Shown: piece after piece, positions 1-64,000 of the stretch
Numbering within the stretch: the first letter of the stretch is position 1
Layout of the letters: each line of letters begins with the position of its first letter
From: Deuterostichococcus epilithicus
Lineage: Eukaryota > Chlorophyta > Trebouxiophyceae > Prasiolales > Stichococcaceae
Length of the DNA stretch: 64,000 bases
Direction: 5' to 3'
NCBI GenBank assembly: GCA_033439295.1
Contig: JAVTLE010000016.1
Location: 1,426,001 to 1,490,000, forward strand
The notes under the pieces: generated by a model
The model's database searches: none
Seen by the model: only the letters and a program-made list of their open reading frames with translations
Told to the model about the DNA's origin: nothing
Made by a program: the position numbers and the translations under genes

Positions 1-108
1 TGCATTTGTGGCGTATTAGCACAGGATGGCTTAGCAGTGCCGTGGACAACACATATACCCAAGTATCTATGCCAACTGGTTAACTCGGGGCTTGGCCTCG
101 ACTCGTAG

Positions 109-876
109 GGGGTCAAGGAGGCCAGAGAGAAGGCGGAACGTGAGGAGCAGGCCATCCGCAGGTACGAGGCGCAGGAGGCGGAGCGGCTCACAGCAGCTGC
201 GGCTGAGAAGAGGCTGCAAGCTGCGCGCGTCAAGGCTGCGATCGATCAGGCAACCCTTCAGACTCAAGAAGTAGCATGACGAATGCTGCCTCTTGGCTAA
301 TCGCTTCCAAGTCTGCCGGTGCATGGAACCCATGCCTTATGGCAACCTGGAACCAGCATGGCTACCTGCTTGTGCAGTCTCGCCTTCTTCTTCTCAGCAG
401 CTCGCGCTCAAAAGCGAGCGGGCGGCGGCGGAGGTGGCAGCGGCTACAGAGCATCTGAAGGCCATGCGGCTCGCAATCCACACGGAGGCTGCTGCAGAAG
501 CCGCCTGGGCAAGTGCTGCCCGGCAGAGAGCCCAGGAAATTGGGTGCGCATCGTCATCGGCGCCTGCCATGTTTATTTTTTTTGTCACTGCACGAATCGT
601 CTCAAAACGGCTTAGAATCCTTGTAGTGGTGAAACGGCGTTTATCTAACTCGCATGCAGGCGCGCACAGCAACTACAGCATGAAAAGCAGGAGAACGCAT
701 TTGTGGCAGAGGCACAGATGGTGGGCGCCGAACGGCGCTTGAATGCTTGCGCCTTCAAGCAGGCGGCTCGCCAACAGCCGTTGCCTGCATCGCAGAGGCG
801 CCAGCCATACCGACCAATCTGCAATACTGCTGCAGAGCATCCAACTAATTGGTTGCGCGTCTTTGAAATTAGTTGA
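109..876 (+). CDS. C-terminal part of an unidentified coiled-coil protein (5' end outside window)
   Basis: Three exons are visible: 109-270, 398-543 and 660-876, ending in TGA at 874-876. The phases join correctly (0, then 2+1). The first exon follows an AG acceptor at 107-108, so the gene starts upstream of the window. The peptide is about 174 residues and rich in Ala, Glu, Arg and Gln, with heptad-like charged repeats such as AEREEQAIRRYEAQEAERL, which indicates a long alpha-helical coiled coil. The last 35 residues turn basic and proline-rich and are not helical. I do not recognise the family. A cytoskeletal, ciliary or centrosomal scaffold is possible but is only inferred from the coiled coil. 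The gene is convergent with DNA2. Confidence 0.5.
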
Positions 877-1189
877 AGTCACTGCTTGCAATATATGTAC
901 CCTGCAAGTAACATGGCAGTTGCAACGCAGGAATTGTCAAGTTGGCAGGAATTGTGTAGCATCCCAGCGCGTCACCCAAGCGTGCTGTCTTGAAAGACGG
1001 TGTTGGTCCTTCCTTTCAGCTCTGCCAGACCACTTCGACTACGGTGGTCGGTGTATCCTACCTTAAGACGTCCTTCATAGGTATCACAAGCCGATGCAGA
1101 TCGAGTAACAAGTGCAACCTCTTTGAATGTCCCAAGGAGGACCCTTGAGCAACAGCTAACTTGCAGAGCTTTCCCGTCTGGTTCAGCAT
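877..1189. other. Convergent intergenic region, coiled-coil gene / DNA2
   Basis: This 313-bp stretch lies between two stop codons on opposite strands, so it should hold both 3' UTRs. I see no credible open reading frame, RNA gene or clear repeat in it. Confidence 0.5.
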
Positions 1190-4100
1190 TTAAGTCTCCA
1201 GCAGCTGTGCCAGCAGCGGGTCAGCCGCGGCGCCGGCCGGCAGCGCCTGCAGCCAGCCATGGCCCGACATGAGGCCCAGAAGGTGGCCGAACAGCGGCAC
1301 GCTGGCCAGCGTGGCCGCCGAGCCGACCAGCACCAGCTTGGCACGGGCGCGCGTGACGGCGACATTCACGCGGCGCCAGTCTGCCAGCAGGCGCCCTGCC
1401 TCGCGGCCGGCGTTCGAGCGCACCAGCGACACCAGCACGCACTCCTTGTCCCGGCCCTGCCGATCAGCACAACGTCTGCTCAGCAGCCCCGGTGGTGGTG
1501 GGAATGCACCGCGCACAGCGCCACCGGCACACAAATGGCATGTAAATGGTGTAGTGAGCCTCCCAGCTGTGGAGGCAGCACAGCATGTTTGGCAGGGGCC
1601 TGTCCTGCCTGCACACACCCAGACCCGCCCACGTATCCGCATTGGCCATACAGGGCCACTTGAAGATGCAGTCACATGCCACACCTGGTACTTGTCGACG
1701 GTGAGCGCCTCCATGCCCTCCAGCCCCACCTTTTTCGCCGCCTTGGTCAGCAGTGCCACCTGCGAAGCACAACGCTCAGGCATCGATGCGCGCGATCCTG
1801 GTGCGAATGCCGGAGAGTTCGACGCGATCCGCGCTGCACCTCCAGAGGCCCTTCCATGCCCACCCCCAGCCCTCCTCACGAAGGCCGCCGAGTCTCGGCT
1901 GAGATGTGCGGAGTCGTCGCAGCACACACCTCGACGCCACTCTATTGCTGACTTGAAACTGCAATGGCACACAAGTATACACACCGACAGGATGGCGGTA
2001 GCTGGGTGTTCCACCCACACTGACCTGGGCCCGGTATGGAGAGATGGCGCCGATGTCAGCCACAGGCAAGCCACCAGCCACCAGCGCCGCCGCAATGCGC
2101 ACCAGAAGCGCCGCCTCGCCGCCGTTCGCCACGGTCTCTGCGGCAGCGGTCTCCGCCATGTCGCTGCAAGCATCGGTGTCCAGGAACACCGCGCGCCGCC
2201 GCGGGTCCAGCACCTGGCGGCAGCCACAGCGGAACAATGTCAGGCACTGTCCATTCGCAGTGAGGTCCTCATGCGACTGCAGGGTCCAGATGCTGAGGCG
2301 AGCACCCTCCTCACCTGCAGCTGCCATTGCCGGGCAAGATCACCTAAGCAATGCGGGGCAGCACCAGCTGCACTACTCCTGCAGGTGCGACTTCTATATG
2401 GACAATGACATGGTCGTATACAGATCTGCCGAAGAAAGGAAGCTGTGCGCAGCCCCACCCGGCGCAGCCAAGGCGGCAGACCGAGGCCGTCCAAGCCAGC
2501 GGACAGCCGCAGACCGCGGCCCGCGACAGCGGCGCTGCCCGCGGCGAGTGCGCCGCTGTACACTAGCGCGTTGGGAAGCGCCATGATGTCGGCAGCCATG
2601 CGATATTGCGCCCGCAGCGTCACCACCGCCTATAGACAGAAACAAAATTCCTTGACTCTGTGATGTGCTTCCCCGCATGCATACAGACGCCATGATGTCC
2701 GCCGCCACGCAGTGTTGCGCCCGCAGCGTCACCGCCTGCACGAAAGGCATTCTGTTTGGCGTGCGTTCAGACGCCTGAAGGCTCTTCTGGCGTGGACGAG
2801 CGGTAAGGCATTGTCCGGATCTATGCCAGCATTCACCCTTCATGACAGCGAAATTGTGCAGAAACTGCCACATGTCGTTGCCCAGGCTGCGGTGGAACTG
2901 CACAAGCGAGAGGCGGCAGGACAGCACGAAGTCAGAGGGCAGGGAGGCGCGCGAGGCGGAAGCGCGCACCTGGGGGTGGGCCTCGCACAGGCTGCGGAAC
3001 AGGGAGCGGCACAGGCCGCCCGCCTCCGCCGCCGGGTTGGTCACCAGCGGCGGCAGCTGGTAGTGGTCCCCCACCTGCACCCGGAACAGGATCGGATTTC
3101 GCGTAATCGCCAGACTGCAGGGGAATCTGCGGCATCGTAGCTGCAACTTCACACTCCATCTCGGCATGCTGGCTCTGCACATGGAGGCATGTAGCAAGCG
3201 CATCCGAACTACATGTGCATCCAGTGACGCCATGCCGGCACACTTCCGAACAAAGGCGATGATGGGAGTTTCAGGCCCAACAGAGCGAGCCGCTGGTTGC
3301 GCACCAGCACAAAGGCGCGGGCCTTGAGCAGCGGCGCGATGGTGGCTGGCAGCGTCATCTGACCCGCCTCATCCACAATGACCACGTCAAAGGTGTGGCG
3401 CTGCAGCAGCGGTGAGTTGACGCCTAGGCACGTGGCGCCCACCTGCGAGGCACAACAAATTCCAGGTATCAGCGTTCAGTAGGCAGCCAAGCGACCTGTA
3501 CCACTCAGAGGTCGCCCCAATGATGGCGTCTGCAACGGAAGCTGTACTCGGACCATACCCGAGTACCGCCGGCTGCAGAAGCTGCAAGCGCATGCAAACA
3601 CAGCTGCGCGGCTGAGCTGGCCAAGACACATGTCGGCAGCAGGACTGACGCTCGCACAATGACGGCCTGGCAGCGGGGTCGGCGTCAGATCCTGTGAACG
3701 CGCAGAAGCGCACCACGCCGGCGGAGCGGGCGAGGCCGCGCAGGCGCGCGACTGAGGTGTCGGGCCACAGGCCGCCGCCGGGCAGGCACTCCCGCAGAGC
3801 GGGCGCGATGGAGTCGGCGCGGCCGAGGCGCAGCACCGGCAGCCCGCTCGCCCGCAGCCGCACCAGGATGTTGTCGACCCCGCTGCAGCGCAGCACACGT
3901 GAAAACGGTCAGTACGAACTTCGTGGACGGCTCACTTCGCTGAGGCAGGGCCAGCGCCTTGGCCGCAGGGTCGCGCCAGCGGCGCGAGCCGCAGACGTAC
4001 GACTGCAGAGCGCCCTGCTCGCCACGCAATCTGATCATCAACGACCCCTGTTGCCAGATAGTCACCAAAGCCCTCACAGCACCTCACAGCACTGGTCACC

Positions 4101-4888
4101 ACCTGCCAGCCGCTTGCTGCAGCACCAGCAGGGCACCGCACCAGGGCAAAGCGGGCTCCCATGCCTCAATCGGGCGTCACCTGTTGGTGTAGGAGGTGAC
4201 GAGCACCGTCTTGCGGGCGTCCAGAAGGGCGCGCACGGCGGCGCAGATGACAGCCGTTTTGCCGGTGCCCGGCATGCCCAGCACCAGCGCATAGTCCCGT
4301 GCCGTGAGTATCCTGCGCACGCCAGGGTGAATGGGTATCTGTGTCCAGCAGCATGGGATGCTCGGCTGTTTGAAGGACACTAGAGATACTGTCTCAAGCG
4401 CTCGCTTGGCCCTCGTAATACAGCAGTCTATTGCAAATGCTGGCGTGGCATTCGCACAAGGAGCTGGCAAGCTGCATATCTAATATTACCGGGAAGAAAC
4501 ACAACACTACCAACAGTATTGGTAAAGATGCAGACCTGTGGACGGCGGTGCGCTGGCCATCGTTGAGGCCGTCATCCGCCACGACGCCTTGCTCCGGACC
4601 TGCCGCCGCCGCTGCTCCGCCGCCCTGGCCGCCGCCCAGCTGGGGCCTGCCGCGCTGCGAAGCCGGCTGTGTCGGCGGCTGCTGCGTCGTGCGCTGCCTG
4701 CCGGTTCCTGCTGCCTGCGTCGCTGCAGCAGTCCGAGCGTCGGGGATTTGCCCATAGGGCGCTGCCGGCAGCGCGGCAAAGGGAGCTCGCAACGTCGCAT
4801 CCAGTTTGCGGCCGACGAACTTCTGCGGCGCCGCGCCGCCGCCGTTGGGCTGCCGCGGGGCGCCGCCGGCGCTGTTGGCTCCACCGCC

Positions 4889-4925
<37 letters not shown>

Positions 4926-7900
4926 GCGGCAGCGTCCGAGCCTGGCGCCGCGTCCTCAGCGAGGTCGTCTTCGTCCAACTCCTCCATCTCGGCAGCCTGG
5001 GAATGGCGCATGGCGCCCGTCGGCTGCGACGCAATGCGCGGCGGCACCAGCGCCACGATCAGCGACGACAGGTGCCGGGCGCGGCGGCTCTGCGTGTGTG
5101 TGTTATACCAGCGTCAACAACCGTCATAGCTCCTCAGTCATACGAATTGTAATAATCACTGCTGAGTTGAGACATGCACAGGGTGATGCATCAGCTGCTG
5201 CAGCCTGGCACAAGCTCATGCTGTGAAATAGTGTTTGTGGTCCTGCTTGGATCAGTGCTGTACGTGTAGCAATGCACTTTGACAAGAATAAATATGAAAA
5301 CATAAAACCTCCGAGGGCTGGAGTGGGCAGCGCACATGAAAATATCAAGAACATTGTCAGGCAGGAGGCAGTCCTGCGAGTGCGAAGCCACTCACGGTGC
5401 CGGCAAGCTCGACGAGGGCGCCGCGAAGGCGCGAGAACACAGACGCCACATCATCCCGATCCACGCGCCATCGCACGCCCGGCGCGCTGAGCCCGCCGCC
5501 CGCGCCCGCGAGCATGCCTGCCGCCTGCAACACGGGTTCGTGTCCGTTTGTGGCAGGGCCATCTCTGCCGAAATTACCGGACGAAAACCGGGTTCCCAAC
5601 GATGTCTTCAGCGTGTGACCGACCTGATGCGCCTGCTGCACAGCACCTCTGGCTTGCCAGGGCCAGCGTCGGCACTCCGCTCACAGTGCTTTTCCATAAG
5701 GCCCCACAGCCGCTCGCACCTGTGCCGGCGCATCGGCGAGCGAGGCGCGCAGGGGCCGCTGCAGCGACAGCGTCACGCCACTGGCATCGCAGGCCTGCAC
5801 CAGGCCCCGCGCAACGGCCGGCTGCGGGCGCCGCCCCGGTACAGCCTCCAGACTGAGAACTACGAGCTCCCCCTCATTGAAGCCCGCCTGCACCACAGCC
5901 GCCTGCGGCGGTGGTAAACGAAGGCAAGCCACTTCACTTGCTTTTCACATGCTTGCCGACCGCAGTGCTTTTCGGGATGAGACTGCTCTGCTCACTCCTG
6001 CATGAATTCTTCCGGCAGTGTCTGAGTGTTTCAGGACGGTTTTAAAGAAGTTGTCATTGTCAGCCTTGGCGTACCTGCTGCGTCTGTGTGGACGCGGCCA
6101 ACGCCGGAGCTCGCAGTGATGCCGCCGTGGCGAAAGTGTACACGAAGGCGCCGGGCGCGTCGCCGGGCGCCTGGGCCGTCAGCACGAGGTCCGCAATGCA
6201 GCCGCCCCGCGACTGCCGCTGCTCGCCTGCTCCACCAGATGGGCCCATCAGGGTGTCAGGGAGTAGGTTAGGAGCGTGCAGCCAAGGTGAGGGAAAATCA
6301 GGTTGCTGTGATATAGACAAGAATACCTTAACGTGTTTTAAGAACAGAGTACTCATCGCTGTCCACCTGACAGACGCCGGCTGTCAGCGCGCCCGGGCGG
6401 ACGAATGCACCAGCAAAGGTGCTTGCTGCTGACGAGACGGCTGAGGTTGCTGCACCCTGCTGCACCTCACGGGTGCCAGATGTCGGCTCGGCGGGCTGCG
6501 GAGCTGCCCTCTTACCAAATGATGCACTGGTGCTTGCACTAGCTGCTCCACATTCCAGCTGGCATCACTGTTCACCTGACAGGCGCCAGATGTCGGCGCG
6601 GCGGGCCACGGAACCGCCCTCCTCCAGATCCAGCAGCCGGTGCCAGTGCGAGAAGAAGGCCGCGTCACCTGGGCCGAGGTGGCCCGCCTGCAACTGAAAC
6701 GCCGGGCCCATGCCCGCGCTGTCAGAGGTGCCGCCCTCCAGCGCCTGTCGGATGCACATATGAGTCGTTGACTGAGCCACTGGCATATGCCCTCGAAATC
6801 TCTGGTAGGCCCTCCGTTCCCGTGCTGTTAATTGTTTGCGCATGTTTGTGCTGACGATCAGAGGTTCAGAAGTTTGGAATTGCCTGCACCAAGGCGCATT
6901 TCATTGCTCATGTTGCCGGAGACGCCTTGCCAAGTTTGTCAGCCGGAGGTGCCGGGTGACGAGGAGGAGGGAGGCGCGCACCTTGTGGGCGACGGCGCAG
7001 GTGGTGAGCGCGAAGCAGCGGGAGCAGCCGCGGGGACTGGGGTCGCGCAGCATCGGCGGCAGCGTGCCGGCCGCGAGGTGCGCCACCAGGCCATTGCGCA
7101 GCACCATCAGCGACGCCACCTCGCCGGGGCTGTTGACCACCGCCTCTGGCTCCTGCAGAGCAGCAGGGCAGCTGCTGCAGCAATGTGCCTCCAACAAAGT
7201 GGATTGGTGCTTGAGACGAGGGTGCAGAGGAACATGTTTCCTCAAGCCCGGTGATGGTGTCTTGACAGCCATGGGTACAGCCCTGCAGGTGTCCCGTGCA
7301 AGACGAAGAGCAGGACACTGGTGGCCAACACCGCACCGGCTGGTTGAGATACCACAGCAAGCCCAGGTCTGTGGCCACCCCATAGCGTTCACGTAGCAGC
7401 AGCAGGTACAGCGCCACCTACATCCGTGCAGCACATGGCCTGAATGTGCTGATTTTGTGTTAGTGGTACCCAGTGGAGTGGGTATCTGGGTGGGTATTGT
7501 TGAGAGCTTTGTTTATCGGGCCAGTAGCCCTGCGATTCCCTGTGCGTCGAGGGGCGCGCACAAGATCGACTGCCGCTTCATCAGCATGCTGCCGGCAGGG
7601 CATCGCATACACTGGATCGATCCGGCCTGGTGGACCTCACCTGGGCGCGGTGGCTGTGGTGGGGGCGGCCGGTCTTGAACTCGAAGGGCGCCAGCGCCTG
7701 CTGCACGGGCGTTGCCAGCGGCTGCTGCTGCCAGCGCTGCTGCTGCTGCTGCTGCCCGGCCTGCCAGGGGTGCCGCTGCTGATGGTGCCCTGGGCCGTTC
7801 TGCTGCTGCTGTTGTCCGTGCTGCTGCTGCTGCTGCTGCTCATTCTGCCTGTGCTGCAGCCCGGCCAGCAAGGCACTGCTCTGCTGCACGCCTGCCCGCC

Positions 7901-10900
7901 CACCCTGGATCCAGTTCTGCATGCCAGGCGGCGGCTGCTGCGGCTGCGGCGCCGCTGACATGCCGATGCGCAGCGAGGCATCGATGTTGCCCTTCAGCCC
8001 GAGGCGCGGTGCCCACACCGACTCCTCAATGTCCACTACCTCCTGTTGGGCAGAAGTCGAACACAAAGGCGTTCAGGTGCGGAAGGGGCCGGTGCTGCCT
8101 TGCAGTTGGTGGGTCCTGAAGGAGGCACTGCCACAGCGGGCAGGAGCAGATCGTGTGACCATTGCGACGGCACCCACTGTAGGATGCTACACATCAGGCA
8201 GATAGATCTGCGGCCTACCGCAGATGCCGGCGCTGCGAACAGTACTCGTACTTCCTCTCGACTTTAGCCAGGCAAACAGTGCAGTTTATACAGCTCGCCA
8301 TGGAGGCTATCCTTCGGGGCCGGAGGATCGACTGTCGAGGCCTCACCTGGATGCACAGCGCCTTGCTGGTCTGGCCGCCAAAGCCAGGCCCCATGGACAC
8401 CATTGCCTGCGGCTGCGGCTGCACGAAGGTGCGCAGCCAGTTGGCCATCGCTGGTGCGGCCTCCTCGACTTTGGCTGCCGCCTGGAACTCGTCCATGCCC
8501 GCCTGCGGGCCCGCGTGATGAAGCGTTTAAAGCTACCAATCCCCCCGAAATCCGTCCAGCCGGCGCCTCTCTCGGCAAAAATCGAAAGAATCGAACAGCA
8601 TGGATCCGCGACCATCGTAATGCCTGTCCAGCAAACACCATCACCTGGCTGTCTGCTGGTAGCCGGCCATACCATCAGGGAGAGCGCACCTCCAGGAGCT
8701 TGCTGGCGGCAGCCTCGGCGATGGGTCTCGCCCGTGCCACGAGCGCCTCCTCACTGGTAATGCACTCCGTCAGCGCGGCCTGCGCGAGCAAACACAGAGA
8801 GTACATGGCCGATCTGGCTCTGGATGCGCTTCCAAGGGAGTCTGCCAGGAAGAATCTGCTGGCAGAAGCTCGAGGGCACGGACCGGCAGCAGGCGGTCAG
8901 GCTGGGTGCCGCTCACAGCAGCAAGCCTGTCCGAGCTGCTGTGCTGAGGTCGCAGTCACAATCCGGCTCGCATGACCGCAAGATCCGACACGCCTCTCAC
9001 CTGCAGCAGCTCGTGCAGCAGGGTGCCGCTGACGGCGGCGGCGTTGGTTGTCCCGCCGCCGTAGCGCTCCTCCAGCACCGCCTTGCGCTGGCAGCCGAGC
9101 GCGCCGGCGATACGCGTGCCTGCACTCGGCAACATTCGCTGGTGGGTGCACCAGGGGTGCCGGCGCCAGGCCATCAGGACATGTCGAACAGCCCGCACAT
9201 CCGGCGAAGGCGACGAGGCGCCCCACCAGGAGGGCCGCAAGCGGGTTCACTCACCGGACAGCAGGATGTCGGGGTGGAGGATGAGGAGGCCCTCAGAATG
9301 CGTCAGGCGCACGTGCGCCGCTCCGTCGCTGCCCGGCTCCAGGGCCGGCACTATCAAGTGCACCGGGTCGCCCGGCGCCGCAGGCGTCCCATCCCAGCTG
9401 TCCTGCAGGTGCGCGACCACCTCCCCGCCCTGCACACGCGATCGGCAGCCAAATCAGAGTATCATCATTACTCTCAAACTTACTTCATTGCGTCGGAGGC
9501 GGTCGGAGGCGCCGCTTTCGGAGGCTGGCGGATTTTCCGAGACTGGCTGTGCTGGCGCAGACGCCGCAGGGGTGCAACGCTGCATGTCAGTCGAATGCTA
9601 GGATGAGTCCCGAGCTGCTTCAGTATGTCAGACACGATCCTTATGCAAAGGCCTTTCGGCACAGGCATGATCGCCTCGACATGTAGCATGCCCACAGCAC
9701 TCGATGCTGCCAGCAGACATCGTGGAGTGGGCCAGCAGTAAAGAGCAATCGCGTGCCGTTGCCTCGTTGAGCAGGCGCAGCCGCGTCTCCTGCGGCCCGT
9801 GCTCCACCTCCAGCACCACGTGCAGCAGCTGCTCTGGCGGCGGCTGCGGCTGCGCCAGCCTGATCACAGCAACGACCAGGACCAATCTCGCCATGCTCTC
9901 GTGAGGTGCTACGTGACATTGGTGTATCGTGCGTATGGACCGAGCCGCATGGACTGAGCTGCATGGACCGAGCGACAGACGACGATGGGCATCTGCAGCC
10001 TGACTGGATAAATGCAGAATGCAGTGTGGAGGCACCCTTGCCTGTCGGGCACGACAGTGCCAGCTGCACACACGGCCTTCAAGGCCTCGGCCTGCAATGC
10101 AGGTAAGCTGATCAGATGACAAACTCGCCTGGCAGTTTCTCGCGGCAAACGACAGCTGCTTTCGGGCTGTCATACACCAGCCTGTATGGGCCATAGAACT
10201 GCAAGCCACGTCGTGTGTTGTGCAGTTCGGCTGACAGCACAGCATGCGCATTTCCCTCCGCCCCACTGCTGATGCTGACCACAGGATGCACTTCCACCTT
10301 TGGAAGATTCCCACCTGCCGCTCAATGGCTTCCACCTTGGCGAGCAGCTCCGTCTCGCCGTCGCTGTCCGAGAACATGCCCGCCCACGGCTGCGCCGCAG
10401 CCGGCTGCGGCGGCTGCTGATACGCTTGCGCCGGCGGTGCCTGTTGGCGAGGTTTTGGCGCCGGCTCGGCGCCAGCCCGATGCTGACGCTGCTGGACTGG
10501 CGCTGGCGCTGCTGCTGGCGGTCGCTGACCAATCGAGTCGGACGGCTGCGGCTGCTGCGGGTGCCTGCCAGCTAGCGCGTCCGGATGCGCGCCGCCTGGG
10601 GCGGTGCGCGGCAGCGCAGCGACCGGCAGCGCCTGTGGCCCCCCAACCTGCGGTGGCAGCGGGCAGCGACGCTGCTGCTGCTGCTGCTGCTGCTGCTGGG
10701 GGCCCGGCTGCGCATTGCCGCCCCGGGCGGCCAGAGTATACGCCCCTGGGTGCGAGGCTGTGCGCTGCTGGCCGATGGGAGCGACTGCGGGCGCGCTTGC
10801 TGCGCCAGGCGCCGTGGGTGCAGCGGCAGGGGCAGACTGCATCGTGCGAGCTCGGCTGGCTGCCAGTGCTGCTTCCTCCACTGCCGCCAGGAGCGCGTCA

Positions 10901-13900
10901 TCCGCCTCGTCGCCTGTCAAAAGCCGCAGACTCCCGCTTGAGGACCTTGCACCAGTCTGATGTACGACGATTCTCATGGAGTCTACAGCACTTTCGTGAG
11001 ACAGTCTGCGAGGAGTTGTTCACAGCTGAGCTGCCCACCTGTCGGTGTGCCCGGTGAGAAGACGCCGGTGTTGTCGCCCGCGGCCGGCCGCTGCTGCTGC
11101 TGCGCTGCGGCGGATGGCGATGGAGTCTGCTGCACCTGCTGCTGCTCGACAGCCGTTGATGGAGTGGCGACTGGCTGGGGTGTCTGACATAGCTGCTCCT
11201 GAGGAGGCTCCACCTGCAACAGCGACTGATCGCCCACCGATCTGCTTGTCTGCTGCGCTGCCCCCTGGCTTCCGAAGGCGGGGTGCGCGCTGGGTGCTGC
11301 TGTTGCTGCATTCTGGGCGGACGCTCCCTGCCGCTGGCTGGCCGGCGTCGCAGGCGACTCGTGCGTCAGGTCTGCAGCGCGGTTGCCAGCCGCCTCACCC
11401 GCCGCCCGCACCTCGCTGCCGACTGCCTCGGCCGGCGCTGCTGCGGCAGGCTGCTCTGCAGCTGTTCTTGCGCCGCGCTCTGGCGCGACGGCGGCTGGCG
11501 GCCGCCCGCACGGCGCATTCTCCTGCAGTGCCATTTATAAAAGCCGGTAAGTGGTGGTGGTATACTCAAGACAGGAGCGATGCGGATTGCTGTATTGCGA
11601 CGCTCCTTTCCGCAGCGAGCTGCCTGCCGCGGCTCCTGCGCGGCGGATGGGATGGCGCATGGAAGGGGCGGTGGGCCGTGGGGGTGTCAGGTGCAGGTGT
11701 GTGGCACTGCCAACATGCACAACAGATGCTTCAGAACTTTGGGGAACCTGCACCTGCTCAGGGACGTCAGACGCGTCCGGTGCCTGAGCGGCTGCAGACG
11801 TGGCTGTAGATACGGCCACCTGGTCTAGCAGATCCAGCAGCGCCCGCCGCTTGCGCCCCGCAGCCTTGGCGCCGCCTGCTCGCGGTGTGCCCTGCCATGC
11901 CGCAAGGGGTTCAGATGTAGCGCACGGCATAATGATCATAGACTCGCATGCAATTGGCATTGCAGGTTCTCAGCGCTGAAAGGCATCCCTGGAAGCTGCA
12001 GCGCGCAGTGCACCACGCGCAGTGCTGGGTCGCACCAGTGTGGCGGCGCCGCGCGGGCGGTCGCTGCAGGCGCCGTTGAATCGGCGTCGGCTGGCGACGG
12101 GCGCAGGCGAGGCGCCCGCCAGCCCGCCAAAGCTCACCCTGTGTCGTTTGACTCCTGCAGCGACAGCTGAGTAGCATTTGTGCGCAGTGCGAGACTGGTG
12201 AATACACAGTATTTTCCATATGCAAGCAGAGGATCTCGATCGTCAGCTCGCATACGTCAGCAGGCATCTGATCCGCACCTGTGGCGGCGCCGCTCATGTT
12301 GCTGTAGCCAGGCGAGTCAGAGCACACGGTCCCGGTAGGCGACGTCCTGCACAGTGCATGAGCACTGCTCAGAGATGTTTCCAGAAGACTCCACATGAGC
12401 TCTCGAACTCCCCCCCCCTCCCCCTCCCCAGCTTTTGCTTCTCAGAGGTTCGCACATGCAGCATGGTGTGGCGACTGCTCACCTGGATGTCAGCCGCTGC
12501 AGCGGCAGGAGCTGCTGCAGCTCGGCGTCGCCGTCCGCCACCGCCATCGCGAGCGCCGCCGCGGCGTCCTCCTCTCCGCGCCGAACCGCGTCGATCAGCC
12601 GGGCACGCGCCTCAGCATCTTGCGCCGGCGGCGCCGAGTGGTGCAGCTGGCTGCTGCCACTGCCGTCGGCGGGGTCGATGCTGAGCGTGCGGGCATCAGG
12701 CACAGCCGGCGCGGATAGCGCGTGCGGGTGCGCCGGGAAGGCTGCGCGCTGCAGGGTTGGGTGGCGTGCGCCGCCGCCGCCGCCAGTGGGCGAAGTCTCC
12801 CAGATGACATACATGCCGTCCTCCTGGCTAGCCATCACCTGTCACCAGGAGTTGTGCCTGACAGGCATTAGACCAAATGCAAAATCGAATGCGATTGACT
12901 TCCAAACTCTGCAGGGCAGGTCTCGTTGTGTGTCGTCTCGTGGTGCATTCAATTGAGCACCATTGACGAGTCCCAGGCACCGCCAGAGGCAGGCGGGCAC
13001 CTGGTCTGCAATTGCCAGTGGCGCCGGCAGCCCGACTGCAGGCCCTTCCACCGGCGCCGCCGCGGCGTCCGCCGCATATGGCGGCGCGGGCTCCCGGGCG
13101 AGCCGTAGATCAGGCCCAAGCGCCGCCTCTGCCTCAAGGTCCATTGGGTCATCTGCGCTGTCGCTGCCCGCTGGCGCCAATTCGGCACCCCGAGGCGCAG
13201 CCGCAGGGTCGACATGCGCTGCCACCACCGCTGCTGCCGCTGCTGCTGGCTGTCGTGGCTCTGTGCAAGACCAAAACACCCCGTCCCAGCCTGTCTCATG
13301 GCATTTTGTGAGTCTGAGTGCGAAGGTCGTAGAATAAGGTGGCACAAGCGTGAGCAATATTCGATCTTTAATCAAGAGGCATTGTAGCACGATACACAAT
13401 TCCGTTGGACGTCGGATCTCAAGGCGGCCCTCAAACAGATCCTTGCCTGGCCGACTGGATGGTGCTGGCGCTGCGGCGGAGCGGTCCCTGACGAGGGAGG
13501 CCGCAACAGGTGCGGGAATCTTGGGTCGTGCAGGGGCCAGAGCTGCTCCATTCTGACCCGGCTGCGCAGGGTGTGAGCGAGAAGATTCCAAACTCAGCTG
13601 CAAACGGGCAGGGTCTAGGGAGGCTGGTGTGCTCTCAACAGGTGTTGCAGAGCACCTGCAGCTCTGCATCACGGAGCCTGGTTGCAGCCACACAATGGCC
13701 GATCGTGCCAAGCACGGTGTGCGTGTGGGACAGGCTTGGGAAACACAGCGCACCCTGAAAGCGTTGTGTGCTTGCTTGCTCTGTGCAGCGCCCCCCTTCC
13801 TGTCGAACAGGCTGGTGATGAGGTTCCGCTGTGGCGCGTCCTTCTGGCGGGATTTCTGCACGCACGACCGGAACATGAAGTGCTCCCAAGCTTCGCAAGT

Positions 13901-14573
13901 GCACACAGTGATGGTGCTTGGTAAACGTGCTGCATGTGGGCATCGCCATGTGTGCAAACTCTGCAGGGCTTGGTTTCGACCATTGTATATATGAAGATGT
14001 CACGCGCCATACTCAGGGCAGCATCCGCAGGAGGATAGAAGCATGTCAATCGACTGGGGCAGCCGCGAGAAGCTCGAGGAACTGCTGTGCCGCTCACCTT
14101 GCCCATTTCACATCTGCCGGGCTGCGCCAACGCAGCCGGCTGGGAGGCAGCCTTTCAAACCATCGGGGCGGCACAGCGCGCGACGGGGCGCCGCGTCGGC
14201 CAGGTCGCTTGTATTCTCAGGTGCAGCTGGAGTGTTCTGATTGCTGCGCGATGCGTCTCGACAGCTGACGGCCAGAACGATGATGTTCCAAACTCAAATT
14301 GCCGCACTTCAGATATCCGAAGCTTGCGTCGCGCTGTCAAAAAAGGCTGAGGCAGTGCAGTGATCTATCATCTATGAGCCCATTCCGGGACGTGAGCGGC
14401 GTATCTGTCTCAGTCGGCCGAAGAAACTGCAGGTTGTGCAATCCGGTCGTGTGCAGCTCATAACGGGCGCACTTGCTCGGCGGATCGCAAGATGCAAGCG
14501 GGACGACAGAAGTGTCCCTCCAAGCTTCGCAATTCGCACCTGCTGTCGCCTGTCGGCGAGGCGCAGCATGCAT
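1190..14573 (-). CDS. DNA2: DNA2 replication ATP-dependent helicase/nuclease
   Basis: Predicted 2001 residues, about twice the human length, in 31 exons: 14573-14540, 14215-14098, 13655-13447, 13260-13001, 12838-12483, 12138-12036, 11891-11820, 11522-11039, 10913-10315, 10091-10042, 9859-9763, 9429-9255, 9119-9001, 8779-8690, 8502-8347, 8039-7641, 7417-7337, 7152-6982, 6744-6576, 6226-6075, 5902-5720, 5524-5396, 5089-4536, 4312-4181, 3882-3714, 3442-3305, 3074-2970, 2629-2459, 2213-2025, 1759-1685, 1456-1190. Every junction keeps phase. Residues 1 to about 745 are low-complexity and disordered. The PD-(D/E)XK nuclease follows, with iron-sulfur ligands at about C861 and C1177/C1180/C1186 (GCSRCFALTTC), GLKGNID and EFKTGR. 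The SF1B helicase has GMPGTGKT (about 1600), DEAG, GDHYQLPPL, AQYRM and VDKYQGRDK. The family processes Okazaki flaps and resects double-strand breaks. Exon 6 and the start codon are the least certain parts. Introns 3, 10 and 11 use GC donors. Confidence 0.93.
1852..1918 (-). repeat. Probable degraded copy of DNA2 exon 30 5' edge in the upstream intron
   Basis: The stretch holds an imperfect match to exon 1685-1759 and its acceptor side: CCATGCCC, a C-rich run, then a GCCGCC..GTC block. It is shifted about 143 bp upstream in gene orientation. Similarity is weaker than in the other exon-edge copies of this window and could be chance GC-rich similarity. Confidence 0.35.
2690..2745 (-). repeat. 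Intronic copy of the acceptor and 5' edge of DNA2 exon 28
   Basis: The functional exon begins at 2629 and encodes VVTLRAQYRMAADIMAL. About 106 bp upstream in gene orientation the intron carries a near copy, including a CAG acceptor at 2736-2738, that would read AVTLRAQHCVAADIMAS. In the copy the helicase residues YRM have become HCV, and a different sequence follows. It is best read as a decayed partial exon duplication. Confidence 0.85.
4891..4924. repeat. CAG/CTG trinucleotide tract in DNA2 exon 23
   Basis: Eleven uninterrupted CAG codons on the minus strand give a Gln run in the acidic linker between the nuclease/beta-barrel region and the helicase. The plus-strand reading of the same tract gives spurious poly-Leu ORFs. 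Confidence 0.9.
6363..6400 (-). repeat. Second intronic copy of DNA2 exon 19 3' edge and donor
   Basis: On the minus strand this reads GACAGCCGGCGTCTGTCAG followed by GTGGACAGCGATG. It matches the exon end GACATCTGGCGCCTGTCAG and the first intron bases GTGAACAGTGATG. It lies about 100 bp beyond the first copy. Confidence 0.8.
6464..6520 (-). repeat. First intronic copy of DNA2 exon 19 3' edge and donor
   Basis: On the minus strand it reads GACATCTGGCACCCGTGAG followed by GTGCAG, matching the exon 6576-6744 end (RADIWRLS) with an intact AG|GTG. About 50 bp of exon-like sequence upstream of the donor is also conserved. The spacing to the real donor is 110 bp. Confidence 0.9.
7731..7860. repeat. 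Glutamine-codon rich insertion in DNA2 nuclease exon 16
   Basis: Minus-strand CAG/CAA runs of five to six codons, broken by His, Gly, Arg and Trp, sit inside exon 7641-8039. They form the core of an approximately 100-residue Gln-rich stretch between the GLKGNID aspartate and the EFK catalytic pair. Confidence 0.9.
9933..9974. repeat. Three tandem 14-bp units in a DNA2 intron
   Basis: Three adjacent units of the form G(C/T)ATGGAC(C/T)GAGCN lie in the intron between exons 10091-10042 and 9859-9763. No functional meaning is visible. Confidence 0.85.
10671..10698. repeat. CAG/CTG tract in DNA2 exon 9
   Basis: A run of nine CAG codons on the minus strand lies in the disordered N-terminal extension, about residue 600, flanked by Pro/Ala-rich sequence. 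Confidence 0.85.
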
Positions 14574-14822
14574 GTAGCTTATTTAAACGGTGGGGCCAAA
14601 ACATTGGCAGGCGGGGGCCACACATGTTTTGTGTTTAATTTGGACCGCCAGCGCCCCCTCAGATCGGCCACAACTGTGTGCATCAGCTGTCTCGAGAAGC
14701 CCGCAAAAGCTGGTAGCTGCTGCCAGGCGGATCGGCGTCGAGGGGGCAGCTGATTCTCGCGCTGGTTGTGGCATCCGACCCCTCCTGACTTGGCGTGCGA
14801 GCCAGCGCGGGGCCCCAAAGGC
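14574..14822. promoter_or_regulatory. Short divergent promoter shared by DNA2 and CENH3
   Basis: Only 249 bp separate the two start codons, so both 5' UTRs and both core promoters must fit here. Visible candidates are an AT-rich TTATTTAAAC near 14579-14588, an inverted CCAAT core (ATTGGC) at 14603-14608, and TTCTCGCGC near 14754-14762, which resembles an E2F site with one mismatch. The motifs are matches by eye. The arrangement itself is firm if both start codons are right. Confidence 0.6.
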
Positions 14823-16792
14823 ATGGCCAGAACCAAACAACAGCCGGTAAGCAGTTTCCAGGATCAACCGGTAGACTACTTCGCAGCAGTGGGCGATCGT
14901 GCAAGCGTTGCATGACTCGTGACTCGTTTCAACGTCTTCCGGAAGGGGCTGGCGTCCCGATGCAAGCGACAGCAGAACGCCCGCTCCTTGATCTGTTACA
15001 TGCCAGCGTGTGCGGAGCAACGCGTGGCATTTGACAGTCACCGATGTCCGCTTTGGTCGAGGTTTGATCATGCCATCCAGCAGCACGGGTTTCCGGGGAA
15101 ATGGAGCAATCTCCACGCAGTAACGCTGCAACCTGCGGACTGTCTCCTGGGCCTCGACAGGTCGAGGGGAGGGCCGAGGACTGTGGCTGCCGCTGCGTAG
15201 TATCATGGCTTGCGTGCCACTGCTGCCCTGGCCGTGGCGATGCGCAGGCTGATCGATAACGGAACTTGCTGTCGCCAGTACCTCATGTTCAGATGTTGAG
15301 CAGCGGCAGGAGGAGCGATTGCATCCATCGCGCGGCACAGCATGCGGAAGACTTGCGCCTTGACGGTCAAGGCGGACGAGTGAGTGTGTCACACGCACAC
15401 AAGTCGATGCAGAGTGTGTGCTTTGCAATGAACAGGGGAAGAAGGGGGCGCCGCGGTCGCCTACCGGCGCCACAACGCGGTCGCCGGCGGGGCGCACGCC
15501 GGCACAGCGGGGAGCAAGGGCCGGCGCGGCGGCGGGCGCCGCAGCGGGAGCGGCGGCCGCGATAGCAGTCGCCAGGACGCCGGCGAGCGGCAGGAAAGGC
15601 AGGAAGCAGGTTCCAGCCACAGGTGCTAAACGCAGTCGCCCTGCGCTGCGCGATGCAGTAAGACTGTGGCATATGGCCATGCGGTGCGGTCGACGGAGCA
15701 TGCGGCAGCAGACTGACTCAGGAGTTCAAGGTACCCTCTGGAGCTGATGGCAATGCTGCGAGCGACGAGAGCCGAGTGCCGAGCCTGAGATTTGGATCCA
15801 CTGGCGCAGCAGGCGGCGGTGTGAAGAAGCCGCACAGGTACCGGCCAGGCACAGTGGCGCTGCGGGAAATCCGGAAGTATCAACGATCAACAGATCTGCT
15901 CATCCGGAAGATGCCGTTTGCACGTTTGGTGCGCTTCTTTACACCCTACTAGCTTCGGGGACCACAACAAAGCGTACCCATGATGCGGACTGTGTCTGCA
16001 CATGATTTCCCTCCCTTTTGGCCCCCGCGCGCATGGGGGAGGGTATACGGGCCTCTGCTGCTCTAATGCGCCAGTGCTGCGGCTGGCAAGCCAGAAGACC
16101 TGTTGCTGTAGCACCTGCAACCAGGCGCGATGCATATGCAGGTGCGCGAGATCACCAACGTCTTTGCGCCGGAGCCCTTCAGGTGGACGGCAGAGGGGCT
16201 GCTGGCGCTGCAGGAGGTGCGGCCCCGCGCAGCAGTGCACCCCGCCTGGCATGTTGAGCATGGCAGCTGAGAAGGGCAGGGGTTCTGCAGAACCCTGCGC
16301 TCCTGTGCAAGCATCGCTGTGTAGGTGCAGCGATGCACACGCAATGCCTGCGCCGTGCGTAGCAGCGTCAGCGGCGTCCGCCGCAACGCCCTGATAGCCC
16401 GCCCGTGCCCTGCCCTAAAACTTCGAGAATCCTGCGCTGCAGAGCACAGAGGACTTCATGGTGCACCTGCTGGAGGACTGCAACCTGTGCGCCATCCACG
16501 CCAAGCGTGTCACCATTAGTGCGTCCCCGCCCCCTCTAAATCCAGCCCCTGCTCCCTGACGCCTTTGAAGCTGCAAATGCTGGCTGCTTTGAATGCCATT
16601 ACCAGGGCACATTCTCAGCAGTAATACCAGAGCTGTGTTGATCATGTCTCTGCATGCCCTCTGGCAGCACATCGGTCTTGATGCACGCATCGGACGTTGC
16701 CTTGACTCTCCCTCCTCCCGCTCGCAGTGCCGAAGGACCTGCAGCTGGCGCGGAGGATTCGGGGCCCGGTGTTTGGCGTGTCGTCAAACTGA
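14823..16792 (+). CDS. CENH3: Centromeric histone H3 variant (CENH3/CENP-A)
   Basis: Predicted 222 residues in six exons: 14823-14846, 15436-15657, 15722-15928, 16142-16216, 16443-16518, 16728-16792. It marks centromeric nucleosomes and seeds the kinetochore. Exon 1 gives the classic MARTKQ start. An Ala/Arg/Lys-rich tail of about 100 residues is followed by the H3 core beginning [20 protein letters not shown]. The core diverges in the CENP-A way: [20 protein letters not shown] replaces the canonical alpha-N/loop 1 region, and the Trp is typical of plant CENH3. The C-terminus keeps [19 protein letters not shown] and ends in GVFGVSSN-like residues. A canonical H3 would be 136 residues with an almost invariant sequence, so this is a variant. 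The tail contains an H3-like segment, [20 protein letters not shown]. Intron 1 is 589 bp. Confidence 0.92.
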
Positions 16793-17254
16793 GACCGCTG
16801 CAGAGTGCCAAAGCCGCAGAACAAGCCCAATGCTGCTTGCTGAATAATTGGAGTGCTGGTTTGAGTCGTTTGCTTGTTTTGTCTAAGAACCATCAGAGTC
16901 TAGCATGTTGCGCGGAATGCAAGGGTTCACAAATTGCAGCTGTATGACTGGTCCCGAACGCCACAATGGAAGGAGACATTACAAATTGCGTCGACTTGCA
17001 AAGTGCACTGCTTCATCTGCCTCAGAGAAGCTGACTTCACCAGGACAACGGCAGAGTGACGAAATGATTTCTCACGACTTCTGATATATACCAACAGAGA
17101 CCGGCGTCACCAAGCCTAACATACAATTTCTCGTGTACAGAGGGGGGACCTACAGGTTATCGAACTGCTTCAAAGACTTGATCTCGCTCTCGGTCCTCAT
17201 CGACCTCGCTTTCGCCGCCTCTACATCAAGATTTTCATGTTGCCATCAGCGTGC
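16793..17254. other. Convergent intergenic region, CENH3 / MFS transporter
   Basis: This 462-bp stretch lies between convergent stop codons and is less GC-rich than the flanking exons. It should hold the two 3' UTRs. I see no further gene. Confidence 0.5.
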
Positions 17255-20200
17255 TCATGATATGGTTCCATGTTTCACAGTTAAGCAACTGTGCATAGTC
17301 AAAACAGTGATAGGCTGTTCATGTCCACGTGATACTTGCCCTGCCCTGAGAAGGGCTGCGCTCACCTCAGCATCCATCGGATCTCCGGCCCACAGCCGCT
17401 GCCGCTCAGGGTCAGCGGACAGTGCTGCGGAGGCTGCACTCCCCTCCCGCCTGGCAATGCGCTGCCGGTCTCGTGGGTAAGTGTAGTGCAGTCCTGGTGG
17501 GTCAGAGGAACGACGAAACTTCAGTCGCACACTATTGGGTTCCATGCAGTGGAAGCCTGGCAGGGACGTACGGCAGAGCAGTGCACTGCTACGTAGTGCT
17601 GTGCCGAGGCTGAGACACGCAGCAGGCCGCCGCACCCGTGTAAAAGAGTAGGCACAGGGTCCAGGGCACCAGCAAGAATATTAGCAGGGCGTTGCCGAGC
17701 GCTTCTGCCTTGGCCAGGTTGCGCCCCACTGCGGCGGAACATCAGGGTTTTCAGGGGTTGTCAGGGGCTGTCAGAGTGAGCTGTGTGTTGCACTGGCAAG
17801 GGGTGCACCTTTGTGCATCAGCCCGCCGACTGCTGACAAGTGCAAGATCGCTTGCACGCTTGCAGGGGCCCTTCGATCAGGTGCACAGACTCTGCTGCGC
17901 CCTCACCGTCTGCTGAGCGTGCCGCGCTGCCGTCAAATCCAAACCAGCGCTCTGCCTGCGAGGTACTTGGCATTCGGGGTCGTTCTCATTGGACAAACTG
18001 CAGGATTTTTTTTCTGCAGCAGGTCTGCCCCTCGAAACGACCAGTTTTCTGACGACAAACCATGAACCGGGTCTGTGTGAGCAGCAAGGTTCTTACCAGA
18101 AGCCCGACCAAGGGAGCTGCACACGAGGCCAGGGCGCCTGCGCAGAACAACACAGTGCTCGCGACCAGACACTGCCACGAATCGCATGGAAGCGAATGTC
18201 CTCTCAGGGCAGGAGCGCACAGACAGGTTGTGCTAGCAGGAGCCTAGAGTGGGAGCTCACCCTCGAAGCAGCGGTCGAAGGCGTAGATGAGGTTGCGGCA
18301 GTGGGCCGGAACGAGCAGCGAGAAGATTGGGTTGTTGCAGGCGGGCGCGGACCAGGACTTCATGAGGCCGAAAACTAAAAGCAGTGCAGAGTACGCCGCC
18401 ACCGTTGTCGGCTCCCCATTCAGCGGCATCCCCTGCTTTGAACATTAAGTGTCGTCGATATGCGTTGACAAAGCAGCACTCCCGCCGGCAGGCTCATCAT
18501 GAGATGAGCTCGAGCTGCCTAGGAGGATTTCCGATGATGCGCTAACGACCCCGCAAATGCGATTGACGCTTCACTGTGATGCTGGACTGCTGCGCGATGC
18601 TACCAACTGGGTCAGACTTTGCGGCCCACCTTGAAGAGCCAGAGGGAGAAGATGGGCCCGGTGGCCACGCTGATCTGCACGACCAGGATCCTGCCGTGAT
18701 CCGGCCACCTGGCCGCTGCGCGATCACCCAGGTAGCCGCCCAGTAAGCCGCCTGCATGTCACAAGGCATTTGAACAGCTGAGATGATAACTGTTGTAAAA
18801 ATAACTCGAGATGATTGAGATGAACGAGTTTCAAAGATAGGATTGCAACCACTGGGCAACTGAAGAAGGCTGCAGTGGGCTGGGTACTGAATGACTGTTG
18901 TGCCTCACCTGCGGCCGTACCGCTCAAAAAAAGGCTCATGAGTGCGGAGGCGGCAAAGTCTGACATGCCGATGAGCTGCAGGTACAGCGTGAGGAACACC
19001 TGCATATGGCAATCGAGTCCGGTTGTCAACATGAATTGACTTTCAAGTGCTCAGTGCCATGTACTGACAAGATCAGTCGGCATTCGTCCATGTGTGCGTA
19101 GGTGCCACCAGCCAAGCGACTTACTATTGCAGTCCAAGGAATGGAACCCAAAATGCCCTGCACAGTATGAAGAAGATGTTTTTCAAAGCTTGAACGCACG
19201 TCCCTCAGTGCACAATCTCTGGATCACAGCCGGCATGCCATCATGCCGACGCACACTTAGGAAGGAACCTCTGGATAAAATCTGACAGCACACCTGCAGT
19301 ATGATCACAAGGAAGGTGGGACACCGCAGCAGGTCCCATATCTCCTGCCGCAGCGGTCGCTCCGCGGCGTTCGCCTGGCGCGACAGCCGCTTGCCACCGC
19401 GGAAGTTGGGGTCGCGCCCCAGGCCCAGTGTCAACAGGCCAATCGCGGCACTGACGCCCGCGACCGTGAAGAAGACGACCCGCCAGCCCTCCAGGCCCCA
19501 GAGCCGCACGGAGCCTGGCGGCAAGAGGGCACGCACCATTTCGGCCGATACATGGTGCAAGCGACAGAGGATCTGGGAGCTCGGGTTCTGGTGACATGTC
19601 ACAACATTCACAGTTGAGACGGAATGACAATCGCAGTGTTGATCTGTTGTTTCATTGCTAGGTGCCATTTGGTTCATCTGTGCCAGCTGCAGCACAGACA
19701 AAGCGTACAGTGTGCGCACCGAGGTTCGTGGCGTACAGCGAGCCCAGCATGCCGCCAATGGCGCCCGTGAGGAACAGGCCGCCAAACGCCTTTCCGCGGC
19801 TGGAATCGGGGTAATAGTCGGCGATGAGGCTCTGACCTGTGCGCATCATGGCTTAGAGCATGCCAGGGATCCTGCAGACCTGAGGTGTATGCACGCAGTG
19901 CAGCGGAACAGGTGCAATCAGGATAACGCCTGAGGCCTGCAGGTCCAATCGGACTGCACAGCACAGGGACAACTGAAACAGGAGGAGATGTGCCCACCGC
20001 TGGGGATGACCTGCGCAGCAGAGCAAGTCGCTGATTCGTTGGCACCTCCCCGACAGCGGTGCTCAGTGCTCAACAGGATTTCCAGAGCCATTCATCCTTG
20101 CAGGTACAGGGGCACGCACCAGGGCCAGCCCCAGGCCGTTGACAGCCCATGCTGCCATGCCGCGGTGCAGCGAGCCCGCGCACCCAAACAGCGCCGTCAT

Positions 20201-20942
20201 GCATGCCCACAGCAGGCAGCCCACAGCCGTCACCCTGATCCTGTCGTAGAAGTGACCTGCCATGGTCCAAGGAGGGACGCCAGACGAGTCAGGAGATGTG
20301 ACCAAGAGAGTAGGCTATGGTGCGGCTGCAAACATCTCCGGGTGTGGACTAGATGAGGGCCAGGTCAGACAAGCCCAGGAAGAAGCGGTTTGGCTCACCC
20401 AAGAACCCTCCGATTGGGGACGATAGCGCTTGCACTAGAGCGCGGCAGAGAGTCAGTGTGCCAAGCTGGGATGGAGATGCATGCCACGCTTCGCCGATGT
20501 ACGCATAGACGGCTGGCAGTATCTAGTGAAAATCAGAGGCCATTGATTCAACTCAATAGACTAAATAAAAGCATGCAGGACGACATTGCAGAATCGACTG
20601 CAGCAGGATCTCCCGTGCGCAGCTGTGTTCTGTGCTTGCCTGCTCGTCGCATCGCTCCATCACCTGAGAATCAGGTGGAAAATTACGAGAGCGGTTTGGG
20701 CGAGCAGAGCTTCCTCTACAGGACAAGATAGGACAGAAGGACAAACAAGGACAGAGTGGTCCAAGGGGGTGGACCAACACTTGGAGCAGAGGGTAAATGT
20801 GCGCACGTACCGCCGCGGCAAAGATGAGCAATGTAGTCCTGGTTCGGCCTGTCACGAAGTCGTCCGCCATCTTCGGCTCGTGCGACGGCATGCTGACAGG
20901 GCCCTCTTGCTGGTTATCCTCTGCAGATGCTTCAGTCCGCAT
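17255..20942 (-). CDS. Major facilitator superfamily transporter, spinster (SPNS)-like
   Basis: Predicted 535 residues in 15 exons: 20942-20811, 20663-20640, 20522-20399, 20256-20120, 20010-19998, 19836-19720, 19514-19294, 19157-19125, 18999-18909, 18751-18630, 18432-18261, 18137-18097, 17955-17907, 17728-17636, 17493-17255. All phases agree. The first helix ends in VMERCDEQILPAVY, like the ADE-LLPAVY of spinster proteins. MFS motif A is GFLGHFYDR. VIPSGQSLIADYYPDSSRG follows helix 4, and a second GGYLGDR starts the C-terminal half. Roughly 10-12 hydrophobic segments are seen. Spinster proteins move lysophospholipids or sphingoid phosphates, but the substrate here is unknown. Exon 2 (24 nt, GC donor), exon 5 (13 nt) and exon 8 (33 nt) are micro-exons. 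The C-terminal end could differ if a GC donor near 17347 is used. Confidence 0.85.
20690..20762. repeat. Short purine-rich tandem repeat (AGGACAnnn) in MFS intron 1
   Basis: Four imperfect copies of AGGACA with variable 2-4 bp spacers lie in the intron between the first exon and the 24-nt second exon. They lie just upstream (gene sense) of the micro-exon's acceptor and could affect its recognition, but nothing shows this. Confidence 0.6.
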
Positions 20943-21490
20943 GGAGCCGCTGGAGGTGACGCCTCGCAGGCATCCGCTTCAAAATTCGAGATTGAAGATC
21001 CCGTTTCCTGCTGTTGGGTCCCAAAGCTGCTGCTGCGATGGCGATGTGCTATGCCTATCTCGAGGGAGCTGCAAGTGCAAGGCAGTGCAAGGGCCAGCAG
21101 AGGGCAGGCGCCGCGCCTGAAATCAGCTGCAACATGCTGGCGGACTTCCCTCAAGAGCGATGCTGTGAGGACTGATTGGAACGTCCCAAGGATTGGCTGG
21201 TCAAGTTTTGGCAGTCTGTCAGCCGTTCGCCTGAAACCCTTCGCAGCACCACTTGCTTGGTGATTTTCGCAGGCAGTTTCCTCGGTCCAATAGCCAGTCA
21301 ATCGCAGCAACGCCGAATCGAATGGCGTCTGAGCCTGGAGGTAATTTCAAGCGACTTGTGTGAGCGCTGTGCACGCGAGTTTATGCTGCACGCCTCCACA
21401 CGTGACCTGTCGGCATTCTGATCGTGTACAGAAGTCGTTTGCACCCAGAACATGTAGCATCACTCTGCAATAGTGGCGTTGCGCAATACC
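20943..21490. promoter_or_regulatory. Divergent intergenic region, MFS transporter / GH31
   Basis: This 548-bp stretch lies between divergent start codons and should hold both promoters and 5' UTRs. I recognise no specific element. ORFs here are short and unlike any family I know. Confidence 0.4.
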
Positions 21491-28577
<7,087 letters not shown>

Positions 28578-29350
28578 ACCAGGAGAAGAGTGCGTAGGCG
28601 CGTTCAGTGAGATTCGAACGGGAGGTGACTGCTTGGCATTGTGGGGATGAAGGAGGGCGGGTCAGCACGCCGCCCTGAGTAGGCACCTCGGCACAAAGCG
28701 TAGGTACAGCAGTCATCATGCACGTCGTGGTTCCTGCGGGGTCACATTCTTTTTATGCGCATGTTGAGCCTCCACCACTCTGGCGTCCACGGCTACATCT
28801 AGGACTGATGACATGGTTGTCGTTGTTGCCCGAAGTCCTCACGGAACCTCACCGCCAGATCAAAGTTGGCGCCCCTCACGCGAGTCCCATCGGCCCCGAC
28901 AGGAGCGATCAATGCCAATCAGTGCCAAGCTCCACTCAATGCACGTCCATTTTTTTTGTTGCATGACTGCAGTGCCAGCTCGCTCTATCGACAGCGCTGT
29001 ACGCTTGAAGCTTTGCTCTAAGGTTGCAAGTCCAGCTTCTACCTGCCTGCTGATACCTCTTGAAAGCAACATAGCACTGTTCCGCACGAGAATTTGCACA
29101 AAGCTTCGTTTCTAAACTTGTTGCATCGCTGCAAAGTCGCTGCTGCTGGTCCGGGATCCAAACACGTGTCAGAAGCACTGGCAGAGCATAATACCGCAGC
29201 CCATGTGATCCAGCCGGACACCCCGAGCTGCCAAGATTCGCGTGTGAGATCACGGACGCTTGGATGAGGCTCTGAATCGACCGCAGCCCAGTCTGCTCAC
29301 ATTTTGAGTTTGCGCCGCGCGGCGGCCACGGCCTCGTGCCATGGGCCATC
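28578..29350. other. Intergenic region, GH31 / SLC25 carrier
   Basis: This 773-bp stretch lies between tandem genes. It holds the GH31 3' UTR and presumably the carrier promoter. A T-run near 28950 is the only notable composition. No convincing gene was found on either strand. Confidence 0.45.
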
Positions 29351-31432
29351 ATGGCGGTGATAGAGGCGCAGCATATCAGCAACCAGATGCCTGGACCATT
29401 CCGTCGGCACAAGAGCCAGCCGCGAGGCCCCAGGTGTCGGCAGGGCGCCAGATCTCCGACAGCGCCAGGTGCAGCACACTGCCACTGCCGCCGCATGACC
29501 TCGATCTGCATACTCATAAGATGCTGCAGGGATCGTCTCCCTGATGAACTTGATTTCAAGTCTCGGACTCGGCTGCATGATGCTTCAGACCTCAGTGCAG
29601 CTGCCGAACTTTCGGTTGCCAACGCACCCTGCAGGATGTTTCTAGCGGGCGGCTCTGCAGGCGCAGTGGCGCGAACCGTCACGGCTCCGCTGGACCGCAT
29701 CAAGCTGCTCTTCCAAGTCCAGGTCGAACGGGGAGCAAGCAATAGAAAACGCAAGACATGAAGCTTGCGTCTGAAACTCACCAGTGCTTTTGATGTGGCC
29801 AAATTAGCGAACACTTGCCTGCCAACTGCAGGCGGTGCCATCGGACAGGGCCGAAGCGCAGGCATACAGCAGCGTGCGGCAGGCAGCATCGAAAATCTAC
29901 AGGTGCTGCAACCGTTTGGGGCAAGATCCTGACCTAAAGACGGCAGCAGGCGGGAATGCTGATTCTGGACACATCGGCACAGCTGATCCAGACTGATCAC
30001 GTCCTTGCAATTACAGGGAAGAAGGGATGCTGGCTTTTTGGAAGGGGAATGGCGCCAATGTAGTTCGCATATTCCCATACTCGGCAGCACAGCTGGCGGC
30101 CAATGATCAGTACAAGCGCTTGCTGGCGCCCAAGGACGGCAGGTGATTGGGTTCCTGCAGAAGTTGCAGTCACAAACTCCCCGTCAGAGAAGACTCACAT
30201 AAACGATTTGGCTATGGCAACACTCACCTATACTGGTCCGCATTCCTCTGCGCTCATTAGGGACTGGCCCAATGTCCTTGCATTAATTGCGTTGTTTCGT
30301 GGCAGTCAGACGGAGTCCATGGCGCTTGCAGGCCGCTGCCCGTGCGGCGGCGGCTGGCGGCGGGCGCAGGAGCAGGCATGACTGCGACGGCGCTGACTCA
30401 CCCGCTGGATGTCGTGCGGTTGCGTATGGCACTGCCAAACAGCCCCTACCGAGGTAACCCTCCGCCTGAATGCATTCGCGGGTTCCCACCCCAAGTTCAA
30501 GGCGGCTCAAGTCAGGAGGCAACAGGCTCATCGTGTGGAGCTCTGGCTCGTCTGGCGCTGACGATGAAGAAACTGTGCTGATGCAGGCATCTGGAGCGCG
30601 CTGAGCACCATCGCGCGCACAGAGGGCGTCACAGCGCTGTATAAGGGCCTGACGCCGACGCTCATTGGCATTGCCCCATACGCTGCCATCAACTTCTCCA
30701 CCTACGACCTGCTGAAGCAGCGCTTTTACGGCGCCGACGGCCGGTGCGGAGGGTGCTGAGCCTGTTCGCCTTTGCTTGTGTCAAGTCCTGCCGCGCCTGC
30801 TGCCATTGCGCTGCCTCGTCTCTTGAACCAGTCGCTCGTCCGAGGCCGGTGCTTCGATCCTGGAGATTGTCACTTAAGTCGCGATCCACCGCAAAGCAGA
30901 CGGCCTTGTTGCTGCTGCGCGCAGGGCGCAGAGCACGGTGGCGAACATGACGCTGGGCGGCATGTCAGGCTTTGTGGCGGCCACAATCTGCTACCCGCTG
31001 GACACCATCCGGCGGCGCATGCAGATGGCGGGGCACCTGTACAACGGCCAGATCGACGCCTTCCGCACCATTTGGCGACAGGTGTGCTCCTGCGCAGGAT
31101 GGCAGTGAAGAAGTGAAGCGCCCCTGTCGTGTGACAGTGTCCCTGGCACTGTTCGCAGTGTCCCTGGCGATGTGCTGTCTGTCCTGTGGGGGTGTCTCAC
31201 AGCCAAACCTGCACAGGGTGAGCCGAAGCCACACACAGCAAGCTCGCACGAGCACGAGGTTGTCAGGGTTGACGCCCGCTGCCTACGTTGCCTGCAGGAG
31301 GGCTGGCGGGGCTTCTACCGCGGCTTTTCGGCCAATGCGCTGAAGGTGGCGCCGTCAAATGGTATCCGCTTTGTAGCATATGAGGCATTTAAAAATCTCT
31401 ACGGCGTTGAGAAGGCGAGGACGGACACATGA
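29351..31432 (+). CDS. SLC25 family carrier, thylakoid/envelope ADP,ATP carrier-like
   Basis: Predicted 379 residues in seven exons: 29351-29722, 29832-29902, 30017-30142, 30332-30453, 30587-30743, 30925-31081, 31298-31432. Three carrier repeats each carry the signature PLDxx(R/K): PLDRIK, PLDVVR, PLDTIR. The sequence around AARLAAG-like, GMTATALTHPLDVVRLR and ATICYPLDTIRRRMQM resembles plant thylakoid ADP,ATP carriers more than mitochondrial ADP/ATP or CoA carriers, as I recall those families. The first about 95 residues precede repeat 1 and are Arg/Ser-rich, compatible with a transit peptide, though I cannot tell plastid from mitochondrion. A later in-frame ATG at 29498 is an alternative start. 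Confidence 0.88.
31135..31170. repeat. 21-bp near-tandem duplication in carrier intron 6
   Basis: CAGTGTCCCTGGC occurs twice 21 bp apart in the intron 31082-31297. It is a simple local duplication with no exon similarity. Confidence 0.8.
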
Positions 31433-31906
31433 TGCTGTTTAGCACGACTGGTTGCGGTTTTGTCTAGGTACTTGTTCTCGTGTCAGGTCGTGCGCAGCTC
31501 AATGCATGCTGGCACTGTGGCTGGTGTTCAGCTTGCGCCACATGGCAGGTAGTCTAGGGAGCGGCTTGATTCGCAACCTAAGGGTGGTAGAAGCAGATCG
31601 CTTTCGAGTTGATTGCGAGTCTTGCAGAACGTGCACTGTACAATGAGGCAGACAAGGCAATGGGCCAGAGTGTTTGGAGCATACCGACCTACAAAACAGG
31701 CAAGACGGCAACTCGCCAAATGTCCACATGAGTGGCTGTGACTGGCACCAGACGCTTCGAGCACGAGTCATCAAGCCGGTATCTAGAACAGCCAGGAAGC
31801 CTCCGGCACAACAATCATGGGCCTGGAGCTGCTGCCATGGCACGCGAACAGGCCGTAGCCTGCCGCCTGCACCCTGTCCCACACTCCGCCAATTCCGCCA
31901 TCGTCC
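31433..31906. other. Convergent intergenic region, SLC25 carrier / sorting nexin
   Basis: This 474-bp stretch between two stop codons should hold the two 3' UTRs. No further gene is visible. Confidence 0.5.
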
Positions 31907-34900
31907 TCAGCGGCTGGAGGGGCCAGCGCCGCCCGATGGGCCTGCCTGGTCGGCGGTGGTGGACAGGTCTGCAGCGACCGCCTGCCAAACGCCAGCAGCG
32001 CGCGCATGGAAGGCGTGCTGCACTGTCGCCAGGCCGCCCAGCATGCGCGTAAAGTCCGCCACCCTCGTGGCCTGCCACCGCTGCAGCTCCTGCGCGGCAG
32101 CAGCGCCCGCAGGTGTCGTAGTCAGGACGTGTCAGCGCTAAGTGGGATGATTCGCCAGGCGGGCTGCCCTCGGCATGGCGGTGACTGCACATGTCGCCGC
32201 GCAGCCACAGTGCCCTCGTGACGGGGCCGCCGGCACGCCAGCATCAAGGGGATCTCGATCCCAAGACAGCGAGCCGGTGCTCGCGGAACCTGCCAGCGAC
32301 ATGCGCCAGGCAATGCCGGCGCGCAGCCAGGCACTGCCACACCCCCCCCCGCGGCTGGGGATCATTGGCGGTCTGTCGCTGAAAGCCACATCGCAGGCGA
32401 TTCCAGACCGGTGGACTGCACCTCGAGGTTGCGGTCGCGGACGCGCTCGTACTCGGCCTGTGCGGCGACGCCGGCCTCCTGCAGCGCCTTCACCTCCTCC
32501 GACAGCGCCTGCGCCTTGCGCGTCTTGCCGTAGTGCGTGCCGTACATCTGCAGGCGGCAGCAGCAGCATGGTCGGACACGAAACGGCCTTGCTGGGACGG
32601 GACGGGGCATCTAGATAAGGCTTTAGCTCGAGAGTTCGGCTCTGCATGTGACCATGTTGCAGCTGGCCAGCAGATAAGAATGCTGCTTCCCACCGAAGCA
32701 ACCCGAGGATGCATCCTGCCGGTGTGCGGGCACCGGAGACATGCCTGCAGCCGCTCACGTGCTGAATGCAATAGGGCGCCAACCAGGAGTTCAGACGCTG
32801 GTCCGCTGCTCCCGGCAGCACGGAACTCCCCGCTCTGCAGAGGAAGCGGGGAGCACTGCAGCGCCTGCGGCTGGAAAGCAGCACTCTAGCAGACCCAGTG
32901 CATCACGGTCCTCAAGGAGGGACACAGAATCGAATGGTTCGGGGGATCGCACCTTGGAGCCCTCTGCCTCCAGCTGCGCAACGGAGTCGGCCTTGGCATC
33001 AGCCTCGTCCCGCAGCGCCTGCATGCTCAGCAGCGCCTCCTCCCGCTGCCGCAGCGCCTGCGGAGTGCATCGGAGGTGTGGTGGCGCTGTGTTCACAGCA
33101 AGGAAGGCGGCCTTCCAGCACGAAGGCTTGCAGTGTGGGCGGTGCCTGGTTTGGCAGCAGCCCCCCGAGTTGACCACTGTCCCCTGCACGGGCTGAGGAT
33201 GCTCTGGCGGGAAGGTCTGGGTCGGGTTCCTGATGCGCATGATCAGTGTCTAGCGGGTCGCTGCAGAACCTTTCGGTCGTGCACGTGCGCACGCATCGTC
33301 ATCACCTTGCCGGCGGCGGGCGCCATAGCCAGCGCTTCGTGCAGCGGCCCCAGCGCGTCTGTCACCGGCCCGGCAGCCGCCTTGGCCACCCGCGCCACCA
33401 CCACCGCAGCCTGTCAAGTGGCCAATGCAGACGCAGATTAAGCGAGCAGTCCCCTGAAGGAAGGCAGTCCCCAAGAGCAGTCCCGCAGCAGTCCCTGCGG
33501 TTTTTATTTGTCAGCCTCGTGCACACTCTGCACACACAGGGCCAGCGTGCCCACAAGGAGTGCAGTGTGGCACCACAAACCTTGCCAGCCTTGATAGCGC
33601 GGGCAGCCAGAGCGGCATTCGCGGCGCCTGCCGGCGTGTAGCGCCCCGGTCTGCCAGGCCCGTCCTCGTCCTGCTGTCCGACAGCAGCCGCACTTCAGCC
33701 TTCGATATACCAATGCAGCATCCGTCAAGCCGGTTTTGTGCGCACTGCAGCACCTTGCCAGGCGGGGTACCCAAAGTGCAGTAGGCAGCTGTGGGCAGCA
33801 GCAACTCTCGACACGCTTGGTGGGCGCGTTCTGATGTAAACAGTGCGCTTCCTGTGAAGGCTCGAGAAAGCATGCGCCACCTGGAAGCGGCCCAGGCGGA
33901 TGAGCGACATGCCGACATCGCCGGTGCGGGCGCCGGCGTCCTCGAATGCCAGCGCCAGGTTCTCGGCACGCCGCGAGGCGTCCGCCAGCACCGCACTCCA
34001 CTCCTCCAGCCGCTCCTTCTTCGCCTGCGGACAATCGAGTCATCGAGCTGGGGCAGTTTTGACACAAGGGTATGAAGCCGACGGCCGTTTCACCAGCACC
34101 GGCTGCCAATCCTCCATTCCTTTTCCTTTAACGCCGTTCCTCCAGCCAATCCCTTGTGGCCTGTGGACGACCCACACGAACTCAAATTTTGGTTGCAGTT
34201 GATGACACAGCCGAGTGAACGTGTGCGTGCGCCATAGGCAGCCTGTAGGCTACCCGCTGCAGAACTCTTCCTCCCGCTTCCGGATGAACACGCCTTTGAC
34301 CAAGCAAGCATCCGGCTTGCTCGCTCCCGGCCCTGGACGCATGCAGCCCTGCCTTGCCAAGGAGCCGATCGGAGGGGCCGTGCAGACACGCTGCCCACCA
34401 GGAGGTCGAGCTCGGCCTCGGAGGGCGGCGGGTGGTGCTTCATGCTGGTGGTCTGCTCCTTGAAGCGCCGCAGCAGGTCCCCCGTCGCACGCGTTGACTG
34501 CGCCGCCTCCGCTGCCGTCGGCACTGCCGGCTCCGTGCCTGAGCACGGAAAGGAAGCGGGTGTGGCTCATCGGCAGGCAGCGCAGCAGGACCCAGTTCAG
34601 CGGCTCCGCTCCTTCGCCGGGCAGTTGTCGCGAGCGCCTCCCGCACAAGACTTTCCACTGGCTCTTTCGTTTGCTGCCTGCAGTCTTTGAGCGCGCTCAC
34701 TGACGTGGGTAGATCCTCACTAACGCCAAATATCGTCAAACTGAGAAAAAACCGAGGGCAGGACATCTCGGGGCCGACCTAGGAGCTGGCGAGGGAGGCG
34801 GTGGAGGCCGTCCAGCATGCTGCCGGTCGCCGGCTGCAGGTGGGCCCACTCCGGGTCGCCGCCCAGCTGCCCCTCCTTTTGCAGGAACAGCAGCAGTTCC

Positions 34901-37028
34901 TGCGCAAGGCAAGGCAGTGGATCGGCGCGCGAACACGCTTTCATCTGCGACTTCACACGACCTGGCTGCCCCTTCCTTCGCAGGATCAGCCGCAGGTCCT
35001 GCGGGCGGGCGCGTTGGCTGCAGCTCAGCACCATCGTGTAAACACCACACCATGTCGCGCCCTGATTGCGCACGAGTAGCAGCACCGCCTCGTCTGCCGT
35101 TGCTTGCACTGCCACCGTGCTGCACTGCCACGGCCGCGCCCAAAAGCACCCACCTGGCTGTGGCCGATGACTGGGTGCGCCGACAGGCGGCCCAGCCACG
35201 CCTGCAGCGCGGCGCAGCGCGCCGCCACGAACTCCGAGTCTGGCACCTGCACAAGGTGCCACAGCATTTGTGAACGTCCTCATGGTACGTGTGCAGATGG
35301 ACGCTCGGACAACGCAGGATGTGCCACAGCAGCCCAATGCATCTGTGGTTTGGAGCGAAACCCCGGTGACCAACTTGTCCCTTGGCTGACGCATGTCGGC
35401 TCGTCAGGATGAGTTTGAAGTGGGACATGAGACCTCAGTGCAAGAGGTGAAAGTGAGCACAGCACCTGCGCCTCCAGCGGATTGGGCTGTTTCTCGGGAC
35501 GCGGCGGCAGAAAATAGCCGCGGTGCGAAGCCTTCAGCAGATCCGCCAGGCTCTGCGAGCAGCAGGGTGGAGTTCTGTTGCTGTGCAAAGCTCGATTCGT
35601 CACAGTGCAGTCCTGGGTAGAAGGTGACAATGCGCACGACTGATGGGGTGAACTACAGATGCTCCCAAAGCCCTGATCGACTTGCAGCATTACCCAAGCT
35701 TGCCGCGCTGTTTGTATATTTTGCCAAGGGCCCTCGCAGCAGTCCTTCTCACCACGAAGTCCCGGAAGCGACGGCGCACGGAGGTGTGGCCGCCGGCGGC
35801 CGGATCGAACGAGTCGACACGGTACAGCACATAGCCACCCTTCATGCCGGGGAATAGGCCGCCCTCCACCTTCTTGATGGGGTCGCCCACCGTGATGCGC
35901 CGCTGCGATGGCGGCGCCGGCTGTGGCCTGTGTGAATCCAGTGTTGTTCTGGGCGAGTCTGGATCACGATTCCCCAGCAGAAGGAAAGCTTTGCAGGTGG
36001 GTGACCTCACAGATTGTGCGCCGCTAATCCAACTCGCAGACCGGGCGGTCGAGTGCGCACAATGGCAGATGCGCAATCGGCGCTAGGCGGACCTGGGGGC
36101 GTCTCCCCTGCTGGCCCGCTGCGGCGAGGGGGCTTCTGCCGTGCCGCCGGCGCCGCTGCCGTCTGGCCCCCGCTGCCGCTGGCTCTGCTGCTGCAGGTGC
36201 GGCGCGTCCTCCGGCCGCCTCAGGAAGGCGTCATCCGCGTCGCCGCCTTCCTGCTCGCCGTCCTGCGCGCTGCCGAAGGCCCGGCTGCCGTTGCGGGCGT
36301 AGTCGTCCGTCAGCAGCTGCCCATAGCTGGCAAAGGTGTCGATGCGCGTCGTGTCATCGTCCAGCGGCACCTCCGCGTCGGAGCCGTCGGCCGAGGCGGC
36401 GGCTGCAGGTCCCCACAGCGGGTCCGCACCTCCGCCGCCGCCCTGCAGCCGTGGGAGGACAGTTGTTGAAGCATGCCAATGACGATGCCGGTGGGTTTGT
36501 GTTGTGCAGCTGACAGCAAGATGACTTCAGTGGGACGTGCAGCGCGTGTGACTGCAGTCTGGGCATTCTCATTTTCCCAAATTCTGGCACAACATGCCGG
36601 CTGGATGTCTCACCGACAGCGGGTCGTCGCCGTCAAAGACGCTCTGCGCGAGCGGGTCGTCGTCCAGCGTGACGGACGAGTCTATGCGGGCATCGAAGGC
36701 AAATCGCGAGCGGCACGGCGCGTCCTCGTCCTCCTGTGCTCACACAACAAGGTGTCGGCAGCTTTGCACACGCCAGACGTCCGATGGTGCGTGCACGATT
36801 CCAGGCTCTGGAATGCAGTTCCCACCTCCACTGCAGGTGACTCGATGTGCTGCGGCACCTCCTCAAAGAGCGCTATATCCTCTTCCTGCGGCACGAGGGT
36901 GAGGAAACATTGATGCCTCGGAATCGGCAGGCAAGCATGCAGGCTGAGCAGGATCACACACAACAGGTGCGGACCCCGTCGTTGGGATTTAGAAACTGCA
37001 GCGGATCCTGCACGCCATCCTCGTTCAT
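31907..37028 (-). CDS. Sorting nexin, PX-BAR type (SNX1/SNX2/Vps5-like)
   Basis: Predicted 650 residues in 15 exons: 37028-36975, 36885-36826, 36733-36614, 36442-36093, 35927-35753, 35552-35466, 35246-35154, 34899-34779, 34538-34399, 34024-33881, 33670-33581, 33410-33306, 33057-32953, 32547-32422, 32089-31907. All phases agree. Residues 1-195 are acidic and disordered (DDPLAQSVFDGDDPLS, VPLDDDTTRIDTF). The PX domain spans about 200-320: RRITVGDPIKKVEGG, YVLYRVDSF, then RRRFRDFVSLADLL with the phosphoinositide-binding Arg region, and FVAARCAALQAWLGRLSAHP. The C-terminal about 280 residues are a helical Vps5/BAR domain with ENLALAFEDAG, LGPLHEALAM and ALSEEVKALQEAG. The family bends endosomal membrane and works with the retromer. 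The intron before exon 8 holds a copy of that exon's edge. Confidence 0.9.
34960..35008 (-). repeat. Intronic copy of the acceptor and 5' edge of sorting nexin exon 8
   Basis: Exon 8 starts at 34899 with GAACTGCTGCTGTTCCTGC and encodes ELLLFLQKEGQLGG. About 109 bp upstream in gene sense, after its own CAG, lies GACCTGCGGCTGATCCTGC, which would read DLRLILRRKGQPG before a GT. The copy keeps about 70% identity over 45 bp. Using it as an extra exon would break phase, so it is probably a decayed duplicate. Confidence 0.85.
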
Positions 37029-37690
37029 GCCGCGGCACCGCCGAGCGCCTGCCTCCGTCCTCCTAATGCGCCAGCGACGCGCTGCTCTGCTTCAGCCAAT
37101 AGTCATCAGCTGGTTACAAGCTGGTGGTGCTGCATCGGCATCTGCGTCATCTGCCTCCTGCTGCTGATGGTCCGTTTCGGAGTACGAGGTTGAACTTGAT
37201 GGTGTATCCAGAGCTGGCGTAAGCTGGGGAGGCAGCTGCTGGAGGATGACGGTGCCATCCACCACGCGAATGTCACAGCTGTGCCTCTGTGACCTGGTCC
37301 ACAGGCACTGCGTCACTAGATTTCGGTCATCAACCTGGTCGAATACAGTTTCCCGCATTTCCTAGCGACAAATGCAGGGGAAACTATTGAAAATATTTAG
37401 AAATAGGTTCTCGGTTTGTCATCGCTCTCGGCGACTCGGAGCACAGCCTGTTCCGGAACACGGCTCTCGCACGAGCGCTGACGTGAGTTTGTGGAACGGG
37501 TCACCACACCCAAACTGTGGATACTTGATCGTCCTATCTAGACCGCGCACGCTGCGGCGCCAGCGTTGATCGTCGGCGAACGGTGGGCAAACAAGCTTCG
37601 AGGCACTCTTGTCAGCCAGTTGCAACTAAGACATCCTCCGATACGACGGGCAGGGATTGTTCGGCGTGACGGCTGCTGCTCAATTGAATA
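37029..37690. promoter_or_regulatory. Divergent intergenic region, sorting nexin / CDPK
   Basis: This 662-bp stretch lies between divergent start codons and should contain both promoters. Small ORFs on the minus strand near 37092-37358 have no recognisable family and lie upstream of the chosen nexin start. No known motif was identified. Confidence 0.45.
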
Positions 37691-40600
37691 ATGGGCTGCA
37701 GCAGCTCAAAAGGCGGCGAAGGAAAGACGCCCCGGCAACACCGCAAGGATGCAAAGAAGGAAGCGCCCAAGGACTCCGGGGCGCAGGCCGGCTCGAAGCA
37801 ACAGCCAAAGGCTGAAGCCCCAGTGGTGAGGCATGCACCGAGCGTACGGTCTACGTGCTGCGGCTGCTCTCGGACCTCCGTATTTAGCTGTATGACTATG
37901 ACTGAAATGCACTGTGCCCGTGCAGAATGCGGCGGCAGTACGGATTGGGCGGGCTCGGGTGCTTGACGATGCCATGAAGGTGGGCATACGCCGTACTACT
38001 GCTGCAACGCGTGCGACCAGCCTGCAGCTTGCGGTGGCTTCCAACCCGTCTGATGTCGGGCCATGCTGGGGGGCCGAAGTGCAGGCGCATCGGCCGCCAC
38101 CCAGCCGGCAGTGCGCATGCGCATTTCGCTTGTCTTGTGCGATCCTTCTGGCAGCCACAGGGAATGTCGCGCGCGTGCTGGCTCATGGGATAATCACTGC
38201 TCGTGTGCGGCGCGACAGGAGGTCACAGAGTTGTATACACTGGGCAAGGTGCTGGGCCGGGGGCAGTTTGGCGTCACGCGGCTGGCGGAGGAGAAGGCCA
38301 CAGGCCAGAAATACGCCTGCAAGTCCATCTCCAAGCGAAAGCTCCTGTGAGTGGCAGCCTCAATGCTGCCAGTTTACCGCCGTACTGGGCCGTAGTGCCG
38401 CATGCACTGCGTGTTTTGGCGTCCTCGGGATCGCTGGGCTCCACATGGTGACACTTGCAGAGCGCTGCAATTGCCGCAAGACCCCGTAAACTATTTTTGG
38501 GGGCTGGGCGCTGGTCCAATGATTTGACGGGGCCTGTCTGCCGCAGAAACCGCGAGGACATTGAGGATGTGCGGCGGGAGGTGCAGATCCTGCATCACCT
38601 GGGCGGCCACCCTAACATCACGCAGCTCAAGGGCGCCTACGAAGACCGCCATAGCGTGCACTTGGTGCGCCGCCTCCTGCGCCAACCAGGGGTTTTGATC
38701 GGCGCTAGCTCCCGGCATGAGATCCTGGTTTCACAGCGCGCTGCAGGTGACTGCGGTGGATACGGCTGACGCTCGGGTGCCTGCAACTCGCCGCGCAGGT
38801 GATGGAGCTCTGCTCCGGCGGCGAGCTGTTCGACCGTATCGTGTCACGCGGCCACTACAGGTGGGTAGGCTCGAATGGAGCTCCGTTTTGGATCTCAGGG
38901 TGTGTGTTTCTGTGTCCTTTCATAGACTGTCATCGGGCCCATCACCTTTCATGCGATGCTGACTCTGTGTCTGTGTGCCGCAGCGAAAAGGACGCAGCAT
39001 TCATGTGCCGAAACATCCTGAAGGTGGTGGGCCACTGCCACTCCCTGGGCGTCATCCACAGGTGTGTATGTGCCACGAAAGCTGCCTGGTCCGTGCCCCT
39101 GGCCTACTATTCGCCGTTGCCACTTGGTTACGAAGGCCGGGTGCCACCATGGGCCAGAGAGCGCCACCATCAGCAGGATCCAGACAGGGTTGCCATTGCG
39201 CCGCGCCGCAGGGACCTGAAGCCAGAGAACTTCTTGCTAGCCAGCAAGGCGGAGGACTCGGCGCTGAAGAGCTGCGACTTCGGGCTGTCGGTGTTCTACA
39301 AGCCTGGCGAGATGTTCGTAGACGTTGTGGGCAGTCCCTACTATGTGGCGCCGGAGGTGAATATTTTGCGGTCGCAGCTTGATGCCACGCACCAGTGCAC
39401 GCACAGGGCCCAGCGCTGCCCTTCAGTTGTGTCATCCATAAGCACAGCAATCCGCAGCCGTCAATGAGAGGCGCCAGCGGTCGAAAGTGCTTGGATATTC
39501 GAACGTGCTTGGATATGGTTCCAGCACCAGACAGTTCACGGGTGCCAAGAGACGAACCCCCGGCCTGCGGTCTGCAGGTGCTGCGGCGGCGGTACGGCAA
39601 GGAGGCGGACATCTGGAGCAGCGGCGTCATCCTGTACATCCTGCTGTGCGGCGTGCCGCCCTTTTGGGGCGAGACGGAGCAGTCGATTTTCGACTGCATC
39701 CTGAAGGGGCAGCTGGACTTCAGCTCGGACCCCTGGCCGCGTATCTCTGAGGAAGCCAAGGACTGCGTCAAGCGCATGCTCCAGCAGGCGAGCTCCCTGT
39801 GCATTCGCACGTTTTATGTACGCCACCAGTGGCACGATCAGCATCGCTGTGTGCGCGCGGCCGTGTCTTGTACAAGGTACACGATGCGTACCAGGCGGCC
39901 TGGCAGAGCAACCCGCTCACATGAAGCGTATCCGTAGCTGTGAGTGCACGAGTAACACCTTTCAAGGCCTCGACACCGCCACATGTATGGCAGTGGATCT
40001 GACTCTGAAGGGCCTCTGGGCTGCAGGACCCGAAGAAGCGGGCGACGGCGGACGAGATCCTGTCACACCCCTGGATGAAGGACAACGGCATCGCCAGCAG
40101 CGCGCCGCTGGACAACGTCATCCTGCGCCGCATGCAGGGCTTCTCGGCCATGAACAAGCTGAAGCAGCAGGCGCTGTTCATTCTGGCCAAGAACATGGCG
40201 CCCGCGGAGGTTGCCGGCCTGCGCGCCATTTTCCAGGTGTTTTTTCATGATAGAACAGCCTTGATGGGGAGCAAGAGTTTGTGGCGCCACTCGTGGCTGT
40301 CCAGACGTATGCGTTGCTGGCGCTTGCCATGCTCTGGAGCCTGCCTGAGCCTGCGATGTGTGATGCAGCATTACCTGCCTTGAAAATATGACAGCAGTCT
40401 TTTTGGGATCTGGCGCACGGGCGCTGAGGCTGCAGCTTTTTAGAATCTTGAGAGGACTGTGTGCTAGGCCATTTGATGTGGCAGCCAGCAGCGCAAGGTC
40501 GGCAGGTCTGCAGCAACAGCTTCCCCTGCCGTCTCCAGCTGGCTGCCGTCCTAGGCTCTGCAGTAGCTGACCGCAATCCCTGACCAATGATTGCAGGCCA

Positions 40601-41879
40601 TCGACACAGATAGGAGCGGCTCCATCACAGTGGAGGAGCTGAAGAAGGGGCTGCGGGCACAGGGCAGCGTCGTCAGCGAGGAGGAGCTCGCCACCCTGGT
40701 GAGGACCCTATTGCAACATGCAGAAACATGCATACTGGCAAGCACCCCGCTTCTCTGCGAGGTCTGCTGCAGGGCGTGCTTCTGGCAAACTTGATGCGGT
40801 TTCTGTGGGCCGCGGAGAATTCACAAAGGAAAGAAACGGGCCTATAGTGCATGAACTTGCTCCTGTCTGCACAATGCAGCCGCGCCTTTCCCCAGCAGGT
40901 CTGCGCGCAGCCATGCACAGAGCGCCGGCGTTCTCCAGCCGAGCTGAAACTTTGAGCCTCGCTGCGACCTGAACCGATGCCGAGTCCAGATCTGATGCCG
41001 AGCCCATCAGAGTGCCCAGATCAGAGTGCCGAGAACTGATGCCGAGCCCAGATCAAAGCCGTTTTCAGAGAGAGATATTTCTGTCGAGTTGGACATTATC
41101 ACACTCACGGGCGGAGCTTGCACCAGTGCGGCACAACTTCTTGCCCGCGACCCCACAGCGAATGTCTCTAAACTATTCCGAACCTGTCGCGCCCAGATGG
41201 AGCGGCTGGACGCGGACCACAGCGGCACGATCGACTACGAGGAGTTCATCGCGGGCACCATCAACATGAGCGCGCTGCAGAACAGCGACAACCTGGCGAA
41301 CGTCTTTGAGGAGTTTGACACCGACGGCAGCGGCTTCCTTACGCGCGATGAGCTGGAGGCCGCCCTGAAGGTGGCCCCCCTGCAAGTTGAACTCAGCTTC
41401 ACACATCCAGGAATCTCCTGCCTGCTCTGCATCTGAGTGCGTCTGCTTTTCTGGGCAACAGCTGCTACCAGTTGCTGCTATGAGTCGCTGTGGGTGCATC
41501 ACACAGCCGGGCATCATGCACCACACCGAGCGTCGTGCTGCATGGCATCGGTGAAACTGCAAGTGGCCGTGACACTTGTGAGGGATGCAAAGCAACCGTT
41601 AATAGTCATCCGACCCTGGCTACTGACCCGTGATCGGCAAGCGGGCTGAAAGGCTCCCCCTCCTGCACACAGAAATACGGCGGCGAGGTGCACATGGACA
41701 TCGAGCAGATCCTGCAGGAGGTGGACCAGGATGGCGACGGCCGCATCGACTACGACGAGTTCTGTGCGATGATGGCGTCCGGCAACGAGGAGGTGCTGTC
41801 CTCGAAGTCGACGCTGCGGCGTGCCAAGGTCGCAGAGAAGGTGGTGGGCGCCCAGCCCAATGGCGGCGGCCCCTTCTGA
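37691..41879 (+). CDS. Calcium-dependent protein kinase (CDPK/CPK)
   Basis: Predicted 540 residues in 12 exons: 37691-37825, 37926-37979, 38219-38346, 38547-38664, 38799-38860, 38984-39061, 39212-39356, 39578-39787, 40027-40236, 40597-40698, 41197-41370, 41673-41879. All phases agree. MGCSSS at the start is a consensus N-myristoylation and palmitoylation signal, so membrane anchoring is likely. The kinase (about 66-326) has [27 protein letters not shown] and APEV. The autoinhibitory junction follows (about 327-380, [15 protein letters not shown]). Four canonical EF hands come next: [36 protein letters not shown] and [12 protein letters not shown]. All catalytic and Ca2+-binding positions are intact. 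The protein should be a Ca2+-activated Ser/Thr kinase. The intron after exon 8 begins with GC. Confidence 0.97.
40975..41058. repeat. Minisatellite-like repeat in CDPK intron 10
   Basis: Interleaved copies of TGATGCCGAG(T/C)CC and (C/T)CAGA(T/G)TG(C)CC with CAGATC repeat across about 85 bp of the intron between exons 40597-40698 and 41197-41370. No exon similarity is seen. Confidence 0.75.
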
Positions 41880-42599
41880 TCACTGCTGCGGACCCTGGGG
41901 TTTGTTGGTTGATGTCACTCGCCATGGTCGTGTCGTAGCGACGGCTCCTTAGCTAGGAAGTGGTTTTGGAGGGACTAGAGACACCTAGATCGGCTAGCCC
42001 GCATTTTCGCTTTCATCTGGCGCCCATGCAGGGACCGGATGACATTATGCGTGCGAGCCTATTGAAGAATCGCAGACCTGGGAAGTGGGGCGGACGGCTT
42101 GCAGCGCTGAGCACCTTTGCATGCTGATTATCTGCAATTCGTGAAGACTTTTCTTGAAGACGAGAACCTTCGATCAGGACCAATAATATCCCTTATTTCA
42201 TGATCTGGCTGCTGGGTAACGGTCGGACTCGGTCCCAGCCTTGGAAGTGTGCTGTGGAGAGATTGGTTGCGAGGGCGCACATCCTTCTCCGCCGCCGCCG
42301 CCGCTGCTGCTGGTTGTGGTAGTAGTGGTACACCGCCGCTGCTGCTGCTGCTGCTGCTGCTGCTGTACCGCCGCCGCCCTGCTGTTCGACTCACGGTTGC
42401 GAGGGGGCACGATCCTGAGCAATGCACTGAGGGAGCTAAGGCGAAGCTGCAATGTTGCACGCACTCTACTGGTGCAGCCACAGTCCTGAGGCTCAACGGC
42501 TGCAACTGAAAGAACCGCTGTTGCGAAGGGCTGTGTCGCCATCCAGAACAGATTAAGGGCTGCGTGTATATCACACTACAGCGGTGCAAATCAGGCACG
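41880..42599. other. Intergenic region, CDPK / small protein, with a triplet repeat
   Basis: This 720-bp stretch contains the CDPK 3' UTR, a CTG/CCG-rich block (42283-42378) and the small gene's promoter. Minus-strand ORFs across it (42128-42598) owe their length to the triplet repeat and look non-coding. Confidence 0.5.
42330..42370. repeat. (CTG)n/(CCG)n tract upstream of the small charged-protein gene
   Basis: About nine CTG units flanked by CCG units lie roughly 230-270 bp before the ATG at 42600. Unlike the DNA2 tracts it is outside any predicted coding exon. Confidence 0.85.
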
Positions 42600-43050
42600 A
42601 TGGCAGACCGATACGAGGAGGGGACCCCGCACTCTCATAACATCAATGGTACGCCTCTACGAACTTCACACGCAAAACGCATTCGAATACACAGGATCGC
42701 TTCGTTCTGAGGCAATGGTGGAACTCAGCAGCAGGAGTGGTGGCTGCGGCTGCCGCTTGTTGGGTGACGAGCATGGCTTGGCAGGGATTGTCGTGGCTTA
42801 ATGGTTCAAGAGACCCGCCTCAACATATGCTGCCTCTGCCATTGCAGACCCCAAGGACTCTCGCTCCCTCAAAGACCGCGCGGCGGCAGAAAAGAAGATG
42901 GAGAAGGACGAGGCCGAGGCAGCAAAGCACAAGCCTAGACCCACGGAAATTGCTGAGTCCCACGGCAACAAACCCTCGAAGGGAGCCATATTGGACGAGC
43001 AGATCCAGCTGGAGGAGGAGGCGGAGCTGAGAAAGAAAGGGAAGATCTAG
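42600..43050 (+). CDS. Small highly charged protein, unknown function
   Basis: Two exons, 42600-42648 and 42848-43050, give 83 residues with correct phase (1+2). The product starts MADRYEEGTPHSHNI and is Lys/Glu/Ala-rich, with ESHGNKPSKGAILDEQIQLE near the middle and LRKKGKI at the end. It has no signal peptide or membrane segment and is probably disordered or a single helix. I have a weak memory of short fungal and plant proteins with a similar HGNxPSKGA motif but cannot name a family. It sits between CDPK and citrate synthase on the same strand. Confidence 0.6.
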
Positions 43051-43582
43051 CTCTTGGACGCCGCTTGTCTGGCGAGGCGGATCCCGCTGTGCCCCAGCCA
43101 ACTCGAGCTAGGGAATGCTGCAAATGTTTCCAGTGGCTGCTCGTCGTTCTGTCAGCTTGATCGACAAAGCACGCCGCGCACCTGCCAGCGGACGTGCAGA
43201 GTGATCAACAGCGTGCAAGGCTGTGAATCTGCTCAACTGCAACTGTACCACCACCACCAATCCCCCGCTAGTTCCAGCAGAGCGCCTGTGGGGCCTGCAT
43301 GGCCAAGAGTCCCCGGAGGACCACCTCAGCCCAGCAGCAGGCACCTGGACCCCCATGAATGGAGCACACCCCTCTGCAAGGCATGCCCATTGCAGGAGAA
43401 ATGCAGGCCCTGTGCTGACTGTGCACCCTTCCGGTAGAGGTGGTTTGCCAGTGCGCAGTCGCCGCATTTCCACGCACTGTGTGTCAACACACACACCATC
43501 ACAATATCCAAGCTGCTAGCACACACATCGGACTGCTCTGGTCGCTTCAAAAGTCGCAAGGCGGGTGGCTCGGCCTGCAAAA
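43051..43582. other. Intergenic region upstream of citrate synthase
   Basis: This 532-bp stretch lies between tandem genes and holds the small gene's 3' UTR and the citrate synthase promoter. No gene or clear motif is seen. Confidence 0.45.
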
Positions 43583-46500
43583 ATGGCGACTGGGCCTGCC
43601 CAGCAGCGCCTGGCAGCGCTGTCACGCCACCTTGGCACATTCACAACCGATGAGGAAGCCAGCTTGCGGATGCAGGGCACCAAAGCTACAGGTGACCGTC
43701 ATGTTTGGATTCAACCCCTGACTGCACTGTGCATGTTCGCGTCCGTGCTTCATCCCTTCGCACTCCTCGACCGCAGGCGAGGAGCGACCGACACCGCTGG
43801 GAGGTCCCGGCACGCTGAGCGTGACGGACAACAGGACGGGGAAAAACTACGAGCTGAAGCTGGATGACCACGGTCTGCTCAAGGCCAACGACCTGAAGCA
43901 AATTGTGGCGGGCGGCGACGGCCTCGGCCTGCGCACTTACGACCCTGGGTGAGCCACCTTCATGCTCGCGGAGTCGCCTGTACGCACCATCCCGGTCTGC
44001 GCCCCGACACGCCGCACTGACTGTGGCAGAGCGTCAGTTGCGCAAATTCGTGCCATCCTCCACTGCACATGATCCTGCAGTAAGAATCGTTGGTTGCTAG
44101 TGCTTAGCATTCAACACGCATGATGCAGACTTTTCAACACCTCCACCGTCAAGTCCACGATCTCCTTCATCGACGGCGACAAAGGCATCCTGCGCTACCG
44201 CGGCTACCCCATCGAGCAGCTGGCCGAGAAGTCCAGCTTCCTTGAGGTAAACGCATGCAGTGATGCACCTCCCTCTGCATGCGCCTGCCGACGCCGTATA
44301 GCTGATACACTGGTACAGCTGCTTGCCGGATGCTGGCTATCCGATCTGCTGCACCGTAGCGCTGCTGCCCTGCTGCATGCTGATTCGCAGCCTGCAGGTG
44401 CAAATGCGTCTGTCAACGACCATTCCAGGATGCATTGAAGCTTGCAAGAGGTTTCTCAACGCTTCATCGACATGTTGTGCGCAGGTGGCGTACCTGCTGG
44501 TGTACGGCCACCTGCCGTTGCCGAAGGAGCTGGCGCGGTGGGAAGAGGCCGTTATGCGCCACTCCGCGGTGCCTGTCACAGTGGTGCGTTCTCTGAAGAA
44601 CCTGAGGGCATGCCGCCAATGCATCAGACATGACTGGGCTGATGACTCTAGAGCAGCTGGGATGCACAGCCCCCTGACGGTGGCACTATCATCCACATTG
44701 CGCCGCCAAATTATCTTTGCTGTTTTTCAAATTGCCTTGCGCTGCAGTTACTCTGTTCATCTATTGTGACCGATGCTGTTTTGTTGACAGGAAGATGTAT
44801 GTCGGCGCTGCCGCACGTCCCCCACTTCATGGGCACCTTGCAGCTCCCTTGCCATGTCAAGATGCGTGCTCCTCGACTTGATTGGCACCTCCACTTCACA
44901 GGAGAACGTGGTGTCGGCGCTGCCGCACGACTCCCACTTCATGGGCATCCTGCTGGCGGAGATCTCCGCGCTGTCTACATGCCACCCGGAGCAGAACCCG
45001 GCGCTCGCGGGGCAGAACATCTACCAGGACAAGGAGATCGTCGACAAGCAGATCCTGCGCCTCATAGGTGCACGGTGATACTGCTTGTGGGCATGTCCAT
45101 GGGTCTGTTGCGAGCTCGACTCTGCCCGTCACGGCCCTAAAAGGCGCTGATACTCGCTATGTCCTTCACGATTGGGCGAAAGTACTGCATTACGGTGCAG
45201 CACCGTTATCGCGCGTCTAGCAACCCCCGCACTCGAGCCCTGGGCTGCCCAGGCGCCGCCGCCGCTGCAGCGCGCGCGCGCCACCATCAGCACGGCTCCA
45301 GGCATAACTCGGTCTGCCATCGCTGAGCAGCACAAACGGAAGTTTTACCCTCTCTGCCATGCAACAGGCAAGGCGCCGGCAATGGCGGCGCTGGCCTACC
45401 ATCGCGCCACGGGGCGCCGCGCGGCGCCGCCCAACCAGCGGCTGTCCTACGGCGAGAACTTCCTGTACATGCTGGACGCGGGCGCCAAGGGCTCCTACAA
45501 GCCCAACCCCAAGCTGGCCCGGGCCGTGGAGGTCCTCTTCATCCTCCACGCGGAGCACGAGATGAACTGCTCCACCGCCGCCGTCAGGTGGGTGGGCAGC
45601 GGGCCCGGTCGATTGTGCATTTCTTTGTGCACACCTTGCTGGACTCAAGCTCGGCAATGTGGCGGCAGCCGCAGCCTCGGCTGTCTGCATCTCCTTGCAG
45701 CCTGCCCACAATGCTGTGTCCAGTGCTCGGGGAGCCCGCTGCAATTCCACGGCACCATACTGCGGCCAGCCCTGGCGTTCACCTGTGATAATCTGAAGCC
45801 CAGACCTGACACCCAGGACCTCCACTCTGATGTTCCGACTGGCGTGGCAATGCCAACTCGTGCGATACCCCGCAGGCACCTGGCCAGCAGCGGCGTGGAC
45901 GTGTACAGCGCCGTCGGCGGCGGCGTGGGCGCGCTGTACGGCCCGCTGCACGGCGGCGCCAACGAGGCGGTGCTGCGCATGCTGGAGCGCATCGGCAGTG
46001 TCGAAAAGATTCCATCCTTCCTGGAGGGCGTGAAAAACCGCAAGGAGAAGATGTTTGGCTTCGGCCACCGGTGCGGGGTTCCCGCACTCGCTGTGACGCA
46101 CCCGTGTCAGTGCTGCAGGGTCCTGCTGTGCTGCTTGAATGCGCAGCTAACTAGCATGCATGCATCCATTGGCCCAGTCCTTTGCCGCATCAGCCTGCGG
46201 GTCCGACATGTGGACGGCATGTGGAGGTAATCCATCCTTGCATCTGGCCCGTGTCCAGTGTCGCAGCAGCCCACTCATCTCGTTCTTTTCGTCAATCACT
46301 GCAGGGTGTACAAGAACTTCGACCCGCGCGCCAAGATCATCCGGGAGATCGCGGACGAGGTGTTCCAGATCACGGGGCGGGACCCGCTGATTGACGTGGC
46401 CATCGAGCTGGAGAAGGCCGCCCGCGCCGACGACTTCTTCAAGAAGCGCAACCTGTACCCTAACGTGGACTTCTACTCGGGTGCGCTGGAGAACCCACAT

Positions 46501-47413
46501 TGGCTGGTCCCTGGCATTCAGAGTCACATCTTGAATTTATTGCGAGGCTTTCGTGATGGGACCCTGGCATGATCCTCCTCTGGCTTGGGATCTGCCATTA
46601 TGCTGCAGGACTGTCACACTGCAGCTCTGCACCAGTACATGGAAATCAGATGCCCTGACTCCCAATTTCGTCCCATGTGCCGCTGCCACACGATGCTGAG
46701 TATATGAGCAAGAGCAAGCCCAATATGATGTGCTACAGGGCTGGTGTACCGCGCGCTGGGCTTCCCGCCGCAGTTTTTCACGGTGCTGTTTGCGGTGCCG
46801 CGCATCGTGGGCTATGTTAGCCACTGGCGCGAGTCGCTGTCGGACCCGGATGTCAAGATCATGCGCCCGCAGCAGGACTACCGGGTACGTTGTTGGTACA
46901 GAAAGCTGCTTGCGCAGTGCGCCAGTGCGTGTTGTGGGCATGAGCGGTATCCATGGCTGGCCATTTCTCGGCTGGGTGTTGGAGCGCCAGCCCATCAACA
47001 GCCCATCAACAGCAGTGCCCGCCCGCGCAGTCCCGGCTTAGGTTATTGTCGAGGGTAGCGGTTTTCCGTTGGCTGGGCTGTTGGTTCAGTGCGGCAATCC
47101 GGCTCGCCGACAGGTCGGCCTGTCATCGTCAGCGGTCACAGCAGCATGCTGCACCATCACGCATCAGCCAGGCGCTCTCGGGGTCCGCCTCCTCCGCAGC
47201 CCGCTGCTGCCGCTGCGAGGTTGCTAGCAACGTATCGCCATGTTGCGTCCTCGTGTGCCATGTAGTATGTTTCCACCGCAGGGCGTGTGGCTGCGCGACT
47301 ACGTGCCAATGCATGAGCGGAAGGAGGGCGGTGAGGACTTTAAGGGCGAAGACATGGGCAAGGTGCCGCCATCCAACGCCTACCAGCGCCGCGTCGCCGG
47401 TGAGGCCTCATGA
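43583..47413 (+). CDS. CSY: Peroxisomal/glyoxysomal citrate synthase
   Basis: Predicted 510 residues in ten exons: 43583-43691, 43777-43948, 44129-44246, 44485-44583, 44902-45067, 45368-45587, 45876-46070, 46305-46480, 46739-46884, 47282-47413. All phases agree. It condenses acetyl-CoA with oxaloacetate. The N-terminus carries RLAALSRHL, a perfect PTS2 (R-L-x5-H-L), indicating peroxisomal import and a role in the glyoxylate cycle or fatty acid breakdown. Family motifs run in order: [90 protein letters not shown] and MRPQQDYR. The catalytic His residues (NCSTAAVRH region, GPLHGG, GFGHR) are present. The last exon may end at 47413, or a strong donor at 47400-47401 could join a short exon at 47545 giving a different last few residues. 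Confidence 0.95.
44787..44840 (+). repeat. Intronic copy of the acceptor and 5' edge of citrate synthase exon 5
   Basis: The real exon (from 44902) starts after CAG with GAGAACGTGGTGTCGGCGC. Exactly 111 bp earlier the intron reads GAAGATGTATGTCGGCGC after its own CAG and goes on with CTGCCGCACGTCCCCCACTTC, matching the exon codons for LPHDSHF. The copy lacks one base relative to the exon, so it is out of frame and cannot replace the exon. Confidence 0.9.
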
Positions 47414-48077
47414 AGTATCTGACGTTTGATTTGAAGGACGTTCGAATTGGGGCCTCGGCCGACTGACATCTGCCAGCGTGTCGTGCCGTGCCGATTTGGT
47501 CGTTTGCTTGCGGCCCTGCTGACGAGTCTGCCTTGTGTCCGCAGGCACAAACTGGACATAGTTGCAGTAAGGAGAAGATGCCGAGGCGACGTGATTGAGC
47601 GATATTCGACACGCGCTGTAGGCATCTCCAGCAGGCTGTCCGAGCTATACTGCGGCAACCTGCACACAGCTCCAATCAGTCGACATTGCTGCCATATTCT
47701 TTAGGGGAGGCGTTTTAGGGTGTCGCAGCAGCTGCGACAGCCATTTTGGGTTCTCTAGGAGGGTTCATGAGTGCAGCATGTCAGCAATCGATCTGCGTTG
47801 CCAACATTGATTGCTCATGCAGGTGTGGCGCTGCCGCAAGCGGGCTCGAGTCTGCGATTTGACCTGTGGGAACAGGTTACATTGTCAAAAATATACATTT
47901 CAGAAACCAAAAGTGCACTTAGTGCACACAGCGATCAACTCGAATGCTCGCAAAATTGCTGTAGCATGTCAACGCACAGATGAAGATTGTACATCTCAGT
48001 ACAGTCTCCATGACCTCCCAACTGCCACTCTCCTCAAACGAATCGCGCAACATGACGACTCGAATGATCAACCAGTC
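47414..48077. other. Convergent intergenic region, citrate synthase / CtpA
   Basis: This 664-bp stretch holds the two 3' UTRs and possibly an alternative last citrate synthase exon near 47545-47560. It is otherwise AT-richer and without recognisable genes. Confidence 0.5.
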
Positions 48078-51000
48078 TCAATTCGAGGCATCAGCAGCCG
48101 ATGCGACGAGCACCGGCGCCACGATTGGGTCGTGCCCTTCGCTCAAGATGTCCAGCGCCTTCCTGAGGCAGCTGTCATTGTCGGCTGTCGGCGCGCCTGC
48201 ATGCGGGTAGTCGCTGCAGCTCACATCTGGCAGCAGCCCACCTGCTCGTCAGCAGTGCCTCGTCAGCTGCTCGGCTTGCTGCAGAAGCAGGAAAGGATTG
48301 TCAATAGAATAGCATCCGCACCATGGCACTGGCAACGAGCCTGCGGAAAAGGGGGTCTTCAGGGCCCACCTTCTCTCGAGATGTCGAAGCTGTGAGGCCC
48401 AAGGTACTTTGACACCGTCAGCTTCAGTCCGCCATCGCCGTGCACCGGAAAGTAGTACTGCAAATTTTGGCGACCAAATGCTCAGTTGCGGGAAGGTCCT
48501 TTCATACAGCCACCTGGGCTCTCGAGCAGAGCGACCTCAAACGGGTATCTTCTTCCAGACACTCACCTGCACGACTCCTTTCCCAAAAGTTTGCTCCCCG
48601 ATCAGCACGGCCCTGCGGCACGCGTACCACCAATGAGGGTGAATCATCGAGGACGCTTTGAAATTTGACCGCCCAGGGCCCTCACTGGTGATCAGGCAGG
48701 CGACCCTGAGCCGCATGCTCTGCCTCTTATGCAGCAGATGGCTGCGCTGCATTGCACGCACGACTCTGCGGCGATGTCCTGGCTCAGGACATGTGAAGGG
48801 GCCCTACCTGCCGTTGTCCCTCAGGGCGCCTGCCAGCACCTCGGACGCCGACGCCGTCGCCCGGTTTGCAATCAACATGACGGGCGCGTGACTCAGCGTG
48901 CCTGCGGATTAAGAAGCCAAGTCGGCGGGATCGAGAGATCGGTATTATGTGCGAGCAGCCTTCAGCTGGCCAGCAGAACCAGACGGCGCAGGGGGTTCAG
49001 AGTCGCCGCTTACCCGGCAGGTTCGTGAAGACCTCCTTCGACAGGTGCCCTGTCTGCAGCATGGCGACGCGGCAGGTCAGCTCTGAAGGGTATTTGCTGC
49101 TGTGCGCACGAGGCGCCTGTGTCCCTCGATCGGACGGCCAACCGTGCCAGCGTGCAACCAATGCAAGTCGCGATCAACGCGGAGCTCGGCAGGGGCCTGC
49201 GGACCTGGAAGGTGTTGTCGATGAAGCCGCCTGTGGTGCGAACCGTGGCCGCCACCGGGCAGTCGACGTCCAGCAGCAGCGACGCTATTGCGATGGCCTC
49301 CTCGAACACGCCGCCTGCGGGGCACCACATTGTATTTTACCAACCATTCTGCCGTCCCGTGTGCTTGCGGCACAATAAAAATGCGCGCAGAAACATCTGT
49401 GCCCCTGCTCCTTTAGGACGATGATGATGATGTTAAAGGCCTGGCAGGGCTCCGCGGTGATACAGTGTCTGGCTGCCGCTGCTAGCCTGCTGACCCCACC
49501 CTGACAGGACTGTCCAACTTATAAGCGTCATAGGTCGGCGCGACACCCCCTGTGCCCATCCAGCACCGCTACACGAAGCTAGTTTCTCCTATACTGTATT
49601 AGATTGAGAAACACATGTCAGGCACTCGTCACTCCACACCTGGATTGTTGCGCAGGTCAAGAATATAGGCGTCGACTCCGTCTACCTCGCCCAGCAGCAG
49701 TTCCTGCTGCACAGCGCGCCGCGTCTCCGAAGTGAAGTAGTGCACCCGTATGTATGCCGCCTCGCGCCCGTCCCCCAGCGGCAGTCGCGCCTGTGCAGCA
49801 CAACGCAGCTCCAACCTGAACTGCCCACTGACTTCCGTGACGACCACTGGTTTCCGTAACAACCGCCGCCGCTTTAGGGTGCAGTCCTAGAAAACAAGGC
49901 CATGCGCAGAGACTGGCCTGGCTGTGTGGCCATGCACTCCACACAGTCATGTCTGCCATTTTCCGAGATTCAGATGGCCTGCCAGCTGTCGACAATACCG
50001 ACTGTGTGCTGGTCCCAAGTTTGCCAAAACACAAGTTCCCATGGCTGACTCCATCCGCCAAGTCACCTGCTTGACGGGCGGCTGCAGCGGGCCCGCCAGA
50101 GGACACAAGTTGCTAGACCCGACCCCTGGCCTCCACACATCGGCGCACCAGAAATATTTAAGAGGTTCTTGTGCCTCACGTTTGTTGTGCACATGCGTCA
50201 CGGGCGGCTGCGGCAGGTTCCATGTTGACCAGCATTTGAAACCCGAGATCCTTCCAAGCCCTGACCCCCAGTACCTTCACGGCTGGGAATCCTTGCCAAG
50301 CCATGTTTCACACCTGCTTGGTGGGCGGCTGCGGCAGGGCGCGTCGCTCCAGCACCACGTGCCGCACGGCGCCGCTTGCGTCGGCGACCGCCAGGCCCAC
50401 CCGCGACCCTGCAGGGCCGCGCAGCAGCGCCGTCACCTCGTCCTTGGTCAGCCCGTTGCCCTCCACGTGGTAGTCGTCTGCGCGTGACGACCCGCCGTGA
50501 AAGTGAAAACTCTTGGCGAACAGCAACAGGTGGCGGCGGCAGGAGGCATCATCGGTGCAGCCGGCACGCTTCTTCCCCACTTTCGCTGGGGGTTGAGACA
50601 TGATACTGGTTGTGGACAGCGTCAGGCGGCAGCCGCCGGATCAGCGTGGCTCCGCATTCGGGCATCTCTCTGGACCAGCAAAGAAGCAACCCTGCTCCTG
50701 GAGATGCGGCAGTGCCACCGGTGCGCGCCTATCTGCAGGATGCGCTCGCCGCGCAGGATGCCTGCATACTCTGCTGGGCCCTCCGCAAGCGGCGCCGCCA
50801 CCGTCCAGCCGCCGTTGCTGCGGCGGCACGGTAGGAGCAGCATTACCGACAGCACGAGGTAGCCAGCAGCTTGGGTTCGTTCCAGCCGTCCCTGCTGCTC
50901 CCATTCACGAGCTGTCACCTGGGCATTCAAATCCGCACAAGCACAGTCGCAATCGCAGTCCTCAGCACTGACAGAATGGACCAGAAGGCACCTGGCGTGC

Positions 51001-52775
51001 TGTCCGATGGCGAGGCCACTGCCCGTCATCTGCGCGGCCAGGTACTCGCGCTCCGCCGGCTGCGGCTTGCGCAGCGCCCTGCCAACGAGAGCGGAGTATG
51101 GTCACAAACAGCACGCAGACAGCACGGCTGTGGCTTGAGCGGCATCCGCTCGTCGGCCAGCCGACAAACACAGGCGTTCGCAGGCAGCATGCAATCGAGG
51201 GGGCGGACTGGACCAGACCACGAGGCGCCATCGCACTTTGGACGGATCAAAGCCATTGTCGCCAAGCTCTTCCTTCCATCAAGGTCCAGGACCCCTGGAA
51301 ACGTACCTGCGGAACTCGGAGGGCGGCAGCCACTCGGAGTAGGGGTCGCCCAGGGAGGCCACCATCCGGCCGAGCGCCGCATGCAGCTGGTGCTTGCTGC
51401 GAATGACGCCGCCGCTGTCCTGCGCGCCAGGAAAAGCCACTGCCACTGCTGACATATGCATGCCGACATGTGTGCTGCCATGTCAGGCCAGTGGCTCCCT
51501 ATGCGATGGTGAACCTGTTCCGTGATTCTGCCCTCCCATGAAAGCCTGTAACACAGCTCAACCCAGCAATGGCATGAGAGGTGTCGACGGCTCGGAATTG
51601 AAGCACTGTGCTGCATCATTATGTGGCGCGGCTGTGCATACCTGCAGGGTCCTCAGCAGGGTCTTTGCCCAGGCCTCCTGCGAAAACTGCCCACTTGCAT
51701 CGTAGAACTCGTTTGCGACCACCTGCGTGCCGGCGGAGGCACCCTGTTGGCAACAGGTCAGCCCCAAGGCGCAGCCTTGCGAGGTCTGCAAGGACTGCAG
51801 TCGTGTGCTGAAACTTGCAAAGGCCCAAGCACGTGGATGCAAATGCCCCGCCTCGCACAGCACTCACTTGCCAGGCCTTCTCCAGCGTGAAACGGTTGGT
51901 CTCGCACAGCGAGCAGCCTGCAGCGCCGGCACCGGGATCAGCCCTTCTCAGCACTGAACGAAGCCCCCCTGACACGACGGCCAGGCTCAACAATCCGCCA
52001 CCTGACACGACCAGCAGGATGCAGGAACGCGCCATCTGGCGTTTGGCGTTGCACAGCAGACTCCACGCCCACCTGGAGCCTCCTCCACCTCCTGCTGCGA
52101 CTCAACATACCTCGCGTACTTCACCACCTCGAGCATCCCTTGGTACGCCTCCTCAGTGAACAGGTCCTGGCGCAAGCATGCACATCGCGGAACTTCAGCG
52201 GGTACCGCATGTACTCGAGCATTGCCGCAGCACGTGGCAGAGCACAAGTAGCAGGTGAAGTGCGCCTCGCAGGATCATTTGCATGTACGCCAGCTTCCGA
52301 AAACCTGATGCAGTAAACCAGCTCAGCTCAAATTCACCTTGTCGAGCTCGGCGATGGTTTCGGCCTCACGTGAGGTGGGCAGAGCACTGCCCGGCCTGTG
52401 CGTGCGCCCATAGTGCAGGCGTGACAGGTCGTCATAGGACGGCCGCGTCAGTGCCATGGCATCCGGCGCGCATCCAAAGGCCGCCACCGCCGCTGCTGCG
52501 AGGACAGCTGGAATTGATTGCAGACCGGCTCCGATTGCATCGCGAATCCCCTGCCTGACATGGCTGCTGCCAGGTACGGATGCCGCCGCCACCGAGAAGC
52601 GCCCGCGGTGCGGCGCTGGCCAGCTGGCGGGCCAGTGCCCCACGCGGCGTCTGAGCGCGAGCCGCTTCGAGGCTGTATCTGATTGCCTTGATTGCGATTT
52701 GCTGCCACTGCTCGCTGCATGGGTCAGCTCAGCGCAAGAAACAGCAGGCTGCGGCATCCGTTTGAGATTGAACAT
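48078..52775 (-). CDS. CTPA: Chloroplast carboxyl-terminal processing protease (CtpA, S41)
   Basis: Predicted 611 residues in 15 exons: 52775-52338, 52166-52073, 51917-51868, 51722-51642, 51419-51307, 51078-50992, 50817-50729, 50477-50314, 49790-49640, 49314-49205, 49080-49014, 48901-48808, 48612-48567, 48457-48370, 48241-48078. All phases agree. The first about 115 residues form a bipartite transit peptide ending in a thylakoid signal (AAAAVAAFGCAPDAMA). HAALGRMVASLGDPYSEWL and a PDZ domain (EYAGILRGERILQIDDYHVE, TALLRGPAGSRVGL) follow. The S41 core has AYILDLRNNPGGVFEEA, catalytic Ser at about 499 in RATASASE, and catalytic Lys at about 524 in EQTFGKG. Their spacing of 25 matches the Scenedesmus D1 protease as I recall it. 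It trims precursor D1 of photosystem II in the lumen. The intron after 50729 has a GC donor. Confidence 0.95.
50066..50100 (-). repeat. Second intronic copy of CtpA exon 8 3' edge and donor
   Basis: On the minus strand this reads CGCTGCAGCCGCCCGTCAAGCAG followed by GTGACT in pieces matching the exon end (CCGCAGCCGCCCACCAAGCAG|GTG). It keeps an intact CAG|GTG donor and lies about 126 bp beyond the first copy. Confidence 0.8.
50190..50224 (-). repeat. First intronic copy of CtpA exon 8 3' edge
   Basis: The minus strand reads CCTGCCGCAGCCGCCCGTG, matching the exon end coding for ALPQPPTKQ. It lies 121 bp downstream of the real edge in gene sense. The donor region has diverged (CATGTGCAC). Confidence 0.8.
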
Positions 52776-53419
52776 GCATTGCCAAGCTCACGTCGCCACC
52801 ATGCAAAGCAGTGCAAAGCTTGGTGCTCGTGAACAGCCTCCTAGAATCTGATACAATGCAAGAAGAGTGAACAATGGCCGTGGCAAATGCCTTCTTCTTC
52901 TTTCAGGGCAAGAATTCAGGGCAACCGGGGTTTGCGATTGCAAACGTGAACCGATGCCCCACATGCGGTGAACTACTTTGCGGTTGTGCAGTGACCGTAG
53001 TTTGTGCTGAGGTAAAGCGACCTATATGAATGAGTGCGACAGAATACATGGCCTGCACTGCTTCGAAGCGAAGTGCTGACTAATCCTGCTTCGAACTACT
53101 CGACAAGACGACAACACTGGTACATTGCACAAGTCAGCGTGCACAACAACTGCACATGTCAGTGTGCACAGTCTCAATTGGCGTGCGTGTCGTGCAGCAA
53201 TAGCAGGTACAGCTCCTCGCTCGCTGCGACAGCATCAATCAGCTGTCCTGCTGATCAGCTTTTCCGCATGGCATTTTCTGTTACTTTTAACCGTTCATTG
53301 CTTGAAATGCACAAGCAGCATGCTCGAGCATAGAAGCTTCATCGTGCTGCGCTCAAGCACGTCTGTAGAACACGCGAACATTGCAGCGCGCTGCCCCAAG
53401 GTAGCGCACAGCGGCGCCC
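52776..53419. promoter_or_regulatory. Divergent intergenic region, CtpA / GPC acyltransferase
   Basis: This 644-bp stretch lies between divergent start codons and must hold both promoters. It is less GC-rich than the exons. I recognise no specific elements or genes. Confidence 0.45.
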
Positions 53420-56400
53420 ATGGCAGCAGACAGCACAGAAGCCCTGGAGGCTCAGGGGCAGAGTGATACCGCGACGAGCGCCGCCAAGCCGCTCGTCGCG
53501 CAGCAGCAGCCGGACCCCGGGTCGCCGACCCACAGTGTGCAGGACGTTTCGACGGGATCGTTCATGCTGGAGGACCTGGCTCTTCCTTTCTGCTCGCTGC
53601 CTGAGGCCTTTGATGCAGGTGCGGCACGGCAGATGCAACCGACGTTTTGGCTTGGAACGGCCAGATTCGTGACCATCCTGCTGCTGGGGAGGCGTTGTGC
53701 GCCAGAGTCATCGGCAGGATTGCGCGGCTGTGTCTAGTCTAATTCTGACGTGATGTGTTGGGTTTGCACAGCATACGGGCAGAACCACGAGTACGATGAG
53801 GTGAGAGTGCCTGTAATAAGAGACTGCGGATGAAACCCACACTCCAAGCGTCTTGTTAGACCTTCCGCCCGACCGTGCCAGCGTGCGGTTGCCAAATACC
53901 GCTACTGGCATGTGCACAGATCGAGGTGGACGGTGTGGACTTCGTGCCCAACTTCAGGGACGTTCTGCGGCGGCAAGTCACGCCAAAGCGGATAAAGCTG
54001 CGGGACAAGCTGACGTTCATGATCGGCACGACGGGCGCGCTGTGAGCCTTGCATCGGATTGCAGTTTTGTGGAGCAACATGCTAACAAATGCGTGTCCTT
54101 CGCTGCTAACGTTTCAAAGGGCCAAGTTGCATGTCAGCTGTCGAGGCTCTGCGCCACTCCCTTGCAGTCTGAATGCCTACTGGCTGGGTTGGTCGCCGTC
54201 TACCTTCTACAGGGTGTACAGCATCGAGGTGCGGCCAGTGATACTCCTGCAAAGACGCTCGCATGCATAGCAACCTACCCATGCGCCAAGTCTGCCTCGT
54301 TCTGGTCTTGCCCTGTGCGTTCGCTGCTTCAAGGCATCAGCTGTGAGCTGCCTCCAGCGCGCTGGTGACACTGGAGGTGCGCCGCAGGCAGTGGTGCTCA
54401 TTGGGGTGCGTTGGGTGCTCTACAAGCTGAAACGGTGGCACTACTACCTCCTTGGTGAGGCGGCGGTCGCTACTCCATGATGTCACCGCATGCCGCTGCT
54501 GATCTGCGCCCAGTGCGCTCGGACGCTGCACTGTGCAGCTGAGCCATATTGCATGGAGCGCTATTCAGATTGCCCTGACCCCTTCTGTGTGCACCCAGAC
54601 TTCTGCTACTTTGCGAACATCATGCTCCTGGTCCAGCTGTGGCTGCTGCCAAAGTCCGCCCTCTTTTACAAGGTGAGCTCCGCGACCCGCTCCTCTCGTG
54701 CCACATCGCGCCCTGTTTGCCCATGGCTGGTCTGCCTGCGCGTCGTGCAGGCAGCGTTCCGCAGGCAGAAATCGCGGTGAGCAGTGACGAGCGACTGATA
54801 GCAAGACCTGCAGCAAGAGGTCTGACGCTGATGGAAAGGAATTTGGCCGCTGAGTCTGGCGTCCCTGGCGGCGGCAGGTTATGTTTGCGTACAGCGCCGG
54901 GCCGCTGGCCTGGTCCATCGTGGCCTTCAGGAACAGCCTCGTCTTCCACAGCCTCGACAAGGTACAGGGTGGCGCGCTGCACCACAACGATGCATCAGTT
55001 GACACTCAAGCGTAGGATTGCGCAGCGTTATGACCACCGAGCGCCCACCGCTTGTCTGCACTGCTGTGCTGAAAGTGTGCTGGCACCCTTTAGCATATGT
55101 CTTGCAGGTGCTGCTGCTAGAACACACCAGAAAGGTCTCCGCTCGCATCACGTCTTCAATCTGCCTCGGCAACGCCGAGTCGACCGACCTGCGCGCAGAT
55201 CACGTCGCTGATGCTGCACTGGATGCCGGCGTGCGTGCTGTGGACGCTGCGCTGGTACCCCACCCGCAGCGTGAAGCTCGACTACGACGGCAAGTCAGCC
55301 GCCGCCAAGGCTGAGTGGCAGCACGGCAGCCTGTACAACCTGGTGCTACTGCCGCTCATACCCTACCTCCTGTGGGCTGTCGCCTACTACGTCAAGGTGG
55401 CTTCTTCTTTTATCTTACATGGATGGCTATAGATGGCTTGCTTATGGTCAAAAAGTGAATTAACTGGCTTGGCGCATTCTCTTTTGAACCCCAAAGCGCC
55501 TTGCTTCTGGAGGGACTCCTTCTCCAAGATCGCCAGACCCGTGAGCAGAATGTCGACCAGACCCATGAAGTACTTTGTGGTGTGCCCTGCAGATCTTCGT
55601 GGTGAGCTCGGCCAAGATTCAGACGCGCGGCTATGAGACGCTGTACGAATTCGCGACCGCCAATGAGCGCAGCCTTTTTGGACGCGTCGTGCTGCGCGCG
55701 CCGATGCGGCTGCGGGTGAGCCAGCTGTGCAAACTTCATGTATCAGCCCTTTCGCGTGCTTCTTGTGCCCGAAATGGCAGCGGAATGCCTGCGCGCTCCT
55801 TCACATAGCCCGACCTGTGACTCTTGCTGTGCAGATGTGTGGTGCCTTGCCTGCAGCCGCATTTGGCCCGTGTGTGTTCGTTGACATCCCCTGCCTGGTG
55901 CTCCACCACATCGCCTGACTTTTGCTGTTCCTGTTGTGCGCTGTGCAGCCGCTGGTGTACATGGTGCTGCACATGACGCTCGTGACGCTGACGTTTCTGC
56001 TGGCGCGCCTCTTCTGGGAGTCTTTCTGGGCGGTGCGCATCGCCCCCTCTTCGTGCACAACCTGTGACTCCGTTGCGCTTTCATCGATGCGCACATGATG
56101 CAGCAGTCAGCCCTGGTTGTGCTGACTGCAGCTTGCGTACAGCTGATGCCCTTGTCTGATTCCTGCTGCGCAGCACACCATCTTCCTCATCTTCATCCTT
56201 TCGATCTCGGCTTACAACGGCGCAAGCTTCTACTTCGAGGTGTTTGCGCACAGGTGCAGCACCAATATAGTGCAGCATGACAAAACTGCTGCTGCACAGC
56301 CACACGGCACCGCCCTGCAAGAGACGCTTTGGAGATGCACCGATCTGCAACAAGCGATTGGTGCTCGAGCACTCTTCAAACTGGAACGTGATCGTCAGGT

Positions 56401-56486
56401 CCACTCCACCAGTTCTTGCTGATGGCGGCTTTTCTTGCAGGTATGTCGACAACTTGGGGCGCGTGGGGCAGCACAAAGAGGAGTAG
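53420..56486 (+). CDS. Glycerophosphocholine acyltransferase 1-like membrane protein (DUF2838)
   Basis: Predicted 388 residues in 12 exons: 53420-53618, 53772-53800, 53920-54041, 54168-54228, 54388-54454, 54599-54672, 54878-54961, 55199-55396, 55593-55715, 55949-56032, 56174-56253, 56441-56486. All phases agree. Yeast GPC1 and plant relatives acylate glycerophosphocholine to lysophosphatidylcholine. Matching landmarks are KRIKLRDKLTFMIG, WVLYKLKRWHYYLLDFCYF, FAYSAGPLAWSIVAFRNS, LVFHSLDKITSL and LRWYPTRSVKLDY, followed by several hydrophobic helices and FNGASFYFEVFAHRY-like residues near the end. About eight membrane segments are visible, so ER location is likely. Exon 2 is only 29 nt. Exon 5 may instead start at 54358, adding ten residues in phase. 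Confidence 0.87.
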
Positions 56487-56857
56487 ATGGTGGATGTCGA
56501 GTTTGCGGCGGGAGTCTGACAGCAGCTTCTAGGGGGTTAGAATAAAACATGGATGCGGGGCCATGTGTGTATCTGAAAGGACGAAAACTTGGTTTAAAAC
56601 ATGCCAGTGCAAAGCGGGCCGGACAGGCGTCCCGCTTGTGATTTTGGAAGGCATTGGCGTCTGTACAACCCTCATGCCTGCACCAGGCTCTCGATCAGCT
56701 GCCCATTGCAGAGCAGCACAACAGGTTTTTCAGAAGATACCGCCTCACACCCTCTAGCGGTAGGTACCGTCAAGCCTCCTCGGTGACAGGCAGCTGGTCG
56801 ACCTTCATCCAGGCGTACACGCCGGGCTCAATGTTCTAAACAGAACCAGCAACAAGA
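56487..56857. other. Convergent intergenic region, GPC acyltransferase / plastid membrane protein
   Basis: This 371-bp stretch holds two 3' UTRs. An AATAAA hexamer at about 56542-56547 lies 56 bp after the acyltransferase stop and could be its poly(A) signal. Confidence 0.5.
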
Positions 56858-58170
56858 TCAAGCCTCCTCCTCGCTGCCGGGCAGCCCGCCGACCTTCCAG
56901 GCGTACATGCCCACGAGCGCGACGACATCCGCGGTGTAAATGAAGGGGAAGGACTTCCAAACGAAGGGCAGCAGCACGTTAATGAGCGGTATACCCAGGA
57001 ACAGCAGGTTGAGCGCCTCCTTCTCGCGCGGCTTGCACTCGCGCGCCCGCAGCGACGGCACCGTGAACATCCACAGCGACCACATCCTGTAGGCATGACC
57101 AACAGCCGCATCAGTAGCCGTGCGAAGTGTGCGTGTCGAGGGCAGATCCGGCTTCAGCGATTGCAATATAAAGTGCGAAGCATTCCCAGAGGCACGACCA
57201 TGGAAACCGAAAATGCGCCAAAACGACTAGACGTCACTGCGCTCGAGTGCCCTGTCGAGTCAGCATGCACGCCGTGCTACGGACAAAAACTCACCCCATC
57301 AACCGTGCGATGTCTGGCTGGTCTGAGGGGAAGATGATGTTGAAGGATAGTAGGCCGCCGACCTGCCGATCGCACCATGCATTGACGGTCAAATATCGTA
57401 TGCAGTATGGACGACATAAAGACACGCAGTTGCCTGACGTCTTGTTGCACAGGATCTTGCATGAAACTCACCACAACGGAGAGGTACGCCTGCCACTCGA
57501 AGACGCTGTAAAGGGTGCTGCCTGCATGGCAGGACGTTAACATCAGGGTTGTCGCCGCGGTCATGGTAATGCCAGACCTGGCACACTGCACTGGCTGGCT
57601 GGCTGCCCCACCTTTGTATGCAGGATTCGATTTGCCGGAGGCCCTGGGCGCAAAGGTGGTCGCAGTGTTCTTTGCGAATTTGCTGACCTGCGCATGGAGT
57701 GTAGTCTGTGCCAACTGTACAACCCAAGTGCAGAACGCCAGGATATTCATGCGAGTCCTGCCGTCAGACGTGTCAGCCGTTTGCATGAATTGCAAAAGAT
57801 CCAAGCACACCTCCTTGTTCAGGTCGATTGAAGACACCGACACCACAGGCTGCTCTTGCTCCAGCGCTGCGCGCCAGAGGCCGCGCTTTCAGCGGTCCAC
57901 CAACATGCAGCACTTCAGGCGCCTTTTGCATTCATCACTGCATAGTTTGTTACCTTTCTCTGCCTCATCCTTCTCTGTGCCGCTGCAGGAGATGCGCTGC
58001 TGCTGCCTACTTCTGCCGCCGCCGCACAGCGGCGTGTCACGTGTGCTGATGCGTGATGCTAGTCGCAACGAGCATGCTGCACGCGCTTTGCATGCTGGAG
58101 TTCTGCTGCTGCACGCGGAGGTAGCCAGCGCAGTCGCGAAACCCATCTGACTGGCTGTGAGCACCGTCAT
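56858..58170 (-). CDS. Small chloroplast-targeted membrane protein, unknown function
   Basis: Four exons, 58170-57954, 57521-57472, 57362-57295 and 57086-56858, give 187 residues with consistent phase (1+2, 0, 2+1). Residues 1 to about 70 are Ser/Ala/Arg-rich, typical of a plastid transit peptide (LATSACSSRTPACKARAACS). The remainder has three or four hydrophobic stretches: STLYSVFEWQAYLSVV, GGLLSFNIIFPSDQP, RMWSLWMFTVPSLRARE and LLFLGIPLINVLLPFVWKSF, then IYTADVVALVGMYAWK. I recall land-plant chloroplast proteins of no known function with the same FPSDxPDIARLMGMWS core but cannot name the family with certainty. It is convergent with the acyltransferase gene and tandem to ENGase. Confidence 0.72.
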
Positions 58171-58850
58171 GCTCCCAAAATTTGTCGATTCTCCTCCGTC
58201 GGCTGAACTATCCCCGGCTTTTGAACGCAACTGCAGGATTTCAACAAAACCCACAACACAATTAGATTCGTGGAAGGCTGCTGCGGTCAGGTCGCGAACG
58301 GCAGATTGACAACTTATCAGGATCGGCCACGTTGATGTCCGTTTTTGTTCGGACAGACTGAAAAGGGCTTGGCATGCCTATTTGATTGTCCATGCTTGGC
58401 CAGTGGTGCAACGCCGTAAACCATCTCTAATCAATTGGGTGAAACCGACAGCAAGCAGCGTGACTCAAGTGGCAAGTACCAGAGCAGAGAAGCCGTCAAC
58501 TGCACATGTGTCAGTTCGCGGCATTAACAGCTGCTCCGGCCTTGCCGCTTCCTGGCAGGAAGGCGGCAATAATGTGCCCAAGCTACCTCTGATAGCAGGG
58601 GATAGCAGATGGCAGGTCATTCGACTTCGATGCCCTGAAATACAGCATGACGACGTAAGTCGGAAACCTGCTGCCACAGCATCATTCGGTAGATGAGCGC
58701 GTGAAAGAAGCGGCACACCTGCTTCAGGGCTGTCGTCGCCAACGCCCAGAGAATGTATGGTCAAATACCTCGTGTCACAATGGCGAGGCGTCCCCAATGC
58801 AGATCATGCCTGCACAAGGGCTGCACCGTCAGCAACTGGACGATATACCA
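58171..58850. other. Region between ENGase and plastid membrane protein genes
   Basis: This 680-bp stretch holds the ENGase 3' end and the next gene's promoter. A minus-strand reading at about 58610-58710 (CRFFHALIYRMMLWQQ) follows an AG and could be a further ENGase exon, but phase and similarity do not settle it. Confidence 0.4.
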
Positions 58851-61800
58851 TTACGGCGGGCTCATTTGACGCAGTGCAACCTCGGGGAAGGCACGGCTGC
58901 ACATAGCCGCACCCAGGTGTGCATTGAAGGGCGCGGCATCCGCACTCCCCCGGCCACTGGCGCAATAGCACACGACGCTGATACTGGTGAACCGTGATCC
59001 AGTCAGCGCCTGCTGCGAAAGAGCATAGTGCCTGGTGGTCCAGACACTGCCGCTGCACTGGCCAGGCTCGCCCGCTGTGGCGCCGGAGGGCGCGCCGTCA
59101 CAGGGGTCCCTGCCCACGACAGTGGTGGGAACCCAGCTGATTGGGCCGGCGACGGCCGGCAGCGGCTGGGAACCTGGACAATGAGAAACATGAAACCATT
59201 CTGGCATGAGTGCTGCCATGCGTCTGAAACAGGGATCGTGACTGGGCCGTCTGCCACCAGTCGTGCGCCGCGTGCATGAAGGCGAACCATTTCCTCTGTA
59301 GCAGCTGTTGCACAAAATCCGGCGCAACCTTGTAACCAGGCGAGCTGTCAATTGAACAACCACCAGCCTACCTGCTTCTGAGCATAGCACAGCATGCAGT
59401 GCCGCTGCGGCGTCCGCTTCAGGCTCGATCTCAAGCAGCAGGCTGATGCCGGAGCAGTCGGTGTGGCACGCCACGGTGTAACTGATGGGAAACCCCTCGG
59501 CAGGGCACGGCGCCCGAAGGTCAGTCTCAAACAGCCGGAAGAGTACGCAGGCGCCAGCCGCCAGGGTGCCTGCATGCAGGACCGCGCGGCCTGATGTCCA
59601 GTCATGAAGAGCGTACGCCCACGTCCATTACTCGGGGCACTGACACGCCTGTGACTCAGGCTTCGTGAAGGACTTCAGAGTAGTAGCGTTGCAGGCACCT
59701 GCGGAACAGGCAAAGGCACTGCGGTAAACCTGAGATGTGCAGCGACGAGCCGCCGTAGTAGGCCGTGTCCATCACCACCCGGGCGCTGAGACTGTTGCCG
59801 CCCGTTGCAAGCGCCTCGAAGCGCTGCTGCAGCGGCTGCTGCGACATGGCGCCCAGGTCGAACCAAGCGCCGTCGACAGCTCGCTGGCCCTGCGCATGAT
59901 GGAGGCATCGTCCCTGTGAGGTTTCCACGTTCTCGCACAACAGCACATTACCCATGGAGGTACACATCGCTTCTGAGCCCAGCAGGGGCGGCATGCGGCA
60001 GAATTGGCATCAGAACGATGTCGCAGCTGCCTTCCAGTCGCTGCCTTGCCAGATTGGGGAACAAGGGGATGGTAAATGCATTCCTCTTGGGAGATGCCAC
60101 CTGCTGGAACCTAGCCCTGCCGCAACCGACGTCGAAGGTGGAGCAGAAGGCTGAAACCCTAGCCGACATTGAAGGTTCGCAGGCGCCCGCGGCGATGCAC
60201 TGCCAGAAGGCCTCCTGCCGCTCCTCAAAGGAGGCAGGATCCCCCTCTTCCGACACCCAGCCCGGCGCAAACAGCGCCGCAGACAAGCCTGCAGGTATCC
60301 ACGGGGACGAAGTCGTATCAGCATCGTATCAGCACTCGATCTTTGTGACCTGAATGACACATCTTCCATGAGTGGCGATTTTGAGAGTCTGCCTGCATTC
60401 AACCATACCCTTCCCTGCAACAATGCATCCCTTCGCATGTTGCTGCACGCATTACGCTGGCAGCACGCCATGGCGCAGTCAAAGGACTGTCGCTGAATGT
60501 GGGGAGGTCCACCTTTGCAGACCAGAGCGACTGGTGGCTGGCTCACCTGCCGCCTGTGCTGTACGCACGGCGTCGCCAGAGCCCAGCCCACCGCCTCCAT
60601 AGGTTCCGCGGCCAAACACGTCAACCCCTGCAGCATGCATGATGCACCCTCTCCAATCGACGTGTCGATACACGGATTACATCAGCGCATCCCAGCTTCT
60701 GAGCGCTGCCATGTGCACTCCGGGGAGCCCTGGAGCACGACTCACCCATGTACACATCGGCGCGCCGCTCGCCAGCCTCTGCGGCCACTTCCGAGAGAGT
60801 ATCCTTCTGCATTGGGGCACGCGTACGTAGCTAATGAGACGACTCCGATGAGGCTGTTTGCGTATGTTCGTGCTGCAGACTCCAGTGCTTGATGATCTGC
60901 TGGACGAACCAATCACCTTCCAGCAATAGTTGCAGAAAAGGCCGTCTGTGGCCTCAAAGAAGCACCGGTTCAGGTCGTTCAGCCTGTCCTGCCACTCGAG
61001 CTTGCCCTGGACCGTGACAGCATCATACCAAATGCACAGCTTGCCAGGACCCTGCTCGTGCAGCAGCTGCGTGAGGTGCCTGCGTGGCATCATCACTCCC
61101 GTGTCAGCCTCGCACCGCACAAGCTGCAGGAGACCACATCATCCTTAACCAATGGAGATTCCTGCAGTAGGTAGCAGGATTAAAGGCGCAGCAGATGCAT
61201 GACTGCTGCACGAATGTCTGACGCAGACCTGAGGAAGGCCAGTAGGTTTGGGAGGAGCTCCGTCGGCAGCGTGTTCTCGATGTTGATGAGCCAGCCCTCA
61301 AAGCCACAGTGCAGCGCAACGGCCGCCAGCTGCGCGGCGCAGCGCNGCNCCGCGGCCTCCGAAGCAAAAGCTTGGCAGCAGAGGTCCCTGCCCGCGTCCC
61401 ACTCCGTGATGAACGTGCCCAGAACCTGCAGGGAGGCACATATGGTTGCAGCATTCGCGGCAGCGGAGTAAACGCCCGAGGAAGCAGCATGCACAGGAAC
61501 TTGCAGCGCCTCCAACAGGGCTCAGATCAAAGCACAGACGGTGGCCGAGTCTTGTGCAGCACGCGGCTCGTGGAGACAGGTTGCTCGCCTTGACGCCGTG
61601 GCTGTGGGCGGCATGGACCCAGCCCGCCGGCGGGATGGTCACCAGGTGGTGGGAGAAGTACACAAAGATGTCAATGTGCCGCCAGTGCGACAGCCGGTAG
61701 GCGGCAGCGATGTCGTCGCAATCGGGCCAGCAATGTTCAACGTAGCCGCCCTTGTAATCGTGGCAGACCAGTAATTTTGGCCGGACCATGCTGTCTTCCC

Positions 61801-62023
61801 GTTCCGGCTGCGCAATTATCATAATGAAGGGCTGTCATTGATATGCATGTGCGCGACGACTTTCCCTCAATCTCATCAGACGCCGTCAATCTCGTCAGAC
61901 AACATCCAGCGACTCGATCAACCATGCACCCACCAGTGCAAGGGGCGTAGTCTGGCATTGCGCTGTTCCCGCCTCGGACCATGCCAGGAGTTCCTCAAGG
62001 CTGTACAATGGGCCTGATCCCAT
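58851..62023 (-). CDS. ENGase: Cytosolic endo-beta-N-acetylglucosaminidase (GH85)
   Basis: Predicted 559 residues in ten exons: 62023-61934, 61807-61589, 61425-61229, 61079-60917, 60806-60746, 60627-60547, 60288-60101, 59889-59730, 59569-59372, 59173-58851. All phases agree. It cuts the GlcNAc-GlcNAc bond of free N-glycans and glycopeptides. No signal peptide is seen (MGSGPLYSLEELLAWSE), as in cytosolic plant and animal ENGases. Landmarks are LLVCHDYKGGYVEH, HIDIFVYFSHHLVTIPP, GTFITEW, the catalytic N/E pair in WLINIEN (about N151/E153), LCIWYDAVTVQGKLEWQ, LFAPGWV and AYYGGSSLHISG. The intron after exon 2 has a GC donor. Two ambiguous bases (61345, 61348) lie in exon 3. The C-terminus after HLG is uncertain, because a GT there could lead to another exon. 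Confidence 0.9.
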
Positions 62024-62474
62024 GCGGGTCCGATGCGAAAGTTCAAATTTGATCGGAACACGAGGAAGGCCAGCATGCAAGGAGGGGATGCCTGCCTGCT
62101 GCAAGCATTTCTAGTCCAATGACGACGCGCATGTTACAGCTGGGTTGTCCCACTTTTGCGCGTTGGCAAGCACAAGCTGCTGCAAGCAGACGAATGTTGC
62201 ATGAAGCGCAGTGATCGAGAATGAGACTGAACAGGAGGTTGAGGCAATTTGTCGTGCATGATGTGGCACCAGCTCAATGCACTGGACTGCACTGCTCACG
62301 CACTGACGATGCCAATTCTGCTTGAACCCACCCGCAAAGTTCGTGACCACAACTGGGCTCCGCCCTCATCTTGCTTCGACCAAAACATTCGAAACGTAAG
62401 GTGCACGCTTGATCCAGCTGCTGTAATCTCTCCGGCAGAGTTGCAAACAAGCTGCCTGTGTACACAGATCTAGC
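62024..62474. promoter_or_regulatory. Divergent intergenic region, ENGase / DUF455 gene
   Basis: This 451-bp stretch lies between divergent starts and should hold both promoters if the two start codons are correct. No specific element was identified. Confidence 0.4.
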
Positions 62475-63844
62475 ATGTTGACACGCATCGGAGGTATCTA
62501 CCAGCACTTGAAGCCTGCAGGACTCAATAACGCGTGCACGAAAACCCGACTTGGCGCCTGCCGTCTCGGCGCTCCGCCAGCGCACAGGCGTCTCTCTCAC
62601 GGCGCGGCTGCGCCCCGTGCCGACGGCAGCAGCCGGGCGGTCCTTAACGAGCGGGCAGAACAGGTAGACGGACACCCGGCAGCTGCTGCACCGGTCCCGG
62701 TGACCGAGTGGAGCGGCCTGTCAGAATGGCGCACCACAGGGGTGGACCGGCGGAGGCGCTGGGGCAGGCTGCGGTGCGAGGAGGTACAGGCTAGCTTAGC
62801 ACAGAATTTTGCATGTGGAGAATGTCGTAGGGGTGCTGCACGTTGTCAAGCATCCCGGTCAGGTTCATCGCATCATGGCGCTTGCACCATCCATGCCATC
62901 AAGTGGTATGCGCAGGGCACCCCAGCGTGCGCGGCCGCCGCACAGGCTGTCGTACTGCCGGCCACGCTGGCGGAGTGCGCCTGCCTGGTGCTCAACACCG
63001 CAGACCCGCTGCTGAAGGCGGCGCTGTCGCACCGCATCTTTGAGGCGCACTTTGCGACGCCGCTGCCGCTCGGCCAGGCGTCCCCACCAGATGCGCCCGC
63101 TAGGCCCGAGCGACCAGAGCTGGTGCCGCCGCGGCAGATCCCCTCGATGAAAGCGTCGCCGCTGCCGCTCAACGTCTACCAGTTGAGGCGTTCAAGACTC
63201 GTGCATCATCTGCCTCCTTCCGCATGGAGTGGCGTCAACACGCTTCATTTCCGCATTTTCGTAGGCACACTGTAAGTCTGACGATCTCCAACCTAGACCT
63301 TGACCCATTGACGGAAACGGCCATAACTTTGGCGCATGAGCTCGGATTTGGACTCCTAGGTTGCACAATTTAGCGCATGTGGAGCACAATGCCATCTGCT
63401 TGGCCTGGGACACAGTGGCGCGCTTTGCCCACGTGGGCCTGCCGCCCGCATTCTTCGCCGACTTTGCCCACGTGGCAGACGACGAGAGCCGCCACTTCGG
63501 TGAGCATTGCGTCTTTCCTGTTCTCGATCCTTGATCCCACATACGACACCTGGCTCCCTGCGAGATGCTGCCATCGTCAGTGTGGCGCGGCCTGCATGTG
63601 CGTGAAGTGCTTGAACATCTCAGCGTGAGCGATGCATCGCCTGGCTGGCGACCCCATGTTGACGCGTGGCATGGCTGCAACAACACAGGGTGGTGCAGCC
63701 AGCGGCTGGGCGAGCTGGGGCATGCCTACGGCGACATGCCGGCGCACAATCTGCTCTGGCAGGGGGCGCAGGCGTCAGCGGGCGACATCGGCGCACGGCT
63801 GGCGGTCGTGCCCCTCGGCGCTGAGGCACGGGGGCTGGACGCAG
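62475..63844 (+). CDS. Ferritin-like DUF455 family protein (3' end outside window)
   Basis: Well-supported exons are 62946-63187, 63360-63499 and 63689-63844, with matching phases. The gene continues past the window after a GT at 63845. The family motifs are clear: TLAECACLVLNTADPLLK, HNLAHVEHNAICLAWD, FADFAHVADDESRHF and YGDMPAHNLLW, then VVPLGAEARGLD. The Glu/His residues of the AHVEHNA and DDESRHF helices fit a ferritin-like diiron fold. The biochemical role of the family is not established. The N-terminus is uncertain: an open frame runs from ATG 62475 in the same frame, but its Arg/Ser-rich first part may include a transit peptide or an unrecognised intron. The intron after 63187 would use a GC donor. 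Confidence 0.75.
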
Positions 63845-64000
63845 GTGAGCGCTGGGGGTGCAATGTACCATCTGGTGCATTGATGACAGAGCACGTCCTT
63901 GCTTCAAGCAACAGGCTCTTCGTCCTGGTGCCAGCATGTATGGTAAGTTTCCCACGTGAACATTGTACGAGCGTTTGCAAGAGACTAAGTAGTACTTGCC

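Follow-up and report, generated by a model that had tools for sequence, protein, structure and literature searches.

We found that exon edges of the alga Deuterostichococcus epilithicus repeatedly have direct copies of themselves in the adjoining intron, which fall within a band of step sizes, in places form arrays, decay without codon constraint and retain splice sites. We consider it moderately likely that these copies are the relics of recurrent head-to-tail tandem duplications, with a unit mostly of about 90-155 bp. The potato RdRp gene already provides an example of a tandem duplication that crosses a splice junction; what is new here is the scale, the band and the decoy splice sites.

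Results

The window analysed is a stretch of 64,000 nucleotides (contig JAVTLE010000016.1, positions 1,426,001-1,490,000). It was scanned against itself along ungapped diagonals at offsets of 20-1500, with three dinucleotide shuffles as the control, in which the maximum score was 15.5. Once simple repeats were removed, the top matches were the first four of the clear cases listed in Table 1: diagonal 112 at 44800-44841 (score 32), diagonal 109 at 2579-2627 (31.5; 106 between splice sites), diagonals 110 at 6463-6511 (29) and 209 at 6354-6391 (23), and diagonal 99 at 34866-34904 (24). The S41 peptidase case lies on diagonals 247 (18), 121 (16) and 126 (15.5); since the 126 piece alone does not exceed the shuffle maximum, it was counted as a member of a three-copy set.

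Scan and alignment recovered all five clear exon-edge copies described in an earlier note on this DNA, and four genes are affected, as it had stated: a DNA2-like helicase (two cases), a PX-domain sorting nexin, citrate synthase and an S41 peptidase. Where the note had listed an offset of 109, the sole remaining case in range is that of the sorting-nexin gene, which stands as a case, with a step of 99 on realignment. A weak case placed at 1852-1918 was not supported (gapped score 19, p=0.11). The gene model calls two of the copies exons (2685-2735 and 50067-50081), so that the copy in use there is unproven. In citrate synthase, the duplicated stretch is present once in all three homologous proteins compared. 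A pair at the stop codon of a GH85 gene reached a gapped score of 47, whereas none of 500 shuffles scored above 24.

Table 1. Exon edges and their copies in the window (positions within the 64,000 nucleotides)
Feature	Position	Strand	Remarks
Acceptor-side exon start, DNA2-like gene (exon 2459-2629)	2579..2627	-	helicase domains AAA_11/AAA_12
Intron copy of DNA2-like exon start	2688..2736	-	86% identity over 49 bp, step 109; modelled small exon 2685-2735
Donor-side exon end, DNA2-like gene (exon 6576-6744)	6576..6621	-	gene model, alignment
First copy of DNA2-like exon end with donor	6466..6511	-	step 110; 83% over 46 bp
Second copy of DNA2-like exon end	6367..6391	-	209 from exon (110 + 99); 84% over 25 bp; middle copy test of the array p=0.003
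Acceptor-side exon start, PX-domain sorting-nexin gene (exon 34779-34899)	34866..34899	-	gene model, alignment
Copy of sorting-nexin exon start with AG	34965..34998	-	step 99; 82% over 34 bp
Acceptor-side exon start, citrate synthase (exon 44902-45067)	44912..44953	+	PF00285 in homologues
Intron copy of citrate synthase exon start	44800..44841	+	step 112 (111 between splice sites); 90% over 42 bp
Donor-side exon end, S41 peptidase gene (exon 50314-50477)	50311..50338	-	gene model, scan
First copy of S41 exon end	50202..50217	-	step 121; 16/16 bp
Second copy of S41 exon end with donor	50064..50091	-	247 from exon (86% over 28 bp), 126 from first copy (82%); 50067-50081 modelled as small exon
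GH85 (ENGase-like) gene 3' end and stop codon (last exon 56858-57086)	56858..56911	-	gene model
Downstream copy of GH85 gene end and stop codon	56770..56823	-	step 88-91; aligned block without splice site
Weak copy of DNA2-like donor-side exon end (9018-9039)	8901..8922	-	step 117, score 12

An ab initio gene model was made for 314 kb, consisting of the window and 25 stretches of 10 kb. Low-complexity segments were dropped throughout; leaving out exons below 30 bp and targets below 300 bp reduced the exon edges from 1,382 to 1,195. Thirty of 100 copy matches were set aside because the copy was predicted to be coding, five of 29 matches were removed as mirror images before events were counted (24 events), and the array-rich locus L018 was excluded from several counts (1,154 edges remain).

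A copy scoring at least 16 within 800 bp was present at 45 of the 1,195 exon edges, versus 0.4 per control set. Without L018, 52 of 1,154 edges had a direct intron copy (score at least 12) at 80-160 bp, while other introns gave 2 and inverted targets 4; at a score of at least 14 these numbers were 33, 0 and 1, respectively. Exon interiors matched in 3 of 390 cases, exon edges in 18 of 390. Chance was rejected as the source of the copies on the basis of the controls with other introns and inverted targets, the exon interiors and the dinucleotide shuffles. The observation made in the earlier note is confirmed in the 314 kb sample. The note's claims that both donor and acceptor sides are hit (20 acceptor and 13 donor events without L018) and that one process is recurrently at work were also supported, with exon-edge copies recurring outside the window. 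About 3-4.5% of exon edges outside L018 bear a relic (33 independent events or 52 edges out of 1,154). These events are clustered by gene (p=0.0008 without L018), and the GC3 of the affected genes is no different (p=0.45).

Single steps measure 89-154 bp, with a mean of 117 and one outlier each at 56, 66 and 161 bp. The narrow step proposed earlier was seen again on other contigs, in a band broader than the suggested 100-125 bp. Offsets of 85-155 hold 42 of the 64 matches found at offsets 20-320, and a middle copy was found for 11 of the 15 matches at 180-300 bp, which identifies double steps. The note's tie of the step to chromatin spacing is speculative; the offsets lack a 10-bp (helical) periodicity. 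A bias towards steps of 1 mod 3 (15 of 23 at a score of at least 16) fades over all 42 (p=0.22) and is probably due to chance.

In L018, alternate units 232-266 bp apart have common spacers, so pairs were copied whole. Outside this locus, intron-only repeats of 16-62 bp are present. Introns adjoining a copy have a median length of 350 bp (35 edges) versus 221 bp (1,160 edges), and are thus about one step longer; against introns of at least 200 bp only, the comparison median is 289.5 bp (p=0.03). No pair of at least 30 bp exceeded 93% identity, meaning that no recent event was caught.

Five of 24 events are homologous over their entire unit, as a simple tandem duplication would be; the remaining 19 have an unaligned gap of 17-99 bp between the copies, as expected from decay. 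This spacer (median 40 bp) shrinks as the aligned block grows (r=-0.92), and the exon part of the unit, 25-130 bp, is as random placement predicts. On the intron side, homology often fades no more than about 10 bp from the junction and is recognisable at p<0.05 in 8 of 29 pairs (5 of 23 outside L018). When a steady spread of ages was simulated, the intron side was clear in 57-62% of pairs, versus 10% observed, and even the simulation that fitted best, at 0.3 substitutions per site, left 20-29% of pairs without intron-side similarity, versus 48% observed. At 0.25 substitutions per site, simulated exon-edge pairs were detected in 66% of cases and intron-only pairs in 5%. A scan for non-exonic pairs gave four free-standing pairs within the band at a blast score of at least 28 and, likewise above expectation, seven pairs at 321-620 bp (2.25 expected). 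Start and stop edges had a band copy in 2 of 108 cases and control stop edges in 1 of 53, both being small numbers.

In copies not read as coding, mismatches are even across codon positions (48/339, 48/335 and 50/337). Pairs read as coding in both copies have a third-position excess (21/21/52), much of it contributed by L024, apparently a repeated protein; in one L018 pair, mismatches occur at third positions only (0/0/5). The splice dinucleotide is retained within 3 bp in 31 of 42 copies, compared with 144 of 420 random places, and 22 of the 42 still resemble true splice sites in score. Comparison of the 26 stretches revealed no repeat family and gave a single between-locus match, which was exonic. 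A viral_contigs scan yielded four loci.

Discussion

Our preferred reading is that the copies were left by repeated tandem duplication. A unit spanning a splice junction would produce two copies of the intron end, the splice site and the exon edge. The copy attached to the remaining exon would stay in use and constrained, and the intron copy would drift; exon edges would be conspicuous because one of the two copies remains constrained. Placement of the unit would be blind to splice sites, the step size may be set by mutation rather than by selection, and the site nearer the exon would win by exon definition. Arrays may arise by repeated events or by the duplication of an existing pair. Every event would add one step to the intron and plant a decoy splice site, and the extra edge, as in potato RdRp, may in some few genes have turned into a small exon and a new intron.

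Tandem duplication is supported by the exclusively direct orientation, with inverted targets at control level, and by the band, the double steps, the whole-unit events, the L018 spacers, the longer introns and the stop-codon pair. The varying exon part of the unit, the spacer that shrinks with block size, the even mismatches over codon positions, the retained splice dinucleotides and the simulated ease of detecting exon-edge pairs also speak for it. On the other hand, it is weakened by an intron-side loss above simulation, by the clustering in genes and by the lack of any pair above 93% identity, as well as by thin support away from splice sites, namely the four in-band pairs, next to seven pairs at 321-620 bp, and the two start/stop edges, next to one control edge.

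One might expect the band to be set by selection on splicing, with duplications of all sizes arising but, across a splice junction, a length of at least about 90 bp being needed to leave two sites that exon definition can distinguish; shorter ones would mis-splice and be lost, and longer ones would be mutationally rare. Just two single steps at exon edges fall below 85 bp (56 and 66) despite the short intron-only repeats, and with half of the copies scoring like true splice sites, confusion is a real cost. This account nevertheless leaves unexplained why steps end near 155 bp and recur beyond it solely as double steps. In addition, donor and acceptor sides behave alike, and the GH85 pair has the same step in an aligned block that holds no splice site. 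We regard selection as an unlikely source of the band.

It is more doubtful that a junction-targeted process, such as the repair of breaks at intermediates of transcription or splicing, copies the exon edge into the intron. The early fading of intron-side homology, its loss beyond simulation and the excess of edges over interiors would fit such targeting. However, since both intron copies drift, the intron side should lose more homology in any case, and whole-unit homology, the spacers within the L018 arrays and the GH85 pair argue against it. The exon edges that the earlier note describes as copied are not necessarily what is targeted, given the whole-unit events, the stop-codon pair with no splice site in its aligned block and the four non-exonic pairs.

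Could the copies be working alternative or mutually exclusive exons? The matches modelled as coding and the third-position L018 pair point this way, but L024 supplies much of the excess in both-coding pairs and the citrate synthase copy is missing from the three homologues. Tandem alternative exons would call for coding constraint on both copies, and the even mismatches in copies not read as coding, a count that leaves both-coding pairs outside, led us to disfavour them; we consider working exons highly improbable. If each intron had been born when an exon stretch carrying AGGT was duplicated in tandem, a recognised way of gaining introns (PMC3443670, PMC2891723), the step should equal intron length. 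Instead, steps of 89-147 bp occur in introns mostly of 230-850 bp, most events lying in introns two to seven times the step, and we rejected this origin as extremely improbable. Finally, an introner-like or other mobile element that inserts and duplicates its target would account for copies flanking a spacer, yet the only between-locus match among the 26 stretches is exonic, and we give this explanation practically no weight.

Returning to tandem duplication, we tentatively propose that a mutational process, present or past, makes tandem duplications whose length hardly varies (about 90-155 bp) and, by striking exon edges repeatedly, has been a major driver of intron lengthening, with decaying arrays of exon edges and decoys left behind. 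If true, introns here would partly be graveyards of their own exons, and the spliceosome would have to ignore decoys that look functional. The even step size is unusual, and the duplications may reveal one route of intron growth. Intron growth and the origin of cryptic splice sites have mostly been inferred from single cases, and this alga offers a measured step. With decoys that closely resemble genuine splice sites, its genome amounts to a natural experiment on spliceosomal choice between near-identical sites. It also bears on whether a repair process can favour a duplication length.

Duplications within genes, some of them across exon-intron boundaries, have already been described; to our knowledge, a preference for steps of around 117 bp was not reported there. 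In the potato RdRp gene, a tandem duplication crossed an intron-exon boundary (Ma, Lan and Niu 2016, PMC4974935). As in the alga, the unit covers both the 3' end of the intron and the beginning of the exon, and the copy inherits the acceptor and nearby signals. The potato gene is one recent case with a new intron and exon, whereas the alga has dozens of old, mostly inert copies with a common step; L003 and L018 are potato-like in the gene model. The Rogers model (PMC3443670, PMC2891723) also involves a small within-gene tandem duplication that copies splice-site sequence, but in that model the duplicated unit itself constitutes the intron, while the algal unit sits on the border of a longer intron that already existed. 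Fill-in of staggered breaks, a repair route, gives small head-to-tail duplications of limited size (PMC8355091), in which it resembles the alga; a link to the 90-155 bp size seen here would be hypothetical. Introners (Gozashti et al. 2022, PMC9860276) are, like the algal copies, a recurrent, genome-wide source of intron sequence; they form families whose elements resemble one another, and no such family was found in our algal sample.

Excess of copies at exon edges

The genome sampled comprises 46.8 Mb in 21 contigs, and 25 additional 10-kb stretches from 17 contigs, together with the window, gave 314 kb (about 0.7% of the genome; GC content of the sampled DNA, 62%). Exon edges are predicted throughout by our own two-strand gene model, trained without outside data, which returned 705 introns and 764 exons, of median length 219 and 111 bp respectively, with a donor consensus of about CAG/GTGCG and an acceptor consensus of about YGCAG/G. 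Among 8,000 candidates scored, the best-scoring relatives of the window's citrate synthase were a JGI sequence (90%) and an MMETSP transcript (88%), the first species-named one being Coccomyxa viridis (76%); the DNA therefore very probably comes from a green alga, putatively a trebouxiophyte.

We aligned up to 60 bp per exon edge to the adjoining 800 bp, with other introns as controls. A comparison of this kind, proposed in the earlier note, bore out an excess of copies, with 45 of 1,195 edges matched at a score of at least 16 against 0.4 in each control set. Without L018, an array-rich locus, copies at 80-160 bp were found for 52 of 1,154 edges, compared with 2 for control introns and 4 for inverted targets. 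For the same exons, edges gave 18/390 and interiors 3/390.

All five clear cases previously claimed in the window were confirmed (table); the weak case at 1852-1918 did not pass a shuffle test (p=0.11). The gene model calls two window copies exons (2685-2735 and 50067-50081).

Exon-edge copies in the window, and genes with their numbers of events
Gene	Location	Step (bp)	Events
DNA2-like helicase, first case	window	106-109	
DNA2-like helicase, second case	window	110 and 99	
PX-domain sorting nexin	window	99	
Citrate synthase	window	111-112	
S41 peptidase	window	121 and 126	
Chromodomain DNA methyltransferase	L018 263-9423		9
Cysteine-rich-repeat (GLG1-like) gene	L025 308-7983		6
SNF2 helicase	L012 74-9698		5
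RAD50-like gene	L023 1710-10000		4
DNA2-like gene	window 1190-14106		2

All 42 events are confined to 18 of 73 genes, a clustering beyond intron number even without L018 (p=0.0008). DNA or chromatin is the substrate of several event-rich genes' products. By eye, the L018 arrays hold three to six copies each; in one of them alternate units, 232-266 bp apart, have spacers in common, and pairs were therefore copied whole. The L018 pair 4813-4873 and 4946-5006 has five differences, all at third codon positions, unlike other copies, and from this pattern both members may be coding.

Step size

Before offsets were counted, 30 of 100 matches were dropped because the copy was predicted to be coding. 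Offsets of 85-155 bp hold 42 of the remaining 64 matches in the 20-320 bp range. The earlier note had proposed a single mechanism with a step of 100-125 bp; a recurrent band was indeed replicated outside the window, with matches in 14 of the 26 stretches, but it is wider than claimed, single steps spanning 89-154 bp (mean 117, standard deviation 18, score at least 13). The other matches lie at 56, 66 and 161 bp and in a hump above 180 bp. Since 11 of 15 matches at 180-300 bp (score at least 13) have a middle copy at half distance (p<0.05, uncorrected), this hump consists mostly of two steps. Step lengths are 1 mod 3 in 15/23 cases at a score of at least 16, a tendency that weakens over all 42 (p=0.22).

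Repeats of other kinds were also seen: short tandem copies within an intron (window 40971-41054, steps 44 and 62), intron-only repeats of 24-62 bp outside L018 (ungapped scan, steps up to 84 bp), a coding repeat arranged in tandem (about 102 bp, 34 codons) within one predicted exon region (L011 6413-7008), and a larger repeat, mostly non-exonic by prediction and outside the 90-155 bp class (L019 5961-6153 and 6332-6514; 73% alike over about 190 bp, offset 371).

Anatomy and decay of the copies

Homology in the 24 independent events has median limits of 10 bp into the intron and 63 bp into the exon, and its exon part measures 25 to 130 bp; in five events it extends over the whole unit. The intron part is detectable (p<0.05) in 8 of 29 pairs and clear in 3, compared with 57-62% predicted by simulation under a steady age spread. 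A single old age of about 0.3 substitutions per site matches the mean in simulation, but the fit is imperfect, as 48% of pairs lack intron-side similarity versus 20-29% simulated. Mismatches are even across codon positions in copies not called coding. The splice dinucleotide is retained in 31 of 42 copies, and 22 score inside the true-site range, which 5% of random places reach. Copy-bearing introns have a median of 350 bp versus 221 bp; set against introns of at least 200 bp, they are longer by 60 bp (p=0.03). L003 7118-7332 is a well-preserved case, in which the two copies share an identical stretch of about 23 bp of intron ahead of the AG and differ by 11% in their exon parts.

Discussion

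Recurrent tandem duplication followed by decay fits the pattern. A unit spanning a splice junction would yield a working exon edge and a spare edge in the intron, with constraint on the working edge only and the spare free to decay; decoy sites would be disregarded through exon definition, the splice site closer to the exon winning. Because the working edge is constrained, an exon-edge pair would stay visible longer than an intron-internal duplication (simulated detection at 0.25 substitutions per site, 66% versus 5% for intron-only pairs), and edges would therefore stand out without targeting. The cleanest sign of duplication without splice-site targeting is the 3' end of a GH85 gene, duplicated with its stop codon at a step of 88-91 in an aligned block that contains no splice site. 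Non-exonic pairs (blast score at least 28) number seven at 85-155 bp versus 0.25 expected, three adjoining known arrays and four remaining, none at 156-320 bp (0.75 expected) and 7 at 321-620 bp (2.25 expected). Start and stop edges match in-band in 2 of 108 cases, similar to splice edges (p=0.31), a weak test since control stop edges also give 1/53.

The size band is the odd feature: if duplications simply became rarer with length, they would not be expected to end near 155 bp and reappear solely as double steps. Splicing-related selection could account for its lower limit but hardly its upper one; fill-in of staggered breaks is a known source of small tandem duplications (PMC8355091). Given the gene clustering, and with no pair of at least 30 bp above 93% identity among those found, the duplication process may be old or episodic.

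We found no published genome, green algae included, described as carrying recurrent exon-edge relics with a fixed step; most subscription journals lay outside the search, making this weak evidence of absence. Tandem duplication across an intron-exon boundary is itself already known, and intron gain by tandem duplication is a recognised route (PMC3443670 and PMC2891723). In potato RdRp, according to PMC4974935, a tandem duplication over an intron-exon boundary inherited its splice signals. The L003 7118-7332 case resembles it, as our gene model calls both copies exons with an 84-bp intron between them.
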